From Epilithonimonas zeae (GTDB lineage: Bacteria > Bacteroidota > Bacteroidia > Flavobacteriales > Weeksellaceae): a stretch of DNA of 64,000 nucleotides. Location of the stretch: positions 2,294,001 to 2,358,000 of the forward strand of contig NZ_FSRK01000001.1 in NCBI RefSeq assembly GCF_900141765.1, written 5' to 3'. Position numbers and translations under genes: made by a program. Positions within the stretch are counted from its first letter, which is position 1. Each line of letters starts with the position of its first letter. Below, one piece after another: positions 1 through 64,000 of the stretch. The notes under the pieces are model-generated. The model was not told where the DNA came from, did no database searches, and worked only from the letters and a program-made list of their open reading frames with translations.

Positions 1-2113
1 CAGCTTTTGAGTCCATATATGTTGCGTTTACAAACGTGTACAGTTTGGAACCGTTACCAAAACTAATGATGTCTTTTCTAAGCTCTGCTTCGAAACCATA
101 AACATATGCCCAATCACCAGTATTCAGATAAGAAAAGAAAGGATCTGAGGAATTGATAAATGTTTTAGCAATAGGATTTTGTATGTATTTCCCAAAACCT
201 GTAAGGGAGATTACTTCGCCTGCTTTTGGGAAATATTCCCATTTAAGATCCAGATTATTGTTATCAGATGGTTTCAAATAATAGTTACCTTGTGTAGTCT
301 CTGTAACATCTACATAAATGTAGGGTGCCATTTCCTTCATTTGTGGTAAGGTGTAGGTTCTTGAAGCAGCTAATCGTAAGTTTTGTCTATCATTGATAGA
401 ATATTTTAGGTTAAATGCCGGCAAAAATTTGTTGTAAACCTTCTCGATATTATTAATCGGTGTATAGAATTGTACATCCCATTCGATATATTGTCTGATA
501 CGGTCGTACCTTACCCCTAACTGCGCCATAAATTTTTCAGAAAATTTATAGTCTACGTTTGCAAATCCTGAATTGATATCCTGATTGCCATTGTAAATCA
601 CAGGTTTCAAAGTGCCTGCGTCTCCAAAGTTACTGGTAATATTGAAGAAGCCTTTCGAATAGTTATAAGCGTTAAAGATAGCATCCAGATTATTAGGATC
701 TGCAACTATTGCTGGTGTTGCAATCTCGTTATCCCATTTGAAATCCATCTGTTTTGAGAAGAATGTTCTTTTTTTGAATCTTCCTTGGTATCCAAAAGCT
801 ATTTTGGACTGATCCTTCAAATTATAGTTGAAGGTGATGTTCCCAGTGTATTCTTTGTCATCCAGATTGTCATAATAACGATTGTTGAGACCCGATTCTC
901 TGGTTACTGTGTAGGTTCCTTCATCATTTCGTACCAAAGTATTGGTAATTCTATCTGGTCTCTGACTATTAAGATAATTGTAACCTGCAATCCAGTTGAT
1001 TGAGAACCTTTCTCCAAATTTGTGATCTCCTCCTAATTGATTAACTAAAGTATTGGTAACTTTATAATCTGCCCTTCTTACATAAGCACCCCCGTTTTCT
1101 GCGTAATCCCGAAGTTCACCTTCATAGATCTTGGCTTCCTGATTGGTTGAGTGGATATAATTGGTAATCAATTTTAACTGATGATTTGCATTGATTCTAT
1201 AGAAAAGATTTAACAAACCTGTAGAGTTGGTAGTGTAACCATACTTTTGAACTTTATCAAAATCTTTAAATACAGTTTCCTGTCCAAATTGCCCTTCAGA
1301 TCCTTCTCTGTAAGTAAAATCATTATTGAAGCCTACATAAGCAAACGTATTCAATCTACCCTGATCTCCGATTTTGAAAGATTTTCCGGCTTGTAGATTC
1401 AAACCAGTATTAATTGGCATTGTCATAGATGGTCCAAATGCATCTTTGAAGTTCCAGCTTGTTTTGTAGTTATAAGCAGAAAGAGCATTAGCTGGAACTT
1501 TCATCACTTTGGTTCCAAAATAATTAGGCCCATCCTGTAGTAAGAATTTATCTGTTTTAGAATTTTGCAGATTATACCCACTATCCATTCCAAGATAGAT
1601 ATAACCTTTTCCAGAATATTCTTTGGAAACGATGTTAATATTAGCACCTCCAAAATCTCCCATCAACCTTGGATTAAAGACTTTTTCCAAAGAGATATAG
1701 TCTATGATATCGGTTTTGAGTAATGATAAGTCAATATTTTTATTTTCTGGATCATCTGATGGGATAACCAATCCGTTAAGAGTTGTCGCGTTGTAACGAT
1801 CTAGTAAACCTCTTACAGAAATAGTGTTTCCGCCTTCTTGTTTTACAGTCCCAGTGGCTTTGGTCACAGCAGTAGCAACATCTCCAACACCTTGTTTGGA
1901 TAGCTGTGCAGCTCCTACTCTTTCAATTACCTCTACGGATTTTTTCTGCACGGTAATGATATTGGCCTCTGTACTTTTTTTAGTATTCCCGATGATTTTA
2001 ACCTCATCGATTTTCTTTTCGCCCTTCAGAGTATCTTGGGTATTTTGCGCCAACAGAACTGTGGTTGACATACAAAGAAACAAAGCACTAATGCTTATAG
2101 TTTTTGCTTTCAT
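1..2113 (-). CDS. TonB-dependent receptor, 3' end cut by window edge
   Basis: The minus-strand frame is open from an ATG at 2113 to the left edge, about 704 codons, with the C-terminal barrel end outside the window. The N-terminus is a signal peptide (MKAKTISISALFLCMSTTVLLAQ) followed by a TonB-box-like stretch (KKIDEVKIIG) and a plug domain with typical pieces (ISVRGLLDRYNATTLNG, GDFGGANINIVSK). The rest reads as alternating barrel strands. Such proteins import siderophores, metal chelates or glycans across the outer membrane using TonB energy. No SusD partner is visible on the upstream side, and no carboxypeptidase-like domain precedes the plug. The substrate cannot be told. The frame is supported by direct reading, with no stop found in the parts translated. 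Confidence 0.9.
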   Translation of the reverse strand, partial: MKAKTISISALFLCMSTTVLLAQNTQDTLKGEKKIDEVKIIGNTKKSTEANIITVQKKSVEVIERVGAAQLSKQGVGDVATAVTKATGTVKQEGGNTISVRGLLDRYNATTLNGLVIPSDDPENKNIDLSLLKTDIIDYISLEKVFNPRLMGDFGGANINIVSKEYSGKGYIYLGMDSGYNLQNSKTDKFLLQDGPNYFGTKVMKVPANALSAYNYKTSWNFKDAFGPSMTMPINTGLNLQAGKSFKIGDQGRLNTFAYVGFNNDFTYREGSEGQFGQETVFKDFDKVQKYGYTTNSTGLLNLFYRINANHQLKLITNYIHSTNQEAKIYEGELRDYAENGGAYVRRADYKVTNTLVNQLGGDHKFGERFSINWIAGYNYLNSQRPDRITNTLVRNDEGTYTVTRESGLNNRYYDNLDDKEYTGNITFNYNLKDQSKIAFGYQGRFKKRTFFSKQMDFKWDNEIATPAIVADPNNLDAIFNAYNYSKGFFNITSNFGDAGTLKPVIYNGNQDINSGFANVDYKFSEKFMAQLGVRYDRIRQYIEWDVQFYTPINNIEKVYNKFLPAFNLKYSINDRQNLRLAASRTYTLPQMKEMAPYIYVDVTETTQGNYYLKPSDNNNLDLKWEYFPKAGEVISLTGFGKYIQNPIAKTFINSSDPFFSYLNTGDWAYVYGFEAELRKDIISFGNGSKLYTFVNATYMDSKA

Positions 2114-2277
2114 TTTTTTTACTTTCCTTTTTCTTCGTTGCCAAAGAAATGATATGGAAAGCAATCGTAATGTATAAGATTTTTTAAATATTCTTTAATT
2201 AAGCGTTACGAAAAAACATATTATGTTAAATCAAGTTTAACAGGTTAATGAGTTTTAAAAGTCTGTTCATTATTTGT

Positions 2278-2285
2278 TAAATTTG
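2278..2285 (+). promoter_or_regulatory. Bacteroidota -7 box upstream of tsaC
   Basis: TAAATTTG matches the Bacteroidota sigma-A -7 consensus TAnnTTTG exactly. It lies about 115 bp before the chosen tsaC ATG. A clear -33 TTG at the right spacing is not seen, so this is a moderate call. Confidence 0.4.
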
Positions 2286-2399
2286 CGGCAGATAATTTTA
2301 TCTGGAAATTTCACCCAAACCAATCAAACCAATGGAAATCAATCAATTAAAAACTTTAACAGTCATTAATATTTGATTTTTACCAAAATTTGCACTCAA

Positions 2400-2954
2400 A
2401 TGGACTTAACTCGGGCAATAGAAACTTTACAATCCGGCGGAACCCTACTTTACCCAACAGATACAATCTGGGGAATTGGTTGTGATGCGACCAATCCGGA
2501 AGCGATTAAAAAGATATTTGACATCAAAAAAAGAGAGCAAAACAAATCTCTTATTATATTAGTAGAGTCTGAAAAAAGACTGCAGGATTTGGTGGACGTT
2601 CCCGAGATGGCTTGGCAAATTATCGATTTGAGCGAAAAACCAGTAACTATTGTTTACGAAAACCCAAAAAATCTTCCAAAAGAATTGCTGGCAGAAGACG
2701 GAAGCGTTGGAATCCGAATCGTGAAGAACGAATATTGCAAAAAACTGATCTCAAAACTTAACAAACCTCTCGTTTCAACATCTGCTAATCTCAGCGGACA
2801 AAAATCTCCAATGAAATTTAGTGATATCTCTGAGGAAATTAAAAATTCGGTTGACTATATAGTAGAAGATAATCACGATAAGGTTTCGGAGTTTTCCGGT
2901 TCGTCCGTCATCAAAGTCTGGAATAATAATCAAATTAAAGTTCTTCGTGAATAA
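2400..2954 (+). CDS. tsaC: L-threonylcarbamoyladenylate synthase (Sua5/YrdC/YwlC family)
   Basis: This is a short YrdC-type protein of 184 residues without the extra Sua5 C-terminal domain. It makes threonylcarbamoyl-AMP from threonine, bicarbonate and ATP for the t6A37 modification of ANN-decoding tRNAs. Visible family motifs are PTDTIWGIGCD near residue 19, the KKREQNKSL loop near 43, and STSANLSG near the C-terminal third. The frame can be extended to a TTG at 2373, but ATG at 2400 begins the conserved part (MDLTRAIETLQSGG) and is the more likely start. It stands alone between a divergent receptor gene and cca; a hairpin follows the stop. Confidence 0.9.
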   Translation: MDLTRAIETLQSGGTLLYPTDTIWGIGCDATNPEAIKKIFDIKKREQNKSLIILVESEKRLQDLVDVPEMAWQIIDLSEKPVTIVYENPKNLPKELLAEDGSVGIRIVKNEYCKKLISKLNKPLVSTSANLSGQKSPMKFSDISEEIKNSVDYIVEDNHDKVSEFSGSSVIKVWNNNQIKVLRE

Positions 2955-2959
2955 AAAAA

Positions 2960-2992
2960 CCAGCGGATGACCTCTTGCAAGACCATCCGCCG
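2960..2992 (+). terminator. Hairpin after tsaC with palindromic loop
   Basis: GCGGATG at 2963-2969 pairs with CATCCGC at 2984-2990. The loop contains the self-complementary TCTTGCAAGA. It directly follows the tsaC stop but is trailed by A-rich rather than T-rich sequence on the plus strand, so it is a weak intrinsic terminator. It could instead be a regulatory hairpin. Confidence 0.4.
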
Positions 2993-3159
2993 GAAAAATA
3001 AACTATGAAAAAAAACTACTTTTTGTATTTACCATAATCTCAAAAAGAATACCGCTCCTATTTTTATAGCAAAATGTCTGATTTTCAATAGCTCAAACAG
3101 GCTAAAAAAGACAAAAAGTCCTGACTTTCAATAAACAAGGCGATAACTTTAAAAACAAT

Positions 3160-3167
3160 TATCTTTG
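3160..3167 (+). promoter_or_regulatory. Bacteroidota -7 box upstream of cca
   Basis: TATCTTTG matches TAnnTTTG and lies about 54 bp before the cca start. It is the best promoter candidate in the 266-bp gap. The -33 element is poorly defined. Confidence 0.5.
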
Positions 3168-3220
3168 TACCTTAATAAAGGAGTCCTTATATATAAGGAT
3201 TTCATTTCTTAATTTTAGTA

Positions 3221-4645
3221 ATGTTCATAAACTTAAACCAAAATAAAAATCTCAAACTTTTCAAAATCATTTCTGAAGTTGCCGACAGAAACGGACAAAC
3301 CGTTTACGCAGTGGGTGGATTCGTAAGAGATTTATTAATGAAAAGAAAAGCTTCAACCGACATCGATTTTGTAACAGAATCCAGCGGAATAGAATTGGCA
3401 GAAGCTATTGCAAAGGAAATCGACCCAAAAATAAAAGTCGCCGTTTTCAAAACCTATGGGACAGCAATGTTTCGTTACAAAGATTTGGAACTGGAATTTG
3501 TTGGCGCCAGAAAAGAAAGTTACAGTGAGGATTCCAGAAAACCTTCCGTGGAAATTGGAACCATTGAGGATGACCAGAAACGCAGAGATTTTACCATCAA
3601 TGCGATGGCGATTTCCCTTAACAAAGATAATTTTGGAGAACTGATTGACCCATTTGGCGGAATGCAGGATTTATCTAATAAAATTCTGAGAACGCCGTTG
3701 GAACCTCATCAAACTTATTCTGATGACCCTTTGAGAATGATGAGAGCGATTCGTTTTGCAACAACTTTGGATTTCGATATCGAAGAAAATTCTTTGAAAG
3801 CCATCAGAGACGAAGCGGAAAGAATGAAAATCGTTTCGATGGAAAGAATAATGGTGGAATTCAATAAAATAATGCTTTCCGACAGACCTTCAAAAGGATT
3901 GAAACTTCTTGAAGAAACTTCACTGTTAAAATATATTCTACCAGAACTTACCGCATTAAAAGGCATCGAAGATATCGACGGACAGACGCATAAAGATAAT
4001 TTCTATCATACTTTGGCTGTTGTCGATAATATTTCTGAAAGCACCGATAAGCTTTGGTTGCGTTGGTCAGCTCTACTCCACGACATAGGAAAAGCACCTA
4101 CGAAAAAGTTTGTGGAAGGCATCGGCTGGACTTTCCACGGTCACGAATTCCTTGGTTCGAAAATGATAAAACCTATCTTCAAACGTCTGAAACTTCCTCT
4201 TGGGCAAGAGCAAAAATATGTGGAAAAATTGGTAAAAATGCACGCCAGACCAATTGCATTGATTACGGATGATGCTTCGGATTCGGCGTTGCGACGTTTG
4301 CTTTTTGATTCTGGGGAAGATTTGGAAGATTTGTTTACATTATGCAAATCCGACATTACAACCAAGAATTATTCTAAACAAGCCAAATTCAAAAAGAATT
4401 TTGAATACGTTGCCACGAAAATAAAAGAAGTTGAAGAAAAGGACCAAGTTCGTAATTTCCAACCACCAATTTCAGGGGAAGAAATTATGGAACTTTTTGG
4501 ATTGCAACCTGGAAGAGAAATCGGAATTTTGAAAGAAAAAGTGAAGGAAGCGATTTTGGAAGGCGAAATTCAGAATGATAAAACAGAAGCGAGAGAATTT
4601 GTGATTAATGAAGCTGAGAAATTAGGATTGACTTTGGTAAAATAG
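3221..4645 (+). CDS. cca: CCA tRNA nucleotidyltransferase with HD domain
   Basis: The 474-residue protein builds or repairs the 3' CCA end of tRNAs. The head domain shows GGFVRD at residues 32-37, the catalytic DIDF at 47-50 and the RRDFTINAM nucleotide-recognition segment at 121-129, all typical of class II enzymes. An HD phosphohydrolase-like domain begins near residue 260 with HD at 287-288 (LLHDIGK). Flavobacterial homologues have this same head-plus-HD layout and similar length. The tRNA gene in this window (44534) does not encode CCA, so such an enzyme is required. A small membrane protein gene starts 7 bp after the stop. Confidence 0.95.
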   Translation: MFINLNQNKNLKLFKIISEVADRNGQTVYAVGGFVRDLLMKRKASTDIDFVTESSGIELAEAIAKEIDPKIKVAVFKTYGTAMFRYKDLELEFVGARKESYSEDSRKPSVEIGTIEDDQKRRDFTINAMAISLNKDNFGELIDPFGGMQDLSNKILRTPLEPHQTYSDDPLRMMRAIRFATTLDFDIEENSLKAIRDEAERMKIVSMERIMVEFNKIMLSDRPSKGLKLLEETSLLKYILPELTALKGIEDIDGQTHKDNFYHTLAVVDNISESTDKLWLRWSALLHDIGKAPTKKFVEGIGWTFHGHEFLGSKMIKPIFKRLKLPLGQEQKYVEKLVKMHARPIALITDDASDSALRRLLFDSGEDLEDLFTLCKSDITTKNYSKQAKFKKNFEYVATKIKEVEEKDQVRNFQPPISGEEIMELFGLQPGREIGILKEKVKEAILEGEIQNDKTEAREFVINEAEKLGLTLVK

Positions 4646-4652
4646 CAATGAA

Positions 4653-4967
4653 ATGCTTTTAGGAATATTCGATTATATATTATTAGTAGTCATTTTAATT
4701 TTCAATATTGGAGTTTGGAAATATAAAATAATTAAGAAAGGAAGTAAAATTCTTTATTTGTCCATTTTTCTTCTATTTGGATTTATAATTCCTTTTTTCT
4801 CTATTGATTTTGAAATAAAAAATGCGAGTAAAAACATCAAAGAAATTGATAGCTTTACTTTTTTATATACTTATTTTAGATTTCCTACTTGGTGGCTTTT
4901 TGGAATTTCAGAAATATTCTTTTTAAAATATCAAATTAAAAATAGCATAAGGAATTCAAATAGTTAA
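4653..4967 (+). CDS. Small hypothetical membrane protein
   Basis: I do not recognise this 104-residue protein. It has hydrophobic helices at roughly residues 4-22 and 34-50 and a possible third near 73-90 (TYFRFPTWWLFGISEIFF), with lysine-rich linkers. It begins 7 bp after the cca stop, so translational coupling is possible. Codon use is very AT-rich, as in other small accessory genes here. It could be a minor integral membrane protein; no function is assigned. Confidence 0.55.
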   Translation: MLLGIFDYILLVVILIFNIGVWKYKIIKKGSKILYLSIFLLFGFIIPFFSIDFEIKNASKNIKEIDSFTFLYTYFRFPTWWLFGISEIFFLKYQIKNSIRNSNS

Positions 4968-4968
4968 A

Positions 4969-5012
4969 AAAATCTGCTTAATCTGCTTAATCTGACAAAT
5001 CAGCGAGAATTA
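4969..5012 (+). repeat. Dispersed AATCTGC/AATCAGCGAGA repeat, copy 1
   Basis: The gap carries tandem AATCTGCTT units followed by AATCAGCGAGA. Related text occurs at 7913-7998 and 54317-54378, where CTCGCAG and CTGCGAG (or CAGCGAG) ends face each other as an inverted repeat. It looks like a short intergenic repeat family of this genome. Confidence 0.5.
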
Positions 5013-5029
5013 TAACTTTAAAAATCTCT

Positions 5030-5470
5030 ATGGAGAAATCAAACTTATTACAGCTTATCCGAATTAAACTCTCTGAAAAAATCCAAAATTTCGAGAATCT
5101 TATAGCCGAAACGCGCGCATCCAGCAACGACACCAAAAGCTCGATGGGCGACAAATACGAAACCGGAAGAGAAATGCTTCAGCAGGAAATCAACAATCTG
5201 CAGGTTCAACTGAATGAGATTTTGAAACAAAAGGATTTCCTTAAAACTGTCTTACCAAAACCTTCTGATAAAGCTGAAAAAGGAGCGATTGTAAAAACTG
5301 AAAAAGGTTTGTTTTTCATTTCGGTTTCTTTAGGCGAAATCAAAGTTGAGAATGAGAAAATCATTTGTATTTCTCCAGAATCTCCATTGGCAAAGGCGAT
5401 GAATTCGAAAATAAAAGGTGAGATTTTTTCTTTGAATAATATGAACCAGAAAATTTTAGATATCGAATGA
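5030..5470 (+). CDS. GreA/GreB-like protein
   Basis: The 146-residue protein has an N-terminal coiled coil containing SSMGDKYETGREML near residues 38-51, and a C-terminal half ending in SPESPLAKAMNSKIKGEIF, which resembles the FKBP-like C-terminal domain of transcript-cleavage factors (SPLGKALLGKKVGD). True GreA is about 158 residues and carries acidic residues at the coiled-coil tip; I cannot confirm those here. Flavobacterial relatives are sometimes mislabelled 3-oxoacyl-ACP synthase. A role at the RNA polymerase secondary channel is inferred from resemblance only. Confidence 0.65.
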   Translation: MEKSNLLQLIRIKLSEKIQNFENLIAETRASSNDTKSSMGDKYETGREMLQQEINNLQVQLNEILKQKDFLKTVLPKPSDKAEKGAIVKTEKGLFFISVSLGEIKVENEKIICISPESPLAKAMNSKIKGEIFSLNNMNQKILDIE

Positions 5471-5503
5471 ATCTAATTTCTAACTTCTAATATCTAATTT
5501 CTT

Positions 5504-6229
5504 TTAAAGACTCTTCCCTCCAATATATTCCATCAGCGAATCTTTATAATTTGGAGCAATGGCAATTTGTTCTTTTCCGATGACGATGTGGTTTCTTTCA
5601 ATCGCTTCGATTTTATCCAATCCAATGATAAAAGAGCGATGAATTCTCATAAAATTATCGGAAGGTAATTCTTCTTCCAATTTTTTCAGGCTCATTAAAG
5701 TCAGAATTGGTTTTGGATTGTCTTTCAAATAAATTTTCACATAATCTTTCAAACCTTCGATATAAAGGATTTCTGAGAAATTGATTTTGATTTGTTTATA
5801 CTCAGATTTTACGAAAAAAAACTCTTGCTTTCTTTCTGGTTTTGTAACTGAGACAGATTGCTGAGATTCAAAATAATTTCTGGCTTTTGTAGAAGCATTT
5901 AAGAATTCATTATAATCGAAAGGTTTCAACAGATAATCCAAAGCATTCACTTTGTAGCCGTCAATCGCATATTGGTCAAAAGCTGTTGTGAAAATCACTC
6001 GACTGTTTTGAGGAAGCAGTTTCGAAAATTCCAGACCTGTCAAATCTGGCATTTGAATATCAAGGAAAAACAAATCAATGTCTTTTTGTTCTTCCAAAAC
6101 CTGCATTGCTTCAATTGCGCTGTTGCATTTGGCTTTTAGTTCCAGAAAAGGAGTTTTGAGAACGTAACTTTCGATTAAGGTCAAAGCCATTGGTTCGTCG
6201 TCGGCGATTAGACAGGTTATTTTTTTCAT
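5504..6229 (-). CDS. LytTR-family response regulator
   Basis: This is a 241-residue response regulator. Receiver domain residues 1-120 carry the acidic pair DDE near 10-12, phosphoacceptor D57 (FFLDIQMPD) and K101 (LLKPF). A LytTR DNA-binding domain occupies about 135-235 (FFFVKSEYKQIKI, RIHRSFII). It lies downstream of the LytS-type kinase gene at 6844 and should be its partner. Only a broken lipoprotein gene separates them, 10 bp from each. Targets cannot be read from the sequence. Confidence 0.93.
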   Translation of the reverse strand: MKKITCLIADDEPMALTLIESYVLKTPFLELKAKCNSAIEAMQVLEEQKDIDLFFLDIQMPDLTGLEFSKLLPQNSRVIFTTAFDQYAIDGYKVNALDYLLKPFDYNEFLNASTKARNYFESQQSVSVTKPERKQEFFFVKSEYKQIKINFSEILYIEGLKDYVKIYLKDNPKPILTLMSLKKLEEELPSDNFMRIHRSFIIGLDKIEAIERNHIVIGKEQIAIAPNYKDSLMEYIGGKSL

Positions 6230-6239
6230 TATCTATGTT

Positions 6240-6833
6240 TTAATTTATCCAAGTTGCTCTTGTATCAAAAACTTTCCATTTGTCATTTTCCTTTTTAAGA
6301 ATATAAGCAATTCCATTTCCAAAATAACCTTTAGATTGATAATTTAATTCAATATAAGCCGTTTTTCCATCTTTTGAAAAAAAGGGAATTGTAAATTCAT
6401 AATATTGATAATAATTTCTTTTATTTCTATCATTTGAAATTTTAGAAAGTTCAGAATAATTATATCTTTCTTTCAGAACTTTATTTATCTCTAAACTATC
6501 TGGATTTATATTTTGAGATAATAAATAAAGAGAATCATTTTTGTTAAAATATTTTTTAAACTCAAAATCTAATAATTAATTTATTTCGATTTCATTTCTA
6601 TCTGGAGGTGTTATAATATTTTTATCCGGATTAGGAATGACAATTTTAACCTTTCTGAGAAATTGTACAATTTTATTATTTTCAACATTATTTTTACTGA
6701 CATCAATATTGTTCTTATTCAGAACAGAATTAATAATTGAATTTATGTCTTCGTTTCTTTCTTCAATATTAAATTCAGATTTTGAACATCCAATCAAAAT
6801 CAATAATGAAAATAATGTCGAAAGTTTTTTCAT
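6240..6833 (-). pseudogene. Lipoprotein gene interrupted by an in-frame stop
   Basis: From ATG at 6833 the frame reads a lipoprotein signal (MKKLSTLFSLLILIGC, lipobox LIGC) and 85 codons to TAA at 6576-6578. The same frame then stays open for another 111 codons without any ATG, ending at TAA 6240-6242. The second part looks like a real domain (FTIPFFSKDGKTAYIELNY, GIAYILKKENDKWKVF, TRATWIN), resembling C-termini of flavobacterial secreted hypothetical proteins. One substitution such as CAA to TAA would explain this. The gene sits between the kinase and regulator genes with 10-bp gaps. A sequencing error or functional truncation is the alternative. Confidence 0.75.
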
Positions 6834-6843
6834 AAGTTGAATA

Positions 6844-7869
6844 TTATTTCGTTTTCAATTTCACTTCCGCGATGTACATTCCGTCATTCAAACAAGAATG
6901 AAACTCGTGCTTTTCGTGATAAAGCAAGTTAAGTCTTTTTTGTAAATTTTCGACGCCAATTCCTGAACCGCTTTTGTCCGTATCCGTTTTTGGGAAATTT
7001 GAATTGGACGCTGTGAAGTGAATTTCGTCTTCAACAATTTCCATTTTAAAACTGATATCCGAATGTTGTGTGGCAGAAACGCCGTGTTTAAAAGCATTTT
7101 CCACAATCGAAATAAATAACAACGGCGCAACTTCCAAACTCGGAATTTTCGTTGGAAAATTAGTGTAAACTTTCGTTTTGTCATTTAATCTTAATGACAT
7201 CAAGTCGATGTATTTATTCAAAAAATCAATTTCTTCCGAAAGACTGATTTTATCGACATCGGTTTTGTATAAAAGATGTCGCATCAATTTACTCAAACTA
7301 TGAACACTTTGTTTTGCCTTCTCGGAATCAAAATCAATTAAGGAATAAATATTATTAAGCGAATTGAAGAAAAAGTGCGGTTGTAACTGATATTTCAAAT
7401 GTTTAAGTTCAGATTGAAGTTTGATATTATCGGCTTCGATTTTCATTTCTTCTGCTTTCTGCATTTTTTTACTGGCATTAATGGCAATCGAAAACGCAAC
7501 AGGAATAAGATAAATCAGGAAATCGAAAAAATAACGCATTCCTTCTGGCGGACGTTTTCCCAACATTTTTGGTCGGTCTGGTTCAAGCAGTTCGAAAATC
7601 TGGCTTTTAACAACGATAAGTATAACAAGCAGTAAAAAATTGGATGTGAAAAACCATAATCTTTTATCTTCAAAAAGCCATTTGACAATGATAAAATAAT
7701 TGAGATAAAATATAATCGCAAGGAAAAATAACTGCAACCAAAAGTGTCTGAAAATCGCACTCCAATCCGTCTCTGAACCAATTGTAAACGCCGCTGGAAG
7801 AAAGAACAAAACCAGCCAAATCAAAAGATGAAGGCTGATTTCGAGGTTTTTATTTTTAAGGTTTATCAT
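6844..7869 (-). CDS. LytS-type sensor histidine kinase
   Basis: The 341-residue kinase has four membrane helices at about residues 13-30, 44-63, 71-88 and 114-131, a coiled-coil linker, and the His_kinase motif LQPHFFFNSLNN with phospho-accepting H165. The HATPase domain shows ISIVENAFKHG and GSGIGVENL. No extracellular sensory domain is evident, as is usual for this family. It is the first gene of a three-gene unit with the lipoprotein pseudogene and the LytTR regulator. The broken lipoprotein may have been an accessory signal component. Confidence 0.93.
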   Translation of the reverse strand: MINLKNKNLEISLHLLIWLVLFFLPAAFTIGSETDWSAIFRHFWLQLFFLAIIFYLNYFIIVKWLFEDKRLWFFTSNFLLLVILIVVKSQIFELLEPDRPKMLGKRPPEGMRYFFDFLIYLIPVAFSIAINASKKMQKAEEMKIEADNIKLQSELKHLKYQLQPHFFFNSLNNIYSLIDFDSEKAKQSVHSLSKLMRHLLYKTDVDKISLSEEIDFLNKYIDLMSLRLNDKTKVYTNFPTKIPSLEVAPLLFISIVENAFKHGVSATQHSDISFKMEIVEDEIHFTASNSNFPKTDTDKSGSGIGVENLQKRLNLLYHEKHEFHSCLNDGMYIAEVKLKTK

Positions 7870-8169
7870 TTTTAAATTAGATTAAAAAATTGCAGATTAG
7901 AATTTTTTAAATTTGTTAAAAGCTCTCGCAGATTATGCAAATTACGCAGATTTTCAAATATTGTCATTTAAAAAATCTGTTAAATCAGCGAGAAAATAAC
8001 TTAAATAAATTCAGACACATTGTTGATTTTTTAAAACTTGAATTTGTTCAAACCCTTAAAAATATTGGATTTGTGAAAGTTTTCAAGAAGTGAATTTAAG
8101 ATTTTTTCCAGCATAATTCTTTTTCATTTTTAAAATTACCAACAACTATCAATCAAAAACCATCAACGA
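7870..8169. other. 300-bp gap with a dispersed inverted repeat
   Basis: No gene is seen. Positions 7913-7998 hold a copy of the AATCTG/CAGCGAG repeat: CTCGCAGATT near the left and AATCAGCGAG near the right face each other. The remainder is AT-rich and should contain the kinase promoter and the 3' end region of the permease gene, but I find no convincing -7 box. Confidence 0.5.
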
Positions 8170-9387
8170 TTATTCGTATCTCAATGCATTAATCGGGTCA
8201 CTCTGCGCCGCTTTTCTCGCAGGATACCAACCGAAAAATACACCTGTAATTGTACAAACCACAAAGGAAATCACAATTGAACTCGCTGTAACACTTACCG
8301 GCCAGCCTGCAAATTGCTGAATACAAAATGTAGAAATCAAGCCAATCAAAACACCGAGAACTCCGCCTGTGATGGAAATCAAAACCGACTCAATCAAAAA
8401 CTGCATCAAGATGTCATTTCCTTTGGCTCCAATCGCCATTCTCAAACCGATTTCTTTGGTTCTTTCTTTTACGGAAACGTACATAATATTCATAATTCCG
8501 ATTCCGCCTACGAGTAAAGAAATACTTGCAATCGCAACGAGAAGAATCGTCAACATTTCGCTTGTGGAGCTGAACATCGAGATAATCTCCTGCTGAGAAG
8601 AGACATTGAAATCATTGTCTTCATCAGATTTTATCTTATGTTGAGTTTCCATAATGGATTTGATTTCATTCACTGCGTTTTCAGAATCTTCCTCGCTCAA
8701 GGATGAAGCGACAATCGACTGAAGATAGGTCTGTGCCAAAATCCTTTTCTGAACAGCCGTGTAAGGCGCAATGATAATATCGTCTTGGTCTTGCCCGAAA
8801 GTATTTTCGCCCTTTTCTTTCAAAACGCCAATCACTTTGAAAGGAATATTTTTGAAACGAATCATTTTTCCAATCGGATTTTCATTAGGGAAGAGATTTT
8901 CCCGAACCGTTTTTCCGATGACGGCAACTTTCGAATAGGCTTCAACATCGTCTTCTGTAAACATCGAGCCTTCATCTACGCCCCAATCACGGATTTTCAG
9001 ATATTCTGGAGAAGTGCCATAAATTGAAGTTGGCCAGTTATTGGAACCAGCGATACTTTGTCCGCTCCCGTTGACCAAAGGCGAAATTTCTTTGATGAGT
9101 TTGGCTTGAGATTTAAGAACATTGTAATCTGCCAAAGTCAAAGTCTGCATCGCTGAAGGGTCTGAACGAACGCCACCCATCATTCCCGCTCCTGGACGAA
9201 TAGTGATGAGGTTCGCGCCCATACTGGAAATGTTCTTTTTGATGCTTTCTTTGGAACCTTCTCCAATTGCCAGCATCGCAATCACGGAAGCCACACCAAT
9301 GATGATTCCGAGCATTGTCAGCATTGCTCTGGTTTTATTGAGGAGAATCGCTTTCCAGGCTATTTTTAATAAATTGGTGAAATTCAT
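8170..9387 (-). CDS. MacB-type ABC transporter permease
   Basis: The 405-residue permease has one N-terminal membrane helix (residues about 20-42), a MacB-like periplasmic domain, and three C-terminal helices in an FtsX domain (ISLLVGGIGIMNIMYVSVKERTKEIGLRMAIGA). The family forms mechanotransmission pumps moving peptides, lipids or antibiotics with a MacA-type adaptor and TolC. Its ATPase is encoded separately at 10050, unlike Escherichia coli MacB where both are fused. The gene is last in the leftward tolC-adaptor-ATPase-permease series and is separated from the ATPase gene by about 660 bp of repeats. Confidence 0.93.
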   Translation of the reverse strand: MNFTNLLKIAWKAILLNKTRAMLTMLGIIIGVASVIAMLAIGEGSKESIKKNISSMGANLITIRPGAGMMGGVRSDPSAMQTLTLADYNVLKSQAKLIKEISPLVNGSGQSIAGSNNWPTSIYGTSPEYLKIRDWGVDEGSMFTEDDVEAYSKVAVIGKTVRENLFPNENPIGKMIRFKNIPFKVIGVLKEKGENTFGQDQDDIIIAPYTAVQKRILAQTYLQSIVASSLSEEDSENAVNEIKSIMETQHKIKSDEDNDFNVSSQQEIISMFSSTSEMLTILLVAIASISLLVGGIGIMNIMYVSVKERTKEIGLRMAIGAKGNDILMQFLIESVLISITGGVLGVLIGLISTFCIQQFAGWPVSVTASSIVISFVVCTITGVFFGWYPARKAAQSDPINALRYE

Positions 9388-9429
9388 TTTCTTGATTTTT
9401 TGTTACCGAAGATTCGGGATTTTTTTCCA

Positions 9430-9472
9430 TAGGTTTTACCTACGGCTACTCAAATTGAAGTCTACGACTTCT
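9430..9472 (+). repeat. Two-hairpin dispersed module, copy 1
   Basis: TAGGT-ttt-ACCTA (9430-9442) is followed by a 15-nt spacer and GAAGTC-tac-GACTTC (9458-9472). The same layout with different paired bases recurs at 9619-9661 and 9685-9726, and related hairpins occur near 47.9, 53.2 and 55.6 kb. Confidence 0.7.
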
Positions 9473-9480
9473 TTTAAAAA

Positions 9481-9587
9481 AACTTTTTGCAAACCTGACT
9501 TCTTCATTATTCTTTTCATTGTCGGGTTCATTTTTTCAGCTTCATTGCGTCTGCATTTTCGTCTGCATTGCAGGTTTGCAAAAAGTT
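9481..9587 (+). repeat. Hairpin element with 17-bp perfect arms, copy 1
   Basis: AACTTTTTGCAAACCTG at 9481-9497 is perfectly complementary to 9571-9587. The 73-nt interior contains repeated TTCATTG/TGCATT blocks. A diverged copy with compensatory changes in the arms is at 9734-9837. Confidence 0.8.
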
Positions 9588-9618
9588 CACAACATTAATT
9601 CCTCTTCATTTTTTTCCA

Positions 9619-9661
9619 TAGGTTAAAACCTACTGCTATTGATATTGAACCCTTCGGGTTC
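9619..9661 (+). repeat. Two-hairpin dispersed module, copy 2
   Basis: TAGGTT-aa-AACCTA (9619-9632) is followed by a spacer containing GCTATTGATATT and by GAACCC-ttc-GGGTTC (9647-9661). The layout matches copies 1 and 3 but the stems use other base pairs. Confidence 0.7.
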
Positions 9662-9684
9662 GTTGAATTTGATCTTTTAATCCA

Positions 9685-9726
9685 CGGGTTTCACCCGAGG
9701 CTACTCACATTGAAGTCTACGACTTC
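9685..9726 (+). repeat. Two-hairpin dispersed module, copy 3
   Basis: CGGGT-ttc-ACCCG (9685-9697) is followed by spacer GCTACTCACATT and GAAGTC-tac-GACTTC (9712-9726). Confidence 0.7.
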
Positions 9727-9733
9727 TTTAATA

Positions 9734-9837
9734 AAACTTTTGTAAACCAACCTCTTCATTATCTTTTCATTGTCGGTTTCATTTTACGTCTTCATTGCAT
9801 CTGCATTTCGGTCTTCATTGTAGGTTTACAAAAGTTT
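9734..9837 (+). repeat. Hairpin element, copy 2, with compensatory arm changes
   Basis: AAACTTTTGTAAACC at 9734-9748 pairs perfectly with 9823-9837. Relative to copy 1 the arm TTTTGC became TTTGT and the opposite arm changed to match. The interior is recognisably the same (CTTCATTATC, CATTGTCGG, TTCATTGCATCTGCATT). Confidence 0.8.
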
Positions 9838-9910
9838 ACTTCATTAATTCATCTTCATTGAGATTTCTAAATATATATTTGAACAAGTTTCTTTTTAACA
9901 TTGAATCAAT

Positions 9911-10017
9911 CGTAGCCCGACTTGAGCGGAAATCCTTTTTTGCCAAACTTCAAGTTCTATTTAGACTGAAATCGTCCGCAAAAAAGATTTGGAGCGGAAG
10001 GCGGATTAGCTACCCAA
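9911..10017 (+). ncRNA. Structured dispersed element, copy 1 (possible Flavo-1-like RNA)
   Basis: Outer stem TAGC/GCTA (9913-9916 with 10008-10011), inner CCG/CGG with a bulged ATTA on the 3' side, an internal loop carrying GAGCGGAA on both strands, then a second stem ATCcTTTTTTGC/GCAAAAAAGAT. It lies just 3' of the stop of the ATPase gene at 10050. The class and strand of transcription are inferred; see the covariation finding. Confidence 0.55.
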
Positions 10018-10049
10018 ACCTAACAAAGTGGTTCGACGGAGTCAAAAAA

Positions 10050-10787
10050 CTATTCTGCTTTTGGAAGTTTTACTAATTCATCTTTGGCAATCAGTCGGTT
10101 TTCTACTTGCTTGTCTTCTTTGATGATTCCGTCTCGCAAAATCACAGTTCGTTTGCTGAATCTCGCAATGTCATCCTCGTGGGTTACGAATCCAATCGTG
10201 ATTCCTTGGTCATTGAGTTCCTGAAAAAGATTCATCACTTCGTAGGACGTTCTGGTGTCGAGATTCCCCGTTGCCTCATCTGCCAAAAGGATTATCGGAT
10301 GATTAACCAAAGCTCTCGCAATCGCAACTCTCTGCTGTTGTCCGCCTGAAAGCTGACTCGGAACGTGTCCCATTCTGCTTTCCAAACCGACCTGTTTCAA
10401 GGCTTTCACAGCGCGCTCCCTTCTCTCTTCCGCCGACACTTTGGAATTGTAGAGCAAAGGCAACTCTACGTTTTCCAGCGCGCTGGTTCTAGCCAATAAA
10501 TTGTATGATTGAAATATGAATCCGATTTTTGTATTCCTGATTTCCGCCAGTTGGTTTTTGTTTAAATCTTTGACCAAAACACCATCGAGTTCGTAAGTTC
10601 CCGAAGTTGGCTGGTCGAGACATCCCAAAACATTGAGGAATGTTGATTTTCCCGAACCACTGGTTCCCATAATCGTCACAAATTCACCTTCGTTGATAGT
10701 CAAATCGATGCCTTTCAAAGCGTGAACGATTTCGTCGCCCATTTTGAATTCGCGTTTCAGGTTTTCTATTTTGATAATGGGTTTCAT
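10050..10787 (-). CDS. MacB-type ABC transporter ATP-binding protein
   Basis: The 245-residue ATPase of the LolD/MacB group has Walker A GTSGSGKST at 41-49, a Q-loop (FQSYNLL) near 92, signature LSGGQ at 146-150 and Walker B ILLADE at 166-171 followed by the D-loop ATGNLD. It should power the permease encoded at 8170 together with the adaptor at 10924 and TolC-like channel at 12203. It lacks any fused membrane domain. The gap to the adaptor gene (136 bp) holds a 14-bp inverted repeat. Confidence 0.95.
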   Translation of the reverse strand: MKPIIKIENLKREFKMGDEIVHALKGIDLTINEGEFVTIMGTSGSGKSTFLNVLGCLDQPTSGTYELDGVLVKDLNKNQLAEIRNTKIGFIFQSYNLLARTSALENVELPLLYNSKVSAEERRERAVKALKQVGLESRMGHVPSQLSGGQQQRVAIARALVNHPIILLADEATGNLDTRTSYEVMNLFQELNDQGITIGFVTHEDDIARFSKRTVILRDGIIKEDKQVENRLIAKDELVKLPKAE

Positions 10788-10804
10788 TGTAGTTGATTTG
10801 TTGG

Positions 10805-10905
10805 TTAGTTAATTAGTTGTCAGTTTTTTAGTTAAATATTTGATTTGTAAAATCGATAAATCGTTGTTTCGTTAATAACTGATTAGCTTAAAACTAATTA
10901 ACTAA
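10805..10905. repeat. Inverted repeat between adaptor and ATPase genes
   Basis: TTAGTTAATTAGTT at 10805-10818 is perfectly complementary to AACTAATTAACTAA at 10892-10905, with 73 nt between. The whole gap is built from GTTAAT/AACTAA-like text. It could form a large AT hairpin in the operon transcript. Confidence 0.6.
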
Positions 10906-10923
10906 ATAACTGAATACTAAATT

Positions 10924-12177
10924 TTAATTCGGTGGACCTTGGCTTGAACTTGATTTTTTGTTGTTATTATTTGGTCTTTTCGGCATAAATGGACTGCTTC
11001 CGTCTCCGCTCGATTTTGTAATAGGTTCTGTCTGCTCGTCAAGTGAGGTTACGATTTGTTCGTTTCCTGAAAGTCCGTTGACCACCTGAATATTGATTCC
11101 GTCATTAATTCCGATTGTGATTTGTTTCTGGGAAAGACTTCCGTCGTTATTTTTAATCCAAATATATTTTTCCTTGTTTTTTCCGGTTTTGATTTCGGGA
11201 ATTTTTGCCGTGATTTGATTTTGCTGATAATATTTCTGCAAAGTTTCCGTATCAGGAGTGAAAGCGATTGCCGAAGCCGGAATTGTATTGGTATCTTTTA
11301 ATTCCTGAGTGAAAATTGTGATGGTTGCTGTCAAACTTGGTTTCAGTTTTTGTTCAGGATTATCGGCATCGATGATGACGGTGTAAGTCACAACATTGGA
11401 TTCTGTAGTTGCGGACAAACGAACCTGACGAACTCGACCACTGAAATCTTCCTGAGGATAGGCATCCACCGTGAAACTCACACGCTGACCAACTTCTACT
11501 CCACCAATATCTGCTTCATCCACATCCGCTTCCACCTGCATTTTGGTAATATCTTTTGCAATGGTGAAAAGCGTTGGCGTTGTCATACTTGCCTGTACAG
11601 TTTGCCCTTCTTCCACTTCTCTACTCAAAATAATGCCGTCAATCGGAGCATAAATATTGGCATAACTCAAATTGGTTCTCGCCTGCGCCAAAGCTGTTTT
11701 TCTCTGACTTACGGTTTCCTGAGAGTTCTTAACCTGATAAAAAGCCTGCTCGTAATCTGCCTTGCTAATCACTCCGGATTTGAACATATTACTTTGACGA
11801 TTAAAGTTTTGCTGGTAATAATTTAGTTCGTTTAGTGATGCGTTATATTGCGCTAAAGCATTGTTCACAGATTCCTGAAGATTGGTTTTGTCCAATTCTG
11901 CCAAAAGCTGACCTTTTTTAACCTGAGAATTATAATCAACATAAATATTATTGATGATTCCCGAAACCTGCGTTCCCACATCTACTTGGTCAACAGGTTC
12001 TACAGTTCCGGTTGCAGTAACCGAAGTTGTAACATTCTGCTTTGTTAATTTTACCGTTTGAACCGCAATATTGCTCGTTTTTTCTGTTGTAAAATATTTA
12101 TAAACGAAGAAAATAACAATCGCTGAAACAAGAACGATAATAGAATTTTTGAAGTATTTTTTATATTTTGGATTCAT
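10924..12177 (-). CDS. Periplasmic adaptor (membrane fusion) subunit, HlyD/MacA type
   Basis: The 417-residue protein has an N-terminal anchor helix at about 10-27, paired barrel-sandwich (lipoyl-like) segments (VTATGTVEPVDQVDVGTQ and YANIYAPIDGIILSREVEEG), an intervening coiled coil at about 95-165, and a beta-barrel domain. The C-terminus is a Ser/Asn/Lys-rich tail. It bridges the inner-membrane ABC pump and the TolC-like channel. It starts 25 bp after the channel gene's stop. A Pro/Asn/Ser-rich last 35 residues are probably disordered. Confidence 0.93.
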   Translation of the reverse strand: MNPKYKKYFKNSIIVLVSAIVIFFVYKYFTTEKTSNIAVQTVKLTKQNVTTSVTATGTVEPVDQVDVGTQVSGIINNIYVDYNSQVKKGQLLAELDKTNLQESVNNALAQYNASLNELNYYQQNFNRQSNMFKSGVISKADYEQAFYQVKNSQETVSQRKTALAQARTNLSYANIYAPIDGIILSREVEEGQTVQASMTTPTLFTIAKDITKMQVEADVDEADIGGVEVGQRVSFTVDAYPQEDFSGRVRQVRLSATTESNVVTYTVIIDADNPEQKLKPSLTATITIFTQELKDTNTIPASAIAFTPDTETLQKYYQQNQITAKIPEIKTGKNKEKYIWIKNNDGSLSQKQITIGINDGINIQVVNGLSGNEQIVTSLDEQTEPITKSSGDGSSPFMPKRPNNNNKKSSSSQGPPN

Positions 12178-12202
12178 AATCTTGATGTTTTTCCTGTTAT
12201 TT

Positions 12203-13507
12203 TTAATTGGCAGTTAATGCTTTTCCTTGATAGAAATTCAGCAGTTGAGTGTACAAAACCGACATATATTTTGATTGAAGGTAAGTTTGTTCATTCGTCA
12301 AATAAGTGTTTCTGCTAACGGCCAATTCCGTTGTTGTCAAACCTCCGAATTCATATTTTTTACTGGCTAAATCATAAGCGAGCTTTGCATTGTCTCTCGC
12401 CACTTTCGATGATTTTTGCTGAGCTTGATTGGCGATTGCGTTCTGCCAAGCGGTTTCGATGGATGAATACAAAGTCTTGCTTGCACTTATTTTATCGAGT
12501 TTATTTTGTTCGATATCGATTTGAGCTAATTTGACATTCGTATCGTTTTGCTTTTTCGAGAAAATCGGGACATTCAGAGACAAGCCAACCGACTTGTTGA
12601 AATTGTTTTTAAACTGATTGAAATAGCTGTAATCTTGAGTGCTCGTAAAACCTGTATTCAAACCTGCAGCGGCAGAAAGTGTCGGTTTGTAACCAGCTTT
12701 CGTAATTTGAAGTGCTTTTGCAAGAATCTCGTTCTGAGAATCATAAATTTTCAAATCAGGAAGATTTTCGATTGCTTGAGCAAAAACTTGTTGTTTATCC
12801 GGAATGGATTCCATTAAATCGGTCAGTTTTATCTTTTCGATTTGAAAATCAATACTTGGGTCAAGTTCCAATAATTGTTTTAGTTTCAAAACCTGCTGAT
12901 TGTAAAGGTTTTCGCTGTTCACAACCGTGTATTGATTCTGCGCATCCTGAGTTTCAACATCCGCCAAATCCAATTTTGAAATCGCTCCGTTTTTAAATTT
13001 GGTCTGAGTTAATTTCAATTCCTGAGCGGAAGAACTTGCTGTATATTTTGCACTTTCGATGCCTTCATAATAATATAAAGCCTGCAAATAAGCATTCAGA
13101 ACGTTCAAAACGATATTATTTTCAGCTTGTTTTTGATATAATGAAGACTGGTCGAGAATCATTTTGTTCTGTTCGATTTGAAGATTCAGTTTATTTCCTT
13201 GATAAATTGTCATATTTCCACTTAAACCGAAACTATTTGACAAAATATTCTGATTCACAAATGAACTCGTAATCGGGTCGATACTGGAACCATTCGTCAA
13301 ACCCAAAGAAGTTGTCCCATAAATTGTCGGAAGTTTGTTGTTCTTCTGCTGTTGATAATTCAACGATGCGGTCGTCTTGTCCAAAACCGTTTTCTTTACG
13401 GTAATGTTGTTTTGTACAGCGTAATCAAGACAATCCTCAAGTGTCCAGACTTTTTGAGCCGGAGCAAGGATTCCGATGAAAAGCAATATGATGATATATT
13501 TTCGCAT
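12203..13507 (-). CDS. TolC-family outer membrane efflux protein
   Basis: The 434-residue protein has a signal peptide (MRKYIIILLFIGILAPAQ) and two related OEP repeats rich in Gln/Asn and long helices (LDYAVQNNITVKK; LDLADVETQDAQNQYT; AKLAYDLASKKYEFGGLTTTEL). This is the layout of trimeric outer-membrane channels. It is the promoter-proximal gene of the leftward export operon and diverges from the dehydrogenase gene at 13736 across a 228-bp gap. Substrate is unknown. Confidence 0.93.
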   Translation of the reverse strand: MRKYIIILLFIGILAPAQKVWTLEDCLDYAVQNNITVKKTVLDKTTASLNYQQQKNNKLPTIYGTTSLGLTNGSSIDPITSSFVNQNILSNSFGLSGNMTIYQGNKLNLQIEQNKMILDQSSLYQKQAENNIVLNVLNAYLQALYYYEGIESAKYTASSSAQELKLTQTKFKNGAISKLDLADVETQDAQNQYTVVNSENLYNQQVLKLKQLLELDPSIDFQIEKIKLTDLMESIPDKQQVFAQAIENLPDLKIYDSQNEILAKALQITKAGYKPTLSAAAGLNTGFTSTQDYSYFNQFKNNFNKSVGLSLNVPIFSKKQNDTNVKLAQIDIEQNKLDKISASKTLYSSIETAWQNAIANQAQQKSSKVARDNAKLAYDLASKKYEFGGLTTTELAVSRNTYLTNEQTYLQSKYMSVLYTQLLNFYQGKALTAN

Positions 13508-13735
13508 TGTTCGTCTGTTTTACGGGAACAAAGTTGTCTCATATAGAAAATAATATCAAATCTAATAGACTAACTGAGGGATTTTATAGAAGAAAGTCAA
13601 GATTGTTTCGATAAGAAATTTCATCATTGATTCAGTATGAAACATTTAAGAAATAATTAACTGTCAGAGACATTTGCTTTGCATCATTTTTGCTTTAAAT
13701 AAGGCATCAATAAACAAATTAAAATTTCATTTATT

Positions 13736-14485
13736 ATGAAAATTCTAGACAATAAAGTAGCTTTGGTTACAGGCGCAGGTTCAGGAATTGGACTTGCCAT
13801 CGCAAAATTATACGCTAAAGAAGGCGCAAAAGTTGTGGTTTCCGACATCAATGAAGAACACGGAAAATCAGCTGTTGAAGAAATCAAATCGGAAGGTGGA
13901 GAAGCGACTTTTGTAAAAGCAGACACATCAAATCCAGAGCAAGTTGAAGCCTTAATAAAAGCAACAGTTGACGCCTACGGAAGATTGGACATCGCCTGCA
14001 ATAATGCGGGAATCGGTGGCGAGCAAAAACTAACAGGAGATTACAGCATCGACAGTTGGAAAAAAGTTCTTGACGTGAATCTTGACGGTGTTTTCTACGG
14101 CTGTAAATATGAATTAACTCAAATGGAGAAAAACGGAGGCGGCATTATCGTCAACATCGCATCTATCCACGGAACAGTAGCCGCGCCACTTTCTTCGGCT
14201 TACACAACTTCAAAACACGCAGTTGTCGGATTAACCAAAAATATCGGTGCGGAATATGGACAGAAAAATATCCGTTGTAATGCAGTTGGTCCAGCTTATA
14301 TCGAAACGCCACTTTTGGAAAGTGCAAGTGGCGATATGAAAGAAGCATTAATAGCTAAACATCCAATGGGAAGATTAGGAAGACCTGAGGAAGTTGCAGA
14401 ATTGGTTCTTTTCCTAAGTTCTGATAAATCTTCTTTTATGACTGGCGGTTATTATCTTGTTGATGGTGGTTATACGGCGGTTTAA
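13736..14485 (+). CDS. Short-chain dehydrogenase/reductase
   Basis: This classical 249-residue SDR has the cofactor motif TGAGSGIG at 12-19, NNAG at 88-91, catalytic S142, and Y155-x3-K159 (YTTSK). D36 after the second strand (VSDINEE) suggests NAD preference. Substrate is not determinable. It is monocistronic, with a strong terminator at 14510-14539, and divergent from the export operon. Confidence 0.93.
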   Translation: MKILDNKVALVTGAGSGIGLAIAKLYAKEGAKVVVSDINEEHGKSAVEEIKSEGGEATFVKADTSNPEQVEALIKATVDAYGRLDIACNNAGIGGEQKLTGDYSIDSWKKVLDVNLDGVFYGCKYELTQMEKNGGGIIVNIASIHGTVAAPLSSAYTTSKHAVVGLTKNIGAEYGQKNIRCNAVGPAYIETPLLESASGDMKEALIAKHPMGRLGRPEEVAELVLFLSSDKSSFMTGGYYLVDGGYTAV

Positions 14486-14509
14486 GATTTAGACAAATAA
14501 AAATATTAG

Positions 14510-14539
14510 AAGCATTCATTAAAAGTGAATGCTTTTTTT
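14510..14539 (+). terminator. Intrinsic terminator after the SDR gene
   Basis: AAGCATTCA and TGAATGCTT form a 9-bp stem with a 7-nt loop, followed by a run of T. Confidence 0.9.
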
Positions 14540-14566
14540 ATGATATTTACAAAACAATCTTAACCT

Positions 14567-16132
14567 ATGAAAAATCAAATCATAACATTTACTCTATTTT
14601 CTACTTCTTTTTTTCAAGTAGCCTTTGCCCAGATTTCTCCAAGAAAAATTGATTCTTTGATGGAAAAATCAATGAAAGAATTCAATGTTGTAGGTGCTTC
14701 TATTGCTGTTATCGAAAACGGAAAAATTGTTCTTGAAAAAGGTTACGGGATGAAATCTCTAACTACAAAAGAACCTGTAAATCAATTTACCAATTTCCAG
14801 ATTGCTTCTAATAGTAAGGCTTTTACGACTGCCGCACTTTCTATTTTGGTAGATGAAGGAAAAATAAAATGGGATGACAAGGTCACAAAATACATTCCTG
14901 AGTTCAAAATGTATAATAATTACGTCACTGAAAATTTTATTATTGAAGACCTTTTGTGCCACAGAAGCGGACTCGGAATGGGAGCCGGCGATTTGATGGA
15001 ATTTCCTGCGGGAAGCGATTTTGGGATTAATGACGTTATTACAAACTTACAGCATTTCAAACCCGTTTCGCCGTTTAGAACTAAGTGGGATTATGACAAT
15101 CAGTTATATTTTGTTGCAGGAGAATTGATTAAAAGAGTTAGCGGAATGTCTTGGGAAGATTTTATACAAACGAGAATTTTTCAACCTTTACAAATGACGA
15201 ATTCTTATCCTGCCAATTCTTATATCAAAGACTTTTCAAATATTGCAACACCCCATATTGTTAATTTAAAAGAGAAAACAACTGTTCCTCTTTATGATTT
15301 TGGTAGTAAGATGAACGGTGCTGCCGGAAGCATTTTTTCTAATGTAAATGATATGGCAAAATGGGTTCAGCTCCAGTTGAATGGTGGAAAATATGGCGAA
15401 AAATCCGATAAAACACTATTTACAAAAGACCGTCAAAACGAGATGTGGAAAATCCATACTGTAATGGATTCTCATTTCGAAGAACGTTACAAAACACATT
15501 TTTCAGGTTATGGATTAGGTTTCGATTTATCCGATATGAACGGAAGTTTTGTAGTAGAACATACGGGAGGATTGGATGGAATGTTGTCAATTGTGAGAAT
15601 GATTCCTGATAAAAAATTCGGGATTATTGTTCTTACTAATACGCAAGATGGTGGAATCTACCTAGATTATGCCGTTGCAAATATACTAACCGATTATATT
15701 CTGAATGTGCCTAAAGAAGACTGGATTTCAAAATATTCTGCGAGATTCAAAAACCGTTTAAAAGAAGGAGATGCAATTACTGATAAAGTTTGGAAAACTG
15801 TAGCTGATAACAAAAATGTGAAAATAAAAAATGAAGATTATATCGGAATCTATGAAGATAAATGGTTTGGAAAATGTGAGGTTTTTATGAAAGATAATCA
15901 ACTATGGTTCAAGTCTTATCGTTCTCCAAAACTTAATGGCCCGATGAAATTCTATAAAGCTAACACCTTCGCCATCCAATGGGAATATAGAGGTTTTGAC
16001 GCCGATGCCTTCGCCATTTTCACATTGGATGAAGAAGGAAAAGGACAAAGTATAAAAATGAAAGGCATCTCTCCGAATATCGATTTTAGTTTTGATTTTC
16101 AGGATTTGGATTTACAAAGATTATCCAAGTAA
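14567..16132 (+). CDS. Serine hydrolase, beta-lactamase class C/PBP fold
   Basis: The 521-residue secreted protein has a signal peptide ending at AFAQ (residue 22), the SxxK motif S81-N-S-K84, a YxN motif Y176-D-N178 and the third motif HTGG in the second half. Residues from about 385 form a C-terminal DUF3471-like domain. Enzymes of this family are D-aminopeptidases, esterases or of unknown substrate; resistance activity should not be assumed. It starts after a terminator and is alone. Confidence 0.9.
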   Translation: MKNQIITFTLFSTSFFQVAFAQISPRKIDSLMEKSMKEFNVVGASIAVIENGKIVLEKGYGMKSLTTKEPVNQFTNFQIASNSKAFTTAALSILVDEGKIKWDDKVTKYIPEFKMYNNYVTENFIIEDLLCHRSGLGMGAGDLMEFPAGSDFGINDVITNLQHFKPVSPFRTKWDYDNQLYFVAGELIKRVSGMSWEDFIQTRIFQPLQMTNSYPANSYIKDFSNIATPHIVNLKEKTTVPLYDFGSKMNGAAGSIFSNVNDMAKWVQLQLNGGKYGEKSDKTLFTKDRQNEMWKIHTVMDSHFEERYKTHFSGYGLGFDLSDMNGSFVVEHTGGLDGMLSIVRMIPDKKFGIIVLTNTQDGGIYLDYAVANILTDYILNVPKEDWISKYSARFKNRLKEGDAITDKVWKTVADNKNVKIKNEDYIGIYEDKWFGKCEVFMKDNQLWFKSYRSPKLNGPMKFYKANTFAIQWEYRGFDADAFAIFTLDEEGKGQSIKMKGISPNIDFSFDFQDLDLQRLSK

Positions 16133-16206
16133 AATAAGAATGAAAAAAATAATAGATGTTAGTAACTTAATTAATATATTTCAATAGAAAACTGACTCAT
16201 TTTTAA

Positions 16207-16214
16207 TAAATTTG
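16207..16214 (+). promoter_or_regulatory. Bacteroidota -7 box for thyA
   Basis: TAAATTTG, an exact TAnnTTTG match, lies 22 bp before the thyA ATG, giving a very short leader. Confidence 0.6.
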
Positions 16215-16236
16215 ACTCTTCAATTAAGAATTCAAA

Positions 16237-17031
16237 ATGCAAAACTACCTTGATTTACTTCAGCATATTTTAGACAACGGAACCGATAAAACCGACAGAA
16301 CAGGAACGGGAACACGAAGCGTTTTCGGTTACCAATTACGTTATGATTTGTCGAAAGGATTTCCTTTGGTTACTACAAAGAAAGTGCATTTGAAATCTAT
16401 TATTTATGAATTGCTTTGGTTTATTAAAGGTGATACGAATACGAAATATCTGACTGATAATGGGGTTTCAATTTGGAATGAATGGGCGGATGAAAATGGA
16501 GATTTAGGTCCAGTTTACGGCGCACAATGGAGAAGTTGGAGCGGAGCCGATGGAAAAGTGGTTGACCAGTTTTCTGAAGTAATTGAACAAATCAAAAAAA
16601 ATCCAGATTCCCGCAGATTAATAGTTTCCGCTTGGAACGCCGCAGAAATTCCTAATATGGCTTTGGCACCTTGTCACGCTTTGTTTCAGTTTTATGTGGC
16701 AGATGGAAAATTGTCGCTTCAGTTATATCAAAGAAGTGCGGATGTTTTCCTAGGAGTTCCTTTCAACATTGCGAGTTATGCGCTTTTATTGATGATGGTT
16801 GCGCAAGTTACTGGACTTGAAGTTGGAGATTATGTTCACACTTTTGGTGATGTCCATATTTATAACAATCATTTTGAGCAAGTCAACAGACAGCTTTCCC
16901 GAGAAACAAGACCTTTACCAACAATGAAACTGAATCCTGATATCAAAGATATTTTTGATTTTGATTTTGAAGATTTTACTTTGGAAAATTATGACCCGCA
17001 TCCGGGGATTAAAGCACCAGTGGCGATATAA
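16237..17031 (+). CDS. thyA: Thymidylate synthase
   Basis: The 264-residue protein is the same size as Escherichia coli ThyA and converts dUMP to dTMP with methylene-tetrahydrofolate. The active-site Cys is C146 in [12 protein letters not shown]; the phosphate-binding arginine segment (RTGTGTRS) is at 21-28 and [10 protein letters not shown] at 125-134. The C-terminus ends in APVAI, as expected for the family. No dihydrofolate reductase gene is adjacent in this window. Confidence 0.98.
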
Positions 17032-17035
17032 AATT

Positions 17036-17059
17036 AAGTGGGTAATTCCCACTTTTTTT
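17036..17059 (+). terminator. Intrinsic terminator after thyA
   Basis: AGTGGG and CCCACT flank a short loop and are followed by a T run. Confidence 0.85.
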
Positions 17060-17124
17060 GTAACAATCCTCTAAAAATCAAGACTTATAAACTTTAAAAT
17101 AACATCGATTATAAATTCGTAAGA

Positions 17125-19635
17125 ATGAAAAAGATATTCATAGCTGCACTTTTCTTGGGTGCAATTTTTAATTCAAATGTTGCTTTTGCACAGACAGAAA
17201 CTTCAGGTAGAAATGTTCCTTATAGAGCAACACACACCAAAACCACAGAACTTAAACACACCAAACTGAAAGTCAATTTCGATTATCAGAAAGAGCAAAT
17301 GAATGGTGAAGAATGGCTTACAGCAAGTCCTTTCTTCTATGCAACCAACGAGTTGGTTCTTGATGCAAAAGGAATGCTGATTCACGAAGTGGCTTTGGAC
17401 AAAAATGGTTCTAAGTCGCCTTTAAAATTCGATTATAAAAATGATGAGTTGAAAATCACACTTGATAAAACTTATCAAAAAAATCAGGATTACACGGTTT
17501 ACATCAAATATACAGCCCGTCCGAATGAAGTAAAACAAGAGGGAAGCAAAGCAATCAGCGATGCAAAAGGTCTTTATTTCATCAATGCGCAGGGCAAAGA
17601 CCCGGATAAACCAACTCAAATATGGACGCAGGGAGAAACAGAATCTTCATCTGCTTGGTTCCCGACAATTGATAAATCCAACCAAAAAACAACTCAGGAA
17701 ATCTATATGACTGTTCCTGATAAATATGTTACCCTTTCCAACGGTATTCTGAAAGATTCTCAAAAAGAATCCGGAAATATGAGAACCGACCATTGGGTGA
17801 TGGATAAGAGACATTCGACTTACCTTTTCTTTATGGGCGTTGGAGAGTACGCTATTGTGAAGGATAAATGGAGAAATATTCCTGTCGATTATTACATCGA
17901 AAAGGAATATGAACCTTATGCAAAACAGATTTACGGAAACACTCCAGAAATGATTGAGTTCTTTTCTAAGAAGTTAGGCTACGATTATCCTTGGGCAAAA
18001 TATGCGCAAATCTCGGGAAGAGATTATGTTTCCGGAGCAATGGAAAATACAACAGCGACTCTTCACGGAAGTGATATTCTTCAGAAACCTGGACAATTAA
18101 TCGATGAGAATAAATGGGAAGACACCATCGCTCACGAATTATTTCATCATTGGTTTGGAGATTTAGTAACGGCAGAAAGCTGGAGTAATTTAACTGTTAA
18201 CGAGTCTTTTGCTAACTATTCCGAATATCTTTGGAACGAGTATAAGTACGGAAAAGATCAAGCCGATTATCACCAGATGGAAGATGTGAACCATTACATT
18301 CATAATCCTGCAGATTTCAAAAAGAATTTGGTGAGATTCGATTACGCTTCTCGTGAAGATGTTTTTGATTTGGTTACTTATCAGAAAGGCGGCGGAATCC
18401 TTCATATGTTGAGAAATTATCTTGGTGATGATGCTTTCTTTGCCGGAATGAATGACTATCTAAAAACGTATGAATATGGTAACGCCGAAGCGCATCAGTT
18501 AAGATTAGCATTCGAAAAAGTATCCGGAAAAGATTTGAACTGGTTCTTCAATCAATGGTATTTCGGAAGCGGACATCCAAAATTGAGCTATACTTCAACT
18601 TACGAACCTGTTAAAAAGCAAGTGACTGTGGTCATCAATCAATCTCAGGATCAGCCTTTCGAGTTTCCTTTAACGATCGATGTTTATGATAGCGGAAAAC
18701 CAATCAGAAAACAAGTTTGGGTAGATGCCAAGGCGAAAAATACGTTCACTTTTGATTCTTCTAAAACACCTGACTTGATTAATATTAATGCTGACGGAAT
18801 CTTGGTTGCAGATATTACGGAGACTAAAACACCAGAACAAAGTTTCCTTCAGTTCACGGGATCTAAAGAATACAAAAGCAAATCTATTGCGCTGAGTAAT
18901 ATTAAAGAAGAAGCTGGAAAAAATCCTGCAGGTATCAAATTGTTGGCAGCAGCATTGAAAGATCCTTTCTTCAGAATCAGAGAACAGGCATTGGAGCAAA
19001 TTGATTTAACCATTCCGGATCAGGCAAAAGCTTTGACTGTTGAGGTTGAAAAATTGGCTTCTAATGATCCGAAAACTCTGGTTCAGGCAGCAGCAATTTC
19101 AGCTTTAGCAAAAACTAAAAATGCTAAGTACAGTTCTATCTATGAAAAAGGATTGAATGCCGTTTCTAATGCTGTAAAAGGTTCTTCATTGGCAGGAATT
19201 GCAGAATTGGATCCGTCAAAAGCAGCAACATCTATTGAAAACATTGATCTGAACGGTGCTTCGGATGATTTGATTTCGAAGCTGCTTCCAATCATTGTGA
19301 AGAATAAGATTGAGAAACAAATGCCGGCTATCGGGACAACGGTTGCCTTCTACCCTTTCATCAAATTCCAGGATCCGACTTTAGGCAAATCTGCTGAGGA
19401 AGGATACAATTGGATTATGAGTTCTGACAACCTGAAAGCAACCGAAAAAGTAACTAAAGTTCTGGTTCAGGCAAAATCTCAAATGCCAGACAATCCACAA
19501 GTGAAAATGATGATTGTACAAATGCTGAAAGACGGACTGAACAAGAAAATGGAAGTTCTGAAAAACAATCCGAACAGCCCAACGATTAATCAACAGATTA
19601 ACGCCATTAACAAAACAATTGAAGCTTTTAAATAA
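17125..19635 (+). CDS. M1 family metallo-aminopeptidase with HEAT-like tail
   Basis: The 836-residue exported aminopeptidase has a signal peptide ending AFAQ at residue 23, the substrate-binding GAMEN at 304-308, zinc motif HELFH at 337-341 and third ligand E360 (TVNES). An Ala/Leu-rich helical C-terminal part from about 590 resembles HEAT repeats. It trims N-terminal residues from peptides, probably in the periplasm. A second M1 enzyme with a secretion tail is encoded at 30482. A bidirectional terminator follows. Confidence 0.95.
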   Translation: MKKIFIAALFLGAIFNSNVAFAQTETSGRNVPYRATHTKTTELKHTKLKVNFDYQKEQMNGEEWLTASPFFYATNELVLDAKGMLIHEVALDKNGSKSPLKFDYKNDELKITLDKTYQKNQDYTVYIKYTARPNEVKQEGSKAISDAKGLYFINAQGKDPDKPTQIWTQGETESSSAWFPTIDKSNQKTTQEIYMTVPDKYVTLSNGILKDSQKESGNMRTDHWVMDKRHSTYLFFMGVGEYAIVKDKWRNIPVDYYIEKEYEPYAKQIYGNTPEMIEFFSKKLGYDYPWAKYAQISGRDYVSGAMENTTATLHGSDILQKPGQLIDENKWEDTIAHELFHHWFGDLVTAESWSNLTVNESFANYSEYLWNEYKYGKDQADYHQMEDVNHYIHNPADFKKNLVRFDYASREDVFDLVTYQKGGGILHMLRNYLGDDAFFAGMNDYLKTYEYGNAEAHQLRLAFEKVSGKDLNWFFNQWYFGSGHPKLSYTSTYEPVKKQVTVVINQSQDQPFEFPLTIDVYDSGKPIRKQVWVDAKAKNTFTFDSSKTPDLININADGILVADITETKTPEQSFLQFTGSKEYKSKSIALSNIKEEAGKNPAGIKLLAAALKDPFFRIREQALEQIDLTIPDQAKALTVEVEKLASNDPKTLVQAAAISALAKTKNAKYSSIYEKGLNAVSNAVKGSSLAGIAELDPSKAATSIENIDLNGASDDLISKLLPIIVKNKIEKQMPAIGTTVAFYPFIKFQDPTLGKSAEEGYNWIMSSDNLKATEKVTKVLVQAKSQMPDNPQVKMMIVQMLKDGLNKKMEVLKNNPNSPTINQQINAINKTIEAFK

Positions 19636-19655
19636 AGTCTCATCACGAATATCAA

Positions 19656-19688
19656 TAAAAAAGCCATCTCAATTGAGATGGCTTTTTT
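19656..19688. terminator. Bidirectional intrinsic terminator
   Basis: AAAAAAGCCATCTCA and its complement (9-bp GC-containing core plus A/T flanks) lie between the convergent M1 peptidase and HU-like genes. T runs occur on both strands. Confidence 0.9.
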
Positions 19689-19811
19689 ATTAAATTATAT
19701 TTTAAGAAATAAATCCCGCAGACCAAAATAGCAAAAAAACACAAATGATTAAGACAGTACAATCCACCAACCAATACTATGAGATCTGCAGGAAAATCAT
19801 CAACCAAAAAC

Positions 19812-20195
19812 TTAGCCTTTCTTCTGGAACGTGGCCAGCTTCAAAGCATCTTTTATCATTTTACCGGGGCGGAACACCGCTTTTACAGTTTTGATATTGG
19901 CAGCAGTCACTTCCTTCTCTGTTTCTGCACCCACACTGGATCCGCCAGCTTGCAAGGTGAAATATTCTCCTACGTAAACAATTTTACCATCGGCTACATC
20001 CTGTGCGATCTTCTCGAAAGTACTTTCCAAGACGGCAAGGATATCAGCTTTTGAAACAGTGGACATTGTGCTGGCGTGCTTTGCAAGATCAGACAAAGTG
20101 GTTTTACCATCACCTATGATATTGGCGTAATACTTTGCAGGATCATCTCTTTTTTGAGGATTGGCTCTTTGAACCACACTAAATTTAATTGACAT
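19812..20195 (-). CDS. HU-related DNA-binding protein (Bacteroidota type)
   Basis: The 127-residue protein matches the HU_rel group (TIGR01201-like) found in Bacteroidota. Features include the N-terminal MSIKFSVVQRANPQK, an HU-like helical part (SKADILAVLESTFEKIAQDVADGKIVYVGEYFTL) and FRPGK near residue 107. It is longer than canonical HU (about 90 residues) owing to an N-terminal extension. It probably bends or packages DNA. An unusual 22-bp tandem repeat lies about 125 bp upstream of its start. Confidence 0.88.
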   Translation of the reverse strand: MSIKFSVVQRANPQKRDDPAKYYANIIGDGKTTLSDLAKHASTMSTVSKADILAVLESTFEKIAQDVADGKIVYVGEYFTLQAGGSSVGAETEKEVTAANIKTVKAVFRPGKMIKDALKLATFQKKG

Positions 20196-20318
20196 TGTTT
20201 GTGTTTTTAATTAAAAATTAAATTTTATTGAATGAGATAAAAGTATAAATTTTAATTAAACAAAAAAGTAAATTGAATTAATATTTTCCATCTATAGATA
20301 AAAATCTACAAATACGAT

Positions 20319-20430
20319 ATAAAACACACGTGTATTCTGTTAAAAACTCTCGTGTCTTTTCTTTAAAACACACGTGTCTTTTGATGAAAACTCTCGTGTG
20401 TTTTGATGAAAACTCTCGTGTGTTTTGGGC
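20319..20430. repeat. Five tandem 22-bp repeats with CWCWCGTGT core
   Basis: Five units of about 22 bp (AAAACWCWCGTGTSTTTTGATG pattern) run across this stretch. AAAACACACG and CGTGTGTTTT in neighbouring units are complementary, so hairpins can form. It lies between the HU-like gene's upstream region and the terminator of the ATL gene. An apparent 63-codon plus-strand frame over it is judged a by-product of the repeat. The rest of the 20196-20570 gap shows no gene. Confidence 0.8.
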
Positions 20431-20524
20431 CACCTACGCAAATGCCCTATTCATAGGACTTGCAGAAGGGCATTTTTTGAGATTAATTTCATTAAAAATC
20501 GGAGTCAATTTTTGTCATTAATTA

Positions 20525-20560
20525 TAAAAAAAGAAAATCCCTTAGCTCGTAACTAAGGGA
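20525..20560 (-). terminator. Intrinsic terminator for the ATL gene
   Basis: On the minus strand TCCCTTAG and CTAAGGGA form an 8-bp stem followed by a T-rich tract, starting about 10 bp after the stop at 20571. Confidence 0.9.
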
Positions 20561-20570
20561 CATTTATTAA

Positions 20571-20870
20571 TTATAATTCCTTCAATGGATCCCAAAAGAG
20601 GGATTTAAAGTCTTTGATCTTCCAGTTTTCCTGTACAACCACATTTTCTTTTTCCAACCTTTCCCGGAACGATGGAACCGATAACTTTCCGGAACTGCTA
20701 ATAACCCTGTGTGCCGGAACATCTTTTGGACAATTGCCCATCGCATTGCCTACGTGGCGGGAATGATTGGGATAACCCACTGCTTTTGCAATAGCGCCGT
20801 AGGTGGAAACTCTACCTTTGGGAATCAGTCTGGTGACTTCATAAACCTGTTGCTTGAATAGATCGTTCAT
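20571..20870 (-). CDS. Alkyltransferase-like (ATL) protein, MGMT family
   Basis: The 99-residue protein is the DNA-binding half of O6-alkylguanine-DNA alkyltransferase: helix-turn-helix with RVSTYGAIAKAVG and NHSRHVGNAMGNCP. The active-site PCHRV motif reads PAHRV at residues 52-56, so the alkyl-accepting cysteine is replaced by alanine. Known ATL proteins bind O6-alkylguanine and route it to nucleotide excision repair; that role is inferred. It follows the DUF5686 gene with a 2-bp gap, suggesting co-transcription. Confidence 0.9.
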   Translation of the reverse strand: MNDLFKQQVYEVTRLIPKGRVSTYGAIAKAVGYPNHSRHVGNAMGNCPKDVPAHRVISSSGKLSVPSFRERLEKENVVVQENWKIKDFKSLFWDPLKEL

Positions 20871-20872
20871 TG

Positions 20873-23335
20873 TTAAAATTCTAGAAGTTTAAGCTTTAGC
20901 TGCACAGCAAAATTATCTTTAAAATTATTGTTGGCATAATGCCCGACTCTGTAAAAGAAACCTAAGTTAAATCGTGAGCTCAGGAAGTTATTATATTCCA
21001 AACCGACTTCTTGATACAGATGATCCAAAGGCGAAAACTCAAACTGATGATACTCCGGATTTTTCATATTACCAATCACCCCTTTATAGATAAAATCGAA
21101 GCTGGATGTATTCTTACCAAAACTTTTGAAATACCACGGAATGCGATGTGTGATAAAATATCCTGCAAACTTATCATTAAAATATTTCCCTGCAGTCATC
21201 GTAGCGAATCCAAGATATGTCGTGAAATTGAAATTGGATAAGATGCCCGTATTCTTATTAGAATCCAAACCGCCCATCTCGAAAGCGTGCCATATTGGTG
21301 CTTCGCCAAGATAATAACCACCATAAACTCTTGTCCCAGTATTTCCTAAAATGGTTCTGAACTGATGTGTGTATAAAACGTCCAATCTGCTGTAATTGAA
21401 ATCGCCGCCCAGAGTTTTGTAGCCTTGTTCATAATTAAAATAAACCTCCGGGAAGTTCTGATCAAAAGTATATTTTCCGGAAGGCGTCATTATGTTTTTA
21501 CTATTCGGAGAGAATTTGATCGTCGCCAAAGAGCTGAATGTCGTAAACTGGCCGGACTGATTCATAAACCGATAATCAAATCCTGCCTCTTCGGTCTGTC
21601 TTTTTGCAGAGACATTCAGGGTCAGAGAATTAGAAAGATCGATTTCATAACCTGCGCGGAAACCGTCATACTTGTAATATTTATCATTCTGGATAGACAT
21701 TCCGGTATTATTGATGGACATCTTCATATTCCAAAGATTCTGACTGAACCTCCCCGAAGCGGCCACATCGTGGAAATATTCGATCCGGAAGAAAGAGTTT
21801 CTTTCCAAAGTTGTTCGGAAATCGATCCCTGCACCGTATTTCCAACCTCTGTCTTTGAAGCCGTAAGCCAAATAAACATCTGGCGAAATGTAACGGTTGA
21901 AACGCTCATTCATCTTAAAACCAGCACCTAATCTGAAACCTTCGTAACGGTTATATTTGGTTTGTAAAGGATCAATATCTACCAGTCCCACCGTGAATTT
22001 CCCTCTTAGTAATGCTGTTAAAACTTTGACTTTGCTATCCAATGTATATTTTTTCCCCAGACTGTCAATCTTCACATAAGTCTGCTTTTCTCTTGTAGTG
22101 AGACTGTCTGTTCTGTATTGATCCAACAATGTTCCATCTGCGTTCTGAACGCCCATTGTATAGCCACTAAACTGCGATGCTTTGAGCTCTACAGGCGTTT
22201 GGAAATCGAAATAATCGGCTTTCATATAAGCATAATTCCCAAATCTTTTGGTTTTGGATAATCGCTCTTTTTTCTCTTCAGCCGTTTCGTTATCTTTTTT
22301 CTTAACTGTCGAAAACTCTGATGAACCCATTTTGATTTTAAGGTTCTCGGTCTTCAGAAACCATTTGTTTTGAATCGGAATCCAAACCGAAGTGATGCTT
22401 CCGTCTGTTCTTACTTTGCTATTACTCTCGATTTTTTTGATGGCATAAGTTTCTTTGTCGATGTACAGATAACCGTTGTATTTTCTACGGTTAACAGGGA
22501 CTTTGTAATCTACCTGACGGAAACGGATGACGAAATTCTCTCTGCCATCAATCTCGATAGAGTCTGTCAAGAAATATCTATAAAGGCTTCTGTTTTCAGG
22601 AAGAATTTCTCTTGGGATTTTGTCTCTGTTGGATCTCAGAGCCAGCATTTCGTAAACAGGATTTTTCAAACCGGAGATTCTGTTATCCAGGATATTGACT
22701 TTCTCGCCATATTTCTTAGAATACAAAAACTGCATCGCACGTTCCCAAAGAAACATTTTGCTGTCCTTGATAACCGACATCATCTGTTCACCTTCTATAG
22801 AATCTTTTTTCTTTTTATCTTTCTGGGCAAACTCACGATTAGGAAGCTTCGACAATGAATCTTCTCTAGCATCTATGAACTTTCTGTACTCTCTAATGCT
22901 GTCCTCATCCACATCATAAGACATTTTTTCATACGACTTGTAGGAATAAGAATCTAATGCATTAGGAGAATTATCTTTAAAATTTCGGAAAACTTTATCT
23001 ATGATTGCCAAAGCTCTAGGGTCGCTTTCGTTGGAAAGTACAACGCCTTCTATCTCGTGTGTCTTGGCGTTTTGTCTGTCCAGTTCCAATTCCATTATTT
23101 TGTCAACAACCACTTCATCCCCGATAAATCCGTTGATTTCCACATCTACTTTGGAACATTTGGTTGTGAAAGTTGCCACACCTTTCTCATCGGTTTCCGT
23201 TATGTATTGGTTATTACAATAGATTTTTGCGCCTTTGATGGGTTTATGATTGTCCGCTCTAAAAACACTCAGCGTGCTTTGAGAAAAAACAAATGAAAAA
23301 CAGAACAGAAAGATTAAAGAAAAGATTTTGTTCAT
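20873..23335 (-). CDS. DUF5686 family outer-membrane protein with CarboxypepD_reg-like N-terminus
   Basis: The 820-residue protein has a signal peptide (MNKIFSLIFLFCFSFVFSQ), a carboxypeptidase-regulatory-like beta domain at about 20-85, and a long DUF5686 region with many aromatic-ended strands toward a C-terminal FKDNFAVQLKLKLLEF, typical of an outer-membrane barrel terminus. Function of the family is not established. It precedes the ATL gene by 2 bp. Confidence 0.85.
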   Translation of the reverse strand: MNKIFSLIFLFCFSFVFSQSTLSVFRADNHKPIKGAKIYCNNQYITETDEKGVATFTTKCSKVDVEINGFIGDEVVVDKIMELELDRQNAKTHEIEGVVLSNESDPRALAIIDKVFRNFKDNSPNALDSYSYKSYEKMSYDVDEDSIREYRKFIDAREDSLSKLPNREFAQKDKKKKDSIEGEQMMSVIKDSKMFLWERAMQFLYSKKYGEKVNILDNRISGLKNPVYEMLALRSNRDKIPREILPENRSLYRYFLTDSIEIDGRENFVIRFRQVDYKVPVNRRKYNGYLYIDKETYAIKKIESNSKVRTDGSITSVWIPIQNKWFLKTENLKIKMGSSEFSTVKKKDNETAEEKKERLSKTKRFGNYAYMKADYFDFQTPVELKASQFSGYTMGVQNADGTLLDQYRTDSLTTREKQTYVKIDSLGKKYTLDSKVKVLTALLRGKFTVGLVDIDPLQTKYNRYEGFRLGAGFKMNERFNRYISPDVYLAYGFKDRGWKYGAGIDFRTTLERNSFFRIEYFHDVAASGRFSQNLWNMKMSINNTGMSIQNDKYYKYDGFRAGYEIDLSNSLTLNVSAKRQTEEAGFDYRFMNQSGQFTTFSSLATIKFSPNSKNIMTPSGKYTFDQNFPEVYFNYEQGYKTLGGDFNYSRLDVLYTHQFRTILGNTGTRVYGGYYLGEAPIWHAFEMGGLDSNKNTGILSNFNFTTYLGFATMTAGKYFNDKFAGYFITHRIPWYFKSFGKNTSSFDFIYKGVIGNMKNPEYHQFEFSPLDHLYQEVGLEYNNFLSSRFNLGFFYRVGHYANNNFKDNFAVQLKLKLLEF

Positions 23336-23463
23336 AGTTTAGTTTTATTAAGTAGTCAAAAAATTACCGGTATTGTTACGAAATTTCTTCTTTCTAATTT
23401 ACAAATTAATTTATTACAACAAATTACCTTATACAATATCAAGCCAAAGTTTGTCTTACAAAG

Positions 23464-23495
23464 AAAAAACCGAACATTTTTCAACATTCGGTTTT
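23464..23495 (-). terminator. Intrinsic terminator after the GH5 gene
   Basis: On the minus strand the gene at 23521 is followed by AACCGAA...TTCGGTT and a T run. It is AT-rich but well formed. Confidence 0.8.
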
Positions 23496-23520
23496 ATTAG
23501 TTTTAGTTTAAATTCAATTT

Positions 23521-25251
23521 TTATTGAAGTTCGAAGTAATTAAGGTTAGCATTTCCAGCTTCAAAGTACAATCTCAATTTATTTTCTCCTTTTACCAAGT
23601 TGATGTTATTTACAGAAACTGTTTTCCAAGCTTTTCCTGTTGGAGCTAATTTTATATTGCCCAAATCATCGCCATTTTCTGTTTTGATGACCAATTCTGA
23701 AGCTTGAGCAGAATCATTATTATATCTAATGTTCAATTTATATTTCTTAGCCAGATTGCTATTCACCGTATATTGTAGCCACTCTCCTTTTTCAGTTTTC
23801 CCCACATAATATTTGTTGGTGATTTTATCATTACAAGCGTAGATATCAACACCATCATTTCTCATTTTATTTCCGGAGTTCCATTCTGTATGAGTTCCAT
23901 TACTCACCCAAAGGTTTTGGAAATCGTTATCAGAATAAGCACTGCCAAATCTTCCCAAATCATATTCTGTCGCAAAGATTCTTCCCGGCGCAATGTGATT
24001 TTTATAAGGTCTTGTGCTTTCATCATTTACCTGACGGAACAATGCATCGATAACATCTTTTTTAACTTCTACATTTTCCAATTTATAATTATAAGCAATC
24101 TTCATCAATGTTTTCTTGGCAAATTCTTTCGTTGGTTTAGTTCCGCCATTTTTCCAATAATTTAATAGCTTTTGATAATCCGGAGTGATTTTCACATTGG
24201 TTACTCCAGCGATATTATCAATCTTTTTCATTGGCCAATAAGCGTAACCGATGTTATTTTTCAATAACAATTGGTTCAGTTCTGTAAACCAGACATTAGA
24301 ATTTTCGCCCGTTTCGCCTAACCAAGCTGGAACATTTAGTTTTTCTCTTAAATCGATAATATTCTGGATAGCATCTTGAGAATTAGTTGTCCAATATTTG
24401 TGAAAACTTAAAACCAAATTATCATCCCAAAGTTTCGGTAAACCATTGTAATTATTTCCCCAACCGTTACCTTCCAAAATGATAATGTGCTTTTTATCGA
24501 CCTGGCGAATGGCTTCCGTAATATCTTTCTGAAGCTTCCAAAGTGGCGCGTTGGACATCTCGTCGGTTCCATTCGGATTTTTTCCTGTGAACGGATAGTT
24601 AGGTTCGTTAATCAAATCGTAGCCGCCAATCCATTCCTTATCTTTATAGCGTTCTGCCAGCTTTTTCCAAAGTGCAATTGTCTTTTTCTGATTCTCCTCG
24701 CTTTCCCAAAGATTCGGTTTTGATTTGTCATTATCGGAAATATTGGCGTCGTTTCCTTGTCCACCAGGTACCGCGTGAAGGTCAAGAATCAAATAGATTT
24801 TGTTATCCTCGCACCATTTCAAAAGATTATCCGTCATTTGGAAACCTTCTTCCAACCAAGTATTTTGTCCTTTTACAGGTTCTTTTTCTATTGGTAAAGT
24901 GTAAAGATTATAATGCATCGGAAGCCTGATGGAATTGAATCCCCATTTTGCTAAAGAATCGATGTCTTTTTTGGTAATTCCGTTTTTGAGATAAGCTTTG
25001 TAGAATTCGTTTTTTCCATCTTCGCCTGCTACTTCTGCAATTTTTTCTTTGATTTGATATTGTGGTCCGGCAAAATCAGCCGTCTTAAGCATATAACCTT
25101 CCTGAAGCATCCAACCGCCCAATCCAAGACCTTTCAAATAAATATTTTCACCTTTAGAATTGACAATTTTTTGACCCTGAGTTTTCAGAAAGCCTTGAGC
25201 GTTCCCAAATTGAGACAATAATAAAGCGCATAAAACGGTAGTTCTTAACAT
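23521..25251 (-). CDS. GH5 glycoside hydrolase with C-terminal carbohydrate-binding module
   Basis: The 576-residue secreted enzyme has a signal peptide ending NAQ (residue 19) and a GH5 barrel: FNSIRLPMHYN, acid/base E216 in LINEPN and nucleophile E313 in LGETGE. From about residue 430 a CBM6-like beta-sandwich follows (DIYACNDK, GEWLQYTVNSNLAKKYKLN, NKLRLYFEAGNANLNYFEL). It probably acts on beta-glucan, mannan or related polymer. It is not next to other polysaccharide genes and ends in its own terminator. Confidence 0.9.
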   Translation of the reverse strand: MLRTTVLCALLLSQFGNAQGFLKTQGQKIVNSKGENIYLKGLGLGGWMLQEGYMLKTADFAGPQYQIKEKIAEVAGEDGKNEFYKAYLKNGITKKDIDSLAKWGFNSIRLPMHYNLYTLPIEKEPVKGQNTWLEEGFQMTDNLLKWCEDNKIYLILDLHAVPGGQGNDANISDNDKSKPNLWESEENQKKTIALWKKLAERYKDKEWIGGYDLINEPNYPFTGKNPNGTDEMSNAPLWKLQKDITEAIRQVDKKHIIILEGNGWGNNYNGLPKLWDDNLVLSFHKYWTTNSQDAIQNIIDLREKLNVPAWLGETGENSNVWFTELNQLLLKNNIGYAYWPMKKIDNIAGVTNVKITPDYQKLLNYWKNGGTKPTKEFAKKTLMKIAYNYKLENVEVKKDVIDALFRQVNDESTRPYKNHIAPGRIFATEYDLGRFGSAYSDNDFQNLWVSNGTHTEWNSGNKMRNDGVDIYACNDKITNKYYVGKTEKGEWLQYTVNSNLAKKYKLNIRYNNDSAQASELVIKTENGDDLGNIKLAPTGKAWKTVSVNNINLVKGENKLRLYFEAGNANLNYFELQ

Positions 25252-25313
25252 ATTTTCATTTTTTACTAAGATAATACTATTTTGTTAGCAAAAAATAAAT
25301 TTGTTAAAATTGA

Positions 25314-27248
25314 TTAATTGAACTTCATATTCTGAATTCTAACTGCATTTAAAATTGCTAAAAGTGCCACACCAACATCTGCAAAAACGGCTTCCCACAT
25401 ATTGGCTAATCCTCCGGCTCCAAGAATCAGAACAATCACTTTGACTCCAAAAGCTAACCCTATATTTTGATAAACAATTTTCTTCGTCGCTTTTCCGATT
25501 TTGATCGCAGTTGCAATTTTCGAAGGCTGGTCTGTTTGAATAACTACATCCGCAGTTTCAATCGCAGCATCGGAACCTAATCCGCCCATCGCCATTCCAA
25601 CATCACTCAAAGCCAAAACCGGCGCATCATTGATTCCGTCTCCAACAAAAGCAACAACTTCTTTTGGATTACTTTTCAGATTTTCCAATTTCTCAACTTT
25701 TCCTTCGGGAAGCAGACCACCGAAAGCAGAATCGATTCCTAATTTTTTAGAAATATTTTGAGTTAGAGAGTCTTTATCACCGCTTAACATCATGGTTTTG
25801 ATGTTGTTATTTTTCAAATTACTAATCGCCAATTCCGAATCTTCTTTAACCTCATCGGAAATCGTGATGTAACCTTTATATTCATTATCAATAGCTAAAA
25901 CAACAGTTGTTTCTACAATTTCTTCCAAGAATTCCGGATAATTGATATTAAAAGTTTTCAGAAGTTTTGTATTTCCTGCAAGAACTCTTTGTTGATTAAT
26001 AACCGCTTTTATTCCTTTTCCGGAAATCTCTTCTACAGATTCCGGAATCTGATTGGAAGGATGAAATTCTGAAACGGCTTTCGCAATAGGATGTGTAGAA
26101 TGACTTTCAACCGATGATAAAATGGAAAGAAAATCTTCTTTCGAAATGTTCTCCGGAACAATATCCTGAACTTTGAAAACACCTTTTGTCAACGTTCCGG
26201 TTTTATCCATTACAACTGTTGTTACATTCGCAATAATATCGAGGAAATTAGAACCTTTGAACAAAATTCCGTTTCTGGAAGCGGCGCCAATTCCACCAAA
26301 ATACCCCAACGGAATTGAAATAACCAGTGCGCAAGGACAAGAAATCACCAAGAAAACCAAACCTCTGTAAAGCCAATCTTTGAAAACATAATTTTCTACA
26401 AAGAGATATGGAACAAGTGTTACCAAAAGAGCTAAAACGAAAACAATTGGCGTATAAATCTTTGCAAATCGTCTGATGAACAATTCGGTTTTGGCTTTTC
26501 TGGAACTTGCATCCTGAACCATTTGAAGAATCCTGACAATCGAACTATTCTCGAATAATTTGGTTGTTTCGATTTCGATGACTTGGTCTAAGTTCAGCAT
26601 TCCGGCAAGAACTTCTTCCAATTTTTGGATTGATGAGGGTTTACTTTCTCCTGTTAAAGCTGATGTGTTGAGACTTGCTTTTTCCGACAACAAAACACCA
26701 TCCAACGGAATCTTCTCTCCTACTTTCACCTGAATCTTTTCCCCGATTTTGACATCATCTGGAGCAATAGTTTTCCAATTTCCATCTCGGAAAACGGTGG
26801 CTTCTTTCGGACGAACATCTAATAATGATTTGATATTATTTCGAGCTCTGTTAACTGCAGATTCCTGGAACATTTCGCCGATTGTATAAAATAGCATCAC
26901 GGCAACACCTTCGGGAAATTCGCCAATTGCAAAAGCGCCAATTGTTGCAATTCCCATCAATGAAAACTCATTGAAGAAATCTAAATTCTTTGCCAGTTCC
27001 AACGCTTCTTTGAAAACTGTGAACGCCACTAATATATAAGACACGAAATACCAGCTAAATCTCAGCCAAACGTTGTTGGTAAACCAATCGGCTTTAATCC
27101 AGAAATCTAAAATGAGTCCAGAGAAAAATATGATTAAACTGATGTATAATGCAATTTTTGAATTACCGTGAGAATGGTCGTGGTCACTGTGGTCGTGAGC
27201 TCCGTGGTTGTGCTCTTTCTTCGGTTTTGTACTGCAACACTCTTCCAT
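25314..27248 (-). CDS. P1B-type metal-translocating ATPase, probably zinc/cadmium export
   Basis: The 644-residue pump has no N-terminal HMA domain but a His/Asp-rich start (residues 1-30, with CC and repeated HDH). Motifs seen are TGES 199-202, the membrane metal site CPC 304-306, phosphorylated D348 in DKTGT, STHP, and an Asp in the last helix pair (FADVGVALLAILNAVR), which fits the P1B-2 Zn/Cd/Pb group. A direct-repeat/palindrome sits 30 bp upstream, and a Fur-family gene lies just upstream in the same direction, so metal-dependent control is likely. Confidence 0.92.
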   Translation of the reverse strand: MEECCSTKPKKEHNHGAHDHSDHDHSHGNSKIALYISLIIFFSGLILDFWIKADWFTNNVWLRFSWYFVSYILVAFTVFKEALELAKNLDFFNEFSLMGIATIGAFAIGEFPEGVAVMLFYTIGEMFQESAVNRARNNIKSLLDVRPKEATVFRDGNWKTIAPDDVKIGEKIQVKVGEKIPLDGVLLSEKASLNTSALTGESKPSSIQKLEEVLAGMLNLDQVIEIETTKLFENSSIVRILQMVQDASSRKAKTELFIRRFAKIYTPIVFVLALLVTLVPYLFVENYVFKDWLYRGLVFLVISCPCALVISIPLGYFGGIGAASRNGILFKGSNFLDIIANVTTVVMDKTGTLTKGVFKVQDIVPENISKEDFLSILSSVESHSTHPIAKAVSEFHPSNQIPESVEEISGKGIKAVINQQRVLAGNTKLLKTFNINYPEFLEEIVETTVVLAIDNEYKGYITISDEVKEDSELAISNLKNNNIKTMMLSGDKDSLTQNISKKLGIDSAFGGLLPEGKVEKLENLKSNPKEVVAFVGDGINDAPVLALSDVGMAMGGLGSDAAIETADVVIQTDQPSKIATAIKIGKATKKIVYQNIGLAFGVKVIVLILGAGGLANMWEAVFADVGVALLAILNAVRIQNMKFN

Positions 27249-27274
27249 ATCGAAATAATTTTTAACAAAGATAT

Positions 27275-27303
27275 TGCTATTGCAAATGCAATGCTATTGC
27301 AAA
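27275..27303. promoter_or_regulatory. Candidate Fur-family operator before the metal ATPase gene
   Basis: TGCTATTGCAAA occurs twice (27275-27286, 27292-27303), 17 bp apart, and the overlap forms the palindrome TTGCA-aa-TGCAA at 27280-27291. It lies between the Fur-like gene and the ATPase start at 27248. Confidence 0.6.
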
Positions 27304-27350
27304 GTTTTATGGAATAATATCTTCGAGGGCCTCAGACTTATACAAATTAC

Positions 27351-27776
27351 TTAATTGTTGAAAGTCGATTCGAGGCAATTTTCGCAGATGCCTTTAGCGA
27401 AAAGTCTGATTTCATCAATCCTGAAATTGGTTTTCATACTTTCGGGGAACGAAATATCTTCTTTGCAGGTGGTCTGTTTGCAGATTTTGCAGTAGAAATG
27501 GAGATGCCAGTCTTTGTGTGTTTTCTCGTCACAATCATCGTGGCAAAGCTTATATTTTGTGGTTGCATTTTCCTGAATGCTGTGAACGATTCCTTTTTCT
27601 TCGAAGGTTTTCAAGGTTCGGTAAATGGTGGTTCGGTCGGCATTCTGAAAATGGTTTTCGATTTCGGATAGTGAGGTGGCAAATGGTTGGGAACTCAGAA
27701 AATCGTAGACCAGAATTCTCATACTTGTTGGTTTGGTATTTTTGTGGATGAGTTTGTTTTCGGTTTCTTTGTTCAT
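27351..27776 (-). CDS. Fur-family transcriptional regulator
   Basis: The 141-residue protein has a winged-helix DNA-binding half (ADRTTIYRTLKTFEEKGIVHSI) and a dimer domain with HLHFYCKICK (C96, C99) and C131-x2-C134, the structural zinc site typical of Fur/Zur/PerR. Position before a zinc-type exporter suggests zinc sensing, but Fur-family repressors more often control uptake, so the metal and polarity are open. It starts next to a dispersed repeat tract. Confidence 0.88.
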   Translation of the reverse strand: MNKETENKLIHKNTKPTSMRILVYDFLSSQPFATSLSEIENHFQNADRTTIYRTLKTFEEKGIVHSIQENATTKYKLCHDDCDEKTHKDWHLHFYCKICKQTTCKEDISFPESMKTNFRIDEIRLFAKGICENCLESTFNN

Positions 27777-27796
27777 AATGTATAATCTAATAATTT

Positions 27797-27865
27797 TAAT
27801 GCAAAGTCCGCAAAGATTTTTTGGACATTATTGAAAATATTTTTAAGGCTCGCGAAGACGTAAAA
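27797..27865 (+). repeat. Dispersed GCAAAGTCCGCAAAG repeat, copy 1
   Basis: GCAAAGTCCGCAAAGATTTTTT...CGCGAAGACG matches text at 37456-37516 and 49105-49165, where it reads CGCAAAGACGCTTCGCTCAG. It appears only in intergenic DNA in this window. Confidence 0.6.
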
Positions 27866-27970
27866 CTTAATGACAAACTGGTTGTTGATTTTGACTTTTT
27901 AATGCTTTTTAATTTTAATCTTTTGACAAATCTTACTATTAATAACAAAACTTGAATCGTTGACGAAACA

Positions 27971-28087
27971 CCTAGCCCCGATGGAAACGGCATCCTTTTT
28001 TATTTTTTATGGACTTCGATTCAATCGAAGTGACAAAACTTGTAAAAAAATAAAAAAGATATAGTGGACAGCGGGATTAAGCTCCTA
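27971..28087 (+). ncRNA. Structured dispersed element, copy 2 (divergent type)
   Basis: AGC/GCT and CCCG/CGGG outer pairs with a bulged ATTAA, left box GGAAACGGCATCC, and inner stem ATCcTTTTTTATTTTTT with AAAAAATAAAAAAGAT. The loop contains a nested 9-bp perfect hairpin ACTTCGATT-c-AATCGAAGT (28013-28031). It ends about 100 bp before the FKBP start. The 27777-28189 gap holds no supported protein gene otherwise. Confidence 0.6.
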
Positions 28088-28140
28088 ATTTATTGCTTTA
28101 TCTTTTCTTATCTCATCAAAGTTACGGGAAATAATTGCAA

Positions 28141-28175
28141 TTTTTTGATGAATCGACTGAGAATAAATACCTTTG
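28141..28175 (+). promoter_or_regulatory. Promoter of the FKBP gene
   Basis: TTTTTTG at 28141-28147 and TACCTTTG at 28168-28175, 20 bp apart, match the Bacteroidota -33/-7 consensus. It places the start of transcription just before ATG 28190. Confidence 0.75.
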
Positions 28176-28189
28176 GAAAAAATTTAGAA

Positions 28190-28624
28190 ATGGGTGTAGC
28201 GGATTTATTATTGAAAAGAAAAAAAGAATTGGCCGAAAAAAACTTGAGAGATGGTCAGGATTATTTGGTTGAAAATGGAAAAAGAGAAAGTGTAACGATT
28301 TTACCAAGCGGTTTGCAATACGAAATCCTTGTAGAAACAGAAGGTCCAAAACCAACAGCTAAAAGCACAGTGAAATGTCATTATCACGGGACGACCATTA
28401 CAAGCAAAGTTTTTGACAGTTCTGTAAAACGTGGAAAACCAGCATCATTCCCTCTTAATAGAGTTATCAAAGGTTGGACAGAAGGTTTGCAGTTGATGTC
28501 TGTTGGAAGTAAATTCAGGTTTACGATTCCGCCACATTTGGCTTATGGACAGCAGGAAGTCAGCAAAGAAATTGGTCCCAACAGTACTTTGGTTTTTGAC
28601 GTGGAGTTATTGGAAATTAAATAA
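28190..28624 (+). CDS. FKBP-type peptidyl-prolyl cis-trans isomerase
   Basis: A 144-residue start at 28190 (MGVADLLLKRKKELAEKNLRD) is chosen because it begins the family-conserved part and a promoter ends at 28175. The open frame extends upstream to 28064 but there it crosses the promoter and a repeat element. The FKBP domain shows CHYHGTTITSKVFDSSVKRG, PLNRVIKGWTEGL and FTIPPHLAYG. It lacks a signal peptide from this start and should be cytoplasmic. Confidence 0.9.
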   Translation: MGVADLLLKRKKELAEKNLRDGQDYLVENGKRESVTILPSGLQYEILVETEGPKPTAKSTVKCHYHGTTITSKVFDSSVKRGKPASFPLNRVIKGWTEGLQLMSVGSKFRFTIPPHLAYGQQEVSKEIGPNSTLVFDVELLEIK

Positions 28625-28648
28625 TTAGAATTTAATTCTCAGATTGTA

Positions 28649-28678
28649 TTGCAGTTATGAAAATTATTTATATTTTTG
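28649..28678 (+). promoter_or_regulatory. Promoter of rplS
   Basis: TTG at 28649-28651 and TATTTTTG at 28671-28678 with a 19-bp spacer. It gives a leader of about 65 nt before rplS. Confidence 0.75.
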
Positions 28679-28753
28679 CAACCTGTTAATCAACCTCTGA
28701 CGAAGGACGTGAATGTTGCTTAGCTTGACAAAACAAATTTTTTATTATAAAAA
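28679..28753 (+). ncRNA. Possible structured rplS leader
   Basis: The leader can form GTTAA/TTGAC, CAAC/GTTG and an apical CCT/AGG hairpin (CCTCTGACGAAGG). Ribosomal-protein leaders that bind the encoded protein are known for several flavobacterial genes; an L19 type may exist but I cannot verify it. The pairing is read by eye only. Confidence 0.4.
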
Positions 28754-29110
28754 ATGGATTTATTAAAGTACGTACAAGATAAGTACATTACGAAAAAAGA
28801 ATTCCCAGAATTCAAAGCCGGTGACACCATCACTGTGTACACAGAAATTAAAGAGGGTAACAAAACCAGAACTCAGTTCTTCAAAGGTGTTGTTATCCAA
28901 TTGAGAGGAACTGGAGCTACAAAAACTTTCACAATCAGAAAAATGTCTGGTGATGTTGGAGTAGAGAGAGTTTTCCCAATCAACATGCCTGCACTTCAGA
29001 AAATTGAAGTTAACAGACAAGGTAAAGTTAGAAGAGCTAGAATCTACTACTTCCGTGATCTTAGAGGTAAGAAAGCAAGAATCAAGGATAAGTCTTACGC
29101 TAAGAAATAA
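28754..29110 (+). CDS. rplS: 50S ribosomal protein L19
   Basis: The 118-residue protein matches L19 throughout: FKAGDTITVYTEIKEGNKTRTQFFKGVVI, FTIRKMSGDVGVERVFP and the basic KVRRARIYYFRDLRGKKARIKD tail end. It lies at the 30S-50S interface. Unlike in many bacteria it is not next to rpsP, rimM or trmD here but is monocistronic, with its own promoter, leader and terminator. Confidence 0.98.
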   Translation: MDLLKYVQDKYITKKEFPEFKAGDTITVYTEIKEGNKTRTQFFKGVVIQLRGTGATKTFTIRKMSGDVGVERVFPINMPALQKIEVNRQGKVRRARIYYFRDLRGKKARIKDKSYAKK

Positions 29111-29136
29111 TCTTGAGACTTTCTCGAAAAATACAA

Positions 29137-29166
29137 AACCAGCAAAACTATTTGCTGGTTTTTTTG
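29137..29166 (+). terminator. Intrinsic terminator after rplS
   Basis: AAACCAGCAAA and TTTGCTGGTTT form an 11-bp stem with a 4-nt loop and a trailing T run. Confidence 0.92.
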
Positions 29167-29175
29167 TGAAATAAA

Positions 29176-29203
29176 AGCTTACAAATTTTTGTAAGCTTTC
29201 CTT
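29176..29203. terminator. Hairpin after kbl
   Basis: AAAGCTTACAAA and its complement form a perfect stem immediately 3' of the kbl stop, with T-rich flanks on both strands. It probably ends the leftward kbl transcript. Confidence 0.7.
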
Positions 29204-29208
29204 TTATC

Positions 29209-30402
29209 TTAGATAATTCCTAACTCTTTCCCTACTTTTTCAAAACCTGCAATAGCTTTGTCCAAATGTTCTCTGGTATGAGCTGCAGATAACTGAACTC
29301 TAATTCTCGCCTTTCCTTTCGGAACAACCGGATAGAAGAATCCGATAACGTAAATCCCTTCTGCCAGAAGTTTCTCGGCCATTTCCTGAGATAATTTCGC
29401 ATCATAAAGCATAACCGGAACAATCGCTGCATCGCCATCCGGAATATCAAAACCTTTAGCCTTCATTTCTTTTCGGAAATATTCTGCGTTTTCCATCACT
29501 TTATCTCTCAAAGAAGTGTCATCAGAAATCATATCCAAAACTTTGGAAGCCGCTCCGACGATTCCGGGTGCTAATGAATTTGAGAATAAATAAGGACGAG
29601 AACGTTGTCTCAACATATCAATAATTTCCTTTTTCCCAGAAGTAAATCCACCTAAAGCACCACCTAAAGCTTTTCCCAAAGTTGAAGTAATGATATCGAC
29701 TCTTCCGATCACATCATTCGCCTCGTGCGTTCCACGACCTGTTTTTCCAATGAACCCTGTTGCGTGAGAATCATCTACCATAACTAAAGCATCATATTTA
29801 TCCGCTAAATCACAAACACCTTTTAGGTCTGCAACAATTCCGTCCATTGAGAAAACACCATCAGTCACAATGATTTTAAATCTGTGATTTTTTTCAGAAG
29901 CGGCAATCAATTGTGCTTCCAAATCTTCCATATTATTGTTTTTGTAACGGTATCTTGCAGATTTACACAACCTTACTCCATCGATAATCGAAGCGTGATT
30001 CAGTTCATCGGAAATGATTGCGTCCTCTTCTGAGAATAATGGTTCGAAAACACCGCCATTCGCATCAAAACAAGCGGCATAAAGAATGGTATCTTCCATT
30101 CCTAAGAAATTGGAAATCTTAGCTTCCAAATCTTTATGAATATCCTGTGTTCCACAAATGAAACGAACCGACGACATCCCATAACCGTGAGATTCTATAG
30201 CATCTTGAGAAGCTTTCATCACCTCCGGATTATTGGATAATCCCAAATAATTGTTGGCACAAAAGTTCAAAAGTTTTTTCCCAGCAACTTCTATCTCGGC
30301 ACTCTGTTGTGATGTGATGATTCTTTCTCTTTTGAAAAGTCCGTCGTTTTCTATGTTTGTTAATTCGTTTGTGATGTTCTCAAGAAATTTTTGTGATATC
30401 AT
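29209..30402 (-). CDS. kbl: Glycine C-acetyltransferase (2-amino-3-ketobutyrate CoA ligase)
   Basis: The 397-residue PLP enzyme is almost the length of Escherichia coli Kbl (398). It has [16 protein letters not shown], the DDSHATGF aspartate/histidine segment, and the Schiff-base lysine in [14 protein letters not shown]. It splits 2-amino-3-oxobutyrate into glycine and acetyl-CoA in threonine breakdown. The usual partner threonine dehydrogenase (tdh) is not in this window. Other alpha-oxoamine synthases (BioF, Spt) are less likely given the close Kbl motifs. Confidence 0.93.
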
Positions 30403-30481
30403 TTTTATTGATTTTCGATTTTAACAAAAATAAAAAAAGCACTGTAATAAAGTGCTTTTTTTTAATAAATTATCTTTTGAG

Positions 30482-32422
30482 TTATTCTTTAATAATTTTA
30501 ACTGATTGATTATTAAATTTCAAAATGTAAGTTCCTTTAACTAAGGTAGAAATATTGATTTCTGAATCTGGATTTGAAATTCCCTTCTTGATTAATTTTC
30601 CATCGATTGAAAGAATTTCATAATCTGTTGATTTTTGTAAACCAGAAATTTTGATGAAAGATTTTGCCGGATTTGGATAGACACTGATGTTTTTTTGATT
30701 AATGTCATTAACAGCCAGATTATTATCTTTGGTCACCGTAGAACCTTTTGTAATGATTTGTTTTTCATAATTAAATTCAACACTTGTCACATCAAAAGTC
30801 ACATCTTGTGTGAAATATTGATTGTTGGAAGTATGATCCAAAACAAAATAAGCGGTCTGTCCTCCAGATCCTGTCACTTTGATTGGAAGCGGCATCTCAA
30901 AAAAGCTGACAGTAGAACTGCTTCTTGTCTGCCCGACACGGAAAGTCAGTTTTTTGGTTGTGGTATTCTGAGTCCACCTGATCTGATAGCTCGGATAACC
31001 TTCACCATAGATCCAGTCATTAAAAAATTCTGTGAAATCTTTTCCTGTAAAAGAACTTAAAAAATCTCTGAAATCATTAGTCTTTACATAATTGTAAGCA
31101 AAAGCAGGATTGTTCTGATAAGCTTTTAACATCGCATAGAACTGGCTATCACCAAGAATCCATTTTATCATCCTTAAAACAAAACCTCCTTTAGCATAAG
31201 TTAATCTTCCGTCGAAAACTCTGCCGATATCACTCAATCCAGCATCAGGAACGTATACACTTCCGCCAGGGCTACTTGTAATATCACTTATCTCATTTGC
31301 AAGATAATTTTGAAACTGAGAAGAGCTCATTAATAATTTTTCATAAGTCAAATGCTCACCAAATGTTGCAAAACCTTCATTAAGCCAGATGTCATTCCAT
31401 GCACCACATGTCAATTTATCTCCAAACCATTGATGAGCCAACTCATGAGCAATCAATCCCTGCCCAAAATTAACCATAGATGTCATTGTTGCATGTTCCA
31501 TTCCTCCGCCCCAGTTAAACATCATATGACCATATTTTTCATTTCTGTAAGGGTATAATCCAAAATGGTCTTCAAAAGTTTGCATAGAACTTGTAGTCCA
31601 GTCGAGACTTGCTTGGGTATTTGCATTCGCATAAGCTGGATAAACGTAATTCAGGAAAGGAAAAGAACTTTCTGTAGTTGTAATAGTGGAATTCATTTTT
31701 GTATAATTGGAAATTCCTAACGCAAAAAGATAAGCAGGAATTGGATAATTAGTTTGCCAATAAGTCAGCTTTTTTCCGTTTCCTAAGATAGTTTCAGACA
31801 TCAGTTTTCCATTTGAACCTACTGTATATTGAGCAGGAGTGGTCACTTTGATATCCATTTTCTCTATTTTATCATTCATACTTTGTTTGGTTGGCCACCA
31901 ACCTTTTGCCCCATAAGGCTCAGACAATGTTGCTAAAACCGGATCTCCGGCAGGTGTAGTTCCTGCTTCAAAACTGGCAAAGGCACCTGTATTGACAGGA
32001 ACTCCGCTATATGTTATTGATAAAGAATCTGTAGTCTGGGCTGTTAAAGCTACCGGGAAATTAATTTTAATTTCATCTGAACTCAATTGCTGAAAGGTTA
32101 AATTCTGACCGTGATATTTTACCGTAGAAACTGTCAGAATCTTTGCCAAGTCAAAATAAATAGTAGCGGAATTCGCTAGCATCTTAAAATGGGAAGTCAT
32201 AGTTCCGGAAACGAACTGCTGAGTGGGATCAAGATCAAATTCTACTCTAACATATTGTAAATCATAATTTAATGTATTCGGATTCACATTTACATCCAAA
32301 ATCGAGCGGGAGGCAGATTTTTTTTCAGATTCTATCAAACCTTTTCGATCAATATTATGAATTTGTCCAAAAATAATATTAATCGTTAAACAAGTAATTA
32401 TTAATGTGTAAAAATGTTTCAT
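30482..32422 (-). CDS. M1 family peptidase with type IX secretion sorting domain
   Basis: The start at 32422 (MKHFYTLIITCLTINIIFGQ) gives a proper signal peptide; the frame extends to 32497 but that crosses the preceding gene's terminator and a promoter. The catalytic part has GGMEH in place of GAMEN, HELAHQWFGD and NEGFA. The last about 75 residues (NISVYPNPAKSFIKISG ... GTYILKFNNQSVKIIKE) form a type A T9SS sorting domain, so it is exported to the surface or medium. It differs from the periplasmic-type M1 enzyme at 17125. Confidence 0.92.
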   Translation of the reverse strand: MKHFYTLIITCLTINIIFGQIHNIDRKGLIESEKKSASRSILDVNVNPNTLNYDLQYVRVEFDLDPTQQFVSGTMTSHFKMLANSATIYFDLAKILTVSTVKYHGQNLTFQQLSSDEIKINFPVALTAQTTDSLSITYSGVPVNTGAFASFEAGTTPAGDPVLATLSEPYGAKGWWPTKQSMNDKIEKMDIKVTTPAQYTVGSNGKLMSETILGNGKKLTYWQTNYPIPAYLFALGISNYTKMNSTITTTESSFPFLNYVYPAYANANTQASLDWTTSSMQTFEDHFGLYPYRNEKYGHMMFNWGGGMEHATMTSMVNFGQGLIAHELAHQWFGDKLTCGAWNDIWLNEGFATFGEHLTYEKLLMSSSQFQNYLANEISDITSSPGGSVYVPDAGLSDIGRVFDGRLTYAKGGFVLRMIKWILGDSQFYAMLKAYQNNPAFAYNYVKTNDFRDFLSSFTGKDFTEFFNDWIYGEGYPSYQIRWTQNTTTKKLTFRVGQTRSSSTVSFFEMPLPIKVTGSGGQTAYFVLDHTSNNQYFTQDVTFDVTSVEFNYEKQIITKGSTVTKDNNLAVNDINQKNISVYPNPAKSFIKISGLQKSTDYEILSIDGKLIKKGISNPDSEINISTLVKGTYILKFNNQSVKIIKE

Positions 32423-32442
32423 TTTATTTAAAAATTTTACCT

Positions 32443-32450
32443 CAAATCTA
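32443..32450 (-). promoter_or_regulatory. -7 box for the T9SS-sorted M1 peptidase
   Basis: On the minus strand TAGATTTG matches TAnnTTTG, between the upstream terminator and the ATG at 32422. Confidence 0.6.
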
Positions 32451-32452
32451 CA

Positions 32453-32483
32453 AAAAAAACTCATCCCGACGAGATGAGTTTTT
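32453..32483 (-). terminator. Intrinsic terminator after the PBP4-type gene
   Basis: On the minus strand AAACTCATC...GATGAGTTT forms a stem followed by eight T, about 20 bp after the stop at 32504. Confidence 0.9.
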
Positions 32484-32503
32484 AATTTATAAAACATTGA
32501 TTA

Positions 32504-33967
32504 TTACAAATCTAAAGTCGGATCCAGCAACTGTTCCATTCTGTCCTTTACTTGAGCAACAGAACCTGAAAATTTGTTAATCAATAAAGAAAAAGCAAGC
32601 GTTTTGTTATTTCTTGTTTTGATATATCCTGCTAAACATTTCACACCATTTAAAGTTCCTGTTTTAGCAAAAATCTGTCCATTGGAATTCACCATAAACA
32701 TATGTTTCAACGTTCCGGATTGTCCAGCAATTGGTAGTGATTCAAAATATTCTTTATAGTAAGGTGACTTCATCATTTTAGCTAAAAACTTAGCTTGTGA
32801 AATTGGCGTAACAGTATGAGCTTTTGAAAGTCCGCTTCCATCCATAAAATTAAGGCCATTCAAATCAAAACCAATAGATTGCAAATGGTCAGTTACAGCT
32901 AATCTTCCAGATTCTACCGTTTGGTCGCCTAATTTCTGAAAGCCGTTAGACTTCAACAAAGCCTCTGCATAACCATTATCACTTCTTTGGTTGGTATAAT
33001 TAACAATTTCAGCTAAAGTCGGCGATTTATAAATCGTCAAAATTTCTCTTGGTTCCGGTTCTCTGTCAACAATTTTGGGAGTCACTTTTCCAGAAACGGT
33101 GATTTTATTTTTAACAAGACCTTCTCTCAATTTATTAGCCAAAAAAGCAGGTGGTTCAGCCACTTTTGTCGTTACCCAAGCACCTTCAAATTTATCGGCA
33201 TAGACAGCCTTGTTGGTATAAGGCGAAACATAGAAATACTTTTTTGCTTGATTAAATGGATTATTAGATTGACTAATAAGTAACTTTTCATTTTTCGGAT
33301 CAATATCTTTGGTTGTTCCAACTGGTAGAAAATAATTAGCCTGCTCTAACCAAACGATATTTTGCGGAAGTTCCTGCTTTTTATTCTCTTTGAAAATTGC
33401 CGTCTGGATGATAATATCTCCCGTAACTTTTCTAATACCCTTTTCTTTGATAGCATCAAGATACTGATTAACAATCTGCGTATAACTTGCTGCGCCGCCT
33501 CTATTTCCACCTAAAGAAGGGTCGCCACTTCCGACGATATAGAGATTTCCTGTCAACACGCCTTCAACATCAATACTGCCAGAATATTCCAACTGGGTGT
33601 TCCATCTGTACTGCGTTCCTAATAAAGAAAATGCCGTTTCTGTTGTTAATAATTTGGTTGTAGAAGCAGGAATCAGCGGTGCTGTTTCGTTGTACGCCGT
33701 TACAATTTTTTCTGTTTTGGGGTCGTAAACCACAAACCCCCAATTGGCATTTCTCAGAACCGGGTCTGTAAACATCTTATTGATATTGAACTCAATTTGT
33801 TCTTTCGGAGACAACAGCGCCTTTTCTGCGGTAATATCCTTTACAAGACTTTGCTGATCAGCAACTTGTGGAAATGTAGAAACTGCGACGCTCCCTTGCG
33901 AAAATACAAATGAGGAAAAACCAATTGCGATGATTGAAAAATAATTTTTGATTTTATTCATTCTCAA
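32504..33967 (-). CDS. dacB: D-alanyl-D-alanine carboxypeptidase/endopeptidase, PBP4 (DacB) type
   Basis: The 487-residue S13 peptidase has a signal peptide (ending VFSQ near 24), the active-site S102-T-T-K105 (IPASTTKLLT), SDN in RSDNGYAEAL and KTG in FAKTGTLNG. It trims or cuts peptidoglycan stem peptides in the periplasm. A second ATG two codons in (33961) is an alternative start. It stands alone between priA and the M1 peptidase. Confidence 0.93.
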   Translation of the reverse strand: MRMNKIKNYFSIIAIGFSSFVFSQGSVAVSTFPQVADQQSLVKDITAEKALLSPKEQIEFNINKMFTDPVLRNANWGFVVYDPKTEKIVTAYNETAPLIPASTTKLLTTETAFSLLGTQYRWNTQLEYSGSIDVEGVLTGNLYIVGSGDPSLGGNRGGAASYTQIVNQYLDAIKEKGIRKVTGDIIIQTAIFKENKKQELPQNIVWLEQANYFLPVGTTKDIDPKNEKLLISQSNNPFNQAKKYFYVSPYTNKAVYADKFEGAWVTTKVAEPPAFLANKLREGLVKNKITVSGKVTPKIVDREPEPREILTIYKSPTLAEIVNYTNQRSDNGYAEALLKSNGFQKLGDQTVESGRLAVTDHLQSIGFDLNGLNFMDGSGLSKAHTVTPISQAKFLAKMMKSPYYKEYFESLPIAGQSGTLKHMFMVNSNGQIFAKTGTLNGVKCLAGYIKTRNNKTLAFSLLINKFSGSVAQVKDRMEQLLDPTLDL

Positions 33968-34111
33968 AACAATTACAATTTTTATTGAATTTTTATTAAT
34001 TAAGGTTTAAGATTGTCTAATCTTTTTATCATAACTAAGTAAAGTTAGAGAATATTGCCGTCGATTTATGGTTTAACCGTAATAAAAAATCTGAAAAGCC
34101 GTTAAAAATTG

Positions 34112-36559
34112 TTAAAAATCAACAAATAAATCCTTTTTCACAGATTTATAAGCCGTGATTTCATCAAATTCATCAAAAGACTTCAGAAGTAATTCTTTAT
34201 AGATTCTGTAGTTTTTGTTTTTTGGAAATTTAAGAAGGATCTGATATTGATAAAGATTGTTTAGCCTTGCAATAGGCGATTTCTCCGGTCCAAGAATACA
34301 TTCTTCCGGAATATATTTTCTAAGAATCGAACCCAAGAACTGAGAGGCTCTGTTGATTTTATCTTCTTTCCTGTGTTTCAGTTCAATCATTATTAATTTC
34401 ACAAATGGCGGATAGAGAAACTTTTTCCTTTCATCAAGAAAATAATTATAAATCTCTTTAACATTCTGATTTTTAATTAATTCAAAAACAGAATGCGACG
34501 GATTATAGGTCTGGATCAGAATTTTCCCATTTCCAGAAGTTCTTCCTGCTCGCCCTGCAACCTGCGTAATCAATTGGTAAGCTCGTTCTTCCGCACGGAA
34601 ATCTTGAACGTGAATCAAAGAATCGGCTTTTGGAATCGCCACCAATTCTATGTTATCAAAGTCCAAACCTTTGGAAATCATCTGTGTTCCAACCAAAATA
34701 TCGGTTTCTCCGTTTTCCAATTTTTCGTAAAGTTTTTCGTAAGCGAATTTCTTTCGCATCACGTCAACGTCCATTCTGTCAACTTCGGCATTAGAAAATA
34801 TCTTTTGCGTTTCCTCTTCGATTTGTTCTACCCCAACGCCTTTTGTATTCAGATTGTCGCTGTTACAGCTTGGGCAATTGGTTGGTTTTCCTGCACGATG
34901 TCCGCAATAGTGACATTTCAGCTCATTCGAAGCTTTGTGATAGGTCATCACAACATCACAATTACTGCAATAAGTCACGTGACCACAAGTTTCACATTCG
35001 ATGACATTGGCATAACCACGGCGATTGTGAAGAATAATCGTTTGTTTTTTATGGTCTAATTGAAGATTGATTTCGTCAACCATTTTTTGACTGAAATTTC
35101 CGACAATCTTTTTCTGATTTTGCGCTTCTTTAACATCAATAATTTCAAATTTTGGCAAATCAACTTTCCCAAACCTTTCATTAATAGAAACATAACGCAA
35201 TTTATCTCTCATCGCCAAATCATAACTTTCCAAAGAAGGCGTTGCCGAACCGAGAATAACTCTTGAATTATAAAATTCTGCCAACATCATTGCTGAATCT
35301 TTCGCATTGAAAAAGAAGTGCTGGTCTCTTGGTCTGTAAGCCGAATCGTGTTCTTCGTCCACAATAATCAATCCCAGATTTTCAAAAGGTAAAAACAAAG
35401 AATTTCGAGTTCCAATCAGTATATTAAGTTCATTTTTCTTGATTTTTCTCCAGACTTCTACTCTTTCAAAATCCGTCAATTTATTATGATAAAACCCGAG
35501 TTTTTTACCATATTTTTTTTCGAGACGAATTGTAATTTGTTTGGTCAAAGCAATTTCCGGCAAAAGCAATAGCACATTTTGCCCAGCATTGATACAATCT
35601 TCAATTTTCTCAAGATAAATATGCGTTTTCCCAGACGAAGTCACACCGTGAAGCAAAACATTTTTATCTTCATCAAAAGCCCGATTGATTTCCGAAATTG
35701 CTGATTTCTGATTATCTGTCAGTTCCTCGATTTCTTCGATTTCGCCGTCATAAGAATCGATTCTGTCTTTTTCCAGATAATATTCTGTAACCCAACCTTT
35801 TTCTATCAAGGATTTGAGTTGTTGATTAACAAAATTCCCTTCATCAAAAACCAAAGATTTGCGAATTGGATTTTCAGGATTATCAATTTGTTTTGAAAGA
35901 ATATTGAGGAAAAGGTCTTTTTGTTTTTTAGCTTTATCAAGCTTTAAAAGAATCATTGCCAAATTCTCTGAAACCAAAGCTTCATCATTGATTTTCAGGT
36001 AAGCAATTTCTTTTGCCTTATATTTTTCTGTTATTTTTTCGTCAACAGAAATATATCGTTCATCAATCAGCGCATTGATGGTTTTGATGATTTCTTTTTT
36101 TGGAATGAAGGCTTCAATTTCTTGTAAATTCAAAATTTGTCGAACTTCCAAAGCTTGTAGAAGATAAGTTTCGTTTGCATCCAGATTTTGCCAATCAATT
36201 GTTCTTTCTGACAATAATCTGACATAAGTTTCACTTTCCAATTTAAGAGAAGAAGGAAAAGCCAAACGGTAAATTTCGCCCAAATTGCAGAGATAATAAG
36301 AACTCATCCAATTCCAAAAATCCAATTGTTGTTTTGGAACAATCGGTTTATTGTCTAACAGATTGATGATTTCTTTTGGAACAAAAGTTTCTTCAAAATC
36401 GTTGAACAATTCCGCAACAATTCCCGTGTAGATTTTCTTTCCACGAAACGGAACCAAAACCCGCATTCCAACTTCGATTTTATCCAAAAAATCTGCTGGA
36501 ACTTTGTACGTGAAAGTTCCTTTGAGATTGAGTGGAAGAATGATTTGAGCAAATTGCAA
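34112..36559 (-). CDS. priA: Primosomal protein N' (replication restart helicase PriA)
   Basis: The 815-residue helicase restarts stalled forks. An N-terminal 3'-end-binding domain is followed by Walker A GVTSSGKT near residue 305, DEEH, and a paired zinc module (CETCGHVTYCSNC, CHYCGHRAG, CPSC). Motif VI appears as TQVAGRAGR. It is longer than Escherichia coli PriA (732), consistent with flavobacterial homologues. A dyad repeat follows upstream of the start. Confidence 0.95.
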   Translation of the reverse strand: MQFAQIILPLNLKGTFTYKVPADFLDKIEVGMRVLVPFRGKKIYTGIVAELFNDFEETFVPKEIINLLDNKPIVPKQQLDFWNWMSSYYLCNLGEIYRLAFPSSLKLESETYVRLLSERTIDWQNLDANETYLLQALEVRQILNLQEIEAFIPKKEIIKTINALIDERYISVDEKITEKYKAKEIAYLKINDEALVSENLAMILLKLDKAKKQKDLFLNILSKQIDNPENPIRKSLVFDEGNFVNQQLKSLIEKGWVTEYYLEKDRIDSYDGEIEEIEELTDNQKSAISEINRAFDEDKNVLLHGVTSSGKTHIYLEKIEDCINAGQNVLLLLPEIALTKQITIRLEKKYGKKLGFYHNKLTDFERVEVWRKIKKNELNILIGTRNSLFLPFENLGLIIVDEEHDSAYRPRDQHFFFNAKDSAMMLAEFYNSRVILGSATPSLESYDLAMRDKLRYVSINERFGKVDLPKFEIIDVKEAQNQKKIVGNFSQKMVDEINLQLDHKKQTIILHNRRGYANVIECETCGHVTYCSNCDVVMTYHKASNELKCHYCGHRAGKPTNCPSCNSDNLNTKGVGVEQIEEETQKIFSNAEVDRMDVDVMRKKFAYEKLYEKLENGETDILVGTQMISKGLDFDNIELVAIPKADSLIHVQDFRAEERAYQLITQVAGRAGRTSGNGKILIQTYNPSHSVFELIKNQNVKEIYNYFLDERKKFLYPPFVKLIMIELKHRKEDKINRASQFLGSILRKYIPEECILGPEKSPIARLNNLYQYQILLKFPKNKNYRIYKELLLKSFDEFDEITAYKSVKKDLFVDF

Positions 36560-36600
36560 TTTTGATTGATTATGGTAAATTAATGAGATATATTAAAAGT

Positions 36601-36671
36601 CTTCGACTCCGCTCGGACTGACAAGAAATCAAGTTGATTATTTAGCATTTTCACGCTGAGCGGAGTCGAAG
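36601..36671. repeat. Inverted repeat with CTTCGACTCCGCTC arms
   Basis: CTTCGACTCCGCTC (36601-36614) is perfectly complementary to 36658-36671; the interior includes GACTGACA and TTCACGCTG. Related dyads with CTTCGA ends are at 48010-48087 and inside 27971-28087. Confidence 0.75.
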
Positions 36672-36685
36672 CGTTTAAACGATAA

Positions 36686-37381
36686 TTAAACTGTATAACT
36701 TTGGAAAGCTTCTTCCAGACTTGCAAATTTTCCTTTGAATTCTGAAATCGGAGAATCTTGGATGATATTACCTTGATGAATTAAAATCACACGTGAACAA
36801 AGTGCTTCAACTTCCTGCATAATGTGTGTAGAAAGAATCACAGTTTTTGCTTTTCCGATTTCTTTGATGACATTTCGGATTTCTACAATTTGATTGGGGT
36901 CGAGTCCGTTGGTTGGTTCGTCGAGAATCAATAAATCCGGTTCGTGAAGAATGGCTTGCGCTAATCCAACACGTTGTTTGTAACCTTTGGAAAGCTGACC
37001 AATTTTCTTTGATTTTTCCGGCGTAATTCCAACCAAATTTATGACCTGTTCTACTCTTTCTTTTTTAATATTATGAAGATTCGCCACGAATTGCAAATAT
37101 TCTTTCACAAACATCTCGTTGTAAAGTGGATTGTTCTCCGGAAGGAAACCGATTTTCTTTTTCGATTCGATTTCGTTTTCTGAAATGTTTTTTTCATCGA
37201 GGAGAATTTCGCCTTCATCGATTTTCAGAACACCTGTGATGGATTTCATCAAGGTGGATTTTCCAGCACCGTTTGGGCCGAGTAATCCGATGATTTCGTT
37301 GTTAGCGATTGTTATATTGATATCATTGAGAGCAACTTGTTCTCCGAATTTTTTGGTAAGTCCTGAAATTTTTAAAGACAT
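36686..37381 (-). CDS. ABC transporter ATP-binding protein, GldA-like
   Basis: The 231-residue ATPase has Walker A GPNGAGKST, signature LSKGYKQRVGLAQA and Walker B LLILDEPTNGLD. The segment IGFLPENNPLYNEMFVKEYLQFVANL resembles GldA of the gliding-motility ABC system. GldA proteins I know are about 300 residues, so this one is short, ending right after an ABC-2-type LEEAF motif. Permease partners (GldF/GldG-like) are not adjacent. Either a GldA-like ATPase or another ABC-2 exporter subunit is possible. Confidence 0.85.
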   Translation of the reverse strand: MSLKISGLTKKFGEQVALNDINITIANNEIIGLLGPNGAGKSTLMKSITGVLKIDEGEILLDEKNISENEIESKKKIGFLPENNPLYNEMFVKEYLQFVANLHNIKKERVEQVINLVGITPEKSKKIGQLSKGYKQRVGLAQAILHEPDLLILDEPTNGLDPNQIVEIRNVIKEIGKAKTVILSTHIMQEVEALCSRVILIHQGNIIQDSPISEFKGKFASLEEAFQSYTV

Positions 37382-37455
37382 CGAGTTAGTTATGAGTGAT
37401 GAGTTATGAGTGATTTTTAATCTTTACAAAAATATGAAAATTACTGCATCTTTTT

Positions 37456-37516
37456 GAACGCAAAGTCCGCAAAGATTATTTGAATTGATTGAAACTATTT
37501 AAGATTCGCAAAGACG
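37456..37516 (+). repeat. Dispersed GCAAAGTCCGCAAAG repeat, copy 2
   Basis: GCAAAGTCCGCAAAGATTATTT...CGCAAAGACGCTTCGCTCAG, shared with 27797-27865 and 49105-49165. Confidence 0.6.
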
Positions 37517-37668
37517 CTTCGCTCAGAGAAGAATTAAACGCAAACCTTGTCATTCTGAAAGAATCTAAACGGTTGAGGTTCCTACGGACAAATATTATGA
37601 TTAAGGATATGAAAACCTGGATAGTTGAGAAAATGTCAATTGAAAGACAAATGTTTAAACTTGGCGAA

Positions 37669-37754
37669 GCGCGCCCCGACCTGAGTGGAGCTCTTTTTCT
37701 TTTTTGAGAAAAAAGAAAAAAGCGGGAACGGAGGGCGGATAAAGGCGCCCAAAT
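37669..37754 (+). ncRNA. Structured dispersed element, copy 3
   Basis: Outer stem GCGCC/GGCGC (37671-37675 with 37744-37748), inner CCG/CGG with bulged ATAAA, GAGTGGAG on the left and GGGAACGGA on the right, then inner stem GCTcTTTTTCTTTTTT/AAAAAAGAAAAAaGC. The outer pairs differ from other copies yet remain complementary. Confidence 0.6.
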
Positions 37755-37822
37755 CAAATTCAAGAATTATTTTTTGTAACAAATTTTTGATATCATTACT
37801 AACCGAATAGAGTTAAACAAAA

Positions 37823-38335
37823 ATGGGTTCGTCTGAGAAAGAATTTTTAGAGAAAGTCGATAAGCATAAAGGAATCATCTTTAAGATTTCTAAAATGTAT
37901 ATGGATAATCGTGATGACCAGAATGACCTTTTTCAGGAAATTGTTTATCAGGTTTGGAAGTCTTTTTCGAGTTTTGAAGGAAAAGCAGAATTCTCGACTT
38001 GGCTTTACAGAATCGCTCTGAACACAGCAATCATCTTCCTGAAATCTAAGAAAAGACGGACTTTTATCCAAAACGATGATGTCTCGCTCTACAAAATAAA
38101 AGAAGAGGAATACAACTTTGAAGACGAACAAAACCTAAAGCTGATGTATGAATCTATCCAACAACTGAACCCAATTGACAAAGCTTTGATTTTCTATTAT
38201 CTGGAAGATTTTTCAGGAAAAGAAATGGCGGAACAAATGGGAATCTCGGAAGGCAATGCAAGAGTAAAACTGAACCGTGCGAAAGAAAAGTTAAAGGAAT
38301 TAATTAATAAACAGGCTTCGAGAGCCTCAGCCTAA
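37823..38335 (+). CDS. ECF-type RNA polymerase sigma factor
   Basis: The 170-residue sigma-70 family protein has region 2 (DDQNDLFQEIVYQVWKSFSSFEGKAEFSTWLYRIALN) and region 4 (LNPIDKALIFYYLEDFSGKEMAEQMGISEGNARVKLNRAKEKL). It probably directs a small regulon and is followed, after a 7-bp tandem repeat, by a membrane protein that may be its anti-sigma partner. Confidence 0.92.
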   Translation: MGSSEKEFLEKVDKHKGIIFKISKMYMDNRDDQNDLFQEIVYQVWKSFSSFEGKAEFSTWLYRIALNTAIIFLKSKKRRTFIQNDDVSLYKIKEEEYNFEDEQNLKLMYESIQQLNPIDKALIFYYLEDFSGKEMAEQMGISEGNARVKLNRAKEKLKELINKQASRASA

Positions 38336-38343
38336 CAGCAAAC

Positions 38344-38392
38344 AACTATCAACTATCAACTATCAACTATCAACTATCAACTATCAACTATC
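38344..38392 (+). repeat. Seven tandem copies of AACTATC
   Basis: Seven perfect 7-bp units fill almost the entire gap between the sigma-factor stop (38335) and the ATG at 38399. Such tracts change length by slippage; here this would alter the spacing in the mRNA leader. Confidence 0.95.
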
Positions 38393-38398
38393 AAAGAT

Positions 38399-38995
38399 AT
38401 GGACCTAGATAATCTTAAAACCCTTTGGAATAAAGAAGATGTTTCCGAGACACCGGAGATTTCGCCAGAAAAACAGAGACAAATACACCATCCTTTGGAA
38501 AGGATTAGGAAAAATATGCGCTATGAATTTTGGTCAACTGTAGTTTTGATGCCTTTTGTTTTGATTGCTATCTGGTTTTTCCCGCTGCCTTTTAGATTCA
38601 CTTTATACATCGAAATTTTGGTTGTTTCTATGGTTTTGGTAACTGTATTTTTCTTTGGCAAATTCTTTAAGCTGTATAAGGAAATAAGTAATCCGACTTT
38701 GGGAACTTACGATTCGTTAAAAGATTTATTGCATCAATTTGAACTGAACAAACAATATTATTTGTCTTTTTACTTAAGCTTTGTCCCATTTTTCGTTTGT
38801 GAAATGATTATCGTGATAGAGTCTATTCCACATACACATCATTACACCAATGGTTATTTAACATTAGTTTTTATCGGGTCAGTTCTTTTTGGATTGTCTT
38901 TGCTATATTTTATTGGAAACTGGTGGTTTAGACATTTTTATGGAAAATACATCGATAAAATCAAATTGTTGGTTGAGGAAATGAAACAAAATTAA
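38399..38995 (+). CDS. Membrane protein, possible anti-sigma partner
   Basis: I do not recognise a family. The 198-residue protein has a soluble N-terminus of about 42 residues (DLDNLKTLWNKEDVSETPEI) and four membrane helices at roughly 44-62, 66-86, 122-142 and 153-172. The short cytoplasmic N-terminus and position after an ECF sigma gene fit a transmembrane anti-sigma factor, but there is no zinc motif. The start follows the heptamer tract; a terminator follows the stop. Confidence 0.75.
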   Translation: MDLDNLKTLWNKEDVSETPEISPEKQRQIHHPLERIRKNMRYEFWSTVVLMPFVLIAIWFFPLPFRFTLYIEILVVSMVLVTVFFFGKFFKLYKEISNPTLGTYDSLKDLLHQFELNKQYYLSFYLSFVPFFVCEMIIVIESIPHTHHYTNGYLTLVFIGSVLFGLSLLYFIGNWWFRHFYGKYIDKIKLLVEEMKQN

Positions 38996-39011
38996 CTCAA
39001 ATCCATCTAGC

Positions 39012-39053
39012 AAAAAGCTCTGTAAAGCCTATCAACTTTACAGGGCTTTTTTT
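39012..39053 (+). terminator. Intrinsic terminator after the sigma-factor operon
   Basis: AGCTCTGTAAAG (39016-39027) pairs with CTTTACAGGGCT (39036-39047), followed by T. It separates this operon from ruvX. Confidence 0.9.
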
Positions 39054-39078
39054 AATTTTCATAAGCTGAAAATTTTTG

Positions 39079-39086
39079 TAAATTTG
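39079..39086 (+). promoter_or_regulatory. -7 box immediately before ruvX
   Basis: TAAATTTG ends 7 bp before the ATG at 39094. This spacing leaves almost no 5' leader. Confidence 0.65.
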
Positions 39087-39093
39087 CAGACTT

Positions 39094-39507
39094 ATGGGAC
39101 AAATCCTAGCAATAGACTACGGAAAAGCAAGAACAGGAATTGCTGCAACAGACGACTTACAAATTATTGCAAGCGGGCTGACGACGGTTGAAACTCCGAA
39201 ACTTGTCGATTTTCTGAAAAAGTATTTTTCTGAAAATAGTGTAGACGAAGTTGTCATAGGACTTCCCACAGATTTGAAAGGAAATATGTCCGAAATCGAA
39301 ACTGATATTCAGAAATTTATTTCAGTGTTTGAAAAGGATTTCCCGGATAAAAAAATCAATCGTCTGGATGAACGTTTTACTTCCAAAATGGCTTCTTTTT
39401 ATATTAGTCAAAGCGGAAAAAACAAAAAACAAAGACAGGAAAAAGGATTGATTGACAAAGTAAGTGCGACGATATTGTTGCAAAATTTTTTAGACCAGAA
39501 AAGATGA
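39094..39507 (+). CDS. ruvX: Putative Holliday junction resolvase / rRNA nuclease (YqgF family)
   Basis: The 137-residue RNase H-fold protein has AIDYGKARTGIA with the catalytic Asp at residue 7, VVIGLPTDLKGN and RLDERFTSKMA. In Escherichia coli it matures 16S rRNA; junction resolution is also proposed. It overlaps def by 4 bp (ATGA), as in other Flavobacteriia, so the two are translationally coupled. The ATG is only a few bases from the expected transcription start. Confidence 0.93.
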   Translation: MGQILAIDYGKARTGIAATDDLQIIASGLTTVETPKLVDFLKKYFSENSVDEVVIGLPTDLKGNMSEIETDIQKFISVFEKDFPDKKINRLDERFTSKMASFYISQSGKNKKQRQEKGLIDKVSATILLQNFLDQKR

Positions 39508-40076
39508 TTCTACCAATTAGAGCCTTTGGCGACAACGTTTTGAGAAAAAAAGCTCACGAAATCGAAAAAGATTATCCTGAGTTGCAAACCCTAATCGATA
39601 ATATGTTTGAAACGATGAACGGAGCGAACGGAATTGGTTTGGCTGCGCCTCAAGTTGGTTTGGACATCAGACTTTTCATTGTGGATGTTTCTCCACTTTC
39701 AGATGACGAAGATTACGAAGATATTGCTGATGAACTGAAAGACTTCAAAAAGGTTTTCATCAATGCTAAAATTCTAGAAGAATCTGGAGAAGAATGGAAA
39801 TTCAACGAAGGTTGTTTAAGCATCCCAGAGGTTCGAGAAGATGTGAAACGTAAATCGACCATCAAAATAGAATATTACGACGAAAATTTCGTTAAACATA
39901 CCGATACATTTTCCGACATCAGGGCAAGAGTTATTCAACACGAATATGACCACATCGAGGGAATTCTTTTTACAGACCACCTGAGTGCATTGAAGAAAAA
40001 AATCGTGAAAGGAAAACTTCAGAAAATTGCTAATGGCGAAGTATCAGTGAGTTATAAAATGAGATTTCCGAAGTAA
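39504..40076 (+). CDS. def: Peptide deformylase
   Basis: The 190-residue enzyme removes the N-terminal formyl group from nascent proteins. Metal and catalytic motifs are GIGLAAPQ at 43-50, EGCLSIP at 102-108 and HEYDH at 146-150. The acidic insertion DDEDYEDIADELKDF near residue 67 is typical of Bacteroidota type. It overlaps ruvX and precedes a DUF5606 gene, a conserved order. Confidence 0.97.
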   Translation: MILPIRAFGDNVLRKKAHEIEKDYPELQTLIDNMFETMNGANGIGLAAPQVGLDIRLFIVDVSPLSDDEDYEDIADELKDFKKVFINAKILEESGEEWKFNEGCLSIPEVREDVKRKSTIKIEYYDENFVKHTDTFSDIRARVIQHEYDHIEGILFTDHLSALKKKIVKGKLQKIANGEVSVSYKMRFPK

Positions 40077-40165
40077 GGTTGAAGCCTGTAACTTAGAAAA
40101 CATCTTATATCCATCATCGAACATCAGACAAATTAAAATAAAATATACTAAAGAAAAATATTAAA

Positions 40166-40750
40166 ATGCAGTTAGAAAAAATTATTTCAATCTCCGGAAA
40201 ACCGGGACTTTTCAAATTGGTTTCTCAACTTAAAAACGGTTTTATCGTTGAGGACATCACGACTAAGAAAAAAGCGAGCATCTCGAACTCTAGCCAAGTA
40301 AGTCTTCTTGACAACATCGCAATGTTCACATTTGATAAAGAAGTTCCTTTGTTCGAAGTTTTTGAAAATATTGCAAAAAAATACGACTACAAACCAACGA
40401 TTAACCACAAATCTTCCAGTGAAGAATTAAGAGCTTTTATGGCTGAATCTCTTCCTAACTATGATGTAGAAAGAGTTTATGAGTCTGATATCAAAAAATT
40501 GGCTCAATGGTACAACTTGCTTCAAAAAGCGGGTTACATCACACCTGAAAGTTTTGTAAAACCTGAAACTCCTTCTGTAGAAGTTGCTGAAGAGCCAAAA
40601 GCTGAAGAGAAAGCTGAAAAAGCAGAGAAAAAACCTGCTGCTAAAAAAGCTCCTGCAAAAAAGACTGCTGAAAAAACAGAAGAAGCTAAAGAAGAAAAAG
40701 CCTCAGCTAAAAAGCCTGCTGCTAAAAAAGCGACTAAAAAAGAAGATTAA
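40166..40750 (+). CDS. DUF5606 protein with Lys/Ala-rich tail
   Basis: The 194-residue protein has a conserved N-terminal part (MQLEKIISISGKPGLFKLVSQ; residues about 1-130) and a tail from about 140 made of KKPAAKKAPAKK and AEEKAEKAEK repeats, like histone H1 or bacterial AlgP tails. The family occurs beside def in Bacteroidota; function is unknown. The tail is low-complexity and probably contacts nucleic acid, which is inference. Terminator at 40827. Confidence 0.88.
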   Translation: MQLEKIISISGKPGLFKLVSQLKNGFIVEDITTKKKASISNSSQVSLLDNIAMFTFDKEVPLFEVFENIAKKYDYKPTINHKSSSEELRAFMAESLPNYDVERVYESDIKKLAQWYNLLQKAGYITPESFVKPETPSVEVAEEPKAEEKAEKAEKKPAAKKAPAKKTAEKTEEAKEEKASAKKPAAKKATKKED

Positions 40751-40826
40751 TTTGATATGATAATAAGTTGATTTGATGATTTGAAAATTCCTCAATTCAT
40801 TTATCATTATTAATTTTACAATATTA

Positions 40827-40866
40827 AACTCTCTCAGAAATTCTTGTTTTCGAGAGAGTTTTTTTT
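40827..40866 (+). terminator. Intrinsic terminator after the DUF5606 gene
   Basis: AAACTCTCTC and GAGAGAGTTT stem with a T run. Confidence 0.9.
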
Positions 40867-40943
40867 ATATTTAAGGTCTTCGAGAGCCTCAATCTCGAGA
40901 AATTAATTATTGTCACACTGAGCGAAATCAAAGCGTTTTATTT

Positions 40944-41672
40944 ATGAGAATTATTTCATTAGTTCCTTCGATTACGGAAGCTTTGTTTGATTTGGGTTTG
41001 ACGACTGACGAAATTGTTGGTCGGACAAAATTCTGCATCCATCCAAAAGATGTGGTTGATAAAGTTGAAATGATTGGTGGTACAAAAAACCTTAACCTAG
41101 ATAAAATCAAATCACTAAAACCAGACTTCATCATTGCCAACAAAGAGGAAAATACCAAAGAACAAGTTGAGGAATTGATGAAAGATTTCAAAGTTTTAGT
41201 CACGAATGTTGAAACTTTGGAAGACAATTATTATTTACTGAAACAACTCGGGCATCTATTCGGGAAAGAAGAAAAAGCGCAGTTTTTCAACCTGAAAACT
41301 TATGAAGCTTTTGATATTATTAAATCCGGAAAAAGGTTAAAAGTTGCTTATTTGATCTGGAAAAATCCCTATATGACAGTTGGTGGCGATACTTTTATTT
41401 CTAGGATTTTAGACGAGCTGGGATTTGAGAATTTGTTTAAAAACCAGAAACGATATCTGGAAATCCAGTTAGAAGATTTGAAAGATGCAGATTTGATTTT
41501 TCTTTCGTCAGAGCCTTTTCCTTTCAAAGAAAAACATATTGATGAAATCAAAGAAGTTTGTCAAAATCAAAAAATTAGGATTGTTGACGGCGAAGCTTTT
41601 TCTTGGTATGGGACACATCTTGCGAAGTGTGGGGAATATTATCGAGACCTTTTGACAAAAATCAATCAATAA
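40944..41672 (+). CDS. BtuF-like helical-backbone binding protein without signal peptide
   Basis: The 242-residue protein matches cobalamin/haem-type substrate-binding proteins: MRIISLVPSITEALFDLG, KPDFIIANKEEN, and LIFLSSEPFPFKEKH. It begins directly at the first beta strand without a signal peptide, so it appears cytoplasmic. No ABC permease or ATPase is adjacent. Cytoplasmic members with such fold occur in Bacteroidota; the ligand is unknown. A terminator follows at 41674. Confidence 0.88.
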   Translation: MRIISLVPSITEALFDLGLTTDEIVGRTKFCIHPKDVVDKVEMIGGTKNLNLDKIKSLKPDFIIANKEENTKEQVEELMKDFKVLVTNVETLEDNYYLLKQLGHLFGKEEKAQFFNLKTYEAFDIIKSGKRLKVAYLIWKNPYMTVGGDTFISRILDELGFENLFKNQKRYLEIQLEDLKDADLIFLSSEPFPFKEKHIDEIKEVCQNQKIRIVDGEAFSWYGTHLAKCGEYYRDLLTKINQ

Positions 41673-41673
41673 A

Positions 41674-41700
41674 AAAGTCGCAGTAGATGCGACTTTAATA
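41674..41700. terminator. Convergent terminator
   Basis: AAAGTCGCA (41674-41682) pairs with TGCGACTTT (41688-41696) between converging genes. Confidence 0.85.
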
Positions 41701-41717
41701 TTTTATAGAAAATTTAA

Positions 41718-42164
41718 TTACAAAATCTTCGCAACCTCGTCACAAAGCCATTTCAGCATTTCTTCATCTTCTTTTGTAAATGGGTCAATGGTATGAGAAT
41801 CGATATCGATTTGTCCAATATTTTCTCCGTTTTTGAAGATTGGAACTACAATTTCTGCTTTTGTATCAATGGAGCAAGACAAATAATTATCCTGAGAATG
41901 AACATCCGGAACTACGAAAGTCTCTCCTGAAACCGCTACTTGCCCACAAATCCCTTTTCCAAAAGGAATAATCACATGATCTGTAACTGCGCCAACATAA
42001 GGTCCAAGAGCTAACTCGTCTTTGTCGCCGTTTTTAAAATAGAAACCTGTCCAGTTGTAATAATCAATTTCTTTATCCAAAAGCTGACAGATTTTCAGAA
42101 GTTTTACGTTTGTATCTTGTGGACTTTCCAAGATTACTGAAAGTCTTTTTTTAAGTTCTACCAT
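41718..42164 (-). CDS. GAF protein, free methionine-(R)-sulfoxide reductase-like
   Basis: The 148-residue GAF-domain protein has WTGFYF, LGPYVG, GKGICGQV with C73, and SCSIDTKAEIVVPI with C97. Spacing of 24 between the cysteines matches two of the three redox cysteines of fRMsr; the first of the three is replaced (around H63). It probably reduces free methionine-R-sulfoxide, but activity with two cysteines needs testing. It starts 5 bp after the stop of the upstream gene at 42170. Confidence 0.85.
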   Translation of the reverse strand: MVELKKRLSVILESPQDTNVKLLKICQLLDKEIDYYNWTGFYFKNGDKDELALGPYVGAVTDHVIIPFGKGICGQVAVSGETFVVPDVHSQDNYLSCSIDTKAEIVVPIFKNGENIGQIDIDSHTIDPFTKEDEEMLKWLCDEVAKIL

Positions 42165-42169
42165 TGTTG

Positions 42170-43597
42170 TTAATTTAATCCTTCAAAAGTTAATTCTTTG
42201 TAACCGAACATTCCGCGTTCTTTTATCATTTCTGCCACACTTTTCGGCAACTCTTCTTCCCAACCCAATTCGTGTGTAACGATTTTTTTAAGAATCTCTC
42301 TGGAATAGATTTCCAGGAATTTTGGATTGTAATTATGAATGTCTACAATTCTCTTATTGAGTTTGAAATATTTGTATAATTCTTTCAGATTATCCTGAAC
42401 TTTCAGATTTTCAGAAGTCAGCAACTCGCCATCTTCAGGGTTTTTGTAAGGATAAAGATAAACGCGCATATCCTTTTTGAAGAACTTACCAAACGCCTCC
42501 AAAATTCCTCCCGGAAGATTTTTGTAATATTCCTCATCGAAAACATCTAAAAGGTTATTAACTCCCATTGCAACACCAATATGCTGATTGGTAAATGTAG
42601 AGAAATAATCTACCATTCGGTAATACTCTGAGAAATTGGAAATCATTACTGTGTAGCCCAAAGTTCCCAAAATATCAACTCTATCTAAGAAATCTCTTTC
42701 GTCAATATCTCCAGCAGCTCGTAGATTCGAAATCGTAATTTCGAAAAGAATCTGTGTATTCTCGTGGTCGCAGGAATTATCCTGATTGAACATTTCCAAA
42801 CCGTGCTCAAACATATCAATATTCACTCGTGTTACGGGTCGAAAACTACCTCTTACCGCAAAAATATTTTTCTTGTAAAGAATATCCGCCGGTAACATAT
42901 TGTTTCCCTCAGAATTGAAAATAACAGCATCTGTCATCCCCAATTTCACCAGCTGAAGACTCATCAAACGATTGTCAACATATTTGAAAGCCGGTCCGCT
43001 GAAATCTATCATATCAATCTCTAGTCTGTCCAAAGAAAGGTCGTCGTACAAAGATTCTACAAGAATTCTGGGATTATCTGTATAAAAATAAGCACCATAA
43101 ATCAAATTAACACCCAAACTTCCCAATGTTTCCTGTTGCAAAGTCGGATTGGTTTCTTTGAATTTTACGTGGATGATTATTTCGTTATACTCCTCATTTT
43201 CAGAATTTTGAAACCTTACTCCTACCCAACCGTGACCTTTGGTCGTTTTATCAAAATTGATGGTTGTAACGGTATTGGCATAAGAAAAGAATTTTTTACC
43301 GGGATTGTTCTCTCTTGGGATTCTTTCCTCAATAAGCGCCACCTCATAACGCAACATTTTTCTGAGTCTGTTCTGAGTTACGTATCGGTTTTTAGCTTCC
43401 TTACCATAGATGGCATCAGAAAAGTCCTTATCGTAAGCAGACATCGCCTTTGCAATAGTTTGAGAAGCGCCGCCAGCTCTGAAAAAATGACGAACAGTTT
43501 CCTGTCCCGCGCCTATCTCTGCAAAAGTTCCGTAAATTGAAGAATCGAGATTAATAGCTAAAGCTTTCTGTTTTGGGGTAAGTTTTGGCTTTATCAC
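42170..43597 (-). CDS. Conserved cytoplasmic protein of unknown function
   Basis: I do not recognise a catalytic fold in this 475-residue soluble protein. Relatives in Flavobacteriia have sometimes been labelled TonB-dependent receptor or nicotinate-nucleotide adenylyltransferase, neither of which is supported here: there is no signal peptide, plug or barrel. Strong-looking blocks are YGTFAEIGAGQETVRHFFRA, HGWVGVRFQ, LQQETLGSLGVNLIYGA, GGILEAFGKFFKKDMRVYLYPY. It lies 5 bp upstream of the GAF gene. An enzymatic role is only a guess. Confidence 0.85.
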   Translation of the reverse strand: MIKPKLTPKQKALAINLDSSIYGTFAEIGAGQETVRHFFRAGGASQTIAKAMSAYDKDFSDAIYGKEAKNRYVTQNRLRKMLRYEVALIEERIPRENNPGKKFFSYANTVTTINFDKTTKGHGWVGVRFQNSENEEYNEIIIHVKFKETNPTLQQETLGSLGVNLIYGAYFYTDNPRILVESLYDDLSLDRLEIDMIDFSGPAFKYVDNRLMSLQLVKLGMTDAVIFNSEGNNMLPADILYKKNIFAVRGSFRPVTRVNIDMFEHGLEMFNQDNSCDHENTQILFEITISNLRAAGDIDERDFLDRVDILGTLGYTVMISNFSEYYRMVDYFSTFTNQHIGVAMGVNNLLDVFDEEYYKNLPGGILEAFGKFFKKDMRVYLYPYKNPEDGELLTSENLKVQDNLKELYKYFKLNKRIVDIHNYNPKFLEIYSREILKKIVTHELGWEEELPKSVAEMIKERGMFGYKELTFEGLN

Positions 43598-43648
43598 AAA
43601 GAATTAGATTTATTTTGTAAATTTACCAAAATAACAGCAAAAACAAAA

Positions 43649-44416
43649 ATGCTTTTAAAATTTTTAGGAACTGGTACTTCACAAGGCATTCCTGTTATTG
43701 GTAGCCATCATCCTGTCTGTCTTTCAAAAGACCAAAAAGATAAGCGTTTACGCACTTCTGCCATCGTAACTTCCGACTCTGGAAAGAAAATATTAATTGA
43801 TTGTGGTCCCGATTTTCGTCAGCAAATGTTGACGAATCAGGAGGAGCAAATCGATGCGGTGCTGATTACGCACGAACATAATGACCATATAATTGGTCTT
43901 GATGACTTGCGACCTTTGATTTTCAAAAACAAAGCTTCAATGCCAATTTATTGTAATTCCCGTGTTGCTAAAGAAATCAAAGACCGTTTTCCTTACGCTT
44001 TTCAAGACCACAAATATCCAGGAGCACCAAGTTTCGATTTATTTGAAATTGATAATCAGTTTACACTTTTTGATGAAGTGAAAGTTCAGCCAATTGATAT
44101 TATCCATTCTGAGATAAATATTCTTGGTTTTAAATTTAAAAATCTAGCTTACATAACAGATGCAAGTAAAATTGATGATAAGGAAAAAGAGAAACTGAAG
44201 GACTTAGATTTTTTTATTATTAATTGCCTGAGAAAAACAGAACCTCATCATTCACATTTTATTTTGCCACAGGTTTTGGAATTGGTAGAAGAACTTCAAC
44301 CGAAAAAAACATATTTGATTCACATTAGTCATCATCTTGGTTTCCACGAGGAAGTCGAAAACGAGCTTCCGGACCATATTCATTTGGCTTATGATGGTTT
44401 GGAAATAGAATTTTGA
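43649..44416 (+). CDS. MBL-fold metallo-hydrolase
   Basis: The 255-residue protein has the metal motif HEHNDH at 75-80 (LITHEHNDHIIGLDDL), a GTGTSQGIPVIG start and HISHHLGF near the C-terminus, as in PhnP-like phosphodiesterases. A cysteine in HHPVCLS at 24 fits that subgroup. The substrate may be a cyclic phosphate or nucleotide. It diverges from the gene at 42170 across a short gap. Confidence 0.9.
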   Translation: MLLKFLGTGTSQGIPVIGSHHPVCLSKDQKDKRLRTSAIVTSDSGKKILIDCGPDFRQQMLTNQEEQIDAVLITHEHNDHIIGLDDLRPLIFKNKASMPIYCNSRVAKEIKDRFPYAFQDHKYPGAPSFDLFEIDNQFTLFDEVKVQPIDIIHSEINILGFKFKNLAYITDASKIDDKEKEKLKDLDFFIINCLRKTEPHHSHFILPQVLELVEELQPKKTYLIHISHHLGFHEEVENELPDHIHLAYDGLEIEF

Positions 44417-44501
44417 TAAAAATATTTTTCTGATTAACACAATGTTACGAATTAATGAGAAAAATAATTCAAATTCATTTTCATCGGTTAGAAAATAATC
44501 C

Positions 44502-44509
44502 TATATTTG
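44502..44509 (+). promoter_or_regulatory. -7 box of tRNA-Leu
   Basis: TATATTTG, a textbook TAnnTTTG followed by CA, about 24 bp before the mature tRNA. Confidence 0.75.
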
Positions 44510-44533
44510 CACACCAATTTAAAACAAACATCG

Positions 44534-44615
44534 GCCCAGTTGGCGGAATTGGTAGACGCGCTAGACTCAAACTCTAGTATCGAAAGATGTGCCGGTTCGA
44601 TTCCGGCACTGGGTA
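44534..44615 (+). tRNA. tRNA-Leu (anticodon CAA)
   Basis: Acceptor GCCCAGT pairs with ACTGGGT (one G-U), D-arm GGAATTGGTAGACGC, anticodon stem CTAGA/TCTAG with loop CTCAAAC giving CAA at 44568-44570, a long variable arm and the T-arm GCCGGTTCGATTCCGGC. Discriminator is A; CCA is not encoded. The long variable arm confirms class II tRNA-Leu. Confidence 0.96.
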
Positions 44616-44617
44616 CA

Positions 44618-44655
44618 AAAAACTTCTTAAATCTTTGATTTTAAGAGGTTTTTCA
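44618..44655 (+). terminator. Terminator after tRNA-Leu
   Basis: AAAACTTCTTAAA and TTTAAGAGGTTTT form a near-perfect AT-rich stem (one G-U) followed by T. The remaining gap up to 44764 shows no gene. Confidence 0.75.
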
Positions 44656-44764
44656 TTTTTAGGGTAGTAGATAGTTACCAAAATTTTCAATCAACACTAT
44701 TCTAAATTCATTTTTATTTTGAACTTTAACATCAGCTTCTGTCGCTGTCTCTATATTTTTTAAT

Positions 44765-45586
44765 TCAGACTTTTATTACTCTTTTATAATCAAGATTTAG
44801 ATACGCACTAATAACTTCTAAAACCCCAAAACTATCATTATTTCCAGCCTCATAATTGGCAGCTTCTTTCACAGAAGGATGTGCATTTTGCATCGCATAA
44901 GAATATTTTGAATTTTTAAGCATTTCGATATCATTCATATAATCACCAAAAGCCATTGTTTGAGACGGAAGGATATTCAGTTTTTTTTGGATTATTTCTA
45001 AAGCTTTTCCTTTATTAATATTTCTATTCATTATATCAACCCAATATTGCCCCGAAACTACAACTTCCAGATTTTCATCTTCGAAATGTTTTAAATATGG
45101 ATAAATATTTTTCTCAGCACCTTCCGGATGATAGATGGCAATTTTAAAAGCATCATCATCAACTTCCAAAGTCAAATCATCAACCTTCTGATTTTCTGTG
45201 TAATATCTAGTGAAATAATTAACAAATGTCTTATCATCACTTTCATAATACGCTTTTTTCTTCGCAGAAAGCACCGCTCTTGCGCCAGGAATTTCACGAA
45301 TTGTTTTAATGATATCGATGACAAATTGATGTTCTAATTTGTCTGCAAACAATTCTTCATTTTTATAAACCACATAACCGCCGTTTTCCGCAATAAAACC
45401 GATTTCATCTTCAATTTCTGTAAAATACTGCGTAATTCCGGGCATTTGTCTTCCGCTTGCAGGCACGAAAAGGATATTTCTTTTTTTCAATTCTTGGTAA
45501 ATCCGAGGAAAATCAGGACTTACTTCATATTGAGAATTAAGAAAAGTCCCGTCCATATCGGTGACAATCAGTTTAATGTCGTTCAT
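44765..45586 (-). CDS. HAD-superfamily hydrolase, Cof type
   Basis: The 273-residue phosphatase has the nucleophile motif DMDGT at 10-14, motif II in VPASGR, a C2B cap, and the acidic motif FGDYMNDIEML. Cof-type enzymes dephosphorylate sugar phosphates, FMN or PLP. It follows galT leftward after 73 bp and may join the sugar operon, but no direct link is seen. Confidence 0.92.
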   Translation of the reverse strand: MNDIKLIVTDMDGTFLNSQYEVSPDFPRIYQELKKRNILFVPASGRQMPGITQYFTEIEDEIGFIAENGGYVVYKNEELFADKLEHQFVIDIIKTIREIPGARAVLSAKKKAYYESDDKTFVNYFTRYYTENQKVDDLTLEVDDDAFKIAIYHPEGAEKNIYPYLKHFEDENLEVVVSGQYWVDIMNRNINKGKALEIIQKKLNILPSQTMAFGDYMNDIEMLKNSKYSYAMQNAHPSVKEAANYEAGNNDSFGVLEVISAYLNLDYKRVIKV

Positions 45587-45659
45587 AAATTTAATTTTAT
45601 AGAAAAATCGCCTGATTTTCTATGATTAATAAAAGCTACACAAAGATAAAACTATCTTT

Positions 45660-46733
45660 TTACATACTTTTATAATGAATGGTGGAAAGATTATTTAAGA
45701 TTTCAGCGCTTTGTTCAGGTGTAATGTCTCGTTGCGGTTCTGCCAGCATTTCGTAGCCTACCATAAATTTTTTGACTTCTGCATTACGTAGCAAAGGCGG
45801 GTAGAAATGCATATGAAAATGCCACTCTGGATGGGGTTTTCCATCGGTTGCTGATTGGTGAATCCCTGCTGAATATGGAAAAGAAATCTCAAAAAGATTG
45901 TCATATTTTGTGGTTAAATTTTTAATAATCTCAGCCAATGAAAACTTTTCCGAATCCGAAAACTCAAGGATATTTTCTGCTTTTCTTTTGCTGATAATCA
46001 TTGTTTCGTAGGGCCATACTGCCCAAAACGGAACTAATACGACAAAATCTTCATTTTCAAGAATGATTCTTTCTTCGGCTTCTAATTCTTTTTTAACATA
46101 GTCTTCTAATAGTGACCTTCCGTTTTTATCAAAGTATTTTTTCAGATTTTCCTGTGTTCTCAAAACTGTCGAAGGAATCGAAGACTGCGCCCAGATTTGT
46201 CCGTGCGGATGCGGATTGCTGCATCCCATCACGCTTCCTTTATTTTCAAAAATCTGCACGTGGTTGATGTAATCTTCAGAACCTAAATCTTTATATTGCT
46301 CTTGCCAGACATCTACCACTTTTTTGATATCATCAACTTCCATTTCAGGCAAAGTAAGGCTATGATTTTCAGAAAAGCAAATGACTCTATTAATTCCTCG
46401 CTCCGGTTTTAATGTAAAAAAATCAGACTTTTCATAAGAGAATTCAACATTATCTTTCATCAAAGAACCGAAGTCATTTTCGAAAACAAAAACACCTTTG
46501 TAATCAGGATTTTTATCACCATTCACACGTACATTTCCTGAACACAAGTAGCAATTTGGGTCGTGAGAAGGAAGTTTTTCTTCGGTAACTTTTTCAGTTT
46601 GTCCCTGCCAAGGTCGGTTGGCTCTTTGCGGAGACACCAAAATCCACTCATCCAAAAGCGGATTGTATCTTCTGTGAGGGTGCTGCTTTTGATTAAACGA
46701 CGAATTCATTTCTTTTGTATTCTCTAATTCCAT
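45660..46733 (-). CDS. galT: Galactose-1-phosphate uridylyltransferase
   Basis: The 357-residue enzyme swaps UMP between UDP-glucose and galactose-1-phosphate. It has HPHRRYNPL, a zinc-type CYLCSG, the catalytic NPHPHGQIW histidine triad and the C-terminal HPEWHFHMHFYPP block. The ATG at 46733 lies inside galK (41-bp overlap); ATG at 46709 is an alternative with a 17-bp overlap. The overlap implies coupling with galK. Confidence 0.95.
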   Translation of the reverse strand: MELENTKEMNSSFNQKQHPHRRYNPLLDEWILVSPQRANRPWQGQTEKVTEEKLPSHDPNCYLCSGNVRVNGDKNPDYKGVFVFENDFGSLMKDNVEFSYEKSDFFTLKPERGINRVICFSENHSLTLPEMEVDDIKKVVDVWQEQYKDLGSEDYINHVQIFENKGSVMGCSNPHPHGQIWAQSSIPSTVLRTQENLKKYFDKNGRSLLEDYVKKELEAEERIILENEDFVVLVPFWAVWPYETMIISKRKAENILEFSDSEKFSLAEIIKNLTTKYDNLFEISFPYSAGIHQSATDGKPHPEWHFHMHFYPPLLRNAEVKKFMVGYEMLAEPQRDITPEQSAEILNNLSTIHYKSM

Positions 46734-47880
46734 CTGATATTTTTACACGGTACACTTTCATTTCGATGGCAAAATCTGCTTTGTATTTTGCGCTGATGTT
46801 TTTAATCACTTCATCCACATTTTCATCTTTTATAAGATTGATGCTGCATCCGCCGAAACCACCGCCCATTATTCTTGCACCCAAAACGCCGTTTTCTTTT
46901 AAAGTTTCTTCCACCATAAAATCGAGTTCTTCACAACTCACTTCAAATTCAGTAGAAAGTCCGGAATGCGTTTCGATAAGAAGTTCTCCTAAATATTCCA
47001 CATCGCCTTCTGATAAAGCTTTTGCAGCTTTTTCTACTCTTTTTATTTCTTTTAGAAGATAAAGGCATCTTTTGTAAGACGTCTCTCCTATTTCTGCCCT
47101 CACTTCATCCAGCATTGAAAAGCTGAAATCTCTGAATTTCTCTATTTCAGGAAACTTTTCCCACAAAACTTTTTTCCCGTTATCAACATCTTTTCTTCGG
47201 TCGTTGTAGCCGGAAGTAAGATGCGTATGTTTTACACAACTGTCGAAAAGCACCAGACTGTAACCTTCGATATTAGCTTCAAAATACTGATGTTCCAGAG
47301 AATTGCAGTCGAGCATAATTACTTGGTGTTCTTTACCGAAAACGGATGCAAATTGGTCCATAATTCCGCACTTTACACCAACAAAGGTATGTTCGGATTT
47401 CTGACCAATCAGCGCCAAATCTTTTTTAGATAAATTTAAATCGAAAACCTGATTAAGAATATAGGCAAACCCACATTCCAAAGCTGCCGAAGACGACAAG
47501 CCGGAACCCATCGGAATCGTACTGCTGAAGGCAACCTGCAAACCGCCAATCTCTTTACCGCTTTCCTGGATTGCGTTGAAAACACCCAGCAAATAATTAG
47601 CCCAGGTTTGCTCAACCGGAGTCTGCTTTTGATGAATATTAAAACTGAAGAATTCATTAAAATCTTTTGCAAAAAAAGTACAGATTTCTGAGTCTTCCAC
47701 CTTTTTGACAGCAAAACAAATATGTTTGTCGATGGCGGCAGGAAGTACGAAGCCATCGCTGTAATCAACGTGTTCACCGATAATATTAATTCTTCCCGGT
47801 GCCAGAAAAATATTTTCCGGTTCTGATTGGAAGAAAGTCTGGAATGCTTCTGTTGTATGATTGATTAATTTCTCCTTCAT
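46693..47880 (-). CDS. galK: Galactokinase
   Basis: The start at 47880 (MKEKLINHTTEAFQ) is preferred over one four codons upstream. The 395-residue GHMP kinase has the galactokinase signature GRINIIGEHVDYSDG, the ATP loop IPMGSGLSSSAALE and MGGGFGGC near the C-terminus. It phosphorylates galactose for GalT. It is downstream of the aldolase and transketolase genes, with a repeat-filled 242-bp gap upstream. Confidence 0.95.
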   Translation of the reverse strand: MKEKLINHTTEAFQTFFQSEPENIFLAPGRINIIGEHVDYSDGFVLPAAIDKHICFAVKKVEDSEICTFFAKDFNEFFSFNIHQKQTPVEQTWANYLLGVFNAIQESGKEIGGLQVAFSSTIPMGSGLSSSAALECGFAYILNQVFDLNLSKKDLALIGQKSEHTFVGVKCGIMDQFASVFGKEHQVIMLDCNSLEHQYFEANIEGYSLVLFDSCVKHTHLTSGYNDRRKDVDNGKKVLWEKFPEIEKFRDFSFSMLDEVRAEIGETSYKRCLYLLKEIKRVEKAAKALSEGDVEYLGELLIETHSGLSTEFEVSCEELDFMVEETLKENGVLGARIMGGGFGGCSINLIKDENVDEVIKNISAKYKADFAIEMKVYRVKISDGIREYKRNEFVV

Positions 47881-47926
47881 AGATGACTGCAATTTATGGC
47901 TTTTTTATAATATATTTTGGCTAAAG

Positions 47927-47978
47927 CCAATTTAATTATTCATATTAAAAACAGGCTAAAGCCCGTTTCTATTGATAT
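47927..47978 (+). repeat. Hairpin repeats of the GGCTAAAGCC type
   Basis: TTGGCT-aa-AGCCAA (47927-47940) and GGCT-aa-AGCC (47954-47963) followed by CTATTGATATT, related to the modules near 9.4-9.7, 53.2 and 55.6 kb. Confidence 0.6.
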
Positions 47979-48009
47979 TCTAGTAATGTTTAAATAGAAA
48001 AACGCATAA

Positions 48010-48087
48010 GGCTTCGACAAGCTCAGCCTGACACCGCTTAAAATCGGATGCTTGTAGTAGAAATGTCACGCTGAGCTTATCGAAGCC
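48010..48087. repeat. Long imperfect inverted repeat with GGCTTCGA ends
   Basis: Arms 48010-48033 and 48064-48087 are complementary at most of 24 positions and contain GCTCAGC and TGTCA blocks. It lies just 3' of the transketolase C-terminal gene. Confidence 0.75.
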
Positions 48088-48122
48088 TTTGTGTATTATT
48101 AGTAATCAATATTTAAAAATTA

Positions 48123-49076
48123 TTATTTCCTTTTCATTACTTTTTTTGCGGCTTCAACAATGTCATTGGCGGTCAATCCATATTTTTCCATCAGTTGGTC
48201 TGGAGTTCCGCTTTCTCCGAAGCTGTCGTTTACAGCTACATATTCCTGAGGTGCAAGATATTCTGTAATCAAAAGTTGAGCAACGCTGTCGCCTAAACCG
48301 CCTAATCTGTTGTGTTCTTCGGCAGTTACAACGCAACCTGTTTTCTTTACTGATTTTAAAATTGCTTCAGTATCCAAAGGTTTGATGGTATGGATATTAA
48401 TAATTTCGGCATCAATTCCCTGCTCTTCCAGGATTTCCCCGGCTTTTATCGCTTCCCAAACCAAATGTCCAGTGGCGATTATGGTTACGTCTTTTCCTTC
48501 GTTGACCATCCAGGCTTTCCCTATTTCGAATGTTTGATTTTCGTCTGTAAAAACAGGAATCACAGGTCTTCCGAAACGCAGATAAACCGGACCTTCATAA
48601 TCAGCAATGGCAATTGTTGCCGCTTTGGTCTGGTTGTAATCGCAAGTGTTGATGACTGTCATTCCGGGAAGCATTTTCATTAATCCGATGTCTTCCAGAA
48701 TCTGGTGTGTTGCACCATCTTCACCTAAAGTCAATCCGGCGTGAGAAGCACAGATTTTTACGTTTTTATCAGAATACGCCACGGACTGACGAATCTGGTC
48801 GTACACTCTTCCGGTAGAAAAGTTGGCAAAAGTTCCTGTGAATGGAATTTTTCCTTCAATGGCTAATCCTGCGGCGATTCCAATCATATTGGCTTCGGCA
48901 ATTCCGATCTGGAAAAAACGTTCCGGTACTTTTTCGATGAATTTTTCCATTTTCAAAGAACCGATAAGGTCGGCGCAAAGTGCTACGACATCAGGATTTT
49001 TGTCCGCCAGTTCTGCAAGACCGGCTCCGAAACCACTTCTGGTGTCTTTTTTTTCTGTGTATGTATATTTTTTCAT
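48123..49076 (-). CDS. Transketolase, C-terminal subunit
   Basis: The start at 49076 (MKKYTYTEKKDTRSGFG) gives 317 residues. A longer frame to 49175 runs through a dispersed repeat and is rejected. It has the pyrimidine-binding domain (ERFFQIGIAEANMIGIAAGLA, EDGATHQILEDI) and the C-terminal domain (GHLVWEAIKAGEILEEQGI). It pairs with the N-terminal subunit at 49339. Split transketolases interconvert pentose and hexose phosphates. Confidence 0.93.
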   Translation of the reverse strand: MKKYTYTEKKDTRSGFGAGLAELADKNPDVVALCADLIGSLKMEKFIEKVPERFFQIGIAEANMIGIAAGLAIEGKIPFTGTFANFSTGRVYDQIRQSVAYSDKNVKICASHAGLTLGEDGATHQILEDIGLMKMLPGMTVINTCDYNQTKAATIAIADYEGPVYLRFGRPVIPVFTDENQTFEIGKAWMVNEGKDVTIIATGHLVWEAIKAGEILEEQGIDAEIINIHTIKPLDTEAILKSVKKTGCVVTAEEHNRLGGLGDSVAQLLITEYLAPQEYVAVNDSFGESGTPDQLMEKYGLTANDIVEAAKKVMKRK

Positions 49077-49104
49077 TGTTTTTATCTGTTGATGGTTATT
49101 TAAA

Positions 49105-49165
49105 CGCAAAGAGCGCAAAGATTTTTTTAGCTTATTGGGAATATTTTTCGTTCGCAAAGGCGCTT
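49105..49165 (+). repeat. Dispersed GCAAAGxxCGCAAAG repeat, copy 3
   Basis: CGCAAAGAGCGCAAAGATTTTTTT...CGCAAAGGCGCTTCGCTCAG, as at 27797 and 37456. Confidence 0.6.
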
Positions 49166-49225
49166 CGCTCAGCAAAGGAATTTAATCTTTAGATGTTAGA
49201 TATTTTTTTGAACAGCGAATCGCTC

Positions 49226-49327
49226 GCAGCCCGACTTGAGTGGAGCTCTTTTTGCAAATTCAACAATGGAAAAAGCCTTGGGAATTTGCAAAAAAGCGGG
49301 AGCGGAAGGCGGATAAAGCTGCCCAAA
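49226..49327 (+). ncRNA. Structured dispersed element, copy 4
   Basis: Outer stem GCAGC/GCTGC, CCG/CGG with bulged ATAAA, GAGTGGAG on the left and GGAGCGGAA on the right, inner stem GCTcTTTTTGCAAATTC with GAATTTGCAAAAAaGC. It ends 11 bp from the stop of the transketolase N-terminal gene, splitting the two subunit genes. Confidence 0.6.
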
Positions 49328-49338
49328 TAATTTAAAGT

Positions 49339-50187
49339 CTAATAATCGCCTAAAGTTTCCTCTAACTGGTCTAATGCTTTTGCCAGTTGCTCATCGTTAG
49401 GCGCTTTTCCGTGCCACGCGTGGCTTCCCATCATATAATCGACACCGTGACCCATTCCGGTTTTCAGGAGAATACAAATCGGCTGCCCTTGTCCGGTCAA
49501 TGATTTTGCTTCGTCCAGAACGTTAAGAATTTCTTCCATATCGTTTCCGTTTTCCACTTCGAGAACTTTCCAGTCGAAGGCTTCGAATTTGGTTTTAAGA
49601 TTACCCAAAGAAAGGACTTTTGAAGTCGGGCCATCAATCTGCTGACCATTGTAATCGATGGTTGCAATCAAATTATCAACCTTATTGTGAGAGGCATACA
49701 TTATGGCTTCCCAGTTCTGCCCTTCCTGCAATTCGCCGTCGCCGTGAAGGGTGAACACAAGATTTTTATCTTTATTTATTTTTTTTCCGACTGCGTGACC
49801 AATTGCCACAGACATTCCTTGCCCCAGAGAACCGGAAGCAATACGAACGCCCGGAAGATGCTCGTGCGTGGTGGGATGTCCCTGTAATCTTGAATTCAGT
49901 TTTCTGAAAGTTGCCAGTTCTGACTTATCAAAATAACCTGCGTGCGCCAAAACACTGTAAAAAACAGGCGAAATATGACCGTTGGACAGGTAAAAAACGT
50001 CTTCATCTTTACCCTTCATATCGAATCCTTCTTTTCTTTTCATCGCATCAAAATAAAGAGCGACCAGAAAGTCTGTGCAACCCAACGAACCGCCGGGATG
50101 ACCGGATTGACAGGCGTGAACCATTCTTACAATATCCCTTCTGACCTGCGAAGCGATGTGATTAAGTTTTGAAATATCGTGCTGCAT
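49339..50187 (-). CDS. Transketolase, N-terminal subunit
   Basis: The 282-residue thiamine-diphosphate-binding half has SGHPGGSLGCTDFL, the GDGELQEGQNWEA thiamine motif, and MGHGVDYMMGSHAWHGKAP. Together with 48123 it makes a complete transketolase. It starts 3 bp after the aldolase gene's stop, so all three are probably co-transcribed; the 262-bp gap to the other subunit holds two repeats. Confidence 0.94.
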   Translation of the reverse strand: MQHDISKLNHIASQVRRDIVRMVHACQSGHPGGSLGCTDFLVALYFDAMKRKEGFDMKGKDEDVFYLSNGHISPVFYSVLAHAGYFDKSELATFRKLNSRLQGHPTTHEHLPGVRIASGSLGQGMSVAIGHAVGKKINKDKNLVFTLHGDGELQEGQNWEAIMYASHNKVDNLIATIDYNGQQIDGPTSKVLSLGNLKTKFEAFDWKVLEVENGNDMEEILNVLDEAKSLTGQGQPICILLKTGMGHGVDYMMGSHAWHGKAPNDEQLAKALDQLEETLGDY

Positions 50188-50190
50188 AAA

Positions 50191-50844
50191 TTATTGCATT
50201 TTTTGTGAATCTTTGATGAACTGCTCCAATCCCGAATCTGTCAAGGGATGTTTTAGCAAGGAAAGAATCGGCTGAATCGGACAAGTCACGACATCAGCGC
50301 CGATTTTTGCACAATTGATGATGTGCATACTGTGTCTTACAGAGGCTGCCAAAATTTCTGTTTCGTAACCATAATTATCAAAAATAAGACGGATTTCTTC
50401 AATAAGATTCAAACTGTCTGTTGAAATATCATCCAGTCTTCCCAAAAACGGAGAAACGTAACTCGCACCTGCTTTTGCGGCTAAAAGAGCTTGTCCGGCA
50501 GAGAAAATCAAGGTGCAATTGGTTTTGATTCCTTTGCTGGAAAAATATTTGAGAGCTTTTACACCATCTTTTATCATTGGAATTTTCACAACGATATTTG
50601 GATGAATTGCGGCAAGAATTTCGCCTTCGGCAATCATTTCTTCGTAAGTTGTGGATAAGACTTCCGCAGAAATATCTCCGTCTACAATCTCGCAAATATA
50701 TTTGTAATGTTGCAAGATAGCTTCTGTTCCGCTGATTCCTTCTTTTGCCATCAAGGATGGATTAGTTGTAACGCCATCCAGAATTCCAAGGTCGTTAGCT
50801 TCTCTAATCTGCTCTAAATTGGCAGTGTCGATAAAAAATTTCAT
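50191..50844 (-). CDS. fsa: Fructose-6-phosphate aldolase / transaldolase (TalC/FSA type)
   Basis: The 217-residue class I aldolase resembles the small FSA/TalC group (E. coli FsaA 220). It has [22 protein letters not shown], and the Schiff-base lysine in VVKIPM. In operons with transketolase it normally acts as transaldolase. A candidate operator at 51038 lies upstream of its start. Confidence 0.92.
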
Positions 50845-50910
50845 ATGTAGATTTTTATTTGTTATTAGTTCAGTTATTAGGTTTGATTATTTCATTCCAT
50901 TCAGCACTCT

Positions 50911-50977
50911 TTTGTCATTCCGTAGGAATCTCAACACAGCAAGAATAAAGCAGTTTAGATTCCTACGGAATGACAAA
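50911..50977. repeat. Perfect 21-bp inverted repeat
   Basis: Arms 50911-50931 and 50957-50977 are fully complementary (core TCATTCCGTAGGAATCT). A worn relative is at 37548-37590. It lies in the leader of the aldolase operon. Confidence 0.85.
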
Positions 50978-51037
50978 GGTGTTGTTGAAATTTGATTATA
51001 ATTTATCAAAGTGAATGTTTATATTTTAAATTGTATT

Positions 51038-51060
51038 TTAAGTGTTAAATTTACACTTAA
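51038..51060. promoter_or_regulatory. Candidate operator upstream of fsa, AAGTGT-N7-ACACTT
   Basis: TTAAGTGT and ACACTTAA flank TAAATTT. The same dyad, with one base changed, is at 62090-62108 before the Nudix regulator. A near-consensus TCACTTTG lies 3' of it on the minus strand. Confidence 0.6.
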
Positions 51061-51122
51061 TAAATAAAACAAACAATTTCCTGTCTTAAAAAGATTCAGA
51101 AAGTTGTTGCTTAAATTTTTAT

Positions 51123-53156
51123 TTAATTGTGATGACCCATTGGGAGTTTGATTTTCTTCAAATCTTCCAGTTCGTTCAAGGGTCTTTCGATATCATAAGG
51201 AATCGGCATTTTTGAAAACGTCTGGAAATACAGCAGACACGCATCTTTCCACCAAACGGCATCTTTTGCCTGAATCTTTAATTTTGATTGAACTTCGGTA
51301 AATCTTTTTTCATCAACATAAGGCTGCATTTTGTCCCAGATTTTCTGATAATCTCTGACATTTTTTACACCTGTATCATATTTGTATGATAGTTCTTCCC
51401 ACAAAGTTTTACCGTCTTTCATCTGATAATCCCACGGAACGTGATGAAACCAGAGAATAAGGTTTTCGGGAGTCGTTTTGATATTTCCGTAGATGTCGTT
51501 GAGTGGAGGAAAATATTGTGAAACAGCATTGCTTCCCGTTTTGGTTCTGTCAAAACCTAAACCCTGCGTATTTGCCTGATGATAGTATACCGGTGACCAG
51601 TCTGCTCTCGTACCTTTATAGTCACCCCACGGTTCCGGTCCGTAATGGTGCATTCCGGCAAAAATATGGTGTAAACCAAGTGGCATCATATAATCTACCG
51701 CCGTTTCCCTTGAAGTGAGCATCATTTGTTTTACAGGATTGAGGAATTTTTCGTTGTCAGTGAAGGTCATTTTAATCCATTCGTCGGCAATCTGTTCCGA
51801 AGTCAAATCGTGGTTCCAAGCTAAACGTCCGAAAGCATACCAATTGGCCTGTGCAAAATGATGTCCCGTCCAGTTTTTATCTTCTCCAATATTGGCAACT
51901 GCCGAAATAGCCGAAATTTTTGCAGGTCTTAAAGTTCCGTCTGTAATTTTCGCAATTGTAGAACCTTTTCCGTCAGAATACGTATCACTGTCCAAAGTTT
52001 CCTTGAATAAAGGAGCAAGGTAAACAAGATGATTGGCTTGCCCTAAATATTCCTGAGTAATTTGGAACTCTACCATTTCGGAAGTTTTTTTCAATGCTCC
52101 GAAAAGTGGATTAAAAGCTTCACGAGGCTGAAAATCAACAGGTCCGTTTTTAATCTGAACAATCACATTATCTCTGAATTTCCCGTCTAGCGGAACAAAT
52201 TCCAGATAAGCCTGTTTTGCTCGGTCTTCTTTACTCGGACTGTACACAAACGCTCTCCACATTACAATTCCGCCATAAGGCTTCAAGACATCTGCCATCA
52301 TATTAGCGCCATCAGCGTGCGTTCTTCCGTAATCCTGCGGTCCCGGCTGTCCTTCCGAATTGGCTTTCACTAAAAATCCTCCGAAGTCAGGAATTAATTT
52401 ATAAATTTCTGATGCTTTGTCTTTCCACCATTTTTGAACATCTTTATTTAAAGGATCAGAATTTTCCAATCCGTCCAAAACTTTAGGCGACGAAAAATTG
52501 ACTGATAAATAAACTTTGATTCCGTAAGGTCTGAAAATATCTGCGAGAATTTTTACTTTTTCAAGATAGTCTTTGCGGAGCATATTTGGTGAAGCATTCA
52601 CGTTGTTGAGAACAGTTGCATTAATCCCGATTGAGGCATTTGCTCTAGCATATTCTTCGTATCTCGGAGAAATTGCATTCGGCAAATCTTCCCATTTCCA
52701 AAGCGAATGTCCTGCATAACCACGCTCAATCGTTCCGTCAAGATTATCCCAATGGTTGAGAATTCTGACATCGTAGGAAGGTTTTTCGGTAATATTCAGA
52801 TTTGTTAATCCAGATTTTGTTTGCTGCAAACGTAAAATATGATAAACCCCATACAACAATCCGATTTCTTTTTCGGCAGAAATGACCAGTTTATTCTGAA
52901 CTGATTTTATGGTATAACCGCCTTTCAGATTTTTTAATGATTTGTCGGTTCGAAGTTCAATTTCCTGACCTTGCCAATGATTCATTAATTCTTTTTTGGC
53001 GACATTCAAAGTCGGATTGTTTCCTTTGGAAATAATTTTCTCTGTCGAAATTCCGTTCCTTGCCGGAAACCGAAGCCAAAGCTGACTGCCGTCTTCTGCG
53101 AAAATGGTTAATGGAATCATTAGAAATAATAGGATATACAGTCGGAAATAGCGCAT
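51123..53156 (-). CDS. aguA: GH67 alpha-glucuronidase
   Basis: The 677-residue enzyme removes (4-O-methyl)glucuronic acid from xylo-oligosaccharides. Catalytic residues line up with the family: E268 in KANSEGQPGP, D341 in KNGPVDFQ, E369 in QITQEYLG. A signal peptide (MRYFRLYILLFLMIPLTIFA) predicts export, probably to the periplasm. It is last of the xylan block, 270 bp upstream of the aldolase gene. Confidence 0.95.
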   Translation of the reverse strand: MRYFRLYILLFLMIPLTIFAEDGSQLWLRFPARNGISTEKIISKGNNPTLNVAKKELMNHWQGQEIELRTDKSLKNLKGGYTIKSVQNKLVISAEKEIGLLYGVYHILRLQQTKSGLTNLNITEKPSYDVRILNHWDNLDGTIERGYAGHSLWKWEDLPNAISPRYEEYARANASIGINATVLNNVNASPNMLRKDYLEKVKILADIFRPYGIKVYLSVNFSSPKVLDGLENSDPLNKDVQKWWKDKASEIYKLIPDFGGFLVKANSEGQPGPQDYGRTHADGANMMADVLKPYGGIVMWRAFVYSPSKEDRAKQAYLEFVPLDGKFRDNVIVQIKNGPVDFQPREAFNPLFGALKKTSEMVEFQITQEYLGQANHLVYLAPLFKETLDSDTYSDGKGSTIAKITDGTLRPAKISAISAVANIGEDKNWTGHHFAQANWYAFGRLAWNHDLTSEQIADEWIKMTFTDNEKFLNPVKQMMLTSRETAVDYMMPLGLHHIFAGMHHYGPEPWGDYKGTRADWSPVYYHQANTQGLGFDRTKTGSNAVSQYFPPLNDIYGNIKTTPENLILWFHHVPWDYQMKDGKTLWEELSYKYDTGVKNVRDYQKIWDKMQPYVDEKRFTEVQSKLKIQAKDAVWWKDACLLYFQTFSKMPIPYDIERPLNELEDLKKIKLPMGHHN

Positions 53157-53187
53157 TAGATTTTCTTTTAATTTTTATTTAAATAAG

Positions 53188-53294
53188 TTTTGGCTAAAGC
53201 CAAATTGTATCTCTTCATCTTTAAACGGGCTAAAGCCCGTTCCTATTGATAATAGGATTTCATCCTATCCTTCGTTAAATCGTCCCTTCGGGAC
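53188..53294 (+). repeat. Cluster of four hairpin repeats
   Basis: TTTGGCT-aa-AGCCAAA, ACGGGCT-aa-AGCCCGT (53225-53240), ATAGGAT-ttc-ATCCTAT (53252-53268) and GTCCC-ttc-GGGAC (53282-53294) follow one another with CCTATTGAT between. Confidence 0.75.
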
Positions 53295-53304
53295 TTTTTA
53301 TAGA

Positions 53305-54273
53305 TTATTCTTCTAAACCTTCAATGGTTTTAATTTTACCATCGTTGTCATATTCCAATTCGATTACCTTCATACTTCTGAGCCAGGTTTTTCCTTCACT
53401 CGGAACAGAGTCGTGGAAAAACAGATACCATTTTCCTTTGAATTCAGCAATGCTGTGATGAGTTGTCCATCCAATGACAGGCGTCAGAATTTCTCCCTGA
53501 AAAGTAAAGGGACCATAAGGACTGTCGCCTGTGGCATAACAAATCAAATGCGTATCGCCGGTAGAATATGAGAAATAATATTTGCTGTTGTATTTATGCA
53601 TCCAGGACGCTTCGAAAAAGCGGTGTTTGTCGCCGTGAAGCAATGGATTTCCATTTTCGTCAAGAATTAAAACATCTTTCGGCTCTTCTTCAAACTCCAG
53701 CATATCATCGCTCAATAAAACAACTTTTGAAGGAATTGCCGGTTCGTTATCATTTGGAATTACTGCAGATTCTAAGGCTTTGTTGTTTCTGTAACGCTGC
53801 AATTGTCCACCCCAGATTCCACCAAAATACATATAATGTCTTCCGTTTTCTTCAAAAATACAAGGGTCGATGCTATAACTTCCCAACATCGGATGTTTCT
53901 CCGGAATAAATGGTCCGTAAGGTTTGTCACTTACCGCAACACCGATTCTGAAGATGTCATTTTTATCTTTTAACGGAAAATACATATAATATTTTCCATT
54001 TTTGAATGCCACATCACAATCCCACAATTGCCTTCCCGACCAAGGAATATCTTTTACCGAAAGGACAACACCGTGGTCTGTGATTTCGCCGTTTTCTACA
54101 TCATCCAACGAGAAAACGTGATAATCGTTCATATCGAAATGGTCTCCGTTGTCATTTTCTTCGATGCCGCTTTCACGGTCGTGTGATGGATAAATGTAAA
54201 TTTTGCCTTCAAAAACGTGTACGGACGGGTCTGCCATATAATCTTTCGGGAATAGATATTTTGCTTTTTTCAT
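53305..54273 (-). CDS. GH43 family glycosidase
   Basis: The 322-residue five-bladed propeller enzyme has the general base D15 (MADPSVHVF), pKa-modulating D136 (SIDPCIF) and acid E221 (FFEASW). GH43 enzymes are beta-xylosidases, arabinofuranosidases or related. No signal peptide is present, so it should act in the cytoplasm on imported oligosaccharides. It sits between GH10 and GH67 genes. Confidence 0.93.
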   Translation of the reverse strand: MKKAKYLFPKDYMADPSVHVFEGKIYIYPSHDRESGIEENDNGDHFDMNDYHVFSLDDVENGEITDHGVVLSVKDIPWSGRQLWDCDVAFKNGKYYMYFPLKDKNDIFRIGVAVSDKPYGPFIPEKHPMLGSYSIDPCIFEENGRHYMYFGGIWGGQLQRYRNNKALESAVIPNDNEPAIPSKVVLLSDDMLEFEEEPKDVLILDENGNPLLHGDKHRFFEASWMHKYNSKYYFSYSTGDTHLICYATGDSPYGPFTFQGEILTPVIGWTTHHSIAEFKGKWYLFFHDSVPSEGKTWLRSMKVIELEYDNDGKIKTIEGLEE

Positions 54274-54316
54274 TTTAATTTAGATGTTAAGATAATAGAC
54301 TGATAGATTTTATTTT

Positions 54317-54378
54317 CTCGCAGTTTTTCAGATTATTTAAATAAAAATCTACTTAATTTGCTAAGTCTGCGAGAGAAA
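54317..54378 (+). repeat. Dispersed CTCGCAG...CTGCGAG inverted repeat
   Basis: CTCGCAG at the left faces CTGCGAG at the right with AATCTAC/AATTTGC text between, related to 4969-5012 and 7913-7998. Confidence 0.5.
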
Positions 54379-54447
54379 TATTTTTGTGATTTGCAGATTA
54401 TTTTTTAACCTTATAGGTATTGAAAACCTATAAGGTTTGAAGCTGCA

Positions 54448-55569
54448 TTATTTTTCTTTTGTTAACTGAATGATTTTTTCTACTACAGGTTTTGCCTGAT
54501 TATTCCGGTCGAAAAGTAACGGATAATCGGTTCTGCCTTTTACCGGAAAATCGTTTTTCCAGGATTGTGCATCAGTAGTTCCCCACAAGGTTACTCTTCT
54601 GATTTTATCCTGATGTTTCAGGAATAATCTGAAAAAATCCAGATAACGGTTTTCCCATTCTGTTTTTACATTTTCGGGAAGTCCGGCCGTATAAGGATTC
54701 ATTTTTGCTTCATATTCTACTTTATCGGAAACGTTGGCAGAAGTTCCCCAAGGAGAAGGAAGTGCGCTGATTTCCATTTCAGTAATATTTACTTTTACGC
54801 CGTTTGCTGTGTAGTCAAGAATTGCTTTTTCGTATTCGTCAAGGGTTGGTGTATCAAGACCAACGTGGGTCTGCATTCCTACTCCATCGATTCGGATTCC
54901 CCTGGATTTTAAAGTCTGAACCATTTTGCTTACAGTTTTAACTTTTCCGGGATGCCATTCGTTATAATCATTGTAATAGAGTTCTGCATTCGGGTCTGCT
55001 TCCTGCGCATATTGGAAAGCCAACGGAATAAATTCTTCGCCAAGGATCTCATAAAATTTACTTTTACGGTAAGTTCCATCTTCCATAATAGCTTCATTAA
55101 CCACATCCCAGCCTTTTACTCGGCCTTTGTATCTGGTAACAACAGTGGTAATATGATTTTTCATTCTTTGTTTTAAAACTTCCGGAGAAACATCTTTTCC
55201 GTCTTTGTCTACGAAAAACCATTTGGGTAACTGCGAATGCCAAATCAAAGTATGACCGATGATGAACATTTTGTTTTTCTCCCCAAAAGCCACAAATTTA
55301 TCGGCATCATCAAAAAAGAACTTTCCTTCCTCCGGCTGCAAAAACATCGATTTCATACAGTTTTCGGCAACAATGGAACTGAACTGATTTTTAATAATTT
55401 CTACAGACCTTACATCTTTCTCATAAATCTGCGGAAGACTCATCGCTGTTCCGATATAGAATTTATTTTTGAATGCATTTTTCAGGGAATCGTTGGAAGT
55501 TGCCGTGTTGGCTGTCTTGCACGAAACAGTTAAGGTTAAAATTCCTAATAATGTTGCTATTTTTTTCAT
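54448..55569 (-). CDS. GH10 endo-1,4-beta-xylanase, lipoprotein
   Basis: The 373-residue enzyme has lipobox Cys C17 (LTVSC), acid/base E159 in WDVVNEA and nucleophile E264 in NITEMEI. Membrane anchoring would hold it at the cell surface or periplasm. It provides xylo-oligosaccharides for the neighbouring GH43 and GH67 enzymes. Confidence 0.95.
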
Positions 55570-55612
55570 AAAATTCTTATTTTCATTTGGCTTTTAGCCG
55601 AAACTTATTATA

Positions 55613-55676
55613 AATTTTGGCTAAAGCCTTTTTCCTTGTCTTGTATTAAACGGGCTAAAGCCCGTTCCTATTGATT
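55613..55676 (+). repeat. Hairpin repeats ACGGGCTAAAGCCCGT type
   Basis: TTTTGGCTAAAGCC and ACGGGCT-aa-AGCCCGT (55650-55665) followed by TCCTATTGAT, as at 53225. Confidence 0.65.
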
Positions 55677-55718
55677 TTCCAATTAATCTTATCACGATTT
55701 TTTGAATACGAATCACTC

Positions 55719-55808
55719 GCAGCCCGGCTTGAACGGAAATCCTTTTTTTGCGGCTGGAAAAACTTTGGCAAAAAAGATTAGGAGTGGAAGACGGAAAAGC
55801 TGCCCAAA
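55719..55808 (+). ncRNA. Structured dispersed element, copy 5
   Basis: Outer stem GCAGC/GCTGC, CCG/CGG with bulged AAAA, GAACGGAA left and GGAGTGGAA right, inner stem ATCcTTTTTTTGC with GCAAAAAAGAT. It ends 14 bp from the stop of the transporter gene at 55823, the same relation as copies 1 and 4. Confidence 0.6.
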
Positions 55809-55822
55809 TTTTTATTATATCA

Positions 55823-57277
55823 TTAATCTTTCGCTTTTCTTCTTTCTTTAAGGTCGTGCTCGATTTCGATTTCTTTCTTCTTATTGATTTCGTAGAACAT
55901 CAGCAATCCGCACGCTAAAAAGAATGGGATTGACGGGAATACGCTGACCAGCATTTTGGCACCTGTGGAAACGGTTTCCGGCTGTATCACGTTGACTGTA
56001 CCTTCTGAGGAAATGTAACCATATTTTCCGATAATTAATGCAACTAATGAACTTCCAATGCTTAAACCAACTTTCAAACCGACCATCATTGCCGAGAAAA
56101 TAATTGCTGTCGCACGTCTGTTGTTCTTCCATTCTGAATAATCGGCAACGTCGGCAATCATCGCCCAAAGTAATGGTGTTCCGGTTCCGTAGAAGAAACC
56201 GTGTAAAATCTGGGATAAAAACATCAATCCGACTGATTTTGGCGGATAAAAGATAAATGCTAAAACGAATAGTGTTGAAATAAAAAGTGAAGCGATGAAT
56301 GCATCTCTTTTGCCATATTTATCTGCAAACTTTTTCGAGAAAGTGATTCCAACAATCATCATAATGATTCCACCTGCATTGAATAACCCGAAACCTGCTG
56401 AACGAGGGTCTTCTCCGAAGAAATTCATCCCAATGGAATTGAAGAAATTGGTAATCGGTGATATAAATTGCTGAAGCGAAGTTTCATCTACATAATTGTT
56501 AAAATAATACACATACGAACCGCCTTTCATTGCCAATGTAATGAAAATCAACGCAGTAACCGTTAACATAATAATCCACGGCTTGTTTTTCTTTAAATCT
56601 TTTAAATCAGCTCCTAAAGTAGATTCCTGCTCCGGTTTTGGAATCACTCTTTCTTTAGTTGTGAGAAAAGTGATGAGCAACATTACCGTTCCGATAATTG
56701 CAAGCCAGGTCATTACCACCTCGATTCCGGCTGCTTTGTCACCGTGTCCCGCAGACAAAATAATCGGCAACATAAATACCTGAACAAAAAACTGCGCAAA
56801 CATAACGGCAACAAAACGATAGGAAGAAATACTGTTTCTTTCGCTCATATCACCTGTAATTACGCCACTTAGAGCTGCGTAAGGTAAATTATTGGCTGCA
56901 TAAAGCAATAATAAAACAGAGTAAGTAACTGCTGCATAAATCATTTTTCCTTTATAAGAAAAATCGGGTGTGCTGAACGCAAAAAGTGCCGCAGCACCCA
57001 ACGGAATTGCCGTTAATAAAATCCAAGGACGGAATTTCCCCCATTTTGTGCGGGTTCTGTCTGCCAAAGCTCCAACCATCGGATTAAAAACAAAACCAGC
57101 CAATAAACCGACCGTAAGTGTAATGATGGATGCATCTTCCGGTTTTAATCCGTAAATATCTGTATAAAAATAGGCTAAATACGTTACCAAAGTCTGGAAA
57201 ACCAGATTGGCGGCTAAATCGCCTAAACTGTAGCCGATTTTTTCAACGACAGATATTTTTTGAGATGAGTTGTTCAT
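55823..57277 (-). CDS. GPH-family sugar:cation symporter (MFS)
   Basis: The 484-residue membrane protein has about 12 helices and the GPH pattern (EKIGYSLGDLAANLVFQ; NPMVGALADRTRTKWGKFRPW; WAMIADVADYSEWKNNRRATAI). It should bring xylo-oligosaccharides or arabinosides across the inner membrane for cytoplasmic GH43. It lies inside the xylan block, 33 bp from the esterase gene. Confidence 0.93.
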   Translation of the reverse strand: MNNSSQKISVVEKIGYSLGDLAANLVFQTLVTYLAYFYTDIYGLKPEDASIITLTVGLLAGFVFNPMVGALADRTRTKWGKFRPWILLTAIPLGAAALFAFSTPDFSYKGKMIYAAVTYSVLLLLYAANNLPYAALSGVITGDMSERNSISSYRFVAVMFAQFFVQVFMLPIILSAGHGDKAAGIEVVMTWLAIIGTVMLLITFLTTKERVIPKPEQESTLGADLKDLKKNKPWIIMLTVTALIFITLAMKGGSYVYYFNNYVDETSLQQFISPITNFFNSIGMNFFGEDPRSAGFGLFNAGGIIMMIVGITFSKKFADKYGKRDAFIASLFISTLFVLAFIFYPPKSVGLMFLSQILHGFFYGTGTPLLWAMIADVADYSEWKNNRRATAIIFSAMMVGLKVGLSIGSSLVALIIGKYGYISSEGTVNVIQPETVSTGAKMLVSVFPSIPFFLACGLLMFYEINKKKEIEIEHDLKERRKAKD

Positions 57278-57310
57278 TTTAATAATTTATAATTGATAAA
57301 TGATAATTGA

Positions 57311-59224
57311 TTATTCTGTAGTAAATGGTGAAGCGGGGAGTCCGGTTTTATTTTTCAGATTTCCGTCTGGATTGTCTGCCCAGTCGTATCTTACTGAAAC
57401 TGGATTTGAAATAGTCTCGTTCCAGACAATAATTTTATTGCCTTCCATTTTTGCTTTTGCCCATTCGTATTTTCCGTCTTTTCCTTTGATGGCGAAGCCT
57501 TTCAGTTCTGAAACCGGTGCAAAATCATCAGTTCCATTTTTAAAGGAAAGAATAATTTTATTTCCTTCCACTTTCATCGACTGATAAATCGGTCCGTCTG
57601 CGATGATATTTTTCTTATCGGCAACTTTCAGCGCCTGTAAAGCCAATCGGTCACCGACTGTTTTCTTATTTAATGGATGAATGTCGCTCCACTCTCCTAT
57701 ATCAATAATTACAGCCAATCCTGTGTTCGGAACTTTCAGCGAAACCTGACGCTGCTGGTCTCTTAATTCTGCCCAATTGCTTTCAATAGGCTGCGCTTTT
57801 GGCTCCATAAAATTGGCTAATTGTACGGTGAAAAAAGGCATCTCTTTCTGATTCCATTTATTTCGCCAATCCAGAATCATTGTGGTCAGCAAATCGCCGT
57901 ATTCTTTTGGTTTTCCGGTATTGCTTTCCCCTTGGTACCAAATTGCCCCTTTAATATTATAATTGATGATCGGATTAATCATTGCATTGTACAGCCCTGT
58001 AGGTTTCCAGCGGATAAAAGTAGTTCCGGGAGCCATTTTTCCCATTTTAGCACCGATTTTATATTTCCATTCGGTTTTTAAATCGATTTTATTTCCGTCA
58101 ATTTCGAGGTAATAAGGTTTGTCTGCAATGAACTGTCCTTTTCCGCTCCCGTTGGTAATCCTTACAGCAATGACGTTTTTACCTTCTTTTAAAACTCCTG
58201 CCGGAATATCGTACCAACGCGGCGGATATTCATAGGTTACATTTCCTACTTTTACGCCGTTGATGTAGGTAACATCCGCATCTTTTATTCTTCCTAAATT
58301 TAAAAAAGCGGCTTTTCCTGCCTGATTTTTAGTTAAATTAATTTCTTTTCGGAACCAAACCGAGCCTTCGAAAGAACCCTCTTTATCTTCCCAAGAACCG
58401 GGAATATTCATTGTTTTCCAGTCAGAATCGTTTAGGTCGAAATTTTCCCAATGTTGGTTTAATCCGATATCGCTTTGGTCGAGCTCTGTGTACCAAGCTT
58501 TGCTCAAGGCCTGTTCGCTAGATTCGGTAGATTTTATCAAATCATCATTTTGCCATTTTTTGGCTTCGTCCAGATATTCAGGGTATTTTTTCAGAGAATT
58601 TTCATCCATCCACGCCTGAATCGGAGAACCACCCAAACTTGCGTGGATAATTCCAATGGCCACTTTATTTTTCTGACTTAATTCTTTAGCAAAAAAATAG
58701 GCAACTCCGGAAAAATTAAGAATCGTTTGTGGATTTGTAGCTTCCCATTTTCCGCCATCAAGCTCGGTCTGAGGTGACTTAAAATTATATTTTTGAGGAA
58801 CTGTAAAAAACCTGATGTTCTGGTTATTTGCATTTTTAATTTCATCGGCGTAAAGCGGAGTCAGTCTGCGCATTGGCAATTCCATATTCGATTGTCCGGA
58901 AGCGAGCCAAACGTCACCAATCAGAATATCTTTCAATATAATTTCATTGATGGTCATCGTGTAAGGACCTCCGGCTTTCTGTTCGGGAAGTGAGATTTTC
59001 CAGTTTCCGGTTTGGTCAGCGGTGATTTTGTAATTTTTATTGAGGAATTTCACTTCCACTTTTTCTCCGGCATCGGCTTTTCCCCAGATATTTAATTTCT
59101 GGTTGCGCTGTAAAACCATTCCATCTGAAACCAGTGCCGGAAGTGTGATTTTGGCTTCAATGAACGAAATGCATAATGAGCCTACGAATAAAATTAATAT
59201 TTTAAAAAAGATTCTATTTTTCAT
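57311..59224 (-). CDS. SGNH-type acetyl esterase (sialate O-acetylesterase family)
   Basis: The 637-residue exported protein has GDVWLASGQSNME with S112, GGSPIQAW, WYQGESN and DIHPLNK (catalytic Asp/His), plus a GH2-like sugar-binding domain inserted near 265-390. In a xylan block it most likely removes acetyl groups from xylan (CE20-like). Sialate activity is less likely, as no sialic acid genes are near. Confidence 0.92.
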   Translation of the reverse strand: MKNRIFFKILILFVGSLCISFIEAKITLPALVSDGMVLQRNQKLNIWGKADAGEKVEVKFLNKNYKITADQTGNWKISLPEQKAGGPYTMTINEIILKDILIGDVWLASGQSNMELPMRRLTPLYADEIKNANNQNIRFFTVPQKYNFKSPQTELDGGKWEATNPQTILNFSGVAYFFAKELSQKNKVAIGIIHASLGGSPIQAWMDENSLKKYPEYLDEAKKWQNDDLIKSTESSEQALSKAWYTELDQSDIGLNQHWENFDLNDSDWKTMNIPGSWEDKEGSFEGSVWFRKEINLTKNQAGKAAFLNLGRIKDADVTYINGVKVGNVTYEYPPRWYDIPAGVLKEGKNVIAVRITNGSGKGQFIADKPYYLEIDGNKIDLKTEWKYKIGAKMGKMAPGTTFIRWKPTGLYNAMINPIINYNIKGAIWYQGESNTGKPKEYGDLLTTMILDWRNKWNQKEMPFFTVQLANFMEPKAQPIESNWAELRDQQRQVSLKVPNTGLAVIIDIGEWSDIHPLNKKTVGDRLALQALKVADKKNIIADGPIYQSMKVEGNKIILSFKNGTDDFAPVSELKGFAIKGKDGKYEWAKAKMEGNKIIVWNETISNPVSVRYDWADNPDGNLKNKTGLPASPFTTE

Positions 59225-59251
59225 AGCAAGTTTGAATTCTGCAGTTTATTT

Positions 59252-61627
59252 TTAGTTTTTATCTGGCATTTGGGTCAGCAATCTTACCTCGATGATTTTC
59301 GGTGTAAGCGATTTTTCATTTGTATTAAATTTTACATTAAGAATCTCTTTCCTACTTTCAGATTCAGGAATCGGGATTAATAATGATTGTGGAGAGCCAC
59401 CCATTTTTCCGTCGAAATTTTTAGAAATTGCTTTTTTTCCATTGATTTCTACATTTAAAGTTCTGTTATTGTTGGCATCAAAATAAATAAGATAAAGGTA
59501 CTTTGCATTCTTATCTTTGTTTCTCATCTGATAGCTGAACCAACCTTTTGCCTCACGGAAATGGCGGTCCTCCATATAACCGGTGTTGGAATCTTTACTG
59601 TCGATGAAATGGTCGGATTCCGGCTGCTGTTCTCCTAACTGAATTTTATCAGTTGTGATGTTGTCCAGTTTTCTGATTTCCTCTTCTTCTTTGGCTTTTT
59701 GTTTCTGAATCATTTCGATTTTATCCTGATTCGCCTGCGGAAAATAAATAATATAACGTTCTTCCTGAATTTTATAAAACGGAACCAATTCTAATCCGTT
59801 ACTGAACTTATTCTGAGGATACAAACCTTTTAATCTGAAAGTCAAATCCTTATCATTCACCGTTTCCAAATGGCTTAAAACCGAATCTGAACTTCCCAAA
59901 ATGGCAGGAATTTCATTCAAAGGAATTTGTGGTCCGTGCGCGATATGTCCGCCTCTGCTGTCATCAGCGAAAAGTCCGTCCTGATTTTCTTTTCCGTATC
60001 TCGCAGCCAAAACAATCGGGCCATATTTAAACGCAAAATAGTCCGAATGATCAGGAAGCTGCTCTGCGGAAAGATGCATCGGCATTTTCATTTCGATAAC
60101 ATCTCCTTTTTTCCATTTTTTATTAATGGTAAAATAGCCTTCGGCATCAACCGGAACATTGATATTTTTACCATTGATTGAAATTGTAATTTCAGAAGCA
60201 TTTGCCCATTCAGGAGATCTTAATTTTAAATTTATATTTGATTTCGGAGCAACATCAAAAACTAATTTTGTCGATGGATTTTCAGGGAAATTATTTTCCT
60301 GTCTCAAAACCAATTTCTTTTCAGACCACTTTAAAATGGAAGGAATAAATAGATTCACGTATAAATCTTCATCAGAATAAGCATAAATCATTTCACCGTA
60401 TTTGGCGTGATTTTCCATTCCCGAACCTACGCAGCACCAAAAGCTGGTTTCCGGCTGGGAATAAACCCTGTAATGGCCGGGACGCATCGGCGTGAAATAG
60501 ACAAAACCGCCTTTTTCGGGATTTTGGGTGGAAAGAATATGATTGTACAAAGCTCTTTCGTAATAATCTACGTAAGATGATTTTGGATTTGTCACATACA
60601 ATTCTTTGGAAAGTTTCAGCATATTATACGTATTGCAGGTTTCGGGACCTTCGATACTTTTAATCATTCCGCTGAAATCATTGATGGGATTGAAATGCTC
60701 GCTCACACTGTTTCCTCCGATAATCGCTGATCTTTTTTGCGTGACATTCGTCCAGAAAAAATCGGCAGCATTGCTCCATTCTTTATTATTTTCTAAATCT
60801 GCAATTCTTTTGAAACCAATCACTTTCGGAATCTGTGTATTAGCGTGGATTCCTGTGAGTTTGTCTTCACCATTCAGCAATGGGTTTAAAATGGCGAGAT
60901 GTGAAAAACGATGGGCAAGCTTGAGGTATTTCGGATTTTTTGTGATGTCGTAAACGTCGGCAAAAACTTCATTCAGACCGCCGTGCTCGCTGCGCAACAT
61001 ATCCTGAATCTGTTCATCGGAAAGTCCGGAAACTTCATCAGCCATCCAATCCGTGAGTTTTATCAGCATTTTTTTTGCTTTCTCACTATCTGCATACCAA
61101 TAGGCATCGCGCAAACCTGAATAAATCTTATGAATATTATATAAAGGAACCCAACGGTCGTTCAAACCGAAAGTTGCAGCACGAATGTTTCCATCGGCAA
61201 TTTCCTTCCAGATTTTTTTACCGTTCGGAACACCTGAAAGATAACCGTTTTCTGAAAGATTCTGGCAACGTTCCAATTCATTAATCATATAATCCAAACG
61301 CTGCTTGACTTTTGGATCGCCTGTGGAAGCATACATTAACGCCAAAGCTGAAATGTAATGACCGCCGATATGACCGTCAAGCCCAGTATTTTCCCAATTG
61401 GGATAGTTTTCTTTTTTAGGTTTCAGTCCTGCTTCTTTTAGATAAGGTGCAAGAAGTCGGTCTGCATCCATCGAAAGGATATATTTTTCATCGGTCTGCA
61501 TTGCCTTGCTGAAAACACTTTTGGACAGATGAACCTTGTTAAGCGGAAAGTAGCTAACATTTTTCTTTACCTGCCCAAAAGCAAGCGAAGTAAAGCTTAA
61601 AAATAATATCAGTGATTTTTTGTTCAT
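59252..61627 (-). CDS. GH127 beta-L-arabinofuranosidase family protein
   Basis: ATG at 61627 gives a clean signal peptide (MNKKSLILFLSFTSLAFGQ), preferred to one seven codons upstream. The 791-residue protein has the GH127 zinc-cysteine site: GPETC (E329, C331), WCCVG (C398, C399) and E310 in SVSEHF, by analogy with HypBA1. C-terminal domains from about 600 are accessory beta-sandwiches. It is the first gene of the block and diverges from the Nudix regulator. Confidence 0.93.
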   Translation of the reverse strand: MNKKSLILFLSFTSLAFGQVKKNVSYFPLNKVHLSKSVFSKAMQTDEKYILSMDADRLLAPYLKEAGLKPKKENYPNWENTGLDGHIGGHYISALALMYASTGDPKVKQRLDYMINELERCQNLSENGYLSGVPNGKKIWKEIADGNIRAATFGLNDRWVPLYNIHKIYSGLRDAYWYADSEKAKKMLIKLTDWMADEVSGLSDEQIQDMLRSEHGGLNEVFADVYDITKNPKYLKLAHRFSHLAILNPLLNGEDKLTGIHANTQIPKVIGFKRIADLENNKEWSNAADFFWTNVTQKRSAIIGGNSVSEHFNPINDFSGMIKSIEGPETCNTYNMLKLSKELYVTNPKSSYVDYYERALYNHILSTQNPEKGGFVYFTPMRPGHYRVYSQPETSFWCCVGSGMENHAKYGEMIYAYSDEDLYVNLFIPSILKWSEKKLVLRQENNFPENPSTKLVFDVAPKSNINLKLRSPEWANASEITISINGKNINVPVDAEGYFTINKKWKKGDVIEMKMPMHLSAEQLPDHSDYFAFKYGPIVLAARYGKENQDGLFADDSRGGHIAHGPQIPLNEIPAILGSSDSVLSHLETVNDKDLTFRLKGLYPQNKFSNGLELVPFYKIQEERYIIYFPQANQDKIEMIQKQKAKEEEEIRKLDNITTDKIQLGEQQPESDHFIDSKDSNTGYMEDRHFREAKGWFSYQMRNKDKNAKYLYLIYFDANNNRTLNVEINGKKAISKNFDGKMGGSPQSLLIPIPESESRKEILNVKFNTNEKSLTPKIIEVRLLTQMPDKN

Positions 61628-62089
61628 TAATAAATGTCTATTCAACATTTTTAAAAATAAAAGAAAGAATCAATATGGCAAAGAATTTTGCAGAATAAGC
61701 CGATAGAATCAAAAAAAAGTATATTTTAAAGTCTTAGAAAAAAGCTAAAAACAGCAAAGACTTATCATAAAAATTAAGATTATTAAAAATCACGATAATC
61801 AGAACCATACGGCTAAATCGCTTGTATAAAAATGAATACGGAATACCGAGTGAAGGCGTCAGTAATTTATATAAATAACTTATCGTATTTTTAAGACTAA
61901 GCCTTGACTATAGTTTTTGGGTAAATTTAAAATGAAAGGAAACTTAATTTTAACATATTTTTAACGTTGAGTTCATCTGTTTTTAATGTTTTTAGTGAAT
62001 AAAATGTAAGCTTCAGAGCTAATAATTGCTCCCAAAATATTAAGGTAAATGATGAAAATTGGATTTTTTAAAAATAAAAAATAAAATAA

Positions 62090-62108
62090 AGTGTATAAAA
62101 TACATTTA
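62090..62108. promoter_or_regulatory. Candidate operator before the Nudix regulator, AAGTGT-N7-ACATTT
   Basis: AAGTGT-ATAAAAT-ACATTT, with inner TGTAT/ATACA, matches the dyad at 51038-51060 in half-sites and spacing. Confidence 0.6.
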
Positions 62109-62144
62109 TGTGGTTTCAACTGTAAAATCAACGCCTAAAAGCAT

Positions 62145-62152
62145 TAACTTTG
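62145..62152 (+). promoter_or_regulatory. -7 box of the Nudix regulator gene
   Basis: TAACTTTG followed by CA, about 18 bp before ATG 62170. Confidence 0.65.
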
Positions 62153-62169
62153 CATAAAAATTATAATCG

Positions 62170-62856
62170 ATGACACAAGACTATTCTCATTTTCCACGAC
62201 ATCTGGTAGCTGTTGACTGCATTATTTTCGGGTTCGATGGCGAAAATCTTAAAATCCTTCTGGTACAAAGGAATTTTGAACCGAAAATGGGAGAATGGTC
62301 ATTAATGGGCGGTTTTATCGGGGACGAAGAAACCTCTGATGAAGCGGCACAGCGTGTCCTGAACACACTTACCGGACTGGAAAATATCTATCTTGAACAG
62401 CTTAATTCCTACACTCAAATCGACCGTGAACCGACGGCGAGAATTATGTCGATTTCATATTATGCACTGATCAATATTGAAAAAAATATTCAGATCAATG
62501 AAAAATATAGCGCAAAATGGTTTGACCTGCAGGATTTTCCGACCTTAATTTTCGACCATAATGAAATGGTGAAAGATGCGGTTCTGAGGCTGAGAAGAAG
62601 AGCATCTACAAGACCTATCGGTTTTGAGCTTCTGCCGGAAAAATTCACGATGAAAGATCTGCAGACTTTATACGAAGCCATCTTCAACGAACAGTATGAC
62701 AAGCGGAATTTCATCAGCAAAATCAATGCGCTGGATATTCTTGTGAAAACGGAAGGAAAAGATATGAGTTCGTCTAAAAAAGGTTCTTTTCTTTACACTT
62801 TTGACGAAGAAAAATACAATAAGAAAATTGCGGAAGGATTTATGTTTAAGATTTAA
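62170..62856 (+). CDS. Nudix-fold transcriptional regulator (AraR/NrtR-like)
   Basis: The 228-residue protein has a Nudix domain (1-140) and a winged-helix C-terminus (FTMKDLQTLYEAIFNEQYDKRNF). In the Nudix box, residues aligned with the catalytic REUxEE read R62-V-L-N-T-L67, so three glutamates are lost and hydrolysis is unlikely. Bacteroidota AraR-type regulators have this form and sense sugars. It diverges from the xylan/arabinan block, so L-arabinose or xylose sensing is the leading idea. Confidence 0.9.
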   Translation: MTQDYSHFPRHLVAVDCIIFGFDGENLKILLVQRNFEPKMGEWSLMGGFIGDEETSDEAAQRVLNTLTGLENIYLEQLNSYTQIDREPTARIMSISYYALINIEKNIQINEKYSAKWFDLQDFPTLIFDHNEMVKDAVLRLRRRASTRPIGFELLPEKFTMKDLQTLYEAIFNEQYDKRNFISKINALDILVKTEGKDMSSSKKGSFLYTFDEEKYNKKIAEGFMFKI

Positions 62857-62858
62857 AC

Positions 62859-64000
62859 TTAAAAACTTCCTGTAAACTTCACTTTGATTCCCAGCTGGAA
62901 ATTAGCAATGGTTTTAAAAATTTCGATTAAAGTGACACGCTCTATTTTGGTAAGTTTACTGATTTCGATATAATTATCAGGATGCTTTTTATCAATATTG
63001 ATCTGGTTTGCCTGATTTTTTAGCCGAAGTGCCATCAGATAATAGTAAGACTGATGCATTTCATTGTATTGCTGTTGCGTGAAAACTCCTATTTCCGTCA
63101 GTTTTTTCATTCGTTCGCCGGTATTCTCTATTTCCAACTGGTTTTTCAACGCATACACACGGAGTAAATCTACAATTGGCGACATCGCAGTTTTGATATC
63201 AAAAACCTCTGATTTCCCGATGGTCTGGGTTTTAATTCTTTTGAGAAAAGTCAAAGGCGGTTCGTACTGTAGAGCATTTTTAGCAATATGAGCAAAAAAC
63301 AGCTGATTGGGCGAAACCAATTTTTCCTTAATAAAGGTTTTCAGTTCTTTCACAATATTTTCTTCACCATAAATAAAACGGAAATCGAAAAAAGTGGAAA
63401 GCTTCATTGCGGTTTCCGGCACCGATTCTTCGATCCATTGGTTGTAATTTCTTTTCCAGTGAGAAAGAGAATGAGTCCATTTGGGATTGCTTGCCATAAA
63501 ATTTCCTTTGCAGTATTCAAACCCAATAGTATTGAGATCATCCGAAACTTTTTTGGCAAAATCCAGAAAATATTCCCTTACCATTTCACGGTGTTCATTG
63601 GCTTTATCCTCGTAGATAATTCCGTTGTCCTGGTCTGTGCTTAGAGTCTGTTCTTTCCGGCCTTCGCTCCCGGTCACGATAAACGCAAATTTTGCAGGAG
63701 GTTTTCCTATCTGCCTGATAACTTTTTCTATTACTTTTCCTGTTATTGTATCAGCAATTGTTGTGATGACCTGACTGGCAATCTCCCCGTGCACTCCCCT
63801 TCCCAATAATTGAGTAATAATATCCGGAACCTGTTTCCATTTTTTCTTAAGTTCTTCTACACTTTCAGCCTGTTTTACAGATTGTATAAAAACAAGCGGA
63901 CTCTGCCCTTGCTCGCTCAACAGGCGATTTCTGCTCAGAAAACCTACATACTCGCCATTATCTTTTACAAGAAGATATCTTGATTTAGTTTTAAACATCA
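62859..64000 (-). CDS. CBS/DUF294 putative nucleotidyltransferase, N-terminus beyond window
   Basis: The visible part has the end of a CBS domain (SRYLLVKDNGEYVGFLSRN), a DUF294 nucleotidyltransferase-like region (FAFIVTGSEGRKEQTLSTDQDNGIIYED) with GSxGR and acidic DxD, and a DUF294 C-terminal helical part. Family members of about 600-640 residues begin with a cyclic-nucleotide-binding domain, so the start lies to the right of 64000. The 2-bp gap to the Nudix gene's stop is convergent. Confidence 0.88.
   Translation of the reverse strand, partial: MFKTKSRYLLVKDNGEYVGFLSRNRLLSEQGQSPLVFIQSVKQAESVEELKKKWKQVPDIITQLLGRGVHGEIASQVITTIADTITGKVIEKVIRQIGKPPAKFAFIVTGSEGRKEQTLSTDQDNGIIYEDKANEHREMVREYFLDFAKKVSDDLNTIGFEYCKGNFMASNPKWTHSLSHWKRNYNQWIEESVPETAMKLSTFFDFRFIYGEENIVKELKTFIKEKLVSPNQLFFAHIAKNALQYEPPLTFLKRIKTQTIGKSEVFDIKTAMSPIVDLLRVYALKNQLEIENTGERMKKLTEIGVFTQQQYNEMHQSYYYLMALRLKNQANQINIDKKHPDNYIEISKLTKIERVTLIEIFKTIANFQLGIKVKFTGSF

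Follow-up and report, generated by a model that had tools for sequence, protein, structure and literature searches.

Flavo-1 hairpins of Epilithonimonas zeae as candidate REP-like mobile DNA

The attC sites of integrons are imperfect single-stranded DNA hairpins with a bulge and a variable tip, which are recognised by their structure and lie in one orientation just past stop codons. REPINs combine a conserved outer part with a variable inner part. The Flavo-1 elements analyzed here may work like attC, as a mechanical analogy only, but their copies are dispersed. With REP/REPIN sequences and their RAYT transposases they have in common that numerous palindromes are scattered between genes, close to gene ends (PMC3116915, PMC3733652; see also PMC8266576). 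They differ in being about 80-150 nt long, in having G.A loops and in not lying beside the Y1 genes of the genus. The constant GTAG or CGTC tag of REP/REPIN is also absent, the outer stem being GTAGC in copy 1 and GCAGC, GCGCC or TAGC elsewhere. The source of the Flavo-1 family is Weinberg et al. 2010 (PMC2864571), and a review names it where it deals with the most abundant small RNAs (PMC9029176). The consulted parts of PMC2864571 and of the Rfam entry do not mention mobility, polarity or mosaic evolution.

In the window, a stretch of 64,000 nucleotides of the E. zeae genome, a sequence-only reading had proposed five copies of a structured intergenic element in the same orientation, with Flavo-1 as a candidate identity. 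Two covariance models were used: R1, which rewards pairing, and R2, built from 44 copies all outside the window. R2 recovers exactly five copies, all on the plus strand at the proposed places, with none further at E <= 1. The features are as follows.

9904 to 10023, plus strand: copy 1, Flavo-1-like, type B with AATC core, hairpin at 9912-10013 (R2 110.2 bits; Rfam 40.8)
9912 to 9916, plus strand: copy 1, 5' strand of outer stem P1, GTAGC (sequence and RNA fold of the plus strand)
9920, plus strand: copy 1, A of the conserved A.G mismatch, with G10001 as partner (A.G or G.A in 119 of 121 parsed copies)
9926 to 9927, plus strand: copy 1, 5' strand of the two-pair stem P4, GC, pairing with 9994-9995 (two-sided variation)
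10005 to 10008, plus strand: copy 1, A-rich 3' bulge ATTA (sequence)
10009 to 10013, plus strand: copy 1, 3' strand of P1, GCTAC (sequence and RNA fold of the plus strand)
27964 to 28093, plus strand: copy 2, Flavo-1, type A, the nearest to the Rfam model (Rfam 71 bits; R2 39.2 bits)
37663 to 37758, plus strand: copy 3, Flavo-1-like, type C with GCTC core, P1 GCGCC/GGCGC (R2 93.2 bits; Rfam 24.7 bits)
48123 to 49175, minus strand: transketolase C-terminal subunit gene, on the far side of copy 4 (PF02779, PF02780)
49218 to 49332, plus strand: copy 4, Flavo-1-like, type C core, between both transketolase subunit genes (R2 95 bits)
49339 to 50187, minus strand: transketolase N-terminal subunit gene, its stop codon adjoining copy 4 (PF00456)
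55711 to 55813, plus strand: copy 5, Flavo-1-like, AATC core (R2 93.7 bits; Rfam 34.5 bits)

By cmscan, the Rfam model RF01705 matches copy 2 at 27970-28082 with 71 bits, over the gathering score of 42, which supports the candidate identity. Matches below the cut-off start at 9910 (40.8 bits), 55717 (34.5) and 37684 (24.7, E = 0.73), and copy 4 has no Rfam match up to E = 5. The alignment spans model positions 1-76 in copies 1, 2 and 5, and 17-62 in copy 3. Copies below the cut-off share with Flavo-1 the plan of stem, mismatch, two-pair stem and 3x3 loop, although the type B and C copies of the window score too low for the Rfam model or escape it. The consensus secondary structure of Flavo-1 is common to the window copies, and R2, made from B and C copies, recovers copy 2, whose subtype is unlike that of the other four. 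The genome holds at least 165 copies, a lower bound given by the union of the Rfam (113) and R1 (125) matches, whose strands are never in conflict, with 150 candidates scored in each search; genome-wide, 61 of the 113 listed Rfam matches reach the cut-off of 42. The five window hairpins are members of a dispersed repeat that databases file as a small RNA gene.

Reading the sequence, we found the outer stems paired as proposed (GTAGC/GCTAC, AGC/GCT, GCGCC/GGCGC, and GCAGC/GCTGC twice), and the copies also carry the CCG/CGG, an A-rich bulge on the 3' side and an inner stem of T-rich and A-rich strands. The GAGCGGAA-like boxes exist, one per arm, but they are direct repeats on one strand, and not boxes on both strands as had been described. 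The compensatory change seen in the window also holds in the 44 copies outside it, with 77 two-sided cells against 17.3 in shuffles. Their cells are paired in 97.3% of cases, compared with 88.8% after shuffling and 40-57% once the partners are shifted by 1-3 columns, a percentage biased upward since these copies were picked among matches of R1. A lack of covariation in a larger alignment had been named beforehand as a possible refutation; covariation is strong both in these copies and in 121 parsed ones. The A.G/G.A mismatch is retained in 119 of the 121, its G.A exchanging sides, in a parsed set that flatters the pairing counts because 39 of the 160 copies, including 12 broken or odd ones, are unparsed. 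Across the hairpin, mutual information reaches 0.60, 1.66, 1.01 and 1.66 bits for the mismatch, P3, P4 and the core, higher than between neighbours on the same arm (0.11, 0.42 and 0.47 bits). At P2-P4, G.T cells are about as rare as A.C cells, so wobble is uninformative on which strand folds. Covariation would also be expected if selection on RNA maintained the structure, a point that counts against a DNA reading.

A frequent location is some 8-28 nt beyond a stop codon, with the copy antisense to that gene. For the main types B and C, the antisense to sense ratio is 51:11 among parsed copies, with a median of 9 nt from the model end to the stop codon in the 51 antisense cases. Type A copies have no clear polarity (14:9, or 14:10 under a slightly different subtype rule). 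Between co-directional genes, the ratio is 76:22 in the E. zeae genome (p = 4e-8) and 39:8 in G008, a complete relative. The Rfam type 'sRNA' would make the plus strand an RNA acting in trans or as an antisense regulator, and the conserved paired structure is consistent with that classification. We find this highly improbable, given the at least 165 dispersed copies and their mostly antisense placement. The sigma-70 scan of copies 1 and 4 also points away from it, with no clear promoter excess in a scan that does not cover Bacteroidetes promoters. In Flavobacterium psychrophilum, according to the consulted part of PMC9723704, Flavo-1 matches are sense or antisense to transcribed regions alike and many fall outside them, which speaks against an expressed small RNA and for DNA.

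The same polarity and a median of 9-16 nt between model end and stop codon would suit a cis-acting element at the mRNA 3' end, the reverse complement in the transcript serving as a terminator or as a shield against exonucleases. Moreover, the antisense strand of copy 4 can fold a GGGCAGC/GCTCCC hairpin ahead of a T run. This role is quite unlikely: terminator-like hairpins of <= -6 kcal/mol occur on the antisense strand of only 4 of 98 B and C copies, under the 11 of 98 on the sense strand, the purine-purine G.A loops sit on the opposite strand, type A lacks clear polarity, and copy 4 splits two subunit genes of one enzyme. An antisense intrinsic terminator, although the hairpin of copy 4 first looked convincing, was rejected on energy.

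Orientation in G008 also follows half-chromosomes, with 34:13 in an arc spanning 1.80 of the 3.94 Mb and 20:54 in the remainder, a split that none of 500 shuffles equalled. In convergent and divergent contexts, 20 of 26 copies of G008 have the replication bias, relative to an arc fitted to the same orientations; in the E. zeae genome these contexts show no such bias (17:16, 22 undecided, with replichores guessed from sparse GC skew). For G008 genes on the presumed lagging strand, 9 copies are antisense and 6 sense, whereas from replication by itself a majority of sense copies would be expected. Replication alone and transcription alone were both rejected as the origin of the polarity: the E. 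zeae genome suggested transcription only, and G008 shows both. Position, antisense polarity and half-chromosome bias argue for DNA. The sequence-only reading had offered a folded RNA or a DNA hairpin; strong covariation supports that wording, of which "RNA" is the weaker half.

Relatives show filled and empty sites. At the transketolase locus, reading by eye found 8 of 13 close loci filled and 5 without the element. In the named genomes, the model matches 8 of 16 close loci, only 11-12 nt separate the genes in 5 of 16, and the filled spacers measure 258-608 nt, exceeding one element. The copies are fairly stable, as 22 of 25 copies in the stretches of relatives lie at the same site as a copy of E. 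zeae; this stability and the long spacers weigh against a mobile element. These shared positions, with the half-chromosome orientation of G008, would be compatible with a domesticated chromosomal site, bound for instance by a nucleoid, replication or recombination protein and kept in one orientation per half-chromosome. Such a function is very unlikely, because orientation also tracks the neighbour gene (the 9:6 on the presumed lagging strand) and sites vary among relatives.

Orthologous copies often differ in nested shells, with both arms changed. In 17 comparisons of intact B and C copies at 8 orthologous sites (22, minus 3 of type A and 2 in which another repeat interrupts copies), we counted 16 two-sided and 6 one-sided pair changes, 5 of the latter being one variant of E. 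zeae. The raw count over all 22, in which type A rows are one register off, was 18 two-sided and 13 one-sided; the 17 were recounted. With core changes set aside, two-sided changes remain at 5 of the 8 sites. At the site of copy 5, the core is GCTC in five relatives (G008, G111, G054, G037 and G122) and AATC in E. zeae. We tentatively raise the possibility that what is inherited as a unit is the hairpin, with other copies overwriting a resident one shell by shell, on both arms together, from the loop outwards. Hairpin-centred gene conversion of DNA, and not stepwise compensatory mutation under RNA selection, might then make most of the covariation that gave Flavo-1 the look of a structured RNA.

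No carrier or mobiliser was evident. Plasmid searches with three single copies (copy 4 of the window, one B and one A) and a phage search with one B copy gave no match, BLAST masking simple repeats. Among viral sequences, a 17-base type B pattern picked out 16 stretches, none of which contains an element, and a type A pattern gave none. A search for target-site duplications among k-mers of 4-8 nt, run on 121 copies over 60 x 60 offsets, gave no outlier, the best among 3600 offsets being 7 against 1.1 expected for 4-mers. A MITE of a DDE transposase was rejected on the lack of such a duplication at a fixed distance, and the insertion ends are left undefined. The SbcD hairpin nuclease model has no detectable match in the E. 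zeae genome, and SbcD matches over the cut-off show no association with copy number (15/41 versus 29/79), so SbcCD cutting of the hairpin as the start of exchange was also rejected.

In contrast with REP/REPIN systems, where a Y1 gene is linked in the genome, PF01797 has 0 matches in the E. zeae genome. If a Y1 transposase (TnpA-REP/RAYT or IS200-like), since lost here, had mobilised Flavo-1 in trans as a REP sequence, the absent target duplication would fit. So would the commoner PF01797 in copy-rich genomes (37/41 versus 38/79, p = 3e-6; 26/28 versus 38/79 outside the genus), copy-rich meaning at least 20 of 36 scored by our own threshold, and PF01797 being counted at E <= 0.001 with weak matches included. 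We nevertheless regard a lost Y1 as unlikely. Y1 is also missing from G037, G094 and G099, all rich in copies, and the association may be confounded by richness in mobile elements or by phylogeny. Among 20 Y1 loci of the genus, in fetched stretches of 2.5-4.4 kb, only one has Flavo-1, about 1.9 kb from the gene; in 9 that were read out by eye, the Y1 genes are flanked by other palindromes. RAYT/Y1 was therefore rejected as the direct partner, although an association at the genome level is there.

Taken together, the placement, orientation and mosaic evolution of the copies agree with a mobile DNA hairpin that tends to exchange both arms at once. We lean towards the view that Flavo-1, including the five window copies, is not a small-RNA gene but a REP-like hairpin of mobile DNA, dispersed and non-autonomous. 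A putative protein would recognise or process the G.A-rich strand in its folded, single-stranded DNA form, and copies would spread through insertion near gene ends. Resident copies may be rewritten from other copies via recombination centred on the hairpin, and loss might be more frequent when the stronger-folding DNA strand falls on the lagging-strand template or in mRNA.

Since 2010 Flavo-1 has been regarded as an RNA family without a known function. Should it prove to be a mobile DNA hairpin, the numbers and annotation of small RNAs in Flavobacteriaceae need correcting, and in repeats covariation by itself would argue only weakly for a function as RNA. If hairpin-centred conversion holds true, other 'structured RNA' families based on covariation in repeats could be alike. 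Shell-wise exchange would be a natural system for bacterial hairpin recombination, in a genome with no detectable SbcD match.

The second covariance model (R2), built from 44 copies with none from the window, recovered in the window only five hairpins at E up to 1, every one on the + strand, in agreement with the sequence-only reading, which had described five like hairpins in one orientation. That reading named Flavo-1 (RF01705) as one candidate identity; when the window was compared with Rfam 15 by cmscan, copy 2 scored above the Flavo-1 cut-off of 42 bits. Copies 1, 3 and 5 are matched under looser thresholds, below the cut-off, and copy 4 has no Rfam match up to E = 5.

9904-10023, + strand: copy 1, type B; Flavo-1 match at 9910-10011, 40.8 bits
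27964-28093, + strand: copy 2, type A; Flavo-1 match at 27970-28082, 71 bits
37663-37758, + strand: copy 3, type C; Flavo-1 match at 37684-37732, 24.7 bits
49218-49332, + strand: copy 4, type C
55711-55813, + strand: copy 5, AATC core; Flavo-1 match at 55717-55801, 34.5 bits

The same program places an L19-Flavobacteria ribosomal protein leader (RF03130, 41.5 bits) at 28691-28718.

In the E. zeae genome (4.08 Mb on 4 contigs), 113 Rfam Flavo-1 matches at E <= 0.001 (61 above the cut-off) were found among the best 150 of 1191 candidates, and 125 among the best 150 of 5144 with the first model (R1, 13 copies, 4 of them from the window). Merged, they mark at least 165 places, with no strand conflicts. 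With 36 candidates scored per genome, Flavo-1 is present in 96 of 120 family genomes and in 13 of the 13 listed for the genus, E. zeae included. The complete genome G008 has at least 121 copies by R2 (best 150 of 5486 candidates).

On the + strand, the outer stem P1 reads GYAGC/GCTRC or GCGCC/GGCGC, and AGC/GCT in type A. It is followed by P2 (CCG/CGG), whose 3' side carries an A-rich bulge. Inward of P2 come a single A.G or G.A mismatch, P3 (two pairs), a 3x3 loop with NNA opposite GGA, P4 (two pairs) and another purine-rich loop. Next is P5, with AATC/GATT as its core in type B, GCTC/AGC in type C and ATC/GAT in type A, and last a T-rich/A-rich stem whose tip varies. In type D, GGGAT/AGCCC replaces CCCGAT/AGCGGG. 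Our module parser covered 121 of 160 extracted copies, the other 39 resembling type A (15) or type D (12) or being broken or odd (12), and therefore the following figures lean high: the mismatch is A.G or G.A in 119 of 121 copies, the two P3 pairs are intact in 120 and 120, and those of P4 in 113 and 112, against shuffled means of 64 to 84, and 0 of 2000 shuffles reach the observed value at any of these positions. P2 is nearly invariant in the parsed copies. The compensatory pairing claimed from the window copies persisted in the 44-copy alignment, where 97.3% of cells pair (88.8% shuffled, 40-57% with partners slid) and 12 of 22 pairs show two-sided change. DNA folding energy is slightly better for + than for - in all five window copies, and RNA folding energy is mixed. 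We take + as the strand under constraint, since a conserved mismatch that switches between A.G and G.A is easiest to explain on the strand that has the purines (on the complement it is T.C/C.T).

Linkage across the hairpin is stronger than linkage along an arm. Mutual information is 0.60 (mismatch), 1.66 (P3), 1.01 (P4) and 1.66 (core) across the hairpin; neighbours a few bases from each other on one arm give 0.11, 0.42 and 0.47. In B/C copies only (n=95), the values are 0.68, 0.77, 0.94 and 1.04 versus 0.04, 0.29 and 0.40; with P4 shuffled, the value is at most 0.15. Orthologous copies follow this pattern. Scanning 80 kb stretches from five relatives with R1, we found 25 copies, 22 of them at the site of an E. 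zeae copy. Two of the other three are unmatched in the fetched E. zeae stretches, which does not prove absence, and at the third the window has ~85 nt that lack the element, where the ~300 nt in G008 contain one of type D. G008 carries all five window copies at the same sites. At least one module differs in 17 of the 22 shared comparisons, which have ancestry in common and are not independent. Intact B/C copies (17 comparisons, 8 sites) show 16 pair changes of the two-sided kind, spread over 5 sites (4 of the 16 are one mismatch exchange at copy 4), and 6 one-sided changes, 5 of them one E. zeae T.G pair in copy 4.

Between E. zeae C1:2364747 and G111, the mismatch, P3 and P4 changed on both sides next to an identical 3' flank; copy 5 differs from G008, G111, G054 and G037, among these modules, solely from the core inwards, and copy 3 and its G008 counterpart have unlike P1, P3, P4 and core. 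A P2 base of copy 4 is altered in G008 and G122, in damaged copies, and two G054 copies are interrupted by another repeat. Three loop families turn up, in small numbers, in each of types A, B and C, which suggests that the donors are other copies. Gene conversion as a way in which REPs may evolve is a long-standing idea, present in the title of Higgins 1988. Other short repeats, e.g. GACTTCGTCGAACCACTTCGTTAGG, lie inside Flavo-1 copies (C1:233818, C3:49666 and C3:72641 in E. zeae; L217:13091-13214 and L215:214-325 in fetched loci). For SbcD (TIGR00619), there is no E. zeae match at E <= 0.001 in a search that matches 13 of 14 control genomes, 8 above cut-off; it is above cut-off in 44 of 120 family genomes.

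Copy 4 sits between two transketolase subunit genes. Among 13 close orthologous loci read by eye (E. zeae counted; one genome contributes two), the element separates the genes in 8 and is absent in 5. In an overlapping set of 16 loci from named genomes (91-97% identity, the closest being Chryseobacterium luteum, 97%), R2 finds it in 8, always antisense; the intergenic distance is 11-12 nt in 5 and 187 nt in one, and two have no next start by the search pattern. Of the 80 loci, the 64 more distant yielded nothing at this site; one of them, L369, has a weak match elsewhere. Filled spacers contain further repeats, which blurs the exact ends of the insertion. Scanning for target duplications gave a negative result. 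G119 has two transketolase N loci (L190, L203), each >90% identical to the query; the element is present at one and absent from the other.

No Y1 transposase (PF01797) was found in the E. zeae genome. Among 20 Y1 loci of the genus, Flavo-1 is within the fetched stretch at one, ~1.9 kb away, and the Y1 genes have palindromes of their own nearby in 9 of 9 loci read out. Y1 is commoner in copy-rich genomes (37/41 vs 38/79); such genomes may simply hold more mobile elements of every kind. The few queries tried revealed no phage, plasmid or viral carrier. A near-perfect palindrome with CATTCCGTAGGAAT arms at window 50911-50979, like those near Y1 genes in L163/L164, is an orphan REP pair, with no Y1 match in this genome; GGCTTT(T)AGCC / GGCTAAAGCC / GGGCTAAAGCCC repeats at 55590-55670 resemble repeats that flank Y1 in L172/L173. 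CGCAAAGNNCGCAAAG-like repeats lie 5' of copies 2, 3 and 4 (27800-27815, 37459-37474, 49105-49120; 3 matches with <=2 mismatches, 0.12 expected), possibly a second intergenic repeat travelling with Flavo-1.

From 158 E. zeae copies placed among ORFs of >= 80 codons, called by length, 5 fall within ORFs and 153 were used. Co-directional gene pairs hold 76 antisense and 22 sense copies (B/C 51:11, A 14:9, others 11:2). Antisense copies have their 3' side near a stop codon: among the 71 copies located by motif, CGG-to-stop is 18-36 nt in 30 of 46 antisense cases, that is, the hairpin lies ~8-28 nt past the stop. In G008, the 121 orientations set one arc of 1.80 Mb apart from one of 2.14 Mb (34:13 vs 20:54; 0/500 shuffles), with GC skew of opposite sign (-0.046, +0.020), and 57/72 best-scoring copies agree with their arc vs 31/49 of the remainder. 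Its 73 gene contexts, all drawn from the best 80 of 121 matches, include co-directional pairs with 39 antisense and 8 sense copies (30:2 for presumed leading-strand genes, 9:6 for lagging-strand genes); 20 of 26 convergent and divergent contexts follow the arc, itself fitted to the same orientations. Such contexts in E. zeae, with guessed replichores, are 17:16, with no replication bias. We conclude that replication and transcription both matter for orientation, with the reservation that the arc was derived from these very copies.

The name Flavo-1 dates from 2010, when it was given to a probable structured RNA that the paper's table lists as not cis-regulatory (PMC2864571). An sRNA role is hard to reconcile with at least 165 copies in one genome, most of them antisense where the gene pair is co-directional. 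It also fits poorly with a published transcriptome (PMC9723704), where Flavo-1 matches are sense and antisense alike and many are outside transcribed regions. A terminator role failed the folding-energy test. In the Flavo-1 literature, mostly outside subscription journals, we did not find mobility or arm exchange described, nor subfamilies beyond the Rfam model, polarity, filled and empty sites or the mirror-wise mosaic. On the simplest reading, Flavo-1 would serve the host no more than REP-like repeats in general, and its polarity would mark the places where copies are tolerated, the stronger-folding DNA strand being kept off the lagging-strand template and off mRNA.
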